Source: Owenia fusiformis (taxonomy: Eukaryota > Annelida > Polychaeta > Sabellida > Oweniidae). Taken from it: a DNA stretch of 64,000 bases. Numbering within the stretch: the first letter of the stretch is position 1; every line of letters begins with the position of its first letter. Below are positions 1-64,000 of this stretch, in pieces. Below the pieces are notes generated by a model. The model was not told the origin of the DNA. It searched no databases and worked only from the letters and a program-made list of their open reading frames with translations. The DNA lies in contig CAIIXF020000008.1 of the NCBI GenBank assembly GCA_903813345.2, positions 29,762,005 through 29,826,004 on the forward strand. The letters run 5' to 3'. The position numbers and the translations under genes were made by a program.

Positions 1-1309
1 TTGGGGTAGATATCACCCGGGAATATATAGCATATCTGAGGAGCGGGCAGGATATATAATATATGTCCCGCTCCAGGGCAAATGCGGGCAGATATAATAT
101 ATCCATCCCGCTCCCGGGAATTTTTCAAAAGTTTTAAAAATTTAAAAAAATTAGCATTTGAAAGTTTAAAATTTATTAAAAAGTTTAAACTGTTAAATGT
201 TACAATTTCATTGTATTGAACTATTTAAGGAATATTACGAAAATGTTAAATACAAATTGTGCTTTTACAGTATAGGCCTATCTTGTCATTTAAAAAAGGT
301 GGAACCCCAAACCAACTTAAGTATGAGATACACCAGTTATGTACGATCGGTTTTGGATATAGGGTATATCCCTCGGGAAATATTTATATCTCCCCTTTGT
401 CCCTTCGGTCCCTCGGGATGATATAAATAAATTCCTCAGGATATAACCTATATCCAAAACCTCCCAGTACATAACCCTTATATACATCCCTTCAATCGCC
501 CAATGGCATTATAGAAGGGTACAGTAAGATTATACAAATACAATATGAATAAGGTCAAGGGGGTTAATACTGCACTTGAGGTTGACCATGGTATTTCCCA
601 AAAATGTGTAATAAAGTACCTGTATTTATCATATTGTCTGCAGTTCCTCTTGTATAAAACATATTGTTCCAACTTTACCTCTATTAAATATCCATATACC
701 ATATTATTCCCTGGACTTCCTCAAAGTTCTTACTTTATTTAGATGTAGCTCCATTAGGGTGTCTATATCCCTACCAGGTCCCCCTCTGGCTTGCCACCCT
801 AACTTGTCCCCACTGCCCTTATAAGGGTTATGGCCTATTGTAATTGGGTCAGACCTAAAAAATGTTTTCAGATATAGAAATAAATCAGTTCACATTGTGA
901 AAATACTCAATGAATCCAAACAGGTTTGAAACATTTTCATACAATGAATACAGAAAATTGAGATACTTGAAAACATTGGCATGATATATTGAAAGCCATG
1001 TTGTTCCTCATTGAGTAGCTGGGCATTGCGCTTCATAAATTGTTTTGTGGACTCGAATCAGATGTTTTAACCAACCAGGGAACAGTATTACCTTTGGTTT
1101 GAGTAGCGACTTGCATAATAGTTGGGCATTTTGGCTTAATCGAATCTATCTCAATTGATTTATGGTTTGAAGTATGATGTTTCAATCAAATATCTTTCTT
1201 ACCTTTGATTTGAGTAGCGTATCGGGGAATTGTGCTTCACTTTTTTCCTGTGTAATGAATCTTTATCACCGAAATCACTTCCACCATACATGCACCACAC
1301 AAGTGACAT
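1..1309. other. Non-coding left edge, probably ATG2 intron 30
   Basis: No ATG2 exon seen. Contains the 338-473 hairpin and two loosely related stretches with GAGTAGC(T/G) near 1014-1020, 1101 and 1205. Short open frames have no support. Confidence 0.5.
338..473. repeat. Hairpin with TTTTGGATATAGG arms
   Basis: GTTTTGGATATAGGGTATATCC and its complement GATATAACCTATATCCAAAAC face each other across about 40 bases. The preceding 1-120 has related CCCGCTCC/ATATAATATAT motifs. Confidence 0.75.
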
Positions 1310-1460
1310 CTCTTTAAGAGTATATCTGCAAAACAGAGAACTTTAATTCTGCAAAATAGAGAACCTTTTAGAGTATATATGCAAAACAGAGAATCCTTAA
1401 TCTGCTAAATAGAGAACCTTTTTGAGTATGTCTGCAAAATAGAGAACCTTGCAAAATAGA
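1310..1460. repeat. Tandem repeat GCAAAATAGAGAACCTT
   Basis: Units GCAAAACAGAGAAC / GCAAAATAGAGAACC, separated by GAGTATATCT spacers, recur five to six times. No coding potential. Confidence 0.8.
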
Positions 1461-1599
1461 GAGATTTAAATTATTCTCAATAAATCAAACTATTGTTTAT
1501 AATCATATCTGTTATCTTCATTATTAGAATTTCTTTCGAGGAAGGTAATTTGGAAGATTAAAGCTACGTGAAAACAAGATACATCTGAGAGCAGGGAGG

Positions 1600-2048
1600 A
1601 CGGGAGGTATAACTGAGTGGGAGGAGCTTTCAGCTGACAATAAAAGACAAAACAGTAAAATGGGAGGAGTTTCAGCTGAGTGGGAGGAGCTAAAACTGAA
1701 TGAAAGGAATAACAGTTAAGAGTAAATTGTTACAGCCACGGGGCAGGTAAACAGGTGAGTGGGAAGAAGTTCCAACCAAGTGAGAACACCTGAAATTATG
1801 TTACAGATGCAAAACACCAACCATCGAACACCAACCACTGAGTTCCGAACACCATCCACAAAAAAAAGTTGGAGACCATAACAATATGTCATCACTTGTG
1901 ATAAGGTGACATAAAATTACAGACAAAGGGGAGCTAGAGATCAGTGGGAAGAACTTAAGATGAGTGGGAGGAGTTACACATCTGAGTGCAAGGATTTAGA
2001 TTCATGAAATGAGTAAGAGCTTGGTGGGAGGAGTTTCCACTTGGAGGA
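1600..2048. repeat. GTGGGAGGAG interspersed minisatellite
   Basis: AGTGGGAGGAG(C/T) recurs about eight times at uneven spacing (near 1616, 1660, 1679, 1759, 1950, 1966, 2025), interrupted by a family A repeat. Confidence 0.7.
1799..1917 (+). repeat. Family A dispersed repeat
   Basis: About 120-150 bases. Consensus parts: CAAGGCATTAACATGCAAAA, TGTCACCACCTGCCATTTGT, CACCATCCACAAAAAA, GAGACTATAACAATATGTCA, and a terminal hairpin CCACTTGTGGTGATGACATA. This copy lacks the left third. It sits inside a stretch of GTGGGAGGAG minisatellite. Confidence 0.8.
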
Positions 2049-2054
2049 AGGAGC

Positions 2055-2221
2055 CCCCCCCCCTGGCCAAAAATTCTTTCAAAATCATGCAGTTTTTTAC
2101 CATTCTGAGCACTTTTTAATTATTTTTGCCATTTTTTGACCAAAATTGTCAAAAGTGAACCTCCTCTGGAATTTTCCAAAAATTGACCCCCCCATTGGCA
2201 AATCCTGGCTACGGGCCTGAG
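2055..2221. mobile_element. CGTAGCC-type MITE (family B) beside ATG2 exon 30
   Basis: Contains TTTCAAAATCATGCAG and ends CCTGGCTACGGGCCTGAG. Its right end is 26 bases from exon 30, just inside the intron past the donor. The left end is C-rich and truncated. Confidence 0.8.
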
Positions 2222-2247
2222 GTGTTAGAGATGAACACTAAAGATAC

Positions 2248-4486
2248 CTGTATACAGCAGAGGGAAAATGCTCCGGAGCCTTGAGTTGGTCCGTCTTGCC
2301 CATTGGCATTGTAAAATAGTTGTCCTTTATAGATATCGGATCATCACAGAATTTTCTAATTGTTGGTTCACCATCCTTTGACTAAAAAGAAAGAATCAAA
2401 CATGGCATTAATATGACAAGATGTAACCACCTGGGTGCAAAGTAAAACTCACAACCCCAATTGGACCATGCACTAATAGGGCAGTTTTATGTTTTGCAAT
2501 TTTTAAAAATCCCTCGAAGCCATCAATTTTTGATATATACTGTATAAGTGGTGTTTAATCCGAGGGGTTAATTTGCCGAATGGTCAAATTTTATCATTTT
2601 CTTAATGACAAGAAACTTTTCATCGGATAACATAATGAAGATATTTCCTTACCCTGCGCGCAGAGTCTAGTTAAACTACACTCTGCCTAGTAGAGACTAT
2701 ATTTCAGTTTAGTAGCCCCGCCTCCACGACGGGTACCGGTGACAGTTTGGGTATAAATTACTTTTGACCTAGACGCACTGACCTTTCTTCCACCAATCAG
2801 CGAGCTTGAAGAAACATACGCCAAATGCGTTCTAATAAAATATGCGCATGTCATTGGTCAATTCCGGGCTCAGCGATGACGTCAGAAGGAATGACCATAT
2901 ATAGAACGTCGGTCAAATTTTGCCGACGAACACTGATTGGCGCGGTGAGTTCACAGGTTTATTTTAGTTTGAAAGAGTGAAGACGAAGCTCTCTTTTAAG
3001 AAGTGAAGTCAAACGAATGCAAAGGGTAATATTTCCTACACTTAATTTTCAAAACATGGCAGAAATTAGGCAAAGGCCAAATTAAATGATTAGGCAAAAT
3101 TACCATTTATATTGTAGCAGTAATTGAAATTGAGGAATAAAATTCAAATATGCCAAACAAATAGGGAGAGGAGTGTACAGCACATATATACCACTTACAG
3201 TATTACCATGTACCTGTAAACCTAAAACCTGAATAAAAAAAACAAAAAACAAACAACAACTTACAGTTATTCCAAGACCAGGGTCATCTATCACACAGAA
3301 TTCCTCATCACTGCTTCTCTCTGACTGATACGGACTTGCACTGATAGATGTCTCTAGTGATGTCTGATCATGTGACACGCCCATATTTGGTGATGTGTGC
3401 TTTGTGGCCTCATCAGGGAAGAAAAAAATCTCACTTGGTTTTGCTTGGTCCCCTTCTGTCATTTCTTGAAATAGAAAAATCGCTTTTTTAATCATTTACT
3501 CCTTGAAGTATGTAATACTTGATTGAAAAATTGTCATGTTGTTCACATTCATGAACAAATTGTATCACAATATTAAACCAGAACAACGGCATTTTTACAA
3601 ACGAAATATATAGCAAATATCATAAAATAACACACAGAAGAAGTAATATGCTTTTTTATAGTATTCACATGCCAAATATGAACAAAATCGCTCCACTACT
3701 TTTCGAGTTAAGGTAAAATACTTTAAAATGGTGGCCATTTTTCAAAATGAAAAAATGTTGTCCAAATGTCCACTGTTGCGAAAGAAGGTAGGGGGTGGAT
3801 CGATTTAACACAGAACTATTGATTTTAAGGCAATTTCCCTCAAAATAATTTTATTATGGAAATACCTTGACCACTTGTCTGACTCTTTGGACTTGTTTCT
3901 AGCATAGCATCTGCCATCATGTCATGTACAGTCTCCATGTGAGAGTCCGTCACTGGACTATCTGATATAGATTCTTCACTCTCCTAAAAATACATATCAC
4001 TACAGGTACCTTGTCACAAAAATGACAATTCCTCTACAGTGGAAATTAACTCATGGAAATGATACAGAGTAAATCCAATACAAATGTATCTTAATCCTTC
4101 ATATTGCTCAGCCTATAAAACTTTATATTAAAGCCACACACAGACATTTTACCTTTTTTATATACATTTTTTATATTATAAAACCCCAAAAAGTAATAAA
4201 TATGACACTGTGTTAATTAACAAATTAAGTTAGATCAGAGAAGTATAGTGATATTTTGAATTAGAGTCTAAAATCCTTTCAAAACTTTATAATGAAAACA
4301 CAGTGTAAGTTTTACCTCCAAGTTAGTCTGACAACTGGTGGTTGACTCTCCAGGTGGTTTTGTAAGAGTAAGATCCCCGTCATTTGCAAAATACACAATC
4401 ATTTCCTGGAGTGCTTGACATGAATCTGCGCACGTCCTTATATGGATCACATTATTGGAAGCCCGTAGCTCTGTTTTTGGATATCG
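2248..4486 (-). CDS. ATG2: ATG2 exons 27-30 (residues 1358-1564; CAD, LIR and WIPI-binding region)
   Basis: Exons: 4316-4486, 3866-3983, 3265-3464, 2248-2381. Exon 27 encodes SNNVIHIRTCADSC, the CAD motif that names the central ATG2 domain. Exon 28 is an acidic and Ser/Thr-rich linker. Exon 29 ends with SSDEEFCVIDDPGLG. Its FCVI core after acidic residues matches the LC3/GABARAP-interacting region known in ATG2A/B (EFCIL there). Exon 30 encodes DNYFTMPMGKTDQLKAPEHF, equivalent to the WIPI4-binding segment. The donor chosen at 2246-2247 keeps AVYR; an alternative GT lies a few bases upstream. No further ATG2 exon is visible between 1 and 2247. Confidence 0.9.
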
Positions 4487-7400
4487 CTGGAAGTGAGAAA
4501 AAGCAAGTTGAGATAATGATTATGCTTCAGAAAATGGTCATGCCTATTTAACATTTTTTTCTCAAATGCTCTGTTGAATTTTCTGATATTTTTTACCCTG
4601 AAACCCCAAGATTAATAGTAATTACTAAACTCTTAATAGAACAAATGTATATACATTTTAAATGCTGATGATATCATTATGTTCTGAAAAGTAGCTTCAA
4701 TGGAATTTGATGGGAGTTTTATATTAAATGCCAGCCACTTATGAGAGGATCAGATTCTTTCACTGTTATTCTGAAAGGGTAGCTGGCTTTTGACCTTTTC
4801 TGATTGAATTGATGAAAGGATTATCTCTGATTTGAAGAGTGTAGATTAAAGGCCCCCTAACATATGAACGAAACCCAAATGATGTCAATTTGCATATACT
4901 GTCGAATAGGGACTTGCTCCTAGGTACATGTATATAGGTTTTACATTGTTGGGGTGTCCGCATGCGGAAGTATCTTTTCGGAGAGCTTCATAAGCATGCC
5001 AGAAGTAGCGTTTCAGTCCGCATGTTAAACATTCCCAATCGTCATAATTTACAATTTACCTAATTAAGGCTGCGTTTAGTGGATTCGTTCATATGTGAGT
5101 AGGCCTTTGCTTTAGGCCTATCATTTTTTAATTTAAATTTAAAATGACACAAGTTTATTTAACAGACATACAATATGTACAAGTATATAACATGCAAATA
5201 TCTTTCATTGCCATTGATTTGATATTTCACAACTAGATTTTTGCATGCAAAACCTGTATAACACACAACATGTTTGATGTAGAATAGAGTAAAATAGTGA
5301 AATCAGCAAGGAATAAAGCAAACAGACAAGGAATAATCATTAAACTTAGGCACAGGCCCGTAGCCAGCTTTTGCGAAGAAGGGGGTGGGGGTTCAATTTT
5401 CTGAAAAAAATTCCAGGAGGGGGTTCACTTTTTTCAAGACCCAAAGTCACATGAAAAAAGCTCTGAATCGTGAAATACTGAATGATTTTGAAATAACTTT
5501 CGGCCAGGGTTGGGGGAGAGGGCAGGGTTCGCCCAAAACCCCCTGGCTATGGGCCTGGGCAGTTTCTATAAGGATACAGATTGCAATAACTGAAATGAAT
5601 CTCCCTATAACATATCTCTCTCTTTTTCACAATTCATATCAGAAATGGTAAAATGTTGGTGTAATAACATTTTGAATTAATCACCTAAAAATGGGACTCC
5701 AAAACATGTTTTTGCACCTAATCACTAATTAAGGTGAAGGTCTTCCTAGCGAATTAAAATTGAAATTATGCCATCTAAGAACATATATGTCAAAAGAGGA
5801 CATTTTTCAATACAATGAAAATTTTTGAATGATTAAATAAGCCTATTAATTCATAAATGGTTAATTAAGTAAACTAAACAAATAAATTATCACGAACTGT
5901 CAATTTCTATTAAAGAATACCCAAGAGAAAAGTATCATAGCATTCACAAGTATTTTACAGTTTTCCTCCCAAAATGCTGTGTTAATTTCATGATTTACTT
6001 TTTACAATTTAGAGTATCGACTACATGCCTGTTTAGTTTATTCCTTGCTGATTCCACTCTTTTCCACTCTATTTTATTTTTCAGAGTGTAGTTATTGGGA
6101 CATTTTACACATGGGTCCACTCATATTTGTTGTTTTCATAAATTTAGATGATTGTAATTTATTTTAACGTTTCACTCAAAGCCATGATGACTGGAATATC
6201 AAACATAGCAATATTTATTTTATTTTCAACTTGCATCAATGCGCAAGAAGAAACAAATTGTAACACTGATTGTGAAAAAGATTTACAAAAATTACAACGT
6301 CAGGTTAAAAAGTTAAGAAAAGATGTAAATGAATTAAAAGTACTTGGAAATGCAGTAATCCCACAGGGAATAATAAATGGTATGTTTTATATAAAACTGA
6401 TCCATAACTATTATTATTCATTAACTTAAATAAATAACACATGTATTTACTGTATAAAAAATGTAAATAAAAATAATGATATTTTGAGACAAATGTTTCA
6501 TGAAAAATTATGATAGAATAATTTCTTTTTTTATATTGCAGAAGATGCTGGCCACAAAAGCTGTCCTAAACATTTTCATGAAAATGCCAAACTGGGTAAT
6601 TAATTTGAGATTTTTTGAAATTTACAAGTTGCCCTAGATATTCACTATTTTTGCTGAAGAGGCTACTGTAGACATCTTTAATTTCGCGAGTTGTATATTT
6701 TCGCTATATTTTTGAAAAAATCCTGAAAAAAATTATGTAAAAGTATACTGTGACAGTCATTGATACAGAAGTATTTTGCAATTCAGGGACCTGTTACTAC
6801 ATTGCGGATAGCTCAAAACTGATGCTCATGGATAGAGCTAGTGCTGCCACCTACTGTGCCTCGAGGGGGGCAAACTTAATAGCAATCGAGACCCCAGAAG
6901 AACAAGACTACCTCAGAGGGTTTGTGTTTCAAAGAGGTAAGGGGTATATTTTGCTGTGCATTTCTTGGCAAACTGATATAAAGATTGATTTAAATTTTCA
7001 TGGTATGTGATTTAGTGAATTTTTTTAAAAGTCAAAAATATGTCCTATTCTTTCTTGATGCATTTACCCAGGACTGACCAATTGGCCATTTTGGACATCC
7101 TTTAATGCTGAAAATGGTGAGGAAGAGCCAGTGTTTGAGTGGTTAGGAGGCCCAGCAGGTCCTACTAAAGATGTTGGGGAATATATGGACTTTGATGGGA
7201 AATCAGCAGAGATCCTGGGTATGGTTTATCAGGGAAAACTCATGGGTAAGACTGAAATGATTGAGTAAAACTGAAATGATTGACAATTCTTTTTTTCAGA
7301 AAATAATGTATCTCTTCAACTAACCCTTTCAAAAGTTTCAATCTTGCAACAGTATCCAAGCAATAAAATGGTCAATTCCAAAAATAAATTTATTATTTTA

Positions 7401-10400
7401 CAGTGCCAGAGTTCAGGTGTGCCATATGGGATACAGATAAACTGGATGAGGATGGAAATTCAATAAAAACTAACAACTGGAAATTGCAAAATTGTTTCTC
7501 AAAGATAGCTGTACCTGGCTGTGAAGTCCACATCTGAATTAATTCACACTTAAAATTACATGTATAGACCAAACTTCTATTGGGAAATATTAAATAAAGT
7601 TTGGCATTTTAAATAAAATATTTTGTGCAATACTATACAGTGAAATCCAATCCCCCACCCCATCTCTCTCATGAGAGTAAAAATAACCATTGAGTGTCAG
7701 AGAGAAGGCACATGCCAGGGTCACAGGTTTTAGGGGTACATACAGTAATAAATGGATTCTCAACATCTTGAAACATGGTCACGAAGGTTGTGTTGTAAAA
7801 GGTTTATTTTTCACATGTCAGAGTTTAGGGTTTTAGGGGTAAATACAGTAATAAACAGACTCTCAAAATCTCAAAACAAGGTCACGAAGGTTGTATTGTA
7901 AAAGGTTTATTTTTCACATGTCAGGGTCACAGGTTTTAGGGATAAATACAGTAATAAATGGACTCTCAACATCTTAAAACATGGTCACAAAGGTTAAGTT
8001 GTAAGGGCTGGATTTAAGCAGTGTAATATATTGGAAAATAAAGCTTTATGTATAACTTATTTATCACAGTGTAACACAATCGTGGTTGTTTCAGCGGTCA
8101 TGTGATACCTTTAAGCCAATCAAAGATGTGTATCTCCAAAGAAGGTTCTGTATAAATTATGGGGTATCATTTTTGAGGAGTCATGTGATATATTATGTCC
8201 AATCAGAGTGAGATAATAATGTTTAGTGATTTATGGGATACATATACAAAACTTACTTCTTTACTTTCCCCTTTCTCCTGTAATATTAAATGATTCATTT
8301 AAAATAGTGGAAAAATGAAATGAAATCGTGAAAATAGAGATTTTAATACAGAAATATAAAAATAAAAAATATATATAAGGGCGAGGACAAGGAAAAATAA
8401 AATAAACTGCCAAAAAACTGAATTATCATCCTCCAAACGCAGGGCGCTAGATATCATCCACTACACTCCTTCCCTCTTAACTCATTCGCTACGAAGGACA
8501 TCAGTGGCGTAGCTACGTGTACGCCAAGTACGCCCAGGCGTACTCTCAAATTTTAAGGAAAAATAAAATTTACCTGATTAATAGTGATGAAAAATAAATA
8601 TTTTACCAAGGGATAGAAATCGATAGGAGATCTATGAAGACTCGTTAATAAATAAAAAAGTTCTCGATTATTTCATTTTCTTTGTTTTGAACCAGTTAGC
8701 TACACTGATAATTAGAGAATTTTATTTAGTTTCAGTTGAGTTTTCATTTGAGTTGACATTGTAGTTGTATATTCTTCAATGGCGGCCCCAGCAAGAGGAT
8801 ATAAACATTGATACTGTACGTTATTGACATGTTCGCAAATGCAAAAAGCAGAAAGATAGAATTTATTCTATAGAATCACGTACAGATTGTTAAGATCCGA
8901 AATGGAGTTGAGACGGTCGTGTAACTGTTCTTTTATTGTTAATCATCTTGTGAGCTAGATAAAAACAAACACAGAAAAAATAATAATATTTCATGGAGAA
9001 TGACCACAAAAGCTTAAAACAATGAGCCTCATACATACAGTTTTAGGTAGCCTAAAAAATAAAATCGCCTTGATAGACGGCTTCGATCGCCGATGGCATG
9101 ATTATACTGTATAGAATCTGTATATTTTGTTTCCCGAATATTATCTGTTAATAGCTATGTCAAAATGATCAAACAATACATATTTCCTTCATTGTATTAA
9201 GAGTGTTTAGTGTGTCCCCTATCTTCTGAACACCCGGGATCTTCCTATTTTATGGAACCATCGTTTTGTTAATTTTGATAAAACCGGGAAATCATACGGG
9301 CGTACACTCGCAAAATGGGCTAGCTACGCCTCTGACATGATATGATGTCATAAAGCACATAGTCGTTGACTACTAAGGACGTGACATCACGTCCAAGCAC
9401 AAACTCAATGTATTTTTTGGAATCTTTTAACCGTGACAACTTATAAAATGGGACTTAAAAACCTGTTCATTCTGAAAGAGTATATCATATGCTTTAAAAT
9501 GATATATAACACTATACATGTAAGCCCACGTATACACTACATATATTATTTCAGAGGTACCATATATGGCAATTTTCAAAAATTCATCAGTATTATAGTG
9601 CTTTTTGCCCTAGCACTGAATGAGTTAAAAGAACAAGGTTCGAGTTCTGGAGGCCTGTATTTGGAGGATGTAAATTATCAACTAAACTTTTGGGCATCAA
9701 AAAGTTTAAAAAAGCCATTCAAACAATATCAGAAGAGTGGAAAAGAATCATATAAACAATCAATACAGGAATTCTCTTCCATTCCATTTTTATACAATTT
9801 GAAATATCGACTACATGCCTCTTTACTTTATTCCTTGCTGATTCCACTCTTTTCCACTCTATTTTCCATTTTAAAACATGACCCGAACCCTGAAATTTAC
9901 AAACAGTACAATACTTACAGTATCTTTGCCATCGCTGGTTTTTAGTGAGAGTTCAAATAATCCTACATCAACGACACAAACATAGTCTGAAATTGAACAT
10001 TATAGGAATGAAATTTACACTGTTATTCCACAATTGTTAAGAATCACCCTCAGTCAACAGTAATCATCTTGTGTAAAATGTAAAAAATCAGTTTGATTTT
10101 AGGATATGGGATCATTCCAATACACTCTTGCATTATACATTACACCATTGAACTATTTATGCTCAAAGAATGTCAATTATTTTGAAATGAACAAAAATTA
10201 ACTTTTTTTAAAGAAACTACAAGGTGTTTAAAAAGTGAAACACGCCTAAGAATGCATATCTTTTGAACAAATACACAGCCAATATAATTCGACACCGTTT
10301 CGGCATTGAACAAATTCGGCACCGTTCCGACACCGTTTCGACACCGTTCCGGCACCGAAACCTTTCGACACCAAAATTTGCTACCGGACTAGTCAGTCCA

Positions 10401-13400
10401 TTTGGTGCCGAAACGGCACCGAAATTTGGCACCGAAACGGCATCGAAAATCAGATTGCATTTTGGGGGTGTAGAGTACAACCAATCTTGTTTGGCATCGT
10501 CAGCTCAATGTTCTATAAATTGACAAAGTTTAATCACTGCAAGATGTGTTATGATCCACCTGTTGGCCCTTTAAAGGGCCTGTCCCTGCATTGGGTATGT
10601 GGGTTGCATTTTTTCTGAAACACCCTGTATTTGTAAGGGAAACCAAACTCACTATTTTTAAGATTGACTGCAGTTGAATTGCACTTATTTGACATAAAGA
10701 TGGCACCATCATCAATGATGAACCTAAAACAAACATGTATTTGCATTAACTTTTATATCAAGTCTTTAAAATGTCCCTAACATTAATTAAATATTTTTCA
10801 AATACTGTGTAGAGGGGCAGAGGTTTGAAATACTATTTTGTAGCAAAACGATGTTGAGAAAATATCTAACAATTTTAAGCAAAATACAATACAGTTAATG
10901 TAATCTCAACAATCTATTAATCTAAATTTTTTTTGAGTTATATTAAAAATATAATCTAAAGAGAAATCAAAACACTTCAATAGGGACCTTTGAATGATAT
11001 TTCTAAAATCCGTAAAACCTGCAGTACCTGAGCAAAGATGTGGGTGAGTTGGCACAAATGTTACTGGATACGCTGAAGTGTTCGACAACTATCATTGCTC
11101 TGTGTGGTAAAAACAAAGGCCTGAAAAACACCAAGTTATATATTCTTTAATATAATCTATAATGAAAAGGAGTGTGATGGTTTCAATTTTAAACACATGA
11201 CCTTAAATTAGTAGCTTTTCAGAGGTTGTAAAAGATTTAGCAGTGTATAAAGTAAACAGGCATTAGTAAACACTCAAACCATCTGCTGGGGGTTCAAAGT
11301 GTTTGGGCGTACACCTACCCAAATTCTTTCAAAATCATGAGATTTTTCATGATTCTGAGCATTTTTCATGTGATTTTGGGCCAGACTTGTAAAAGTTAAC
11401 CCCCCTGGAATTTTTCTGAAAAGTGAACCCCCTTGGCAAAAGCTGGCTTTGGGCCTGAATTGTATCAAAATATCAGAAAATCTGGCACTCCATTCAATGT
11501 TAAGAGAGGAAAATATGAAAAAGCCATGACCACATTAACCTTCTGCTTTTGTCTTTACCTGTAGTCTACTGCACAGCTCCATAGATGACAATGAAGCTCT
11601 GTTACAACTTTGTATTTACCTGTAGTCTACTGCACAGCTCCATAGATGACAATGTAGCTCTGTTACAACTTCCGGTTGCGTGTAGCCTAGGATCGGCTGG
11701 TCTATCACGTCTAGGAAGTCTAAACATTGTGTGAACCAACTTTGTCCAGTGGGATACATCTTGTGCTTAAGGGTACCACTCTTCACTCCAACAGCAACAA
11801 GAAATTCCTAAATAAATGGAATTTCAACATGAGGATGCTCTTTTAAACTAAAGGGACTTGCTTGGTTTATATTTATACAGTTAACAGAAACTCTGAAGAA
11901 TTTTAATTAACAGGGAATACTTTTTTAAGCTTTAAGGACTTGTCTGATTCATACAGTTTACAGAAACTTCTGAAGAAATGTGATATTAACATGGGATACT
12001 CCTTTAACTTGCTTGATATCAAATTAGTTTACAGAAACTCCTAAATAAATGGAAGTTTAACATTGGAACGCTCCTTTAAGTTAAAGGGATCTGCTTGGTT
12101 TATATAGTTTACAGAAATTTATTTACATGGGAATGCTCTTTTACATTTATCCACTATCTTTTTATTTGGCCTATCATTACTCTATCTTTTAAGGGGTCTG
12201 AATATGATATAATTATTTTAAATCGATGTAGGGTATATTTATATGCACTTCATATAACTTAAGGACAGACCTTGATATTCCTGAATGTATCCAGGTTGAT
12301 TTTCAAAGCCACTGTCAGCATATCCATGCTTTCTCCTTGCGTACCCACAGTGCCAGAGAGTTTCGTTGCGACACCTGGGTCAGAGAGGTAGATAGTTGGA
12401 TCTAGATGGGAGGGGAACCCATTGAAAGCTCTGTCTATGACACCAAAGTCTTGCATCCCCATAACACAGCCTGCATGAAAGTAAATTGTTAAAGTAACTG
12501 AATTTTAATATTTTTTAATAGATCATAACTCTGAAAAGTAGACCATGTTTAAAATTTGTCAACCATTTTCTTGCCTTTTTCTCTAAAATCCCATGATCAC
12601 TAAGCTTTATCCTTATTCAGACACTAAAAGTGAATCTTTAAAATAACTTAAAGTCTAAAAACCCATAAATTCTTTAATTAACCATATCATACCATTGTGA
12701 TACAAGGAGGCTTTATTGGACTGGATGCAAACATATCTCAGTTCAGGATTCCCGTTATAAGCCGTCACTGCAAACAGACTGCCATCTATAATATCAAGCA
12801 GGAACTCCCCGTGGCAATCATCAAGCACTTTTCCCTCTGAATCCTAAACATTAAGAAAAAGAAAAACATCAAACCACTATTTAGAAACATCGCCAATTTA
12901 AAAAAATATACCATATTCGCCGTAATAAGCACCTAGGGTGCTTTTGAAATTGAAATTCCCATTGTAACCCATTACAAAGAGCACCCATATATGAGAGAAG
13001 TCAAAAATCCCCATGAATTTCATGTATGGGGATTTTTCCTGCCAAAAATGCCTTATTTGCAATGATATTAACAGCATATTTTTACAATAATGATATGTAT
13101 CGTTAATGGAGAGAATACGGTAAAGATCGCTAAAATAAAGCAAGAATCTAACTATATTGACAGTGATTGAAGAACTCCCCAGCAGAGCCCCTCGAGGTGA
13201 AGGAATTGTTTATCTTCAATATTTCCACTATAGACAGTTGGATATCGATCTACAGTTATACCTTGTTTTTTTATAACTTGATAACAGATCATCCTTTTTC
13301 GTATAAAAGTCATGTAAAAGTCGAAAAATCTTAAAAAGAAACAAGAAAGTTCATGACCTTGACATGACCTTGACGATCGCAAAGTTAGTAAAATATCGAA

Positions 13401-16400
13401 ACAAAACGCTGAAACGTGATCATTTCCTTCATTCATTATGGACTATTTTAAGGTAATATTAGCTTTGTATGATGCAGGAAGCACCAACTGATAGATACTC
13501 ATCGAAAGGATGCATCGATTTACAAAATGTGACATGTTTTCTGCATTTTAGTGTAAGTTCTCTTTTATCGCCCACTATATTTTTGATTTTTTTCTGATAT
13601 ATTCGTTAATATTTGGTCATTCCTCATTATTTCTTGAACTCTGTGAAGTGGGGTGGGCGCTTATTAGGGGTGGGCCCTTAAGACGGCGATAACGGTATTA
13701 TGATTTGGGGAAGATGTACATGGAAGAGATTTTTATTTCATGATGGTGATTTCTATTTCATATTTTCATTCAAATTAAATAATTCTGTGTTCAATTTCTT
13801 GCATTTCTATATAACATTTAGACCACTACATTAGTATGTTTGTTCACTTAATTCCTTTCTTCTTTTCCACTCCAATTTACATTTCAAAATGTATTTTATT
13901 ATTACAACTTCATATTCCCTACCTTCAATGGAGAGCAGCATGTGAGTTTTCCTTTTGCAATCGCAACACTGACACAAAGTTTACTTTGTTGTTGACGTCT
14001 TTCAGCTCGTCGCTTTCTTTGCTGTTTCTGTTTTTGGTCCATAATTGTATAACCGTGTTCGTCACTACTTTCAGAGTCAGAGCTTGATTCTGGAATTCAA
14101 TAGAAATGTCACAAATGTTTAAATCTGAAAACATTCTTCGTAAATTTCCCATCAAAGAAATAACCATTATGATGTCTTATTTTACCTAAACAAAATATAC
14201 ATTAAGAGTAACTGAGTGAAAAACAACTCACCATACTGTAAAGCTGATCGACACATAATGAACCTGTCTCTATGAGCATCTTGACTCATTAGCTGTGTAG
14301 CCAGGTCTAGGCCCCAGGGTGGCTGCATGTGCATGTTGGAGCCCTGACTCGTCAAGGGGGAAGGAGCGAGGGCCTCCCACATCAACAAATCATTGTTGAT
14401 CCTGGAAATATATACAAATTTTAATGATAACAAGGCATTTACATTCAAAATGTCACCACCTGCCATTTGTTAAAGATGCCAAATGCTGACTGCTGAACAC
14501 CAACCACCAAACACCATCCATAAAAAAGTAGGAGACACAACAATATGTCACCACTTGTTGTAATGACATAATAAAACTTAATGAAAATGACAAAACAATA
14601 TTTCTGGTATTAGTCCAGTAAGTTGTACCTAGGGAGAGATTGAATATTGGGTTTATCCTGAGGGAAGATATTATATCTTTGGGATGACCTTATTATGCAA
14701 TGATTACTTCGATATTCATAACAAAACACCCTACGCTATCTTAAACATAAAAATATCGACTTATACAAACATTGTTCTACAGAAATAATACAATACTAAA
14801 ATTCGATTTTTTTAATTGTATGAAAAAAGAGTTTGTAGAAAAAATATGATTTTGCTGTATCGAGATGGATATGAAAAACCATGCAAAATGTGTCAAAATT
14901 GACCTTTTAAACTAGCTCACCTGTTGTATAGAAGTTCATAGAAAGCCTTGGTTGGAAATACTGCATTGACGTTTGGAAGAGTAATGTCAATAGTCATTAG
15001 AGTGTTGGAAATCGACTTTTCCACAAATTCTTGTATTTCTTTCTTATCCCCTGGTATTACCATCTGTAAAATATGAAGGTTATGTACTGGGAGATTTTGG
15101 ATATACATGTAGGTTTTATCATGTGGGAAGTATCAAGAAATTGAGAAAACATGTGAATTTGTATATTAGTTTTATCCAGAGTGAAATATCCATGTCACCA
15201 GTGAAAGCATCTATAATATAATTGTAAACATTGTAAAAATCATTATGCAATACATATTGAATAAATCATAATAATTTTTCTTTTAAAGTCAATGTTTATA
15301 TGGCCATGTTCATCATTATGATCATGAATTAAGAACTCCCTGTTCATATCTGGAATGTCTATACAATCTCATGTCATTTACATTATATGCACATTTTTGA
15401 TTACATTCTTGATGTAATTCCACTCCTTTACATAATTTGCCATTTCAAAGTGTTAACACATGATTCATTATTTTGTCTTAAGGGTCTCATTTTCTTTCAG
15501 GACGCACTCACCTCATCTCCCTCGTGGATCACCTTCTTTGCTGAAAATGGCGACGGATCTTTCTTCGTGAATTGACATGCTCCATTTAGCGAATCAAAAT
15601 ATTGTCCAGTGTCATCAATTTGAGGAGTGTCATCTTCTAACACTGAATTATTTTTTGGAAACATTTTTATCACAATTCGTGGCCAATCAAATCCTTTGTC
15701 TGGTATTGTAAAATCGTCAGTTTTGGCGGGACTTATCCTGGCGAAGGAAATTGGTGGTTGACTAGGTGCTTCTTGAAATAAGCCTAGAATGTAAATAGAA
15801 CAAGGCATTAACATGTAAAATGTCATCACCTGCCATTTGTTACAGATACCAAATGTCAATTGCTGAAAGCCAACAGCCACCGGGCGAATGCCAAACACAA
15901 AACATCATCCACAAAAAGGTTTGAGACTATAACAATATGACACCACAAGTGCTGGCATTACAATACAATTTAGTAGGGGTGAGACGACAACCCGATGAGT
16001 CGAGGACTCGCGGGTTTGGGGCTTCGAGTCGAATCGAGTCGAAGTTGATGAATCGAATCATTTTCGAGTTGAGAAAAAAATTCGAAAAAATAAAAAAAAT
16101 CAGAAAAATACTGTCAATATGCATGTTTTTACTCGATATTGCGTTGAATATATAAGTTTCAATGACTTGGATATGCTTATATTAAATTATTATATTGTAT
16201 GTACACATAAATGAAAGAATATATGTAATAAAATCAGAATAAACTTACGACGAATTGTGTTTGTTTATATTTCCGGCTTTCCACCATTGACGCATTAAAA
16301 ATACGAACGGTCAAAAGCGATGTTGTTCGCACTTTCGCGACTCGAAACGGATTCGAAACTCGAATCGTCATTTTCTGACTCGAATCGGATTTGACTCGAA

Positions 16401-19400
16401 TCGGATTTTTTCGACTCGTCTCACCCCTACAATTTAGCATGTAAAAACTAGATGTCTATTATTTAATACTTTATTCCTTGCCAATTCTACTCTATGTTAC
16501 ATTTTAAAACATGACCACTGCCATTAACTATGTGCCAGTTTACTTACAGTATTCCTTGGAATTTACCCTCCTTTTTACTCTTAGTAACAATACTAACAAT
16601 ACAACATATGGAAATAAAATAATAATAATAAATAATACACTCAGAACTGATGGACCTTTAATAAAAAAAATACCATTTTATCCAGCATCTTTTTCTTCAA
16701 ATCTCAGGAAATCAATCTGAATTGTTTGAAAATAAAAATCTTAGAAAGTTTAAGTAATATTTTAAACACCCCATTGTTTAAAGATTGGTTCTTTTACCAT
16801 GTGCATCTTTACAAATAAACTCATATTTCTGGGTCGTTTCTGATGTTTGGTAGCTCGTCTGAAAGTCAAGGTCAGAGAGTTCAAGGATGAGAACCTCTTT
16901 ACGTAACGATCTCCTCCACCACGGCATCTTGTCGATACCTTGTCCCGTTCTAAGATCTGGGATCGGAAACCTGTAAAAAAGCACTATATATAGCGAAAAT
17001 AAGAGAATGTCAATGTTTTTCCAAAGATTAGACAAGGCATTAACATGCAAGATGTCACCACCTGCTATTTATTAAAGACGCCTGTAAACCGCTGTTCACA
17101 AAAAAAGTTTGAGACTAACAAAATGTAACCACTTCTTGTGGTAACATAAAAATGGGCCAGATCTATTTTTGTGAACTGACTTCTAGTAATAGTGGAATCA
17201 ATTGGTGCAAGGCCCCCATAGGGACCTTGCGTTTTCATACTAAAGTTCGTTTTGGAATTTTTTCTTATTGTTTTATGTATTTCAAGACATTTTAGAGACA
17301 GGGCCCTTTTTCTAAAGCCCTTTTTAGAAAAATAATTGAGATTACAGAGGATACCCATTATTACTGCTTTTTAACACATTGTGAACAGAAAATTCAAATT
17401 TCAAACTCTTTATCTCACTATAATAATTCCCCAATGGAGAATGGAAGTTGAGCAACCAAACTTGGCACAAAGTTGGACCCTAAGATAAGCTCTAATCTGA
17501 GGGGTTTGATCTTTTGTGAAATCATACATTTGCCTAGCAACCACATAGCAACCATCTAAAATAACACATTTTACAATATAGATCCACTTAATATATGCTA
17601 GGATGCTATAAGAGTATTACAAAGAGTCTTCTTATCCTAAAATACAATAATTCAAACATATTTACAGAAGTGACATCACCATGTTCTATTATCACCATGT
17701 TCCTATTATATGCTCACTTGTATGCTTTTGAATCCCTTCCACATTATTTCTTAACATACAGAAATTGTATTTAAGCATAAATGATGCAGTTATGCCTGAC
17801 CATTTTCCCTAACAACTTCCTAGCAACGGCTTAAAATAATGCTTAAATTTGCCTAGCAATGACCTAGCAACAGCTTAAAATAAAAATCTCACTATATTTC
17901 CACTATTATGTAATATGTACAGGGTGATCCAGAAGTAACGTCAAAGATGTTGTAATTTCAAAAGTATTCATCAGATCTTCATGAAATTTGGTATACATGT
18001 ACCCACAACATTTCTGAGTTACCATCTCAAAGATTGGAATTCAATCATTTCATTGGTTGAAATTATGGTTGCTATAGTAACCCGATATCGCGTAACCCGG
18101 GGCAAATTACTTAACGTGTAATGCGTAATCTCAAAATATCAACAAGATCTGAAATTGTTATATCCTCAACATTTTATTTCACAACAATATAAATCATACA
18201 ATTGCACAGTTACTAATAATAGTTCATTCTACATAATTGCCACCATTTGCAACACATTTCTCATGTCTGGATACCCATTCCTTGAACACAGAATTAAATC
18301 CATTAGAACTCATTCCTTGTAGGGCTAGTACTACGGCATTTTTCAATTCCTCACAGGATTGAAAATTATTTCCACTAAGGTTTCTTTTTAGTTCCCCATA
18401 CAAATAAAAGTCACTGGGGGCAAGATCAGGTGAATAAGGGGCATGTTCAAGTTGTTGAAATCCAAGTGTTTGGACTGTGTTGCTGGTCAGGATTGCAGTG
18501 TGCGTAGGGGCATTGTCCCAATGCAAGATCAGATAAACTGCTGCAGATGTCCGGGACGCTTTTTCCTCAGGGAACGTTGAAGATCACGCTTCAGAACCTG
18601 AAAAACAAATGTTTAATGGTTGTTAAACCAGTTGTTTCATTGATTGGATTTGGATTTGAATCATGGCCATGGAGTTATAATTATATTGACAGTGAACAAC
18701 ATTTAAATACTTTAATTTAAAAATAAAATTCACAGTATGATGTATTATTAGAACAAATGATATCTTACCTTTGCAATGTAAACGGCATTAATTCTCTGGC
18801 CAATGGGAACAAAATGGGTTAACACCATTCCTCTAATGTCAAAGAATGTCACAACCATTTGTTTCTTTTGTGGAATTCCTGGTACTATTTTAGGCTTGGT
18901 TGGTGTTGGGGAGTTGTCATGTTTCCACGATGAACTTTGTTGCGTGGTCTCTGGGATGTAGAATGATAGCAATGATTCGTCACTCGTAATGATCTTGTTA
19001 AGAAAGTCATCTCCATCTCTCCGATATTTTGCAAGAAAGTCCCTTGAAGCCTTAACACGCCGGTCTTTCTGCTCCTGTGTCAAGTCATGCGGCACCCATT
19101 TAGCAGACACCTTCTTTAACAGACAGTTCTTTGTCAGTATCCGTTGCACAGTCCCATAGCTCAGATCGTGTTTTTCAGCCAATTCTCTGATAGAAATTTG
19201 CCTATTGTCCATAACATCAGCTTCAATTGCTTTGATGGTTTGATCATCGAATGACGACACTGGCCTGCCTCCTCGCTGCTTGTCTACCACTTCATCATAT
19301 CCACTGGAATACTTGTTAAACCACCTGTAAATGTTTCTCTCAGCAATGGCAGCTTTACCATATGCCTTCTTTATCTGTCTTATAGTCTCTTTTACACCTT

Positions 19401-22400
19401 TCCCCAACTTTACACAGAACTTAATGTTTGTTCTTTGCTCTATTTTACTCTGACTTGGCGCCATCTTGAATTGGGTGGGTTAGTGTCCTTGGTCATGTTA
19501 GTATTTGTCATGGATGATGGAAGCAATTCAAAGAAATTGAAAGCTTTTTATGAATGCCTATTGTGACATCACAACTATTACATATTTGTTACCATGGCAA
19601 CAAATATAAAAATCATAGAAAACAAACAATGAACATTTTCAAATGTTACTGACTTTTTAAATTAGAGAAATTCACAAAAACGTTATGGTTTCTCTTCAAT
19701 TTGCCCCGGGTTACGCGATATCGGGTTACTATAGCAACCATAATTTCAACCAATGAAATGATTGAATTCCAATCTTTGAGATGGTAACTCAGAAATGTTG
19801 TGGGTACATGTATACCAAATTTCATGAAGATCTGATGAATACTTTTGAAATTACAATGTCTTTGACGTTACTTCTGGATCACCCTGTATGTCTTTTAATT
19901 GATAAAGCTTTGTTGCTGCACACTCAAAAAACTGTAGTCTCTTGTGTAAAGCATGATGGGACATTTCTTGTCTTATGTTTATCAAATTGCAAAAGTCCTG
20001 CAATTCATGTTTCAGTTCTGAGATAAAGTAAACACAAAATATTCATCATATTTATCCTTGTTACATTTTCAGCATTAATACCTCTAAGATAATACTATAT
20101 TTGGGTTAATTGCTACAATCTCCTTTGCAATTGCATAGTTTCGGTACAGTAGAATGCACCGTGGCATTTGCAGTTCCCTTTCCAGTCACATTTGGTGCAT
20201 CCACATTTAATTATGACTTTACATGCCTCTGACGCTTGCGACAGTATTGTCCATCTGGGTACCCACAATCCTGATGCGCTCCCAAACCATCCCCATAGGT
20301 TTGTTGAAGGAAGAACTGGATCCACTATGTGCCATTGCCCCCATACATGTGCTCCTTGGAGCATGACATGATAGAGTTCTGCATCGCTTTTTGGAGGTAC
20401 TCTACCGGGATCCATCTGTCATGAGTGAACATGTGCCTGCGCATGGTTTTGAGATTTGTCTCGCTGTTTGTAGGCTGGTAAACCAGGATAATGAACCTCT
20501 CAATTGTGCCCATAACTTCTGTTGTTGTTACGGTTGATGGGCGATCTACTAGAGTCAAAAGGACACTTGTTAGATCATTACATAAGTTCCATTGCTTGAA
20601 AACTGTCACCTTGCTCTGATGGTAAAATCCAGACATGGTATCAGTTCCAGTATGGGCGTGGAACATTAGCAAGGCGCATGATCTTTGTGGTTCTAGTGCT
20701 CTAGCAATCTCATGAACTGGAATGTAGCGATACGTTTTGCATTTTGAAAATGCTACATAGATCTCAATCTGTAGCTCAGAGGCACAGGCTAAGGCTATCA
20801 CAATAACATTACTGTCCACTGATCTTATCATAAATGTCCTGCAACCTTTTCCGACACCATGAGACACATGCAAAAACAAATATGTATCTGCCTCATGACA
20901 TTGTTAATTTTCCACATTTGGATAGTAATATTCTACTGAACACAATTATGGAGTTTATGTATCCCGACAGGGTGTGTTCAAAATACTAGTATATAGATTT
21001 TAAATCAAGACACTACTGATTAAATCGTTAGGTCAAGGTTATACTTGTAAAAAGCTTAAAATCCTGTCTGGGATTTGCTGAAACATACAAGTCATTAATT
21101 TCAAAGTTTCAAGTTTTACCACGACTTGAGATGTGAAGGATGTAGGAATTGTGCAAAGAGCTCTATCTTTCAAGAAAGTCTTGCCAATATTGCTTGGTAG
21201 TTTGGTGTTAGGATAGGATTTCTCAGAAACAATGACAACAAGATAGAGTTCTTCGCACTACTAGCAACTGTTACAAGACATATTATGGCAGACGATAGAG
21301 TCTTTGTCTCAAACATTGAAGGAGAGTGCATCCGTAATCCTGCTATGCCATAATAGTCCCTGCTCCCAGGAAGAGGCAGATACACATATGTTTTTGGATG
21401 TGTCTTATGGTGTCGGAAAAGGTTGCAGGACATTTATGATAAGATCGGTGGACAGTAATGTTGTGATAGCCTAATAGCCTGTGCCTCTAAGCTACAGATT
21501 GAGATCTATGTAGCATTTTCAAAACTAACACTACATTCCAATTTATGAATTTGCTTGAGCACTAGGACCACAAAGATCATGTGTGCTGCCAATGTTCCAC
21601 ATCCTTACTGGAACTGATACCACATCTGGATTTTACCATCATAGCAAGCTTACAGTTTTCAAGCAATGGAACTTATGTTATGATCTTACAGGTGCCCTTT
21701 TGACAAGAAGCACATGGGGGCAGTGGTATATAGTGGATCCAGTTTTTCCTTTACCAAGCCTATGGGGATGGTTTAGGAGCCCATAAGTATTGTGGGTGCC
21801 CAGATGGAGAATATTGCCCAAGCATCCATAGCACGTAAAGTCATAATTAAATGTGACTGCACCAAATGTGACTGCAAAGGGAACTGCTAATGCCATGGTG
21901 CATTCTACTGCATCGAACTATGCACCTGTAAAGGAAATTGAAGCAATTCACCAAAATAGAGTATTATCTTAGGGGTATCAATGCTGAAAATGTATCATGA
22001 AGTATCAATGTGATGAATCAGAACTGAAACATGAATTGCAATTTGATAAACGTAAGACAAGGAATGTCCCATCATGCTTTACACAAGAGACTAAAGATTT
22101 TTAAATGAGCAACTATAAAGCTTTATAAATTACTAAAGACATATATATTGATTTTTCTTTAAGTCATACAGTGGATATATAGTGAAATTCTTATAAGAAA
22201 CATTGCTATTTTAAGATGTTGCTGGGTCGTTGCTAGGCAAATTTAGCCTTTAGTTCAAGCCGTTGCTAGGGAAAAGGGTCAGACATAACTGCATCAATAC
22301 ATTTGCTATATGTTAAGAAATAATGTGGAAGAGATCCAAAAGCAGTGAACATATAATAGATATATGGTCTGCAAATGTCAAAATGGGCATTTTGATGTCA

Positions 22401-25400
22401 CTTCAGTAAATATGTTGAAATTGTTGTATTTTAAGATAAGAATACTTTTTTGTAATGGTCTTATAGCATCCTAGCATATATTAAGTGGATTTATATTGTA
22501 AAATATGTTATTTTAGGCAGTTGCTATGTGGTTGCTAGGCAAATATAAGAAAATATAAGATATCACAAAAAATCAAAGCCCTAAGATTAGAGTTTATCTT
22601 AGGATCTAACTTTGTGCCAAGTTTGGTTGCTCAATTCCCATTCCCCAATGGTGAATTATAGTGAGATAAGGAGTTAGGAATTGGAATTTTCTATTAAAAT
22701 TGTGTTAAAAAGCAGAAATAACAGGTATCCTCTGTAATCTCAATTATTTTTCTAAAAAGGGCTTTAGAAAAAGGGCCCGGTCTCTTAAATAACTTTAAAT
22801 ACATAAAACTATAAGAAAAAACTCAAAAACAAACTTTAGTATGAAAACGCAAGATCATTCACCAATTGATTCCGCTATAAAGGTTATTGGTGAATATATC
22901 AGAATAAAGTATTATATTCAAAATCAAGCCTTTTCTGATAGCTCTATAGGTTACCAAATGTTTTTTTAGTGACCCCCCATCTCTCCAAGCGACATACCTG
23001 ACATTGATTGTTGCCATTGGAGATGTGATGTGAAGATCTGTGATTCTATCTGAGCCAGATGGATTCTCGTCCAATGCCTGGCTAAAACAGGATTGCTGAA
23101 AAAAAAGAAATGGAATACATGTAAGAAAAGACTACGATATAGCTTTATTTTCACTTTTTGTATTTATTCAAAAAGAAATAAACAAGTTTGAGAATATCCT
23201 GTACTTTTCAAAAATCATGACATTCTATTATTCCACCAAGACTTTGAAAGTGCAAAGGATACAAAATATTTATAATAAATTACCATACTATACTAGGATA
23301 ACTACCATATTCAGGTCTGTATTAATGTATCTGACACGTGTCCCCTCCCTGAGGTATGTTGGCTCAAGGGTGATGGATTCAGCAGCGTGTGTATTATATT
23401 ACTAATACATGTACTATACTACAATAACCATGGGATAATTACCATATTCAGTCCTGCATTTGACATATATCCCCTCCCTGAGGTATGCTGGCTCAAGGGT
23501 GAAGGGTTCAGCAGGGCGTGTATTCTATCTACAATGGTGACATCAAGCTCAGATTTGATACGTCCAAGTTCTAGGTTTATGCTGGTTTTCGGGGGTCCCT
23601 TGTTTCTTCTAGAGTTCTGAAATTACATTGAAGCACTTTTTGATTGAATTGAGATATTGTTTCCTCTTGGTTAAATAAAGAATCATACTTTGATGTTGAA
23701 ACAAGCTTTGATTTGAAAAATCCTATGGCACACAAAAAAGGTGTTTTCAAAATCATTTAGAACGAGATATTTAACTCAACTTAGTCGAGGAATAAACCAT
23801 AGGTTCTAGGCCGATATAAAGATGGCAGTAGTGTAGTTAGTCTCTTGAATGCCCAAGCCACATTTGCTTTGAAATCAGCCGGCGCCTGGCTGGTTGAGTA
23901 TTTTGTTCAGGTTTGTATTCAGTTTTGAACAAAATACTCAATTGGGCAGGCGTAGGTTAGAGCAAATGTGACCCAGGCATAAGGAGAATATACATTATAA
24001 ATAGGTAGACTGCACTGCCATCTTTATAAGAGCATTCTTTCAATCACCTGTAGCCTGAAATAAACAAACCCTACCTGGTTTGAGCTTTCAATTGACTGCA
24101 TTCTTAGTTTGACACATGGGGAAGCTGAACTATGTAGACTTCCATACATAGAAGTTTTAACATCTCCAACATCTAATAGAAACACCAGTAGCTGAAAATA
24201 CATGGACATGTATTGTAAATTAGAGACAATATAAATGAGGACTTGGGAAACTATCTTAAAATAAAACAAAATATAGATGTCTACTATTCTATGAAACCAT
24301 TTCAACAAAGCAGTCGAGATGTTCTGAGATGCGTACTCCTCATTTTAACAAATAATTCATTATAACGATGGCGACGGCATATTTGATCATGTGATTATTT
24401 TCTGCTCTTCGAGGAATTTGCGCCATTTTGCATTGGGACAACAAAAGCCACTTGTTAAGTGTTCAACGGAGGGAATCTTAAACTTTTATTAACTCAGTGT
24501 TCACAAAAAAAATTTCTTTTACAAAGCCAGGCATTTTAACAAATTAAGTTTCCATAAAATTTCACTGATATATGAACCTGCCCTTTGAGTCTCTCTACAC
24601 ATCATATGCAGGCCCATTCCCAGGATTTTTCACTTTTTGCAAAATTCCAGGGGGGTTCACTTGTGACAATTTTGGTCCAGAAATGGCCAAAATCACATAA
24701 AAAGTGCTCAGAATGGTGTTGAAGGACCCACGGTCCTATGCTCACACAGTTTGGAACCTTCAGAGGAATTTATATCCTGACTTTCAAACAAAAATATTGA
24801 TTTGGATTTGTAGTCTCGAACTTTGAGAAACTTAGATAGCATAGTTATGTGACCTAGTTTGATGACCTTTGACCTTGAAAATTTTACTTATTCAGAGCTC
24901 AGTAAGGTCTTTTGTGATTAAGCTGACCAAAATTTACATCCAAAAATCAATTTGAAAAACAACTTTTTTGACCTTTCGAAGGTCACTGAAGGTCAAGTAA
25001 AGGTCAAATCCTAAAACTAATGTCAGATTTGAACTCCTGGCAACTTGTAGATGATTTTCAAAAAAAAAATTTGGTCAAATTGAAGCAAGTTGAAAAATAA
25101 CTTATTTTTACTGTTTTTTGACGTCAAATATTTCAAAAACGGTAAAAATTTGATGCTGACATATATTGAGAAATATGTAGGGAATGCTTAAATCTATTAA
25201 TGATGTAATTTATTGCAGGAAATGATCAAGTATAAGGCAAACTTTAAGAATCTTGTCAATCACAAAACCTGCCATTGACTTTATACATGAGAAAGTTTCC
25301 TGAAAATGACTAAGTCCTACTTTTTTTCAAATTTTATAGAGTAAACACCAAAAACCGTAATTCCAAGAGCTTTGAAATCTTCAGAGGACATAAGTTGCAT

Positions 25401-28400
25401 ATACACCAACTACTAAAAGTTATTTGAAAGTTCTACTTCACCAAAGTGTCTAGTATTTACAGAAAAGTTGACTTTTTGACGTCAAAATCCGCAATTTCTC
25501 GGAAACCGGGCGAACTTGGGAAATGGCGATGATAGGTCAAATAGGCATTATGGATATGCATAAAATGAATGTGGATATGACTCAATCCGAATAGCAGTTT
25601 TAATTTGTGCGGCCAATGTTGACGGACGGACGGACGGACGGACGGACGGACGCCTGGTCAATCCCATAGGCTCACTGTGTGAGCCAAAAAACTGCATGAT
25701 TTTGAAAGATTTTTTGGCAAGGGGGGGGGACCCATCGAACCCATCGAACCTGATATGTGTTTGGTTTTATGGGCTTTTTGGGTTTGTAGGTACCCAGCCT
25801 ATCGTCAGGCGCAATATTGGTCAATATTTGAGGTCTACTTTTGGTCTACTCATGAGGCGTACTTCTGGTCTACTTTTGGTTTTTCTCTGTGTTAAATCCC
25901 CATAGTCAGGCGCGTTTCAAATATTTAAATTAAGCCAAAAGTAGACCAGAAGTAGACCTCATTTAATGACCTCATCAGGTTAATCAGGTCTATATTTGAG
26001 GTCTAGACCTCATTTAAGCCTCAACTATCTGTAAATCAGGTCTATATTTGAGGTATACTTTTGGTCTACGCCTTATTTGAGGTTCACTATTGGTTTTCAG
26101 GTCTACTTCTCTTCTGCTTTTGGTGTATATTTTGGTGTATATTTCAGGTACAAGCCTCATATACCTGTAGTAAGGTCAGGTCATGTTTTGATGTTTCAAA
26201 GTAGAAAAGTACTTAGTACATATCAGTACCCTCCATAGTTGTTAAATAAATTGCATTTAGTTTGAATTGCTGTGTTGTTTTCTAGGATTAACTTGTCTCA
26301 TGGATAAGATACAGATCTATGAACACATTAGAAAGATGAAGCAAAAATTACACAGTATTCTTATATAAATTATATGTAGGCTTCTAATATGATGTATTTT
26401 TGTTTCATCATTTAAATTTAACAATATTTCAATATTTTATTATTTTCAGACATCCTTCTTTAGGTTTCCCAGATTTTGATTATTTTTTTAAGTTCTGATA
26501 AAAACCATTAATAGGGAGTTGAAAATACAGTTTACTGGTCTGTTAACCTAATATATTATAATCTGTCTCCTTCGTGATTCTGACAAAATACTACAGTAAG
26601 TGTGGCTTTTTCAGATTTATGTTTTCTAAGTTTTTTAAAAAATTCTATGTTTATCAGGTCTAGATTTGGTCATTTTATAAATGTTTAAGTTTTTAAGGCG
26701 CAGTTTTGGTCTATACGCCTGTCAGTGAGGTCTATTCTAAAATGTTCTTAGTTTATCAGGTCTAGATTTGGTCATTTTGAAAATTGTTCAAGTTTTTCAG
26801 GCGCACTTTTGGTCTATACGCCTTACAGTGAGGTCTATTCTAAAATCTTCTAAGTAAATGTGGTTTAGATTTGGTTTTTAAGGTGCAGTTTTGGTCTATA
26901 CGCCTGAAAATAAGGTCTATAACTGGAATTATTGTGAGTAAATGAGGCTAGGTTTTGGTCTAAGCCTTAAAAATACCTGTAAAAGAGGCATACTTTTAGT
27001 CTAGACCTGAAAGTAAGGCGCATTTAAGGTTAACTTTTGGTCTACGCCTCAAAAACCTGATGATAGGCTGGGTATGGCAGTTTTTTAAGCCTGCAAATAC
27101 TGTTTAATTTAAAGAACAGTAAATGAGTTTCTCAACCAAGTATATCAGATGAAGCTCTCTTTTAAGAAAAACAAAATCAAACACTGGAAAGGGTATTTCG
27201 GGTCAAATGTGTCAATTAGAATTTCCCATAGTAAAATGCAAAATGACACATAAAACAGTACTCAAGGAATAATTACTCAGAAAATACATTAGCATTGTTT
27301 AATTAAACCCGATATCTAAACCAATTTCATGAGTAATTGATCTGCATTTCCAATTTCTATGAAGAATACAGGTAGCTATAACCAACCTCAATGAATCATA
27401 GTCATTTCCCATATAAGGCACAAAGACTTCCTCCTTACTAACTCCAACCAATCATATTACAGATCAACTCATGAATATTCATATATTGTATTGATTGACA
27501 GAGCCAACTCAGGTAATAAGTATATTGATATATTGTGACCTGTATTGAAAATAACATGAATAAGAAGTACTGCAAACCTTTGAACAAAATATTGTAGAAA
27601 TAAACGGCTCTATATTCTACATTCACCTTATAAGCGAACAATACAAGCAGATTTTATACAGTAAGTGAACACACCAAATATGGAGTAAATACAGATGTTG
27701 AGACCAAACCTAACCTATATCCAATGACAATAAACTACCACAAAATGGAGATATAAAAATGTAGATAACACAGATGTATTTTTATCAATATTACTTCATA
27801 TTAGAAACAGATATGAAGACTTTGGACTCAAAAACACGACATCACAAATGCCTTTGATTCTATAGCTGTAAACAGGTGAGAAACAGGGATATATTTTATA
27901 CATATACTTGTTTATACCTAAACAGCAATGCTAGTTTTATGACAGAAGATAAGGTCACGCATATATAGTTCATATAATTGAGGTTAACATACAGGTAAAC
28001 GGTCTAGTAATTCTTAATGTTTGAGATGTATGTATGAACTCAACACCACAGGTGATCACTGTACAATAAACCAGTTCAAAAATAGTATTCATTAAATCAA
28101 AAATAAATGATCTTTTCATATTAGATTGTGTTAAGAATTTCAACATGGAAGGTGCATATTTTTATGTTATGTATTTGACAATAATAGATACAACTACAGG
28201 TAAAATAGCTTCACCTGATATGGCAGGTACTTTTTATTTGACAATATGAATAATCTGTTGCCTGACAAGTGGGGGTAGGGGTCTAGTTGAAAGCCCATGG
28301 GGTAGTCAATAATTGAAGATTTGTATTTTTACACTGAATTATTTCTGCGATAACATGACTCTGGGACACTGAGTCTCTTTTAAACATTTTATATTTCATA

Positions 28401-31400
28401 ATTTCCTCTTCGGATTACATTGTCCTTTCTATCAAAATCTTGGAAAAATAACCAATATCAGAGTATACACTATACACATGATGTACTTATGTACTATTGA
28501 TTTCCTCTTAAGACATTCATGATTCATATTTAATATTCATAAATTAACTAGATCACATATAGCACACAGTAGTAGTATAGTACATCAATACACAACTGTA
28601 ATAGCTATCAGGTGAGAAATTATATCTCGTTATATAATTAACTTTAATCACAAACTTCATTGACTGATATTATAAACACATGTACATGTATGTGTATATT
28701 GTTTTGTTTGATTTGTTTCCTATTAGAATAAATGTTTATATCTCACTTCAAAATGGTCAGAATAAAATATTTCCTCCAGGGCATTACAATGTATTTGGCA
28801 TTTTTTGTTGTGCTTTTAGGGTAACATCAATGTGTTGAATCATACAGTATATATTCAGAGGTAATTAATAGTAAGGTACATAAAAATATATACTTCTTCA
28901 AAACTTGTATTTGAAAAAGTAAAGATCATTTTTATGTTAAGAATATTTACAAAAATAAACAATATAAAAGAAAACTGAAAAATGTAAACAACAAACTGAG
29001 GACAAATACATAGTTTTATATTTGGCTATTCATTATTCTGACATTCTAAAGATTTAGAATTTAGAACAAATATAAAGATTTATAAAACACTAGAACATCT
29101 AAAAATTGAAAACTGAATAATTTCATGAAGAAAAAATCGCCATGTAATTCATACTTTATGGAAATATGGTAGGAGAAATACCTGTAACGTTTGTCAGAGG
29201 TAAATGTAAACCTAACGAGTTACACACTGATCCAAAATATAAATAAAACATAGGCTTATCTCATTAATAAGCAGCTTATACAGTTAATTTATCCTTTTAT
29301 TTACATTACGTAGTTGCATGTATGTGGACTAACTCTACAAACACACTGTGCACTGTATATAATAGTATAATTCCACCAAGAGATTAATGCTCAAATCATT
29401 TGGAATGATTTTTAGACTTTTTCTGAAAATTTTGAATGAATATTGCTTTTTTCGAAGGTATTTCTATAGAATTGAAAGAGTTTATTTTGCATTCCTGTTG
29501 AATTTATTTCTCGTTGATTCACCTGTCTCCACTCTATTGTTTCAAAACATTCATTTTAATGCAGGAATATATGCATGTACATGTGATGAAATCTTTCATA
29601 GGAGAATGTGCTATAACTTATATCGGAAATGAAGTCTCTATGGTTCTCCCAAAAATGCATGTTTTAACTAGAATAAGAAGTTTGAACTTCTATTACACAA
29701 GGTGGTCTTGCAATTTGACCCTGTTCATTGAATACTCTCTTAGGTGGAGATAGTCTTGCTCAAGACTGTATCCATCCCCCCCCCCGTCACGATAACGAAA
29801 GGGAAGAGAATTCTAATGCAAGACTAAATCATCTTCTGAAAACAGGGCTCCAGACATCTTCCACTCCATTCCTTCTTTCTTCATGAGCCCTTCATTTCTT
29901 CTGATAATAGACTACAATTGCAAGTTTCTAGAATGGAAACAATCAAATCTAAATGATTAAATAAAGGAGCCTGCTGCCTGCCCACAGGTGGCTACCCAAC
30001 CACCCACCCTTTCACCCGTCCACTGGGTAAACTGATAAAAATATAGCACCAAAAGGTGAAATGAAATGTTACATAAGAAAGTCAGTGATACGTGTGAACT
30101 TTTTTCCACCCCTTAATAAAAAGAACTTGTATCATGGTGACACTCAACAACCAACAATTGGCAACTTCCTTCAATTCAACCTACACATTCTCCAAATCTA
30201 TTTTCATAAAAGATGAAAGAACCTCCATTCAGTGCATTTGATACTGTTATCACTGGTCCACTTCAAAATTGTCATTGAACTGATTGTCTTAAATAATTCA
30301 ATTTCAATGTCTGTCCTTGTAAATAAATATTTGAGATTTGCCTAGGAGTGAAATATCATTATCATGGTGGTGACAAATATCATTGTTTTAAATGAGAAAA
30401 ACAAAGGAATGAGTGAAATCAGCAAGAAATAACATGAATATATTAATATATATCATATGAAATACTTTCAAGAGTACACATTTATTACCCCAAATTCCTT
30501 GAAATTCAAATTCTTTGAGGCGTTCATGTTAGTGACACAGAATAGCATGCCCCTCTCTTGAAAGTCCATGGTATAGTGCACCACTTATTATAAATGTACA
30601 TTTATCAAAAATGTCAAAAACCATATTTGTGAAGCATATACTTGTATGCACAAAAATATTTTATTTATATAATTATACAATAATAAAATTAAAATTGAGA
30701 TTAAAACATCTGGTGTATATTATGATGATGAAAAATATGTATTTACTTGAACAATACAATAAACTTAAGTTCATACTTCAATACAAGTTCACATTTTATT
30801 ATACTCTAACAGATTTAACCTTGAGTGGCACCTCGTATTTGAAAATAGAACAAACATATTAATTTTGTCATACGTCTGCAGCTATACAAATGCATTATGG
30901 GATATTCAAAGTAAAAAGTAAGCAAGAGTTTTACATATAAATGTAACATTGTAATATATAACCAAATTAATTTCAATTTTCAATAGGTTAAATGATTTCT
31001 ATCTATATATTTAGAATTCATTCATGGTAATCACAATGATTTCAGAAATAAAATCTCTTATTTATGGAAATACTTTATGTTAAACACACTAATTGACCGA
31101 TTGGTGAAAATAAGATGCTTGCGAAAATAGCATGTTATATAGCTTACTCATCATATGAGATTTTCACTATCTATTAATTAAATATGAGCAATTTCTGTAT
31201 AGATATGATTAAGTTAACTTTGATATGTGTGTATGTATGAGAGATAGCCCCACTTAGTTATAGTTACTTAAATATAGTATGATAATACAAAGATCCATAC
31301 TTGGAGTGTCAATAAGATGATAAAGAGCATGTAAAGTAATCAAAAATATAAGCTCACTGATTATTGAGGGTAGAAAGATGGACCTATCCAATACCCAATT

Positions 31401-31709
31401 ATATGGTATACTCTGAAATCTTAAGGAACATTGTAACTTGAATATTGTGAGGACTGAAATTGCAAAACAGAAACATAGTAGAAGCAACTGACAAACATCT
31501 TTCCTTGATAACCTAACAAACACACAGATTAAACAAAGTACCAAACAAACAACAACAAACAAAGTGAGAGATACCAAACAAGCAAACACATGAGGAAATA
31601 ATCAAATATCATGAATACAGCTGTACAGACAAATATACAAACTTAATAATCAACGTTAACCAATTACCAAACAACAAATAGACGAACACACAGCCAATAA
31701 ACAAACATA

Positions 31710-31740
<31 letters not shown>

Positions 31741-34700
31741 ACAAATGACAAGTATTTGGGCAATGAATCTCTAAAAAGGTCATTAAACAAACGAACTTGT
31801 GTTTTTAGTATTCATTGATTATAATCACATTGTTTTTATATTTCCAGGTAAAATGAAGACACTACGACGACTACAAAATACACTGCCAAATATGGACACC
31901 TTACTATATATGACACTTGGGCTGTTTATAATGGCCCCCATTGTGACATCATGCCCCTGCACATGTTCCTACGAATCAGGAAAGGGCACAACAGTGAACT
32001 GTGAGCGCATGAGTTTGACAGAAGTTCCCGATTTCAGTACAATACAAGGAGAGCAACTTTACGAAATTACTCTTGCTTATAACAATATTGTCAACATACG
32101 AGACGGTGCTTTTAATAATGTCCATGTTAAAAGAATTAACTTTGGCAATAACCCAGTGAAGAATATATCAAATGGTGCATTTATAGGAGTGACTGATTCA
32201 CTAGAAGCTTTGGTGCTACATTCACATAACATTCCAGAGTTCCCTTCACAACAATTGAGAAATCTCCAAAAATTAACACATTTAGAAATCAGAGGATTTA
32301 ATATCCAAACATTGAAAGATAGGACATTTAATGGATTCTCTGGCCCATTGCAATATCTCGCTATCGACAGCTGTAATACAGACACTATTGCAACAGACGC
32401 ATTTATGGGATTACAATCCACTTTATCGGAGCTCCATATTATTAATAATTTAATCCAAGATATCCCAGGGCCTCCGATGCGACAAATGGCTAACTTACAT
32501 ACCCTCGATTTGGGCCATAATAGAATAACTGAACTTTACCGTGGAGACCTAACCAACCTTCAGGCTCTTAAAAGCCTTAACCTCGCCCATAATTCTATAA
32601 ACAGAATTGAAAGTGAATCATTTGAGGGTGTAGAAGATACCCTAGCAAACTTAGATATAAACAACAATCAGTTAGATTCCCCAGGGGAATTGGTAGCAAT
32701 AAGACCTTTAACAAACCTAGAAACAATCAATATTGGATACAACCAACTACATGTGATTCCTGATAATAATATCTTTGAAACTTTATCAAAACTTAAGAGC
32801 CTTATTCTGGACGGGAACCTCATTAGTACGCTATCAAAAGTCTCTTTTGTTGGAATTGAAAATGAACTTTTGAGTATGTCTCTTCAGCACAATAGAATTA
32901 ACCATATTGCAACAGACACATTCATTGACTTTAAGAAACTTAAGGAGTTGTTACTTGGGGCTCAATCACTAAAAGATGTCATAAACGAAAACACATTTAA
33001 TGGATTAGAAAATTCACTCGAAAGGTTATCAATGGATGAAGCACTTTTGGACACAACTCATTTAAGATCGATACAACAATTGAGTCAACTAAAATCATTG
33101 AAACTTGGTAAAAACAACATTGCATATCTTCCGGACAGGACGTTCGAGAATTTAAACCAACTGGAACGCTTAGAACTCTGTGATAATCAAATCTCTGAAC
33201 TTAATCAAGAAACATTTTTTGGCTTATCACAATCATTAATCCACGTACTTTTATGTAATAACCAAATTGCGACTGTTACTAAATGCGTCTTTCACCAATT
33301 TGAGAAACTGGCAGAGATAAATATGAATGGCAACCCGTTACTTTGTGACTGTCGTCTGAAATGGTTACATGCTTTTATAAAAGAAAACTATGGCCCACTA
33401 GTCGGTGTTCTTCCTTGGACATGCGCTGCTCCAGAAAATCTACGAGGGCAGTATTTTGCTCAATTAGACCCCACCCAGCTTCAATGTGGATCTGATGTTA
33501 TACTCCCCATCTGTAAAAATTACACAGTTATCCCAACGAGTACACCTTCCCTTCCAACGAAATACCCAGGAGAAATACGAGTTAGGATTTCCTTTGATGA
33601 AATCACTGAAAGATCTTTTGTGGTACGTTGGTCCCCATCAATAACGACAGGTATCACGGGTTGGAGAGTACGGATATCTGTAATGAATAATGATGCATTC
33701 ATTGATAGTGACCCCCTTCATCTTGATACAAGGGAGTACAAAGTTGAGAGCTTGTCTGCAGGGACTCAGTACCTAACATGCATCATCATTCTAAAGGAGG
33801 GCGACTATATTGATGCTAATGAATCTAACTGTGCCAATGTTACAACAGCACCTGCATCAGGAGCGAGTAAAATTGACGGTAATAGGGCAACAATTATTGC
33901 AGCCTCGGTATCAGGTGGCGTTATATTCCTTGTCCTTATTGGTGTTCTCATTGGGTGTTTCATATATAAGCGTAAGCAACCAAAACTCACAAATATGAAT
34001 GATTATGAATACCCAACATTCCCAGAGAGGGATCAGATGCCACAACAAGGATACAACTCCAAACGATTCACGAAAAAGAAAGGTAAACTTAAAGATCAGC
34101 AGGATAATTTACAGGAAGGAGCATGTAGTATAGATGGCCTCGATAACCCTGGAATGCGTCCAGATAGTGCGGGTAGCATGGGAAACATTAGTATGATCAG
34201 TGGGCGATATTACAAAAAACCTCTACCTATGGTGCCGCCATCTTTACCACCAAAAGAGAAACATAAACTGCCAAAACAGGATGTAGCAGGATATCTTAAT
34301 GCTGCTATGCTTGAGGATGAGGCATCACAAAAAACACCACCTTTAGCTCAAGAGGAAAATGTGTATTTTGAAATAGATGATGTTGCAGCCGGGACGATAG
34401 TAAATGGCAAAGCTGTACAAGACTCTAATAAAGATAATGAAGTGAATGAGGTTCTTTCTAAAACAGTTCCAATTGATAATGTAGTTGGTACAATGGTATA
34501 ATATTGGGCAAGGAACCTCTTAAAAAGGTACTGGTCAAGTTTTGAAATTCAGAATGTCACAAATTAAATAGTAGAGCCACATATAAGTGAATAGAGTTGA
34601 TGATTCTAAATTATATGGAAATGCAATAAAACAGAGTTTGTTTAGACAATTCATTTCATAAAAATGAAAGATGGAATTATGCGGTAATAACTTCAGTCGT

Positions 34701-37700
34701 TAATCTGAATTTTTGACCTACCAGATGTTTAAAAATCAAGGATTGAGAGTCTCATACTGCACCGTTTTTTCAAACTTGTTCCATGCAAAGTAAAACAAAG
34801 TTGCTGTTCTGTCGCTGCATTGCTTTATTGTAAAGAATCCATCGTTTTAGCAGCGTTTTGGTCCTCAGCTGTGAGAAGCCCTTCTCACAGCTGAGTATAA
34901 CAGAATAGTGTACCAACAGAAAGGCATTTTTGTTATGCTTTGAATGGAACAAGTTTGAAGAAAAACTGTGCAGTAGAAGACTCGCAATCCTTGATTTTCA
35001 AAAATCTGGTTGGTCAAAAATTCAAATTAACGATCAAAGTCAGTACCGTGTGGTAATAGGCATCTAATAGCACATGTCCCAGTATAGAAATTTCAGAATA
35101 TGTGTGACAACTATGAGAGTTTTCTATTGAATACTGTGTTGTGTTCAAACAATTAAGAAAACCAACAAACTGTATCACAATATTTGTCCACATTCCAACA
35201 TTTTGTAGTTTTATATTTTGTACAATACATGTATACGTTTTTGTATTATACAGCTTAATTTAACAATGCAATCAAATATAGTAATTGTACATACTGAGTC
35301 AATCAATAAACACATTCAGTGGATGCAGAAAGCAACCCCATCCACATACTGCTGAAACATGATTTTCAGCTTGGTATAACTGGTTTTCAAATGGGTGTAG
35401 ATGGATTTTCAATTGGGTAAAAGTCAGGATTTGGAATATTCACAGCTTTCATTGCGCCAATGGCAATCACTTTTCACTCTTGGCAATGAATTTAGAAAAA
35501 ACTAGCTAGTTTCCTGTTGGGCAATGAAGTGGATGCCAAAATGTTTAATAATTATTAGTTTTCAATTGAGTACAAATGGATTTTTAATTGGGTATAAGTG
35601 GATTTTCAATTGGGTACAAAAAGGATTTTCAAATGGATCTGATGTTGTTATCTCAAATGGGTGCTGATAGATCCCTGCATGGTTTTGTTGCTGTAATTAA
35701 AATATCCAGCAGTTTTAGCCCATAAAGTTGCTTAAATACCTCAATGGAGAAAAAGAGAAAGAGATTTGTAAGTGACATGTAAATATATGTACAAGAAGCA
35801 GTATTTTTACATTCCTAAGAGTATAGTAAATGTAGGTCGGTACTTTATGATATACATGTTCATACATGTATATGTTGGTACTTGCTAATGTGTACATGCA
35901 TGGCTTGAGGTACTTGATAATACTTTACATACAAGTATAGGTACTTGCTGATTTTTGGTATATGCATACTTGCTTTTTAAAACAAATATGTCTATGTAAA
36001 GTATTGCTGAACATTACATGTACATGTAGGTACTTGGTAATACAAGTTAAGTGCACTTGTAGTTAATGTGTTGTACACAAGTTAATATTTTTATACTACT
36101 ATTATACATTAAATAACTTTGTTGAATAATATGTTATATTAATATCTTTATTTAAATAAAAAGTAAATATAAAGAACAACATCTGTGTTAACTCGTACAC
36201 TAAGTTTTATATGAATTGATTGGCTTTTTTTTACTGATATGAATTAATATGATTCATAAACACAGATGTTCTTTCTATCAATATTGTTGTAAGATTTTGC
36301 TATTTAAATAAGATGGGTGATTTCAATCTTCAAGACCATATGATTAAAGTTACAAGTTCAATTGATGACGAACCATCCTAAAAAATAGTGATTTGATGTG
36401 TACTGCCCTATAAACTAATTATCTTGGACATGTACGATTTTATCAACAGGCATGATATCAGCAAGGAATAAAGTTAACAAGTGTGAAGACAGCACTGAAA
36501 AATTAGTCAGAATAATGTCCAAAAATCTAACAGTTACTTTAAATTCTTATATCTACACTGTAGATTAGGCAGCCCACCTTGAGCATTTATTCATACATTG
36601 GAGACTGTCATATCCTGTATTCGTTGAAATTACTTTTTGGTATGTACAGCTAACGTTTAATAAAAACTAATATTGAATTTAGTGATAACACATGATAATT
36701 CAAGTGCATAGTAAACATTTTTTAGTACAGTGACAAATACCTCATATATCTTTATTCTTTTACATTGCAGTAAATTCTGTTATATTTCAACCCTAAAGTT
36801 TTTCCTTAAATTTTTTTATTCAAAAGTCTCGAGAATAACTTTTTAAGTCATGAAAAATAGTAAATGAATGATAAAAACATATTTTCAAACTCTATATGGG
36901 GCCTTTCAGTAAAAGTGGTGACCTTGCAACTCTAGCTGTCAAACTATGAATAAATGAGAATGTGATCACTAAAAAGAAAGTAAGCATGTATGTATTGGTA
37001 ACACTCTAACTTGAATAGAAATACAAATCATATATCTTATACAAAAAAACTCATAAAAACTAATGTTAACCCTTGAAAAACACCCATTTTCTGCCTCTGT
37101 GGTATAATTTAATATGTCTTCTTCACATATTTTGAATAACCACTCTGATTCAATCATTTCTCTTTATTCTACTTATAAGTACATATAAAAATGATAGCGA
37201 CTTATGGTTACCACATTTAACATAGTAGAAATCCATTAAGATTCAATTAAATCACATAAATCATATTTAATTTTCTTGGATTTTTATAATCAAATTATTT
37301 GTCCAGTTGATCGCAAATACCCCATGCATATTTCAGCTAGTTGTTTAAGAACACCTATATACAATAAAATTATCCAGAAAATGTTGGAGACTACGGCAAT
37401 ATGTCACCACTTGTGTGTGTGACATAACAAAATTGTAGTTTTTTACCTTTTTAACTACAATTTGATAGCATATCATTTGTTTTATGGTGTTTTAGCATTT
37501 CTTTTATTCATAATCATGTTAGCCTCTTCAACACATGAGTCCATTTCCATATAAATGTTACCAAGTTTCTTATAAAAAGTCATTTATTTACTAATCAGTC
37601 TTTTGCTTGGTTTTCCAACTGCAAGTTTTCCACACTAGCCTACAACTGTACTTTATCATCTGATACAAAATATAAACAAACAATAAAACCACTAAGAGAA

Positions 37701-40700
37701 TATCGATCATTAACCACTGGTACCAAGGCATGTTCAGTGCAACTGGTTTCAAATGAGAACCACCAAATTTCAGCACATGGTTTACCCAGAATGCAATTTC
37801 CTGTAGCGGATCGGGAAGATCATCTAATATCGCCTGTGCTTTTAGAAGGTTATCCTTATATGTTTTATTGTCAATCATTTCATTTATGTTCTGTACAAGT
37901 TCATCAGGTGTGAATGTATTGAAGTCCATAACAAGGCCATAGCCTCTAGCCTTTGCACGTTCAGCATTATGCATCTGATCTAAGCCTATGGGAAATGTGA
38001 TCATTGGTACAGCATGGGCGACACTCTCTAATTGGCCACTGTTACCACCATGTGTGATGAATAGTTTAGTGTTGGGATGCCCTAAAATATCATTCTGGGG
38101 CACCCATTCCATTAAGATCACGTTTGAAGGTTTATTTGATGGTGCAATACCTTTGTATCTCATTATTACATGTTGTTTTATCTGTGAAAATGCCTCCATC
38201 AATTTTGACATTATGTGATCAGGAAATGAATTAATTCCTGAGCCAAATGTTAAAAGTATTACTCCATGATTTGCCTGGCCAACAAATGATGAAAGATCTC
38301 CCGTCAATGGCGAAACCTGCTTTGCTGCAAACCCACCTATTATCTTATAAGCGGGGTGTGACAGAAGGGGATATTCCAATACATGGTGTTCCATCATGAC
38401 TAACCACATCTCAGATTTCCGATGTAAATCACCAACACAAATCAATGGCTTATCAGGAGCATATTTTCTCAATAACTCTTCAAAATAGGAATGCGATATA
38501 GGTGGTGTTATGGTATAGAAAGCTAAAGTGCATAAAAAGCTGCTGATTCGCTGCATAAAGGTCATGTGATCAGATCCTGGGAAAAAGAAATGTACTTCTG
38601 ATGAGGGTAATGAAGGAATAGCTGCATGCCATGGCTCAGGAATAGGTGCGAGAGTTATAAATGGAACATCATGTCGGTAGGGTATGATATACTGAATGCG
38701 GTTCATGTAAAGCCCATCTAAAATCATCAAATCAAACTTTGCATGAGCAATTCTTACTGTCATTTCCTCATCTGCGAGAAGCCTTTCTTGATCAGCATAA
38801 GTTTTTTCTTTCACTCCTTTCATTGCTTTTAGTTTATCAAGTAATCCCATATCAAACGCAACTTCAGTCATTTTATCTTCCATGTTATCCTGTTCCCAGT
38901 ATGATGCAAAATTATAGTACCAACATTCAATCTTTGAATATTTTCCCAAAATTCTCTTCATCCTTGGTGCTGTCAGAATGGTCACATAATGTCCTTCAGA
39001 AATAAGTTTTTCTCCAAATTTGGCATGTAAGTTCACATGGTTGTAGTGGTCAAAAGGAAGAAATAATATCCTGGAGGAATCCACACTGGCGATCACCAAG
39101 CAAGAAGCTAGTAGGAACAATATAATATCCTTACACTCCATGATCACTTTATGATTCTCACAAATGTTTAAACATGACAGACAACATTCACATAAACAGT
39201 AAAAGCGCATAATTTATGCTCTAATAAATATGTCTCAATTGATAAGTATGCAATTTAAAGTACAGTACAACATTTATAAATGAACATGTACAAGACCATT
39301 TACCAAGTGCATCTCTCGAGATTTTGGTAAAAAATAAGAAAAAAATAAGTAATATGATTCAATGAAAACTTTATCCTTAAAAATCCTTTAAAATCATCTG
39401 CCGACAAAAAGGATATATCAAAAATGAGAAAAAAGTGAGATGGAACCAAGTAAGGACTACCATAAAATCATAACTGAACAATAGTTTAGGCATTAGTCAG
39501 TTTTCACCGTGAGAGCCATAAATGAATATATTACATGTATTCCATTCAAGAGAAAGTGAGAGTAAAACCATCAACCCTGAATGTGCACATGTCTTCAATT
39601 TTTTATTAGTACCTTCCAAAATGGAGGGATTTTGTATCTGTTAACACCTCAAAAATCCATTGCAACAAAGAAATCAAAACTGCTGTAGAACTGTTACTAA
39701 TGTGTTTAATTTCTAATTGAAAATTGAAATATAAAAATAATTGACTCATAAAATCCTCAATTGAACTAATCTAAAGATTTTCAACAAAAAGAGGTGTTAA
39801 ACCTTCAACTGTCTTTACAATCACAGGTACCACTGTAACAGCACATATCAAGGTTTTGACAAAAAACTATCAAAAATTTTTTAAATGGTGAGTTTTTTTT
39901 GTCATGACGTATCTGGGTTAACAAATGTATTTTCACCTGTAGGAATCGTTTGAGGTCAACCTTCATATAGGAAAGTAAGAAGATTGTGTATCTAAAGACA
40001 CTAGTATTAAAAGTGTAAATCCAAATATATCCAACGCATTAACATGCAAAGTTTCACCACCCCACATTTGTTATTATAGATGCTGAATGAAGACCACCAC
40101 CCGGCAAACACCATCCAAAAAATGTTTGAGACTATAACAATGTCACCACTTGTGGTGATGACATAAAATATACTATACTGTTCTTAGAATAATATCATGA
40201 GTAGGCTTACACAGTGGCGTAGCATGGGTATTTTGTGAGTGTACGCCACCAGTGAGTGAAGCGAACGAGCTTTGAGGGACCCCCCAGACAATTTGAAAAT
40301 GATATTGCATTTGCACAGACTGGTATCGAAATATTTGTCCGCTGTGACGGAGCATGCTATTTTTCATAAAAACACTAAGAATACTTCACGATTTATTTTT
40401 TAACTCATATGTTTCGATATACCATACAAAATTACTTACTCCATGCAATGGATATATCATTTGCGGGTAACTTTCACTTCTGTTTGAAGTCCAATTACGC
40501 TGGGAAGAAAAGCTATTGAAAATGGCGCCGGAGTATCAAACTTCAAAATATACCATTTCTTGTTTAACTTTCTAATGGCACGATATAGTAACACGATAAT
40601 ATTTACACATGGTTTCAGCATAACTATGAAGGTATAAATGAGATGTTGATGTATTTGGTCTTTTTAATTCTTTTTCTAAAAAATAATGTTTAATTTTTTT

Positions 40701-43700
40701 GTCCGCTGTGACGGAGCAGTTGCAAATGTGACGGTGAAAATGCTCCGTCACAGCGGACAAAAAATATTAATATTATTTTTTATAAAAAAAATTAAAAAGA
40801 CCCAATGCATTAATATCTCATCAATACATTCAGAGTTATGCTCAAAACATATGTTAATATTATCGTGTCACTATATCATGCCATGAAAAAGTTAAACAAG
40901 GCACAGGACGTGAACGAGATCACACCATCAAATAGGCAGACACTATGATGAACCAGGAAAACTGTTCTCCTATTATGTTTACAAAGGATGAGTCTGGGAA
41001 TGAGTCTGGGTATCGACTTAGAAAATATTGAAAATTGTAATGTCTGAAAAACTAACTCAATCACACATATTATTAAACTTCAATATCTTATCCTTCTTCT
41101 GAGAGTACAAAAATATCAATTTGTATCACAATTAATGAAGAGTATTGGCATCAAAGACAGTGCATATCACTTTGTCGGAATTGAAAAAAAAATCAATGGC
41201 AAATATTAAATGAATTATTTATACAAAAGGTTTGAAACATATCCTCCAAAACATTGCATACTTTCTTTGTCTAGACATTGAATGGTATTTCTGGATAAGT
41301 GAATTGGTGTTTATCTGGGTAATCAAGGGATTATAGTCACTCAAAGTTACTGAGCATCCAGTTTTGAGACTTCAATTGTGTTGGTGAAGTTACACATATT
41401 TCAGTCAAATTCATGCTGAGCACAACATTTTGGTTTCAATTTTATAATCTCTATACATGACCCTGGTGATGAAGAGTCAGAATCAGTCAAAAAACCTAAA
41501 CCGGAAAACTGTGCTCATTGTGAAAACTAAAAGTGAAGCAACTTTTTTCTGATATTTCTTACATCAAATGGCAGCCATCTTGTTTTTCCCCCTTCAAATT
41601 AAATTGGCGGGAAATTCAAAAATTTGAAAAAAATTTTAATTCTTAAATATATTTCAAAAATTTCTTTTAGATCCTTCATGGGTCTCAAGTTATTTCTTCT
41701 TTGTATGTCATACATGTTGCCATTGGTGTTTTTTTCTGTGATAATGACTATTTTTTGTTTGTTAAGATACTTATTTTGACTCTCAGCAGGGGGTTAATTA
41801 TGCATCAAAACTCGTGAAAAAGTAAATATTCTTATCAAATATAACTAGGACAGTAATAAAAAACATATTTCACATACATTTGACTGAGGGACCAAAAGGG
41901 CATATACCCGGACACATCCTTTCACGAACAAGAAAAAAATGTTGGCTGTGGTCATATTAATCAATAGCTCACATCTTGAGCTAAAATTTAAGGCAATATG
42001 ACAAAGTGGATTGTTTTCGATGAGAAGATTTATCAAAAAATCTTCAAAATGGCCGCCAGAAAACAAAATGGCCACCCAAAATTTAATAAGTTCTAGAACT
42101 TGATATCCCCTATCATGTACAGGAAATCCGATGAGCAGTTTTCCTGGAATGGCAATGACAAGATTTTTCAAAAAACCTTAAAAATGGCCACCAGAAAACA
42201 AGATGGCCACCTTAAAGTTAATCAGCTCTAGTACTTGATATCCTCTATCATCTGTGCGAATTTGAAGGAAATCCGATGAGCAGTTTTCCTAAATTGGCGA
42301 TGACAAGATTTTTTCGAAAAAACTTCAAATGGCCACCAGAAAACAAGATGGCTGCCACAAAAATAATCAGCTCTAATACTTGATATCCTCTATCATGTGT
42401 GTAAATTTGAAGGAAATCCGATGAGCGGTTTTCCTGAAACAGCGATGACAAGATTTTTCAAAAAACCTTCAAAATGGCCACCAGAAAACAAGATGGCCAC
42501 CTAAAAGGTTAATCAGCTCTAGTACTTGATATCCTCTATCATTTGTGTAAATTTGAAGGAATCCGATGAGCGGTTTTCCTGAAATGGTGATGACAAGATT
42601 TTTCGAAAAACCTTCAAAATGGCCACCAGAAAACAAGATGGCCGCCCAAAAGTTAATCAGCTCTAGTACTTGATATCCTCTATCATGTGTGTAAATTTGA
42701 AGGAAATCCAATGAGTGGATTTTCTAAAATGGCGATGACAAGTTTTTTCGAAAAATCTTCAAAATGGCTGCCAGAAAACAAGATGGCCACCCAAAAGTTA
42801 ATCAGCTCTAGTACTTGATATCCTCTATCATTTGTGTAAATTTGAAGGAAATCCAATGAGCGGTTTTCCTGAAATGGTGATGACTAGATTTTTCGAAAAA
42901 CCTTCAAAATGGCCAGCAGAAAACAAGATGGCCACCCAAAAGTTAATCAGCTCTAGTACTTCATATGCTCTATCATCTCTGCAAATTTGGAGAAAATCTG
43001 ATGAGCAGTTTTCTTTAAACAGCGATGACAAAAAGCGGGACGATCATAATCACGATCACGACCACGATCACGATCACGACCATGACCACGACCAGTATGA
43101 CGACTATATCCCACCGATGGTGTGATAAAAATCATTTATGTCTGTATATTTGTTATGTTTCAGTAAAGTCTGGCTGTTCTAAAACCTACAATAAGAGAAG
43201 CTAACTAAAAAGCCAATATGATTTTACATATACTGTAGTTTTAATCATCTGAATGAATTACACTGTAGGACAGCATTTAAACACTCACTTATTCCACTTT
43301 AAATGTGCAGTTACAGTAATACATGTGATGGTACACACAGTTGTAGGTTGAACATCTCTTTTTGTTAAACAACTTTATAAGTGAAACACCTTTAGAAATT
43401 GAGCATTTTATGAGTCAAATACTTTTTAATTTCAATTTTCAATTAAGCATATTAGTTAGTTATAAGACAAAATCCTTCACATTACTGTATAAACACCTGT
43501 GCTTTAGGCGCATTTAGGTTTGAAGGATGACACTCACTTTCTCTTCAATAGAACGTCATATTTATTCCTGACTCATACATTGGAAACCAGCTATCTTCTA
43601 AACAATTGCTCATAACTATTTTATGGTAGTCCTTACTTAACTTTTGTGTCATTTTGGGAAAATTAGCCTTTTTGTCAGCAAATATCATTTAAATATTTTC

Positions 43701-46700
43701 CATGAATGTACTTACTTTTTACTACATGAAAAGTCTTTGACTTTGAGACTGAACCACTACAGATATCAGGTCCAAATTCTCAGAGATGCACTTTGGGTTA
43801 GCAAATGGTTTGTGTCTTATATATTTTCACTGCTACCTTTTCATGTACACAGGTTGTACTGTACTTTAAAGTGCATACTTATCGATCGAGGCATATCATT
43901 GAGAGCAATCACTTAAAAAGTTCTGTGTTTTTATTTAGGTTGATGCTGTTTGTCAGGTTTAAATGTTTATGAGAATCGTGAAGTAATCATATATGACGGG
44001 TGAGAATATTGTATTGCTCCTATTAGCTTCATGCTGGGTGATCACGACAGTGGATTCCTCCAGGATATTATTTCTTCCTTTTGACCACTACAACCATGTG
44101 AACTTACATGCCAAATTTGGAGAAAAACTAATTTCCGAAGGACATAATGTGACCATTCTGACGGCACCAAGGATGAAGAGAATTTTGGGAAAATATTCAA
44201 AGATTGAATGTTTTTTTTTTTTGTTTTTTTTTATTAATCATCTTTATTATATTCCATAAAATACAGCTGTACAAACTTAAACAATTGCCAAAGTCTAGTG
44301 ACATTGTCGGCAATTTTGAGTGAAATCCAAAGGAATGTTATTAAATTTTTACATAATAAGTTATTTTTATGTCATGTTATTGTTAAAATAGATGAAAGAA
44401 AAAGTCAATAAAATATCATCACACTACACTCGTATATCACAAAGATGTGTAAGGTTTTTTCCCTTGGCCAGAGGGATTTCAGTTGTAACATGTTGTAATC
44501 GATTACATGTCCAAAAGATATAGACCCTGGTGGATATAATATGCTACTTTGTTCATTAGTTTCTCATTGACATCTACTGGAAATTTATTATCTCCAAAAA
44601 GTAAGAACTGGGATTGATCATGCATATTAAGTCCATCATAGTGGGTACGGATCCCTATCGTCTCCAGTCCTGCAAGTAGTGTTGTTCTCTGTTCTGTCAG
44701 CAGAGGGCATTTCAACAGGAAATGTAAAGTTGTCTGGTTTATATTGTCACATAAACATTTAGGATTAGCAACCCGTTCAAAGTTGTGTGCATGGAGGTGA
44801 GCTTGCAAGAGAAGTCCGGACCTGAGTCGGTTTAGAGGAATTTCTAGGTAGCGAGGCATGGCATTTTTTAGTTTTGACGTTGATAGGGTAGAAGCATGGC
44901 TTCCATCGCCTCTTACTATTCTTTTAAATCTTGAAATTGGCTGACCAATTCTATAATCTGGTGGAAGGTTATTCCAAAGGGCCATACCTTTAAAAATTGT
45001 AGATTTCTTAGCCAAAGCGCTTGTTTGAAGGGGAATCTTATAGTCCCTGTGGCTCCTTAATGAGCGCACTTGTATATCATTCTCATAGGACCTGACAAGA
45101 TTACAAATGAAAGGAGGAAAGTTATTATATCTTGCTTTAAAAATAAATATTTTGAGATGTTCCTCTCTTCTAGAGGATAAATTTTTCCAGTTTATTGATG
45201 AGAGAACTTTATTAGTGTTCGAGATTGAATGTTGGTACTATAATTTCGCGTCACACTGGGAACAGGATAACATGGAAGATAAAATGACTGAAGTTGCATT
45301 TGATATGGGATTACTTGATAAACTAAAAACAATGAAAGGAGTGAAAGAAAAAACTTATGCTGATCAAGAAAGGCTTCTCGCAGATGAGGAAATGACAGTA
45401 AGAATTGCTCATGCAAAGTTTGATTTGATGATTTTTGATGGGCTTTACATGAACCGTATTCAGTATATCATACCCTACAGACACAATGTTCCATTTATAA
45501 CTCTTGCACCTGTTCCTGAGCCATGGCATGCAGCTATTCCTTCATTACCTTCATCAGAAGTACATTTCTCTTTCCCAGGATCTGATCACATGACCTTCAC
45601 TCAGCGAATCAGCATTTTTTTATGCACTTTAGCTTACTATACCATTACACCACCTATATCGAATTCATACTTTGAGCAGTTATTGCGAAAATATGGTCCT
45701 GATATGCCACTGAATTGTGTTGGCGATTTACATCGGAAATCAGAGATGTGGTTAGTCATGATAGAACACCATGTATTGGAATATCCCCGTCTGTCACACC
45801 CCGCTTATAAGATAATAGGTGACTTTGCACCAAAGCAGGTTTCACCATTGACAGCGGATCTTTCATCATTTGTTGGCCTGGCAAATCATGGAGTAATACT
45901 TTTAACATTTGGCTCAGGAATAAATTCATTTCCTGATCCCATGATGTCAAAACTGATGGAGGCATTTTCAGGGATAAAACAACATGTTATAATAATGAGA
46001 TACAAAGGTATTGCACCACCGAATAAACCTTCAAACGTGATCCTAATGGAATGGGTGCCCCAGAATGATATTTTAGGGCATCCCAACACAAAACTATTCA
46101 TCACACATGGTGGTAACAGTGGCCAATTAGAGAGTGTCGCCCATGCTGTACCAATGATCACATTTCCCATAGGCTTAGATCAGATGCATAATGCAGAACG
46201 TGCAAAGGCTAGAGGCTATGGCCTTATTATGGACTTTAACACATTCACACCTGATGAACTTGTACAAAACATAAATGAAGTGATTGACAATAAAACATAT
46301 AAGGATAACCTTCTCAGAGCACAGGCGATATTAGATGCATATATACAGATACTGAAAGTTTTGACTCAATACCTATGTCTTAAAACAAGACATAAACATG
46401 CACAATGTCACCACCTGCTATTTGTTACAGATGCCAAATGCCGACCTCTGACCCCCAAATGCTAACCATTTAAAATCATCTACAAAAAGTTGTACACTAT
46501 AATATACAAATAGTGACTGCCATTGAGGGCAATAGTGTAAATTATTTCCCCGAGGGAATATCCTCTACAATGCACTATTCCCGAAGCCGCAGGCTGAGGG
46601 AATAGTACATTGTAGAGGATATTCCCAAGGGGAAATCATTTACACTATTGCACGAAATTAGGCAGTCACTATTTGTTTTATTGTATACCCTATACTGACT

Positions 46701-49700
46701 CTTGTTCCGTTTCCTCTGCGAAGGCCAAAAAGGCTTAGAAAGCCCCCTCCCCGGGTCCATTGTTAGCATTATAAGCTGTGACGTCATCAGATGCTCAACA
46801 GAAATTGCCTCTGAGACTCTCACTTGACAAATTCAATGGCGTTAAACACGCGGAATAGATTATCATAACACTTGAAATTACACAGACCTATTGAGCTTAG
46901 GGAACTTTATACACGTTGCTTATATTGTATCGTTCACGCACGTCTGTCATGGTGAACGGAGTTGATTTGTGTTTGTGCTCATCCTCCATTTTTCTGTTTT
47001 TCGTCTGCGCAGTGATGATGCGCAGACGTTTCCAAAGGTAATAAAACTTGCAATTGTGACGTCAGCAGGCAATAGTTCAAATGTATATTCCCGCTGACGT
47101 CACATTTGAGGGAATATAACTTTCCGAGGGAAATAGTAAATCTATTTCGGAACACGTGACTAGGTATTGACCAATCAGGATTAGTGTTACATATTGGGTA
47201 TATAATAACAATTAATATGACCCCACTTCTGGTGGTGACATAACAAAATTAAAACTGTCTTACCTCGCTGTATTCTGGGAGGATATTGTCAATCGGCAAG
47301 CTGAATCCACGAAGCGAATGTGTAAATGCGCGTCTGTCGAAGAGGCATTCTACGGCCTCCAGCATCCCTATAGTAATATCCAATGTCGTACTATGGTGCT
47401 TTATTGTAGAAGTCTGATTGCACTCTAACGTCAGTGGTTTTCCGATAATACTGAAAAAGAAGTAGTTTCGATTTGATATTTAACATGTCCCTTATTATAC
47501 AATTCTTTCAATCCCTTGACAGTCTCTTTTTCATAAAGGCACTCACATACATTTTTAATTTTTCATGAAGGCACTCAGTAAAATTATGATTTCTCTGCAA
47601 CCTTATGTCCAATCAAGATCATTCAAGTATCTATGTGTTCCTGACACGTTTGGGCGTCCAGGAATAACAATGTCTACCCAAAGTTTGCACGCAAAATTGA
47701 CGTAATTCATGACTGAAATCCGGAAGACAAAATGTGAGATTCACAAACAAAATTGCTTGTAAAAACTATTTACAAAAGTGTTCCAGAGTCTTTTATCTAC
47801 TTGGCTAGGTTTTATTTGAAGATACATTGCCTTATTAAGCAGGTAGAGGGGCATACAGAACACAGAAGCAAATGCTTTGTTGAAAAGTTTCTATATTTCA
47901 GTTTGAACATGTTATTACATGTCACATATAGCCTAATAGGCCAGTGTTTTATATGGGGATGGGGATTATATGTACTTTACTTGTTTACATGAACGTAAAT
48001 CATTACATGAAATCTGCAGTCTTCCAGGTTTTATCTGGGTTTGTATTGTCTTATTGGGGCTTTTCGACTTCATAACAAACCTTACCTTAATGGATTTGTG
48101 TCTCGGGAACATTTTTGTAAACAGTTATTATAAACAATTCTGAAAGATATCACATATTTTTGTCTTTCCGATTTCAGTCATGAATAACGCCAATTTTGCG
48201 TGGAAACATTGGGTAGATGTTATCATTACCGGATGCCCAAATGTGTCAGGAACACATAGATACTTGAATGATGTTGAGTGGACATCAGGGTGCAGAGAAA
48301 TCGTAATTTTACTGAATGGCTTCACGAAAATGACTTATATGAAATAATATAAAAACTTATATAGAATATATTGTCTTTTATAATATATATCTTTGCGATA
48401 GGGACCCCTTTGGTATAAGAATATAGTATTAAATTGAGATAGATTAACTAATGTTTCTGTAAGAATTATGTTGAAATCATGTAAACCCAATAATTGATAT
48501 AACTTATTGGGTTAAAGTAGTGATCAAGTGACTCCAAACCGCACACAACTCAAATAAATATAAAAATAAACAGGGTTATATGCCACCTTTATTGACATAA
48601 TTTTTTTTAAACTTTTCTGCATACAGGCAGACACATACACAGAATAAGGCACATGTACATCATTGGGAATACCTACCCTAGGTGATCATGGGGACAGGCC
48701 TCTGAATAAAGCTCCCTCAGTTCACAAAGGTCAATCCCTACTGCATTGATCCCCTGTGCTTTCCCAAAAAACACCTCTGACATTTCTAATAATTTTTCCT
48801 CGGATGATTTCCCCGGGTCTATGGCATCTGATGGGGTGGGTGGAGGATCTTCGTGGAGGACAACCAATGAGAAATAGCTTAGTTTGAGTTTGTAACGGGT
48901 TAACTCAGATGCAGGGTCATCCAGCAGTTTTTGTAGAGTATCTGAAAACACAAATAATGTGCTTCTAATTGGAAGAGTAATCTTGAAAGATATTTTGGTC
49001 AAAGACAATATTAATCAGGAAAAAATTAATCACACATTGTAAAATAAAATAAAATTATTATCTACATGTGATGTTTCTCATTCTGTGATTCATTGAACAC
49101 AGATCACATGACATTGATTTCATTGTGTTATTTCCCTGTGATGTTACTGTTTGTTGTTTGTTAAGCCTAAAAGTGCAAATATTTTAACATGTTTGTTCCT
49201 GATCCTCGTTCTAATGAATCGGGCAAAATTTCCTACTTCTGTTAATACCCCTTCTCACTTGGGGAAAATTTATAACGAAATATACAAAGGAGTTTCCAAA
49301 CAGAACAAATAACTGTACAATATCCCATTAACTAGCTTCTAATTTCCTATATACCTTTCTTTCTATGTCTTGGTTTTCTTGCTTCTCTTGGAATCGATGT
49401 TTGGAAAGGTGCGTCTCTTGAACCAGTGAAATAACTAGCATTTCCTGGAGTATAGCGGTACCCTGAAAATATATGATAATTCAATGATTTAAAATATAAG
49501 ATAATTCAGTGATTGAAAATATATGATAATTCAGTAATAAAAAGGATGCAATCAGTTAGATCCAAAGTTTTCATCAAGGAATGTTTTCGGAGAGCTACAC
49601 CAAAATATTTTGAAAATTTATTGTTGGAAGTCGTTTACAGACACGAGGTCAACACTCTGAATTTACTAATTAGCTATTTAGCTATTCAATGTTAAGAGAA

Positions 49701-52700
49701 AGTGAGGATTGAATGACTAATCTACAACTATTTTTGATGTTGAGAGTACTGTTTATCAATTTAAAATTATTCTTTAATTCATTCTTCTGTTCAATTTTGG
49801 ACCATGCTTTGGGATAGTTGGGGTTTGTTTCCCTTATGACAGTGTACTCTTAGATGTTTTCTTTTTCTTGCTGTTACAATTACTGTCATTTTTCTTTGGC
49901 AGTTATACATGAATATTCTAATGCAACATATGCTAAGCTGTATTCTACCCATCAATGTACTAATAAATTTCTATTTGTGTAATTGATCCTTTTGTTTACG
50001 AATTTTAACTTATTAATGCAATCCAATAAATTAATTAGTAGTACCTTAACAAGACAAACAGGAGAGTTAAGTCACATGGGCATAGCATAAACTATTATAA
50101 CATATGACATTATGTCTTATATAACAATGGTTAACAGAAGGATGAATAAACTGCAGTTAGTCTCTTCCAAAAATGGCGGATGTCATTTTTTCTGTTATTG
50201 ATAAATCTTCAATTACAGCTAAACTACATAAACTATTATGCAAAATATGTCCACACAATGGTGTATTTATTACATCATCAATACATACATTTTAACATAT
50301 AGACCCCAGTGAACTTATAAATTCTATAAAATGAAACAGCTACCCTATTGATATACTTAACAAGCACTAAAGTATGAACGAATTGCATCATAGACTACCC
50401 CTAAGTAAACACAGGCAAACAAATTCCCAAAGATTGTTGATCAAATTGATTCCTCTTATAGTACATAACATAAAAGGGGTCATAATATTTATCAATGAAT
50501 AAATTGAGATACCATCACGAAGTTTGGGACTTTCTTGAGAGAAATGCACGAAGAAGGAATTGGATTGGCTGACACAGATTATATGTTCCAAGTATTTAAC
50601 AAACATTAATCATTACTTGATGCAAAAAGTTAAAGGTAACTTTGAGATAAGGAATTCATGCTTAAAAAACACAAATGCATAAAAATAAAATATAACAATC
50701 GAAAACATAAATAAGATTTGGATGACCAAATTTTGGACAAATATAAAAGAGATCTGGTGGATTAAAGAATCAAACAATAATACTGCTGAAGAAAAGGGAT
50801 TGTTGCATAAAATGGCATTGAAGCTTATCATATGTTTTGTTATACTAAAGATATCAGTATGTACACATATTACTACAGGTAATCAATCATGTTTTTTACT
50901 TTAATTTTTACAAAATTGATTATTTAAAACTCGCGAGGAATAGTGTATAAGACTTCAACTTTACTTTAGAATAAAGGACCTGCTCTAATATAGATGAATA
51001 AATAGATGGCAGTGTTAGCTTTTGTTGGACTAGAATGCTATACTTTATATGGAGTAAACTGACAAAATTCATTTATCATATGCATTTCTTCATTATTCAG
51101 TGTTTGCGCTAGCCATTTAAATTTCTGAGTCCCACGGACGCAACCCATTTGAAAAATTTGAGTCCCCATCTAATTTTTTTGCGTCCCTCTTATTTCTTCA
51201 CAAAGTTCAAGAAAATATTGTGAAAGTGAAAATAAAGTGGGCGATAATAGAGTGCTTACACTAAAATGGGATAAAAATGACATATATTGTAATTTGATGC
51301 ATCCTCCCGATAAATATTTATCACTGGGTCCTTTGCTCAAATGCTCAAATTAAGAGTTTTGTTTTCACATTTTACAAACTTGCGATCTTGAAGGTCATGT
51401 CAAGGTCATGAAGTTTTGCTTCTTTTTATTAACATTTTTCCTTATTCTGAAGACTTTTAGATGAAAAACCTCGATCTATCATTAAACAATTAACTTGATG
51501 TATAACATTAGATCAATATATAATGGTTCTTAGTGGAAATAATAAAGATAATCGTGAAAAACAATCGTTTCAATTTGTGGGGCACCACAGGGGATTTCTG
51601 CAATATTGTATGTTTTGATCTTCCATTTCGATTGCGGCATTTTCCGGAATATATCGGAACCAATCAAAATCCATGTCTCATACTGGAAACCCTGTTAATC
51701 TTCGGTAGCCATGATAGCCAATCAGATTTGTCGATATAAATATACCTGGATCATTGCTCGTATATCAAGGTAGTGAGTTTGAAAATCTTGATGAAAATCA
51801 TGTTTCACCGCTACTGTGCTGCAGTAAAAGTTATCTTGATGCAGTTTATAATTTTTGCGTCCTAGGGACGTAAGTTGATTTTGATTTTTACATCCAACCT
51901 TCTGAAATTTCCGTAAAAATGGCAAAAAACGGCGTCAACGCGAACACTGATTATTCATACAATTTTGATCACAGGCCTCCTAGACTTTGAATCACATGGT
52001 CATCAATTCCAACGTTGCCGACCTCGTTCCTTCCATCCGAACAATGTTCCAACGATGGAATGAGGTCAGCAACACCAAAACTGATGCGTGGATTGAAGTC
52101 TATGAGTCCTGGATTAGATTAATGTAAAACACTATTTGTCTACAACGAGACATTGATGACATGTAGATTCTGACCTTACAATCTGTAACTGTACAAATGT
52201 TACTGTACAAATTAATTTCCTATGTGATATATTTTGTGGACCTTGAACTTTAACCTCGACATAATGCCTCTATTTCAGAAAATGGGACTCAACTACTATA
52301 TGGCAATCCCCCGATAGCTCGTAGCTACACCAACAAAAATTCTGACAGCAATTATGCATTTTTATCATCAGGGAACCCAGTTCCAGTTTTTGGAAAAATC
52401 ATAAAATGGAAAATGTGGCATCGAGGCTCAAAACCTGACCGTGACGTCACATGGCTCCAAATATGGCGACGTACAGGACAGGGATTTCTCTACAAGTTAA
52501 TAACAGAGGATCCTTACACTCCGAATATAGACAATTATGAAGAATATATTCCGGAAGATCCAATGCTGGTTATTCCTGGGGATAGCATTGGGGTTTTCTA
52601 TGGACCCAATTTGTCTTTAGGGTTGTCATATGGCGAGCGGCCATGTATGTCTCCACATGACTCCCTGATAAGAGATGTTGGAGCCACTGAACCAAAAGTC

Positions 52701-55700
52701 CCGATTGGGGGTGTTCGCGAATTTCATCAATCTTCAAACTGTTATGTTCCCTCACTACAAGTCACAAGTAAGCCATAAATTTGTTACACGGCCTGTTTTA
52801 TTTAACTTTTTCAATCAATTATCATATTGAAATAAAAAATAGTAAATGTTGTCACGATGCTTCAGTAAATTATCAACAAAAATAAAATTTTGAATTTAAG
52901 TTTGACAATGTTTGCTTACAGTTAATGTTACTGGAAATTCAACACAAATGACTATACCAACAAACAATGTTCTAACATCTACAAACAATGTAACAACATC
53001 TGGTACCTCTACAACAAATGCTCTTATGACAACATTTGATTCCATGACAACATATGATCTTACGACAACAACCGATGAAAATACAGCATTTGATTCTACT
53101 ACAACAGAAGATGCAATGACAACATCTAATCCTGCTACAACAGAGAATCCAACTTTTTTAATATCTGCTTCCACAACAGAAGCTTATTCAACTGCAACAT
53201 CTGGTCATACTGCAACATCTATAATGGCTAATCAAACTACAATGTCTGACCCTATTATAGCAGCTGATAAAATTCTAACATCAGATCCTACTTTAACACC
53301 TGATCAGATAACAACATCTGATTCTACCTTATCATATGACAAAACAACAACATCTGATCCTACTTTAACATCTGATCAAACTACAGCATCTGATCCTACT
53401 TTAACATCTGTTCAAACCACAACACCCGATTCTACTTTAAAATCTGATCAAACTACAACACCCGATTCTACTTTAACATCTATTCAACCTACTACATCTA
53501 TTCAACCTACATCTGATCCTTTTGTTACATCTGTTCAAACTCCAACATCTGATCCTACTTTGACATCGGATCAAACTCCAACATCTGATTCTACTTTAAC
53601 ATCTGTTCAAACTGTAACACCTGATTCTACTTTAAAATCTGATCAAACCACAACATCTGATCCTTTTGTTACATCTGATCAAACTCCAACATCTGATCCT
53701 ACTTTAACATCTGATCAAACTACAGCATCTGATCCTACTTTAACATCTGATCAAACTACAACATCTGATTCTACTTTAACATCTGTTCAACCTACAACAT
53801 CTGATCAAGCTACAACATCTAATCCTACTTTAACATCTGATCAAACTACAACATCTGATTCTACTTTAACATCTGTTCAACCTACAACATCTGATCAAGC
53901 TACAACATCTAATCCTACTTTAACATCTGATCAAACCGCAACATCTGAACTTATTACAACATCTGCTCTAATTACAAAACCTTTAAGGCGAGAATCAAGA
54001 ACGTTCACAAAGCAAGGCAACATGAAACTCACAGATGGGACACAAATGACAACAAAATCTCAACTGATGTGCGCTAACAAATGCACCAATAATCTAAGAT
54101 GTTTCAGGTTTAGCTTTTCCAAAATCCTGACTGAGAAAAACTGCATAATTTCTACCAGCCAATACGGATCAATAGATATAGATCCAATTTGGATATATTA
54201 CCATGTCAACAAGTAAATGATTTATAATGATATTATGATATTGGTACTGTATTTCAAAAATGTCACAATATCATGATATGGATCTACTGTAAATATGTAC
54301 ATAAATTCAAGAGATATTGATACTAAATTAAGGAGCAAACATTTCAGAAAATAAAATATTAGCTTATAAATCAATTATCCCCCTCTGTTAAAATAGCATG
54401 CTGCCCATGGGGGAAAAGAGAGAAATCTGCAAGGAGAGATTAAATAAAACACAACCACTTTCATCATTGTCAAACTACATGTATCTATAAGATATAAATG
54501 ATATCCTATAGTTTATGAGTGCCATGATTTTTATCCACAAATGGATATGATACCTGCGTGAGCATGAAAAATCTGGAAAAGCTGACATAAGCATACACTG
54601 TTATTTAATTTGACGGCCGTTTTAATTTGGCGGATTGATGACAACTGCCAAATTACGTCTCAGACAATTTTGCGAATTAATCCCCAGGGATTCCCTTGCA
54701 GGATAAAAACATTTGAAAATAGCCAAATGAAATGTCAATATTGAACTATTTTTGAAGATCTAGATCCACTGCTGGTTATTTTTTGAAAAACGAGAGTACT
54801 GTTTGCATCTTTGTATGATCTTCTAATATCTGCATTTTACCGATGGGTAAATCCACAAAACTAAATAGCAGCCAAAATTTCAAAATTTGCCTATTCAGGC
54901 CCAATCCGCCAAATTAAAGAAACTTACAGTACATGTTCATATTAAAAGCAGAAAGTGAACACCAAATGCCAGCCACATACAGTGAAACCTGTGGAACAAG
55001 AACATCAGTGCTTATTTAAAAAAAAGTGTTCCAATTTGAAGTAGTTCTGCAAGCAGCGATTCATTTTACAATAAGATAATGGGCGAAAGAACTTTAAAGC
55101 ATGTTCTATTAATGGAATGGTTCCATTTACAGATTTTACTGTATAAAATGGTGCCTATGACAATATGTCACCATTTCATGGTGGTGACATAAAATGTGGT
55201 ATTGATTCTTACCTCCTGTTGTTGTGGTACTTGCAGATTTGCTACTGACGCTACTAGAGATTGATGACTCCATATCACTGAAGGTATCAGGATGGCTCTG
55301 ACCAATGGAGTAGTAGAATTCTTCATCATCATCTGAATCATCTATTGTAAATATGTATACATAAATAAAAATATAATGTATATATCTTCAAACATATAAG
55401 TTTATTGTTCTTATAGAGCTAGCTTTACATAACCCAACCCAGCACACCAGGGCTTATCAACCACTTCAAGTTTAAACATTTTCAATTACCAGTATACAAT
55501 TAGGTTAAAGGAAATTTTTTTTTTACTATGCTATAAATATGGATAAATATATCTTTTGACAAAGCACTCTCTTACAAAATGGGCAAATTGTGTGCATTAA
55601 AATAATACCATATTCTCTCTAAAGAATTCACATTCATCAAAAAGTGCATGTGCAACTTTTATTACAACTACAGTCCCACTGTGTGCTTTTTAGGAAGAAT

Positions 55701-58700
55701 ACGGTACTCATAAAATGTACAAGACACAATATTAATTTCTCTTATTTAAAGTTATTTTGACTGTATCATGTATAAAATCCTACATTATTATGGTAAAAGA
55801 CACTGCATGAACTAACCTAGAGATTGAGTTGTCAGGGCGTCATCACCAAGGGGACGTGTATCATGGGCTGAGTGAACATCGTGCTCCAAGTGATGCTGGA
55901 GCTCTTGTTCTATTTTTTCATAATCATCGGACATCATTGGTTTATTGTGCGCCTTTTTGTGACGTATATTTGTGTCATCTGAGGTACCTGTAACATTGAA
56001 AACATTAGACACAAAGCGATAAATATTGCACTAAACCTCGTCAGATCTTGGGGCTAGTCTGCTCCTGAATCTGTAAAAATTTTAAGTTGAACCGATAAAA
56101 TTTTCCTGAAATTTTGTTGATGAAGAAGTGTTATAAAAACAAGGAAAAGTGACAGGGTATTTGTGTGGAGTGGTGTCAGTTTTTTTCTAAATTGGATACA
56201 AAAGTAGTAAAATTCAGATTTTCCAAGATTCTCAACTCTAAAAAAAATTATATGTTTTGGTTTTTCTTGGAAAAGTATTGTTAAAGCAAAATTATAAAAT
56301 CCATACTCTAGTACAGGAATGATACCTGGAATATAGAAAATACCAATTTTTCAAATATTTTCGACAAAATCTACAAAATAACATTATTGACACTTGAAAT
56401 CTCTCATCTATTTCAAATCTTGTGTTAATTCACATATATTATAAAAAAATGTAACATTAGTATGTTCAATGTCACAAATTCTGTTAAATAATGACTCACT
56501 TGGTGCAGTGATGCCATTGGCCAGTTCCAGGAGGATATGGACTTGTCTAGGAGAGAGGAAAACATTCACCGACCCCAGTAGGACATCAACCTCAAGCTGG
56601 AAACGCAATTTTTGATGATCTACATGATACTACAATGGGTTTAAATTTCAAAGAATTATTCAAAAAAATGTTGCATGGATTTCTGTAACAAGACATTAAA
56701 ATATCACAAACTTGTTGCAATAAGAAGAAAAGTGTAACATTTGTTACATATGCAGAATGCTGGTCACAAAATATGGTTGCCATAACAATATATCACCATG
56801 TTGTCTGGTGAGTGAATTTAGGAAATGAATTAAATTCTACATTGCATTTTTGGTTTTTATTTTTACTATTTAGATGTACAGGGTGTCAAAAAACAACGGC
56901 ACCCCCCTCTACAGCAAAAAGTACTTAATGTTACATGGTGTGTCATATCTCATTTTGAAGACAATTTAATTCTGGAGTTACCTGAGAAATTTCAGCTTTA
57001 TATCATATAATTTTACAGATTTACAGCTGATTCTTAGTAGTTGGTATGACCACCAGTTGCTGCTCAAACAGCAGCTTATTAGGACAGATATGATTTCAAT
57101 AAAAATTCACATAAAGGTGTAGCATTGCATAATCCTCTTCGCACTTTCCTCACATTCTTCAGAAATAAATCCTTACTGTGTCTTTTTTCAAGAGACTCTT
57201 TGTCCATCAGTTCCTATACCCTGTTTTTCAGAAATGAACCTATATGATCAGTGCAATTGAAATCTGGGGTAATTCTTTCATATTTCACTTTCTGAAGATT
57301 TGACTTTTAACCAGTAACAGAGCAGCAAACAAAGTGCTGAAGTAGCAAACTTTGAAACAATGTAGTTTTTTTTAATATTAAGTTTTATTTAATGAAATTT
57401 GATGTGTAACTCCAGAATTAAATTATCTTTCAAATGAGGTATGACACGATATGGAACATTCAAGACTTATTTCTGTAGAGGGGGGTGCCGTTGTTTTTTG
57501 ACACCCTGTATATTGACATTGTTTTATGCATAAATATGAGGTGAAAATATGTACTTCGTCCTGAGTTGGCATAAGGCAAATATATCTTGTAATTAAACAT
57601 TATAAATGACGTTGGTTTTGTTATATAATAACTAAAACAAAACATATTACCTTTGGTCCCGCCAAAGCTTCATTCTGTTTGACCTTTAACTTCAATTCTT
57701 GCTTCCCAGCGCAAGTTGCAATTCTTATAGGTGTTGAGTGAGTTGGTAGTTGGTGACCTGCACTATAGGGGGCATGACCTGTCTCATGGGGATGTGGAAA
57801 CTGTTGCTGATTTTGACTATGGGGATCATGAAACTGCACAGGGCTTAGTCCCTCATCAGCATCAAAACCCTGAAAAAGTATAAGGGTAAAAAGTATAGAT
57901 ATTCTTTAGGAAGAAATACTGAAAATATCTCATCGCTATTTTAACTGGTCGTGGCGAAAGGGTGTGATTTTTAAATGAATCAATGTTTTTGCAATTTTTG
58001 AACTGAATATACATGCAAATCTCTCAAAATCTAATCAAGAAGTATATTTTAATAAAGCAGAGAGGAATCTAGAAAATGTAACCAATTAAAACTCAAGTTT
58101 GGTTTCAAAATACATTTTATTTACAATTCATTATATTTACAATTAAACATAACATTTTACCTTAGGAGCTTCATACTGAGAGGGTGAGGATGAACCCTGT
58201 CGGGAAAATGTTCGGTTTTCTTTCGGGAATTCATCACTAAAAATAGTGACACCCATCAAATGGAAATTTTTGTGAGCTATTGCTGCTGGTTCATAAATAC
58301 TGCGGGGTTGTGGGTTCGACATTTGGTCAACAGGGGTTCCATCATCATTCACCATGTCGTCAAAATATTCAATGCTGAAAAATAAGATTATTTGCCAGTT
58401 GTGAGCCAACTGATTAAATTGTTAGCTAATTTTTGAATCATGTTAATGTGCACCTTGGGCAACATTCAAAAACAAATGAAAGGGACTCTGTATTACCAAA
58501 TCTTACTGTTTCAAAGTTAATCTTATCAAAACTCTGTTACAAATGCACATTTCATTTCTTTTTTTCTACTTTTTTTCCTTTTTTATGCAAGATCAAGGCT
58601 TAAGCTCAAGGCCAGTTTACTGGTAAATTGACAGAGGTCATTAACAGAAACTTCATAAAGTAATGAATTCGTAAATCAATTGTTGTAACCGTGGATGTAA

Positions 58701-61700
58701 TGACATCACGGTAAGCGAACAATGGACTTAAAGGATTCTTAACTTTACAAAGTTTCTGTTAACGACCCCCAGGTTACTTTTGGTATGCTTTTTGGTTACT
58801 ATGGCAATAAGTGCCCCCACTGAAGGACTCACCGCTTAATCCTAACTTCAAGTGCAACTCCAGCCTCTGCTTCCAATGGAAGGTGCTCCATTCTGATGAT
58901 TGTGTCCGTAAAATTAACACGAATTTTAGACAGCACTGAAAAAAGATTTTTCATATCAAATACCACACACTGTCCAACCATACATAGTTCAACTCATATA
59001 CATAGTTCAACTCATATACATAGTTCAACTCATATACATAGTTCAACTCATATACATAGCAGGGACGGATCTGGTAAGCAACAAGGGGGGGGGCCAAATT
59101 TCAGATCAGAGAAAAAAACTTTCGCGTTTGCGCGCAAAAAAGTGTTGAGCCTAAAACACAAAAGTTGGCCAATATTTTGAAATTTTGAGGCCCATTTTCT
59201 TAAAAATTTGGCATGAAATTATAAAACAAGGCCTTACAAGGCCCAGTAATGACCAAAAAGGCCTACTTTTTGGGGCCTTAAGGCCTTTTTTGGCCCAATT
59301 TTTTTTTCTGGGCCCACCCAAGGGGGTGGGGGCCTGGGCCAGATCCTCCAGTGCATACTTCAACTCATATGCAAAGTTTCTTTCATTTATTTCCTCCTAA
59401 TTCAGGCCCGTAGCCAGGGGGGTTCGATGGGTTCGAGCAACCCCCTCTGGCCAAATAATCTTTCAAAATCATGCAGTTTTTCACCATTCTGAGCACTTTT
59501 TAAGTCATTTTGGCCATTTTTGAACCAAAATTGTCACAAGTGAACCCCCTGAAATTTTTCAAAACGTGAACCCCCTTGGCAAATCCTGGCTACGGGCCTG
59601 TAATTATTATGAAGGAAATTTGGTATCTCCCTCTATCAGATGAACAAAATGGTAAATATAACAATAACAAAACAATATCTTGTGGTGACAAAATCGAAAA
59701 TTGTTCTGTACCAGATTCTATTGTCTGTGCAAAGTTCTCTAGTCCCTCAAATGGTTGCGCCCCTGAGGCATCCTTCTCTCCTTCACTAGAGGGCTGTTTG
59801 AGGCATTCTTGGGCCAACTGGATACTTGTTGTCATACTGCTAAACATTGAATCTATCATGATGGAGTCTACAACAGAATAAAGAACATTACATGAATACA
59901 TTTTTATAGGGCTGTTTGAGGCATTCTTGGGCCAACTGGATACTTGTTGTCATACTGCTAAACATTGAATCTATCATGATGGAGTCTACAACAGAATAAA
60001 GAACAATACATGAATACATTTTTATAGGGCTGTTTGAGGCATTCTTGGGCCAACTGGATACTTGTTGTCATACTGCTAAACATTGAATCTATCATGATGG
60101 AGTCTACAACAGAATAAAGAACAATACATGTATACATTTTCATACACAGGTATTTACTACATGTATTGACCAGTGTTCTCCCTGGGATTTTTTCTAAAGT
60201 GGGTGCAAATCTTACTTTCACATGATTCAGACAAAAATTGGTCAAAATATGCATATGATTTTTCTTATTTTCAAGTGGGCACAAATGAAATCTCAGGTGG
60301 GTGCAAGGCTGATTTTAAAATTTCAGGTGGGTGCTGCGCCCACAGACATGACAAGGAATGACATGAGCCAGGGTTATGTATAACTGAGCTTTGCCACATG
60401 TTAAGGTCAACATGGATCCTAAAATGCTGAGGGTATGTTGAGGTCTGGCTAGTATCCCTGCAGGCCCTTAGCCAGGGGGGCTCGGGGGGTTCGGGCAAAC
60501 ACCCCCCAGTGCTGGCCAAAATTTCTCTCAAAATCATGCAGTTTTTCCCCATTCTGACAATTTTTTGGCCAAATTTGCCAAAGTGAACCCTTCCCCCCCC
60601 CTAGAATTTTTTGGAAAAGTGAACCACCCCTTGGAAAATTCTGGCTACAGGCCTGCTGTTTATACAAATACAGTAAAACCTGAATAACATTTGGTGCCAC
60701 AAAATGGTGTTCCACTTTAGAGGAGTTCCACTTAGAGAAGATGATGTAAATGGATGTAATGGGGAATGGGACAGGCTCAATTTAAAGTAATATTTTTCTC
60801 CTTGTGAAAGTTCCAAAGTTACTCGAGGGAAAAGGAATGAAATTTTTGTTTTAGTGTATCACATGCAAGGATCATCAGTTCTTGACAGTGGCTAAAAATC
60901 CTCGTGTTTTATATATTAAAGCTGAATACCATCTTACATTTAACAGAGATATGCAAAACGGTGGTTAGTGTCTAATGGAAACAAATGGGAGTCCTTCACT
61001 GCATCATCAGCAGGTATCTAAATAACTTACCATTCTCATTCCTCTGTTTCGGCTGTATAGTGATTTCCATCCCATGAATCTCTACAAGGGTGCTGTCATT
61101 CACCAGTGCAGACCAGGGAATCGTCATCTGGATCTTGCCAATAAATCCATCAACAATTTGTACTGGGACATTATGACTGTCTAGTGCCTCGTTCAGGGCC
61201 TGTAAGAAATCAAAAATAACAGGAACTTCTATAGTAAACTCAGGTCCATAATACTTTACGGATTCGTAACTCATTCGTAACTATTTAAATATTTACGAAT
61301 TTAGGAATTGCAAATGTTCGTTTCAATGTACGGAACAAAATAGACTCCAGGCTATGTAAGAATTCAATGTTGTTACTGCTAGAGGACAAGGAGGAAGTGT
61401 CATACATGTAGGCATGGGCTTTCAACATTTTGAAAGCTGATGTAAGTAATTGTCAGACAACTGGGACAAATGACTGCACACACGGTGTGTCAGACAATTG
61501 CTGGAATTACACCACAAAATCCACTAAAATGTTTACTGGAAGATGCTTTACAAAATCGCAATTCTGATTACACCAACATTTCTAAAGCGTTTAAGGATTT
61601 ATAGGGAATCGTCATCTGAATCTTTCCAATAAATCCATCCACAATTTGTACTGGGACATTATGACTGTCTAGTGCCTCATTCAGGGCCTATAAGAAATCA

Positions 61701-62705
61701 AAAATAACAGGAACTTCTATAGTAAACTCAGGTCCATAATACTTTATGGATTCGTAACTCATTCATAATTATTTAAATATTTACGAATTTAGGAATTGCG
61801 AATGTTCGTTTCAATGTACGGAACAAAATAGACTCTAGGCTGTGTAAGAATTCAATGTTGTTACTGTTAGAGGACAGGGAGGCAATGTCGTCCATGTAGG
61901 CATGGGCTTTCAACATCTTGAAAGCCCATGATGTAGGTAATTGTCGGACAACTGGGACAAATGACTGCGTACATGGAGTGTCAGACAATATCATATCATA
62001 TCAATATTTATTTCAAATCGGATATTTTTTGTACAATAAACATTAGCACAAACGCTATTGACCGACATAAAATGTCCTAACATGGACAACATTGCCTCCC
62101 TGTACTCTTGTGTAAGTTCTTTTTAGACCCTGTAACTGTAGCAACTTATACCAATATATATTGAGTGCATCCTTTACCAACTGGAGCTAACTCACATTTC
62201 TGAGTAGGCCGGGGATTCTATTGCCCGATTGGGAGACACGCAACAAGAGTTTTTTTGAATGCACCGTGGGGCTAATTTTCGAGAAGAATACTAAGATATT
62301 GCATGAGATCTGGTTATCTTTCAAGATTGATTGAAAAAGAAGCATTCATATGAATCACTGATGGATGAACTTGACCTCATTTTGGGACAGAACTGAAACA
62401 TCATCATAATTTTTATCTGTAAAAAGTAGTCTATCATGTTTCTACAAAGGGCTTATTTTATTCAATAAACATGGATTCAAATGAAAGATAATATTATTAT
62501 CTACATACAACGGTACACAAATAGAGATATAACTCACACAAACATCGAGTAGAACGTCCTCAATCGTCCCTGTTCCATTGTAAATGTCGATGCTCAGCTG
62601 ATCGAGAGACAATTTTTCTTTCAGAAATTGCCCCACATAATGTTGTAGCAAATACCTGCACGCTCTTTTCTTGATTGAATCGGACCATGGGAAGTACCAG
62701 GGCAT
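2248..62705 (-). CDS. ATG2: ATG2 autophagy lipid-transfer protein, 30 exons, C-terminus beyond window
   Basis: Whole-gene entry. ATG2 is a rod-shaped bridge protein that moves phospholipid from the ER to the growing phagophore, working with WIPI proteins, ATG9 and the scramblases. I recognised it exon by exon from resemblance to animal ATG2A/ATG2B. The 30 exons all have AG acceptors and GT donors, and their phases join without a break, giving 4694 nt, about 1564 codons. The start is the ATG at 62705, which opens with MPWYFPW as expected for the family. Key landmarks are the N-terminal chorein segment, a CADSC (CAD) motif near residue 1376, an acidic LIR-like DEEFCVID near 1507-1513 and a WIPI-binding-like YFTMPMGKTD segment near 1542. 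Human ATG2A has about 1940 residues, so roughly 500 C-terminal residues lie left of position 1. The gene covers more than 60 kb because its introns hold other genes and many repeats. Exon coordinates are in the six group entries. The splice sites are read by eye, not from transcripts. Confidence 0.93.
2640..2960 (+). promoter_or_regulatory. GC-richer island with CCAAT, CRE and TATA-like boxes
   Basis: Three CCAAT/ATTGG boxes (2793, 2853, 2936), a perfect TGACGTCA at 2877-2884 and CATATATAGAAC at 2895-2906 lie within 150 bases, in a stretch clearly less AT-rich than its surroundings. No ORF follows on either strand. It lies in ATG2 intron 29. It could be an internal promoter, an element's promoter or chance. 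Part of its tail (GAAGCTCTCTTTTAAGAA) recurs at 27152. Confidence 0.35.
5353..5558. mobile_element. CGTAGCC-type MITE (family B), opposite orientation
   Basis: Starts CAGGCCCGTAGCCAG and ends CCTGGCTATGGGCCTG. Interior AATGATTTTGAAA. Between ATG2 exon 27 and the lectin gene. Confidence 0.8.
6015..6085 (+). repeat. Family C dispersed motif (TTCCTTGCTGATTCCACTC)
   Basis: CGACTACATGCCTGTTTAG followed by TTTATTCCTTGCTGATTCC. A second good copy is at 9800-9880. Weaker forward copies lie at 16465-16510 and 29490-29550, and reverse copies at 5285-5330, 30400-30435 and 36445-36480. Confidence 0.65.
6184..7537 (+). CDS. Secreted C-type-lectin-like protein with N-terminal coiled coil, 5 exons
   Basis: Exons 6184-6379, 6542-6595, 6757-6936, 7072-7245, 7404-7537 join in consistent phase to give 245 residues. 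Residues 1-21 form a signal peptide (ISNIAIFILFSTCINAQ). A Cys-containing stretch and a short heptad-like coiled coil (KDLQKLQRQVKKLRKDVNELK, in two parts) follow, which suggests oligomerisation. The CTLD opens near residue 73 (SCPKHF) and continues with CYYIADSSKLMLMDRASAATYCASRG and ANLIAIETPEEQDYL, spread over exons 2-3, then TNWPFW, EWLGG and C-terminal cysteines. The canonical EPN/QPD and WND calcium and sugar ligands are not evident, so sugar binding is uncertain. Animal proteins of this type usually act in extracellular recognition or innate immunity. It lies in ATG2 intron 26, antisense to ATG2. AATAAA is at 7593-7598. Confidence 0.85.
7690..8010. repeat. ~104-bp tandem repeat x3 after the lectin gene
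   Basis: Units containing GGTTTTAGGGGTAAATACAG, ACATGGTCACGAAGGTTG and AAAGGTTTATTTTTCACATG. Not coding. Confidence 0.85.
8470..9635. mobile_element. Two nested MITEs (CAGTGGCGTAGC inside a TTAACTCATTC element)
   Basis: Inner element 8502-9334 has ends CAGTGGCGTAGCTAC and TAGCTACGCCTCTG, with ACAT on both flanks. The outer element is marked by CTTAACTCATTCGC at 8475 and GAATGAGTTAAAAG at 9618 in inverted orientation. Neither has an ORF with recognisable transposase. Confidence 0.7.
9800..9918 (+). repeat. Family C copy ending at ATG2 exon 26 donor
   Basis: Shares the family C core with 6015-6085, and the tail AAAACATGACC...TACTTACAG with 16500-16553. The tail's TACTTACAG, read on the minus strand, is the exon 26 donor. 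Confidence 0.5.
9919..11807 (-). CDS. ATG2: ATG2 exons 23-26 (residues 1218-1357)
   Basis: Exons: 11620-11807, 11028-11120, 10653-10723, 9919-9986. Exon 23 encodes SWFTQCLDFLDVIDQPILGY and ends in SCAVDYR. For exon 24 I chose the acceptor at 11121-11122 over a closer one at 11100-11101, because only the longer exon supplies PLFLPHRAMI, matching the conserved PLYLPVRVLI of the family; it then reads EHFSVSSNI. Exon 25 gives FIIDDGAIFMSNKC, and exon 26 is a 68-base microexon-like piece reading YVCVVDVGLFELSLKT. Exon 23 has a decoy 3' partial copy 61 bases downstream. Confidence 0.9.
10220..10627. mobile_element. Mariner-type MITE with CGGCACCG palindromes, 26 bases from ATG2 exon 25
   Basis: TA at 10218-10219 and 10628-10629. 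Ends CAAGGTGTTTAAAA and TCTGAAACACCCTG are imperfect inverted repeats. The interior has a block (10285-10450) of GACACCGTTTCG / CGGCACCGAAA motifs, self-complementary across a centre near 10390. Confidence 0.7.
11274..11460. mobile_element. CGTAGCC-type MITE (family B), diverged
   Basis: Interior TTTCAAAATCATGAG and right end CTGGCTTTGGGCCTGAA. The left end is eroded. In ATG2 intron 23. Confidence 0.7.
11557..11617 (-). pseudogene. Partial copy of ATG2 exon 23 with donor (61-bp tandem duplication)
   Basis: The last ~17 codons (VTELHCHLWSCAVDYR) and the donor GTAAA are duplicated with one visible change, GAAGCTC against GTAGCTC. The period is 61 bases. Confidence 0.9.
12271..16970 (-). CDS. 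ATG2: ATG2 exons 16-22 (residues 792-1217)
   Basis: Exons: 16798-16970, 15512-15783, 14921-15063, 14232-14401, 13923-14089, 12693-12843, 12271-12470. Landmarks are FPIPDLRTGQ (exon 16), PSPFSAKKVIHEGDEV (exon 17, the SPFSSKRTMYE region), MVIPGDKKEIQEF and PTKAFYELLYNR (exon 18), INNDLLMWE (exon 19), an acidic SSSDSESSDEHGYTIMD linker (exon 20), LDIIDGSLFAVTAYNG (exon 21) and HLDPTIYLSDPG with LKINLDTFRNIK (exon 22). Together they form the middle of the hydrophobic-groove rod. Exon 22 has the less usual donor GTCTGT. Copies of one dispersed repeat lie 17-63 bases upstream of exons 16, 17 and 19. Confidence 0.92.
12907..13699. mobile_element. MITE with ATACCATATTCGCCGT ends (intron 20 of ATG2)
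   Basis: Left ATACCATATTCGCCGTAATA and right GACGGCGATAACGGTATTAT are inverted. An inner section (13280-13640) shares reversed sequence with 51220-51490, including GTCATGACCTTGACATGACC-like text. Confidence 0.7.
14431..14577 (+). repeat. Family A repeat, 29 bases from ATG2 exon 19 acceptor
   Basis: Nearly complete copy, CAAGGCATTTACATTC at the left and ATAATAAAAC at the right. In the ATG2 transcript its TGCCTTG end lies just upstream of the exon 19 acceptor. Confidence 0.85.
15801..15965 (+). repeat. Family A repeat, 17 bases from ATG2 exon 17 acceptor
   Basis: Nearly complete copy starting CAAGGCATTAACATG. Its right end is interrupted or bordered by the hAT-like element at 15974. Confidence 0.85.
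15974..16429. mobile_element. hAT-type MITE with 8-bp target duplication
   Basis: Inverted ends TAGGGGTGAGACGA and TCGTCTCACCCCTA. The 8-base CAATTTAG is duplicated exactly at 15966-15973 and 16430-16437, diagnostic of hAT transposition. The interior is filled with GACTCGAATCG-like palindromic motifs and has no transposase. Confidence 0.9.
17033..17152 (+). repeat. Family A repeat, 62 bases from ATG2 exon 16 acceptor
   Basis: CAAGGCATTAACATGC start, GAGACTAACAAAATGTAACC, terminal CACTTCTTGTGG hairpin remnant. Part of the middle is deleted. Confidence 0.85.
17920..19886 (-). mobile_element. Long-TIR mariner/Tc1 transposon (DD34D), TA target duplication
   Basis: TA dinucleotides at 17918-17919 and 19887-19888 flank the element. 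The terminal inverted repeats begin CAGGGTGATCCAGAAGTAAC and extend about 190 bases (17920-18107 against 19697-19886), far longer than in classical mariners. The transposase reads on the minus strand and starts at 19464 with a helix-turn-helix pair (RQIKKAYGKAAIAERNIYRW; ISIRELAEKHDLSYGTVQRI). Catalytic Asp residues are seen in ITSDES, HWDNAPTH and LAPSDFYLYGELK, with 34 residues between the second and third. Confidence 0.93.
18224..19464 (-). pseudogene. Mariner transposase, probable intron plus frameshift
   Basis: The first part (18769-19464, 232 codons) runs from the DNA-binding domain to NAVYIAK. There a GTAAGA donor (18768) and a TTTTTCAG acceptor (ending 18598) bound a 171-base stretch with stops, which looks like a spliceosomal intron. 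After it, VLKRDLQRSLRKKRPGH fits the family, but the frame then meets TGA. The downstream part (from 18526, HWDNAPTHTA to NYVE) is one base out of frame, so a single-base indel lies around 18530-18580. It is therefore inactive as read, unless the frameshift is a sequence error. Confidence 0.8.
20113..20910 (-). pseudogene. Repeat-borne ORF remnant, EEADT...RCGC family (left palindrome arm)
   Basis: Two overlapping open frames (20325-20879 and 20113-20415) form one protein with a frameshift near 20400. It reads EADTYLFLHVSHGVGKG, RTFMIRSVDSNVIVIA, YIPVHEIARAL, MFHAHTGTDTMSGF, then LYHVMLQGAHVWGQW and a Cys-rich end CGCTKCDWKGNCKCHG. From memory this matches a family of uncharacterised multicopy proteins common in cnidarian and mollusc genomes (EEADTR-FLH, DTDVVVL, GCDT, C-terminal CGC cluster). 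The D-rich DTDV-type core recalls PIN/FEN-like nucleases, which is an inference. Its broken state and palindromic copies suggest it is part of a mobile element. Confidence 0.6.
21180..21940 (+). pseudogene. Repeat-borne ORF remnant, EEADT...CGC family (right palindrome arm)
   Basis: Inverted, more decayed copy of the remnant at 20113-20910. Its upstream part (NDNKIEFFALLATVTRHIMADDRVFVSNIEGECI, in pieces) is missing from the left arm. Then come SQEEADTHMFLDVSYGVGKG, RTFMIRSVDSNV, stops and frameshifts, MFHILTGTDTTSGFYHHSK, and an internal deletion of about 215 bases that joins LLTR to TWGQWYIVDP, ending in CGC-type cysteines. Clearly non-functional. Confidence 0.6.
22998..24191 (-). CDS. ATG2: ATG2 exons 13-15 (residues 663-791)
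   Basis: Exons: 24075-24191, 23443-23616, 22998-23095. Exon 13 carries SASPCVKLRMQ, corresponding to the ARPCAHLRHTQ region of ATG2A. Exon 14 encodes INLELGRIKSELDVTIVDRI, matching the LDLANFQADVELGALDRL stretch of the rod. Exon 15 reads QSCFSQALDE then DLHITSPMATINVR, and its split Arg codon joins exon 16 to give INVRFPIPDLR, a conserved ATG2 signature. Another frame of exon 15 is also open, but it has no family match and the wrong phase. Downstream of exon 14 there is a decayed partial copy with a donor-like end (23289-23400). Confidence 0.88.
23289..23400 (-). pseudogene. Partial copy of ATG2 exon 14 with donor
   Basis: Downstream copy of the last ~28 codons of exon 14 and its donor (CTGAATATG followed by GTAGTTATCC). 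It has point changes and indels. Spaced about 140 bases from the true 3' end. It lacks an acceptor. Confidence 0.8.
23814..24031. repeat. 215-bp hairpin MITE, 44 bases from ATG2 exon 13
   Basis: ATATAAAGATGGCAGT and CTGCCATCTTTATAAG at the ends. Inner arms GTTGAGTATTTTGTTCA and TGAACAAAATACTCAA face each other across a 16-base loop. Confidence 0.75.
24609..25765. mobile_element. CGTAGCC-type MITE split by a 970-bp insertion
   Basis: Outer element (family B): 24609-24716 and 25684-25765 are two halves of one ~190-base MITE. Uninterrupted copies elsewhere read straight from CAGAATGGT into AAAAACTGCATGATTTTGA, exactly where this one is cut. The insert (24717-25683) has ends with CTCACACAG and CTGTGTGAG inverted blocks, no ORF, several GACCTTTGACC-like stretches, and a GGAC microsatellite at 25621-25652 near its right end. 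Confidence 0.75.
25793..27072. mobile_element. TA-flanked 1.28 kb element filled with AGGTCTA / AGGCGCA motifs
   Basis: The ends are 17-base inverted repeats, CCCAGCCTATCGTCAGG at 25793-25809 and its complement with one mismatch at 27056-27072, flanked by TA on both sides (25791-25792, 27073-27074). The interior has no ORF. It consists largely of degenerate short motifs on both strands: AGGTCTACTTTTGG, AGGTCTATATTTGAGG, AGGCGCACTTTTGG, CTATACGCCT. The right half has a roughly 120-base higher-order repeat (26640-26900). It behaves like a Tc1/mariner-type non-autonomous element with an unusual cargo. Confidence 0.75.
27075..31852. other. Intronic stretch without recognisable gene
   Basis: AT-rich part of ATG2 intron 12 between the AGGTCTA element and the LRR gene. 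Short open frames show no domain, codon bias or splice support. Weak family C copies are near 29.5 and 30.4 kb. The LRR gene's non-coding first exon and promoter probably lie here but cannot be placed. Confidence 0.6.
31708..31744. repeat. (AAAT)n microsatellite
   Basis: About eight AAAT units just upstream of the LRR coding exon. Confidence 0.95.
31853..34501 (+). CDS. Single-pass LRR-FN3 transmembrane receptor, single coding exon
   Basis: 882 residues if started at 31853. An open frame extends further upstream, but an acceptor-like TTTCCAG at 31841-31847 just before this ATG suggests a non-coding first exon. Order of parts: signal segment (LLYMTLGLFIMAPIVTS, about residues 17-33), cysteine cap CPCTC...NC (LRRNT), about 17 LxxLxLxxN repeats to near residue 490, LRRCT cap (CDCRLKWLHAF), one FN3-like domain (about 573-668, ISFDEITERSFVVRW), a transmembrane helix (about 680-706) followed by KRKQ, and a 175-residue tail. 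The tail contains PLPMVPPSLPPKEK, a possible SH3-binding stretch. This architecture is typical of cell-adhesion or neural receptors of the LRIT/LRFN kind, though no orthologue can be named. It is nested antisense in ATG2 intron 12. AATAAA is at 34625-34630. Confidence 0.9.
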   Translation: MKTLRRLQNTLPNMDTLLYMTLGLFIMAPIVTSCPCTCSYESGKGTTVNCERMSLTEVPDFSTIQGEQLYEITLAYNNIVNIRDGAFNNVHVKRINFGNNPVKNISNGAFIGVTDSLEALVLHSHNIPEFPSQQLRNLQKLTHLEIRGFNIQTLKDRTFNGFSGPLQYLAIDSCNTDTIATDAFMGLQSTLSELHIINNLIQDIPGPPMRQMANLHTLDLGHNRITELYRGDLTNLQALKSLNLAHNSINRIESESFEGVEDTLANLDINNNQLDSPGELVAIRPLTNLETINIGYNQLHVIPDNNIFETLSKLKSLILDGNLISTLSKVSFVGIENELLSMSLQHNRINHIATDTFIDFKKLKELLLGAQSLKDVINENTFNGLENSLERLSMDEALLDTTHLRSIQQLSQLKSLKLGKNNIAYLPDRTFENLNQLERLELCDNQISELNQETFFGLSQSLIHVLLCNNQIATVTKCVFHQFEKLAEINMNGNPLLCDCRLKWLHAFIKENYGPLVGVLPWTCAAPENLRGQYFAQLDPTQLQCGSDVILPICKNYTVIPTSTPSLPTKYPGEIRVRISFDEITERSFVVRWSPSITTGITGWRVRISVMNNDAFIDSDPLHLDTREYKVESLSAGTQYLTCIIILKEGDYIDANESNCANVTTAPASGASKIDGNRATIIAASVSGGVIFLVLIGVLIGCFIYKRKQPKLTNMNDYEYPTFPERDQMPQQGYNSKRFTKKKGKLKDQQDNLQEGACSIDGLDNPGMRPDSAGSMGNISMISGRYYKKPLPMVPPSLPPKEKHKLPKQDVAGYLNAAMLEDEASQKTPPLAQEENVYFEIDDVAAGTIVNGKAVQDSNKDNEVNEVLSKTVPIDNVVGTMV
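34688..35060. repeat. Inverted repeat downstream of the LRR gene
   Basis: Arms of about 175 bases with the centre at 34862-34894, where TCAGCTGTGAGAAG meets CTTCTCACAGCTGA. Outer arms share TTTTTGACC, AATCAAGGATTG and AAACTTGTTCCAT. It begins 60 bases after the LRR gene's poly-A signal. Confidence 0.8.
35061..37374. other. Intronic stretch with degenerate minisatellites
   Basis: 35380-35660 repeats GATTTTCAATTGGGTA-like units about six times. 35780-36050 has GGTACTTG/ACATGTA-rich sequence. A reverse family C motif is near 36450. No gene seen. Confidence 0.6.
37375..37434 (+). repeat. Family A repeat, 3' half only
   Basis: TTGGAGACTACGGCAATATG followed by CACCACTTGTGTGTGTGACA. Lies downstream of the intact UGT stop codon. 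Confidence 0.75.
37591..39141 (-). CDS. UDP-glycosyltransferase (UGT family), single exon, membrane anchored
   Basis: 516 residues. The frame is open upstream, but the ATG at 39141 gives a clean signal peptide ([16 protein letters not shown]), so I take that start. UGTs transfer a sugar from a UDP-sugar to small lipophilic acceptors in the ER lumen. Seen here: the N-terminal acceptor domain beginning [15 protein letters not shown], then the sugar-donor domain with [20 protein letters not shown] and the UGT signature region at about residues 355-405 ([28 protein letters not shown]), and a C-terminal transmembrane helix (about 475-500) with a short Lys-rich tail ending KTKQKTD. Length and layout are normal for the family. 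It lies in ATG2 intron 12 on the same strand as ATG2. Lack of introns could reflect retroposition or a single-exon subfamily. An inverted copy lies 4 kb away. Confidence 0.93.
   Translation of the reverse strand: [516 protein letters not shown]
40031..40169 (+). repeat. Family A repeat
   Basis: Copy upstream of the UGT, with intact terminal hairpin CACTTGTGGTGATGACATAA. Confidence 0.85.
40568..40912. repeat. Long hairpin with TCCGTCACAGCGGAC stem
   Basis: Arms of about 155 bases around 40725-40735. The stem top is GTCCGCTGTGACGGAGCA against TGCTCCGTCACAGCGGAC, perfect over 18 bases. Another GTCCGCTGTGACGGAGCA lies at 40338-40355. A CAGTGGCGTAGC MITE end is at 40213. Confidence 0.8.
40913..42009. 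other. Spacer between the UGT inverted copies
   Basis: No gene seen between the hairpin at 40568-40912 and the satellite at 42010. AT-rich, with no repeat that I can align elsewhere in the window. Confidence 0.5.
42010..43025. repeat. ~145-bp satellite, about 7 units
   Basis: Units with ATGACAAGATTTTTCGAAAA, CTTCAAAATGGCCACCAGAA, AATCAGCTCTAGTACTTGAT and GGAAATCCGATGAGCGGTTT recur at about 145-base spacing (ATGACAAG at 42153, 42299, 42443, 42589, 42734, 42879; ATGACAAA at 43024). Short frames across it (for example DRGYQVLELINFW) are by-products of the periodicity. Confidence 0.92.
43040..43100. repeat. GATCAC/GACCAC hexamer microsatellite
   Basis: About nine imperfect hexamers directly after the satellite. 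One frame reads HDHDHDHD; no gene context supports translation. Confidence 0.9.
43993..46336 (+). pseudogene. Inverted UGT copy, interrupted by a LINE and truncated at the 3' end
   Basis: Inverted duplicate of the UGT at 37591-39141. The first 73 codons (43993-44211, MTGENIVLLLLASC... to KYSKIEC) are intact. A LINE fragment of about 1 kb follows, and the frame resumes at 45224-45233 with [12 protein letters not shown], staying open to about residue 425 (QAILD). There it leaves the UGT sequence and runs into intronic repeat, so the last 90 residues, including the membrane anchor, are missing. The UGT signature ([14 protein letters not shown]) is preserved. Coding similarity to the intact copy is very high, with no other stops, which suggests recent loss. 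Splicing out the LINE is not supported by obvious sites. Confidence 0.87.
44212..45223 (-). mobile_element. 5'-truncated LINE inserted in the UGT copy
   Basis: Poly-T at the left edge (44212-44232) is the poly-A tail of an element on the minus strand. The 10-base flank AGATTGAATG occurs at 44202-44211 and again at 45224-45233, a target-site duplication. An open frame of 188 codons (44503-45069, -) resembles the C-terminal end of a LINE reverse-transcriptase polyprotein, with FKGMALWNNLPPDYR and the zinc-knuckle-like CLCDNINQTTLHFLLKCPL. The catalytic RT core is absent, as expected for a 5'-truncated insertion. Confidence 0.85.
46386..47249 (+). repeat. Family A repeat split by a hairpin-bearing insertion next to ATG2 exon 12
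   Basis: The left part (46386-46498, TGTCACCACCTGCTATTTGT) and the right part (47211-47249, TTCTGGTGGTGACATAAC) are separated by about 710 bases. The insert begins with a 180-base hairpin (46500-46685, arms with GGGAATATCCTCTACAATG and its complement) and continues with GACGTCA-containing sequence. The right end is 15 bases from the exon 12 donor. Confidence 0.75.
47264..49462 (-). CDS. ATG2: ATG2 exons 10-12 (residues 476-662)
   Basis: Exons: 49355-49462, 48677-48941, 47264-47450. Exon 10 (GYRYTPGNAS onward) is a basic, low-complexity linker; it has little family similarity, but its splice sites and phase fit on both sides. Exon 11 encodes a beta-strand segment (LSYFSLVVLHEDPPP), and exon 12 carries LDITIGMLEAVECLFDRR, matching the ATG2 region around EVLECLW. 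The 5.7 kb intron before exon 10 contains the mucin/PAN gene. The 23 kb intron after exon 12 contains the UGT and LRR genes. Exon 12 ends PEYSE in phase 0, and exon 13 begins LLVF, which aligns with the PEYTEILTF stretch of the vertebrate protein, so no exon appears to be missing in the giant intron. Confidence 0.88.
47560..48330. repeat. Inverted repeat between ATG2 exons 11 and 12
   Basis: Arms 47560-47800 and 48090-48330. The shared block CAAGTATCTATGTGTTCCTG faces CAGGAACACATAGATACTTG. Neither arm codes for protein. Confidence 0.8.
49463..50811. other. Intronic stretch left of the mucin/PAN gene
   Basis: No gene, repeat unit or clear promoter box is visible. A short repeat, ATATGATAATTCA(A/G)T, occurs near 49468-49535. 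Confidence 0.5.
50812..54216 (+). CDS. Secreted mucin-like protein with novel N-terminal domain and C-terminal PAN/apple-like module
   Basis: Three exons, 50812-50878, 52279-52767 and 52922-54216, join in phase to give 616 residues. Exon 1 is a signal peptide (MALKLIICFVILKISVC). Exon 2 (about residues 23-185) is a compact domain with KIIKWKMWHRG, VTWLQIWR and VIPGDSIGVFYG; it looks like a beta-sandwich, but I do not recognise the family. Exon 3 begins with N-glycosylation-type sequons, then about 350 residues of Thr/Ser repeats with a core like TTSDPTLTSDQ, expected to carry dense O-glycans. It ends with a four-cysteine module (CANKC...CFRFSFS...NC) resembling a short PAN/apple domain, used in protein or sugar binding. 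AATAAA is at 54350-54355. It is nested antisense in ATG2 intron 9, and intron 1 holds a hAT-like element. A mucus, cuticle or shell-matrix role would be a guess. Confidence 0.82.
51098..51949. mobile_element. hAT-like element in intron 1 of the mucin/PAN gene
   Basis: Ends CAGTGTTTGCGC and GCGAACACTG. ATTATT is repeated exactly on both flanks. The interior has no ORF and is partly related to 13280-13640. Confidence 0.6.
53230..53985 (+). repeat. Coding tandem repeats of the mucin domain
   Basis: Imperfect 36-39-base units built from ACATCTGATCCTACTTTAA-like sequence encode (T)TSDxTLTSxQ. A higher-order 90-base duplication is visible: the block at 53761-53850 is repeated almost exactly at 53851-53940. 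Recent unequal exchange is likely, and length should vary between alleles. Confidence 0.9.
54945..55197 (+). repeat. Family A repeat split by a pogo-like MITE, next to ATG2 exon 9
   Basis: 54952-54977 (GTGAACACCAAATGCCAGCC) and 55144-55197 (ATATGTCACCATTTCATGG) are halves of one copy. The insert 54980-55141 (162 bases) has ends CAGTGAAACCTG and CAGATTTTACTG and TA on both sides, as in pogo/Tigger elements. The right end is 16 bases from the exon 9 donor. Confidence 0.75.
55213..62705 (-). CDS. ATG2: ATG2 exons 1-9 (residues 1-475, chorein N-terminus)
   Basis: Exons: 62538-62705, 61031-61199, 59712-59867, 58833-58935, 58161-58374, 57651-57869, 56500-56596, 55817-55987, 55213-55341. Exon 1 encodes the MPWYFPWSDSIKKRACRYLL start and the LSLDQLSIDIYNGT stretch typical of the chorein domain that takes up lipid at the ER end. 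Exon 2 carries VDGFIGKIQMTIPW, exon 3 SIQLAQECL and ENFAQTIES, exon 4 VNFTDTIIRMEHLP. Exon 6 has a Gln/His/Pro-rich insert before IRIATCAGKQELKLKVKQNE. Exons 8 and 9 encode an acidic, Ser-rich, probably disordered linker. Exons 2 and 3 are each preceded by decoy partial copies (see repeats). Donors are mostly GTAAGT or GTGAGT. Exon 9 uses the weaker-looking acceptor TACAATAG. Confidence 0.92.
56879..57508. mobile_element. Mariner-type MITE with ~110-bp inverted ends
   Basis: TA-flanked (56877-56878, 57509-57510). The ends start CAGGGTGTCAAAAAACAACG and remain complementary for about 110 bases. No transposase; in ATG2 intron 6. Confidence 0.88.
58977..59060. repeat. 18-bp minisatellite TACATAGTTCAACTCATA
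   Basis: Five near-perfect units at the boundary between ATG2 exon 4 and the MITE at 59062. Confidence 0.92.
59062..59357. mobile_element. MITE with GGATCTGG ends
   Basis: GACGGATCTGG at the left and GGCCAGATCCTCC at the right. G-rich and C-rich inner arms (GGGGGGGGGCC; GGGCCCACCC). In ATG2 intron 3. Confidence 0.55.
59403..59600. mobile_element. CGTAGCC-type MITE (family B), complete copy
   Basis: Both ends carry CAGGCCCGTAGCCAG in inverted orientation. The interior has the family landmarks TTTCAAAATCATGCAG, CATTCTGAGCACTTTTTAA and a G-rich/C-rich pair. There is no ORF. Located in ATG2 intron 3. Confidence 0.85.
59791..60144. repeat. 118-bp tandem repeat x3 containing the start of ATG2 exon 3
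   Basis: Period 118 (59791, 59909, 60027). The first unit is the 5' part of the true exon 3; the next two (partial exons 59909-59985 and 60027-60103) carry the same acceptor and 26 codons (DSIMIDSMF ... CLKQP) and then run into intron sequence TATAAAAATG. The copies are nearly identical, so they are recent. Confidence 0.95.
60461..60655. mobile_element. CGTAGCC-type MITE (family B)
   Basis: Diverged copy with ends CAGGCCCTTAGCCAG and CTGGCTACAGGCCTG, and the same interior TCAAAATCATGCAG landmark. In ATG2 intron 2. Confidence 0.8.
61116..61990. repeat. ~490-bp tandem duplication including part of ATG2 exon 2
   Basis: 61116-61501 is repeated at 61608-61990. The upstream (in transcript) copy holds a partial exon 2 at 61604-61687 with acceptor CTTATAG and codons ALNEALDSHN to QMTIP, but no donor. 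The duplicated intron part encodes, on the minus strand, an RT-like AYMDDIASLSSN fragment. Confidence 0.9.
61991..62440. other. ATG2 intron 1, LINE-like debris
   Basis: Near 62085 ATGGACAACATTGCCTCCCT repeats the text of the RT-like fragments at 61.4 and 61.9 kb. No intact feature. Confidence 0.4.
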
Positions 62706-63150
62706 CTTGATTATGGATATATTCACCGGAGGTCTAGCACATCTGAGAAAATTTACAAAAATCTTGCATCACGTCAAAACAAAAACAAATGGCAGCCATG
62801 TTACTTTTCAAATGACGTCATTGTACAAGGCGGGAAATTTGAAATGGGATTTCCCCTTGGACTTACTTTCAATGTTTTGCATCGTGTTTCTGGCTAGAGG
62901 TTTGGGACTTGTTTTTTCCACTGGACAAGATATCTAATAGGCTATTTCAGTTCATATTCAATTTTTGATTATTTATATGTGTAAATGGTTTTTAATCTAA
63001 TGCCATATATGTTTTTAAATCATCAATTTCTGTTGAATCATTGCCAGTTGAACAAAGTTTTTGAATAGTGAACACATATTAGTTTAAATATTTAGGACTA
63101 GAACATATTATATAGTTACAACCATAAACAATGAGTGATTCTGAGGAACA
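62706..63150 (-). promoter_or_regulatory. Putative ATG2 upstream region with CRE-like and E2F-like sites
   Basis: Upstream of the ATG2 start codon, on the strand expected for its promoter or 5'UTR. A perfect palindromic CRE/ATF site TGACGTCA lies at 62813-62820, about 110 bases from the ATG. GGCGGGAAA (E2F-like) is at 62829-62837, and a GGCAGCCATGTT box near 62791-62802 resembles a YY1 site. These are motif matches only. A non-coding first exon further upstream cannot be excluded. Confidence 0.35.
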
Positions 63151-63169
63151 ATCTCAGGATGAAGGTGGT

Positions 63170-64000
63170 GCAGTCATGAGATTTTGCACAACTTCAAACC
63201 TCCATCTTTTACCGTATACATGTCAGCAATGCTCAACAGAGCATTTAGATTTTCTGGAGTGTTTGCAATAAGGCAATATCATCAGCGTATGCCGGACATA
63301 ATACAGACGTTTCACCAATTCTTACTCCTTTTGCCGAATCTACCAGTTCGTTGCAAAATGTCTGCTATAAAGAACTGGTAGAGAAACATAGAACATATCC
63401 CGCCCTGGTGAACACCTCTATTAACAGGAAAAGTATCCGAAAAAATATCATCTACAAAAACCTTACATTTATACTTGTTGTATGATTGATACAAGAGCCT
63501 CCACAATTATATAACTTATGGAACAGGCCTCGTATCCATGTACTGTCAAAGGCCTTTTAAATGTCCATTAACGCCATAAGTGTGCCATTTTCTTGATGAG
63601 ATATGGCTTCTTGCACTATTAGAGATGTTTGCAAGGATGAACAACCTTTAATAGACGCACCTTGTATTTGCGGAATGCGACCTTGCAGTACACCAGTAAT
63701 TTTCCAAAGAACAATATTATCAAAAATCTTACGAAAATTGTCATAAGGGTTATCCCACGATGGTGATCCTTATTAAGACAGTCTTTGTTACCAGACTTGA
63801 GTAATGGCAGTAAGATCCCCAAGCAGAACATTTGCGATCATTGCATTAAATATAAAATGGTGAGCAAAGAAACAATATTTTCACCAGTGTATTTTACATG
63901 TTCAGAATTGATACTGTCGTGGCCAACTGCTTTTTTCATATTTAGTTTCCCTATTGACTTCTTAACATCACATTCATATCCGTTATCAAAAATGCCATCA
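63170..64000 (-). pseudogene. Decayed LINE reverse transcriptase, runs off the right edge
   Basis: Minus-strand fragments in several frames: KKSIGKLNMKKAVGHDSINSEH (linker before RT), LLPLLKSGNKDCLNKDHHRGITL, VDDIFSDTFPVNRGVHQGG and, near 63250-63300, CPAYADDIAL (the catalytic YADD box). Stops and frameshifts separate them. The order fits a non-LTR retrotransposon upstream of ATG2. Confidence 0.85.

Follow-up and report, generated by a model that had tools for sequence, protein, structure and literature searches.

Copies of a probable minimal HINE share one orientation and lie close to splice sites in the introns of an Owenia fusiformis ATG2 gene

The 64,000-nucleotide stretch of DNA analyzed here (the window) is spanned by one gene, ATG2, on the minus strand. 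Its introns carry copies of a small repeat, family A, which the initial annotation had described as pointing one way and often ending next to an exon. This raises the question of what kind of element family A is, and whether its orientation and its closeness to splice sites reflect insertion, selection, or chance.

Ten copies of a repeat family in ATG2 introns

Copies were detected by iterated nhmmer searches of the window, seeded with four hand-picked copies and cut off at E<1e-3. The search returned ten intervals at this threshold, all on the plus strand as the element had originally been written, and no minus-strand match (best E=0.53). Because intervals 46386-46504 and 47213-47243 are the halves of one split copy, the ten intervals represent nine copies. 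The tenth, copy B, reached E 0.04-0.06 in the profile search and was accepted on a separate test, in which its local score against copy E was 24, compared with a maximum of 19 across 40 simulated 64-kb sequences; against the remaining four queries it scored just 14-18. The E value of copy J improved from 2e-3 in the first round to 2e-8 in the last, and the extension of its 3' end to 56689 gave a local score of 12, which is below chance level and not significant. The family is thus real, but it has ten members rather than the eight first reported, all of them in ATG2 introns.

1775..1914, minus strand: candidate HINE copy A; intact in its 5' part and degraded at the 3' end; in intron 30, with gaps to splice sites of 449 and 333 nt; nhmmer 1778-1914, E=6e-29
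2401..2440, minus strand: candidate HINE copy B; a fragment of the 3' end that stops 19 nt before the exon 30 acceptor
14431..14571, minus strand: candidate HINE copy C; full length, ending 29 nt before the exon 19 acceptor; nhmmer E=3e-36
15801..15960, minus strand: candidate HINE copy D; degraded at the 5' end and ending 17 nt before the exon 17 acceptor; nhmmer 15801-15956, E=1e-35
17033..17149, minus strand: candidate HINE copy E; both ends present, middle shortened, 62 nt upstream of the exon 16 acceptor; nhmmer E=3e-24
37366..37427, minus strand: candidate HINE copy F; reduced to its 5' half, far inside intron 12; nhmmer E=8e-14
40032..40166, minus strand: candidate HINE copy G; full length, far inside intron 12; nhmmer E=2e-32
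46386..47243, minus strand: candidate HINE copy H; split; its 5' end follows the exon 12 donor by 20 nt; nhmmer E=6e-28 (46386-46504) and E=3e-6 (47213-47243)
54950..55192, minus strand: candidate HINE copy I; its 5' end follows the exon 9 donor by 20 nt; nhmmer 55145-55192, E=2e-9
56689..56811, minus strand: candidate HINE copy J; diverged, lying 92 nt before the exon 7 acceptor; nhmmer 56751-56811

Not all copies run from CAAGGCATTAACATG to TGATGACATAA, as had been stated. Only C, E, and G are clean from end to end, and the others are truncated, degraded, diverged, or split. Viewed on the plus strand, the right end of D is degraded and the left end of A is missing; F and I consist mainly of one end, J is diverged, and H is interrupted by ~0.7 kb, its junctions having been read by eye. 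Copy I is apparently split by a mariner-like insertion, with the far half (about 54950-54990) assigned by eye. The exact 15-mer occurs at just two places in the window; with up to three mismatches it occurs at ten, compared with 3.46 expected. Duplication of a larger unit was considered as a source of the same-strand copies and rejected: local comparison of the 100-nt flanks on both sides scored 7-14 in the ten pairs among A, C, D, E, and G, and on these raw scores we take the flanks to be unrelated.

Anatomy of the element

The layout of family A indicates that it is very probably a minimal HINE, a non-autonomous Helentron of about 120-160 bp. This layout appears on the minus strand, so the direction in which the element was first read is reversed. 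It runs T^TATGTCACCAC, a short loop, GTGGTGACATA, a GT-rich middle, CAGGTGGTGACAT, GCAT-GTTA-ATGC, and CTTG^T. Read across the ten copies, these parts correspond to a subterminal repeat at the 5' end, accompanied by its inverted copy, and to another subterminal repeat and a palindrome at the 3' end.

Judged from sequence, family A appears to match the published definition of a HINE. The inverted repeat adjoining the 5' subterminal repeat is present as TATGTCACCAC and GTGGTGACATA across the short loop, and GCAT-GTTA-ATGC forms the 3' palindrome. The subterminal inverted repeat, ATGTCACCACC, attains the length of about 11-15 bp known from HINEs in the majority reading and in one of the six copies tested (a perfect 11 bp in copy H); in A, C, D, E, and G the exact match spans just 5-7 bp. 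Insertion was at TT or T-rich sites, as in HINEs: a T precedes TATG at 7/7 intact 5' junctions, where it may be the element's own, and a T follows the element end at 6/7 3' junctions, the 3' end of copy J being uncertain. No common flank indicative of a target duplication was visible by eye in the copies with both ends. In the middle, where HINEs have a microsatellite-like segment, GGTGTTTGG-like units in varying number were seen by eye in A, C, and D and are absent from E. The predicted folds of G and E contain both the 5' hairpin and the 3' palindrome, that of copy C formed neither, and the fold z-scores were modest (-1.5 to -1.9).

Two other classes were examined and set aside. A canonical Helitron begins with 5'-TC, ends in CTRR-3', and inserts between A and T, whereas family A starts TATG or TTATG and ends CTTG before a T. 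A TIR-type MITE has terminal inverted repeats and a target duplication; the inverted repeat of family A stops short of the 3' terminus, which is occupied by a further palindrome segment.

A scan of the window for HINE-like layouts returned 12 candidates, compared with 2-4 in each of four simulated sequences. Copy E is among them (17052-17147); the remaining members of family A have decayed too far for the settings used. Rfam gave 0 matches at the gathering score. Exact DNA patterns of the family had 0 matches in viral_contigs and 0 in genome_contigs, which says little, as neither collection targets animals. A literature text search with six 14-15-base pieces of the element found a sole match, by its title a paper on Caenorhabditis elegans microtubules. 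Family A would appear to belong, as a very small HINE, to a known class of rolling-circle transposons.

Orientation and distance to splice sites

Because the HINE anatomy lies on the minus strand, the copies are in sense with ATG2, and not antisense to it as had been assumed. Their single orientation was confirmed in 10/10 copies (two-sided P=0.002) and in 8/8 (P=0.008). Since one gene spans the window, gene direction and chromosome strand are inseparable in this count. Orientation could also be set by replication, with insertion into one strand at the fork turning a whole region one way regardless of the gene; the bacterial IS608 depends on lagging-strand replication (cited in PMC4778049), and the copies distant from exons are also on the same strand. 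This explanation leaves the closeness to splice sites without a reason, and we regard it as distinctly improbable.

Distances were taken to the exons of a home-made ATG2 model, built with generic splice matrices and corrected by eye, in which exons 10 and 24-26 are without printed homology support. The gaps to the nearest splice site were 17, 19, 20, 20, 29, 62, 92, 333, 7097, and 9836 nt. Among these are the five gaps of the initial annotation, all of which were correct (62 nt to the acceptor of exon 16, 17 nt to that of exon 17, 29 nt to that of exon 19, and 20 nt each to the donors of exons 9 and 12). Thus, 6/10 copies have an end no more than 62 nt from an ATG2 splice site, compared with 0.71 expected (P=1e-5 for uniform placement and 1.5e-5 for placement inside each copy's own intron, with a 140-nt element simulated for every copy, although H, I, and B differ). 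Without B and J the count was 5/8 (P=7e-5), and a threshold-free statistic was weaker (P=0.00017 for ten copies and 0.002 for eight). Of the other repeats, 3/25 lay within 62 nt (Fisher P=0.007 versus family A); these controls came from 28 picked by hand, less W1, tr59, and q1, which overlap an exon or fall outside the modelled introns, their lengths are unmatched, and some may be pieces of one element. We are confident that the closeness of family A to splice sites is real in this gene, and the suspected bias holds inside the window, for one gene.

The copies could nonetheless be ordinary HINE insertions whose same-strand, exon-adjacent arrangement is a chance cluster, chosen for looking striking. 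The pattern was noticed before it was tested, in ten copies of one gene, and the 3/25 other repeats near splice sites show that such positions are not peculiar to family A. In addition, the Cg_HINEs of Crassostrea gigas occur in both orientations genome-wide, in counts that the available text of PMC7492417 does not sort by gene direction or splice distance. The probabilities for distance (1e-5 for 6/10, 7e-5 for 5/8) and for orientation (0.002) stand against chance, but several families and thresholds were eligible for choice, so the true odds are less extreme than the quoted P values. We give the chance cluster a substantial, though minority, share of the probability. The joint reading, in which family A is a HINE and the local splice-site bias is real, is the one we favor on balance.

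Target preference alone might also place sense copies next to acceptors, as only the sense strand is T-rich at the polypyrimidine tract. Published HINE targets are TT and T-rich sites, and T content rises from 0.34 across introns to 0.40-0.50 in the last 40 nt before acceptors. Nevertheless, T-weighted sites put just 6-10% of insertions within 62 nt and gave a sense share of 53-55%. At the most generous setting 6/10 still had P=1.3e-4, making T-rich targeting insufficient as a full explanation, and the two donor-side copies and the sense copies deep in intron 12 are left unexplained. As a sole cause, target preference is unlikely.

Selection against antisense copies was considered because the element holds a potential cryptic 3' splice site, TTTGTTACAG, in that orientation. 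In the antisense direction, TTTGTTACAG|AT in copies D and H3 scores 4.9-5.0 as an acceptor, which falls inside the span of real ATG2 acceptors (2.8-7.5). However, the best antisense acceptors (-1.0 to 5.0, none in I) did not exceed those found in sense (1.1 to 6.3), nor did they outscore 140-nt windows drawn at random (medians 3.5 and 4.0). With no difference in acceptor scores, this candidate was rejected as highly improbable.

The initial annotation had also likened the family to introners, that is, to insertions that made their own introns. Family A does consist of small non-autonomous elements in one orientation near splice sites, but not one element end coincides with a splice site (nearest gap 17 nt), and at least 349 nt of intron lie beyond the far end in 10/10 copies. 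For these two reasons family A copies are not introners, and an introner-like origin is scarcely credible.

Candidate branch points and a possible cause

The TTAAT near the element end had been put forward as a branch point. The branch-point motif is yTnAy. At the exon 17 acceptor, both yTnAy candidates in the 15-60 nt range fall inside copy D, at 25 and 33 nt. As the gap there is just 17 nt, the branch point is probably inside the element, and we regard the end of copy D as its candidate source. The proposal is also possible at exon 30. Placement of yTnAy did not bear out the proposal at the other two acceptors, since exon 19 has zero candidates at 15-60 nt and those of exon 16 are host sequence. 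The motif is absent at 15-60 nt from 8/31 ATG2 acceptors and hence is not a requirement.

A cause in two layers, insertion preference and selection, is possible, and we offer it tentatively. The Rep/helicase that mobilizes family A would presumably be encoded at another genomic locus. In the first layer, a single-strand-cutting Helentron enzyme may have inserted preferentially into T-rich sense-strand DNA of the transcribed gene. In the second, selection would have purged insertions less than about 17 nt from a splice site and kept those compatible with splicing, with the element end now probably serving as the branch point at exon 17 and possibly at exon 30. The related Helitron Helraiser cuts only single-stranded DNA and favors transcribed genes, and its AT preference is strongest toward the 3' flank (PMC4778049). 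Against the insertion layer, the preference for TT or T-rich sites predicts few insertions near splice sites and a slight excess of sense copies.

A stronger version can be formulated, although we consider it quite unlikely. Helentron-type insertion would occur during transcription, into the displaced, single-stranded sense strand at exon edges, where the polymerase slows. The direction of each gene would then be legible from HINE orientation throughout the genome, and element ends would pile up just beyond the shortest distance compatible with splicing. The TTAAT in the palindrome loop would repeatedly become the branch point of introns that already existed, sparing insertions directly upstream of the polypyrimidine tract.

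If the pattern is genome-wide, rolling-circle transposition would be linked to which strand is transcribed and where the splice sites lie, and branch points would arise again and again from a common small transposon with no new introns formed. If it is not, the HINE copies at this locus are simply old and ordinary.

No title among the literature matches listed reported that copies of HINE, DINE-1, or Helitron follow gene direction or sit at splice sites; in the available text of PMC6417741, a Helitron and a polypyrimidine tract are separate sources of binding sites. Of the known systems, Cg_HINE (PMC7492417) shares with family A the 5' subterminal repeat with its adjacent inverted copy, the 3' subterminal repeat, the 3' palindrome, and TT or T-rich targets; Cg_HINE has no target duplication, and none was visible in family A. 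It differs in its middle, which carries arrays of longer tandem repeats that family A lacks. DINE-1/INE-1 of Drosophila, with hundreds of intronic copies per species, likewise has subterminal inverted repeats, a short inverted repeat near the 5' one, a 3' stem-loop, and a TT target, but its subterminal repeats are 13 bp long and of different sequence, and it has a conserved core (PMC2374699, PMC4067079). The words "orientation" and "strand" are absent from the main text of PMC2374699. Helraiser/Helibat of bats belongs to the same rolling-circle class and lacks a target duplication, of which none was visible in family A either; unlike family A, it has 5'-TC and CTRR-3' termini and an A^T target, and no splice-site pattern was found for it in the available text of PMC4778049. 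Introners (PMC9860276) are, like family A, small, non-autonomous, and linked to introns. They create the intron, with splice sites at their own ends or recruited beside them, whereas family A lies inside longer introns.

The ATG2 host gene and its introns

The window is covered by a minus-strand ATG2 gene, whose chained model, when translated, matched the ATG2A chain in PDB (8kbx_B) in five stretches (E = 6.1e-210). We corrected the model by reading the sequence: spurious exons were removed, exon 9 was re-phased, and exons 24-26 were put in by eye. When exons 7-15 were compared with ATG2A again, the overall E was 1.8e-8, with two weak stretches (i-E 0.005 and 0.03) spanning exons 7-9 and the end of exon 11 through 14. 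The final model comprises 32 exons; its 31 introns total 57,034 bases, with a median length of 512. Three tandem duplications lie across its acceptors.

Tandem duplications across ATG2 acceptors
59787-60144, three 118-bp units, with the exon 3 acceptor and 81 nt of exon 3
61115-61989, two units of roughly 385 bp, with the exon 2 acceptor and 85 nt of exon 2
1312-1470, three 53-bp units, with the exon 31 acceptor

Other elements and reading frames in the window
37594-39213 and 45089-46462, intron 12 (23 kb), two UDP-glycosyltransferase reading frames (Pfam UDPGT, E = 1e-72 and 1e-52)
31787-34498, plus strand, intron 12, reading frame of 904 aa between stops, with a fibronectin III domain as well as leucine-rich repeats
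42018-43031, intron 12, tandem array of about seven 145-bp units
18227-19479, minus strand, mariner/Tc1-type transposase pieces within a larger nested inverted-repeat region (17189-22878)
52906-54213, plus strand, reading frame with a PAN domain match and a long repeat region (18/36-bp spacing)
15968-16430, miniature element adjoining family A copy D, presumably hAT-like; inverted ends TAGGGGTGAGACG with CTAAATTG on each side, found by eye

The two UDP-glycosyltransferase frames form an inverted duplication with arms 94-96% alike, and the second extends into family A copy H.

Family A copies and their anatomy

An iterated profile search of the window for the intronic family A repeat returned ten intervals at E < 1e-3. 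Each of them lies on the plus strand in the orientation of the initial annotation; the best opposite-strand match reached only E = 0.53, which bears out its claim of a single strand. Copy H, interrupted by about 0.7 kb, accounts for two of these intervals, so together they represent nine copies. The tenth, copy B (2401), was weak in this search (E 0.04-0.06); it scored 24 against copy E, compared with a maximum of 19 in 40 simulated windows, and 14-18 against the other four queries. Only the 5' half of copy J is supported, and copy I appears, by eye, to be split by an insertion that we take to be mariner-like. Since five compared copies share pairwise identities of 0.80-0.85 and their flanks look unrelated, we regard the copies as separate insertions.

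In its minus-strand reading, the element starts T^TATGTCACCAC, whose fold-back partner GTGGTGACATA lies across a short loop; a variable, GT-rich middle follows, after which GGTGGTGACAT is repeated, and the 3' end reads GCAT-GTTA-ATGC then CTTG^T. In its repeats, palindrome and TT target, this layout matches the order described for HINEs (non-autonomous Helentrons, rolling-circle elements) in passages of PMC7492417 and PMC4067079: 5' subterminal inverted repeat (subTIR), inverted repeat, microsatellite, 3' subTIR, 3' palindrome, and a TT target without target modification. Family A is probably a HINE, an ordinary kind of element. On this order the element ends had been named backwards, and the ten copies lie in sense with ATG2; the eight first listed had been described as antisense. 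T precedes TATG at all seven intact 5' junctions and follows the 3' end at six of seven. These are old copies. Of six tested, copy H alone still has an 11-bp subTIR pair that matches perfectly, and the 5' hairpin and 3' palindrome are present in the predicted folds of copies G and E and absent from that of C.

Placement relative to splice sites and branch points

Gaps between the ten copies and the nearest ATG2 splice site were 17, 19, 20, 20, 29, 62, 92, 333, 7097, and 9836 nt. Six copies thus lie within 62 nt, against 0.71 expected under uniform placement (P = 1e-5) or 1.00 when placement is restricted to the intron in which each copy lies (P = 1.5e-5); leaving out B and J, the weaker copies, gives five of eight (P = 7e-5). 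Among control repeats (28 listed, of which three overlapping an exon or outside the modelled introns were left out), 3 of 25 were as close (Fisher P = 0.007). The reported closeness therefore holds within the window. A threshold-free distance statistic pointed in the same direction more weakly (P = 0.00017, or 0.002 for the eight copies). All ten copies share one orientation (P = 0.002; 8/8, P = 0.008). These position and orientation P values are optimistic, as the tests were made only after the pattern had caught attention. The placement is locally significant and unexplained.

The donor-side copies H (47213-47243) and I (55145-55192) have identical 20-nt gaps to their donors, and both host introns start GTAAGA. 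Separately, 15071-15105, which forms a 35-nt inverted match (91%) with 449-483, is separated by 7 nt from the exon 18 acceptor on the upstream side, nearer than every HINE copy.

Branch points generally fit a yTnAy motif at a usual spacing; 8 of the model's 31 acceptors lack it at 15-60 nt. With a gap of only 17 nt, the exon 17 branch point very likely lies inside copy D, judging from sequence: both candidates, 25 and 33 nt upstream, fall within the element, whose palindrome loop shares bases with TTAAT. Exon 30 has one candidate inside the element, at the better spacing of 27 nt, and another in host sequence at 15 nt. The proposal that the element's TTAAT serves as branch point is plausible at exon 17 and possible at exon 30. 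It does not fit exon 19, where no yTnAy candidate was found, or exon 16, where all three candidates belong to the host and an AG intervenes. The likeness to introners fails, since at least 349 nt of intron extends past the far end of every copy.

Possible causes of the placement

HINEs are known to prefer T-rich TT sites, according to passages of PMC7492417 and PMC4067079, and such targeting was considered as a cause of both closeness and sense orientation. With it, only 6-10% of insertions would be expected within 62 nt of a splice site and 53-55% in sense; even at its most generous setting, 6/10 retains P = 1.3e-4. Cryptic splice sites, considered as a cause of orientation, favoured neither orientation. 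Chance, strand-linked insertion, or selection remain as explanations.

Under strand-linked insertion, the element would have entered the sense strand of a transcribed gene; a further, improbable reading, in which insertion would occur during transcription, draws on the slowing of polymerase at exon edges. Selection would have removed insertions closer than 17-20 nt, and the minimum gap of 17-20 nt, alike on acceptor and donor sides, agrees with such removal. Sense-strand insertion is conceivable because Helraiser, as described in parts of PMC4778049, cleaves only single-stranded DNA and prefers transcribed genes, the melted DNA being suggested to come from transcription or replication.
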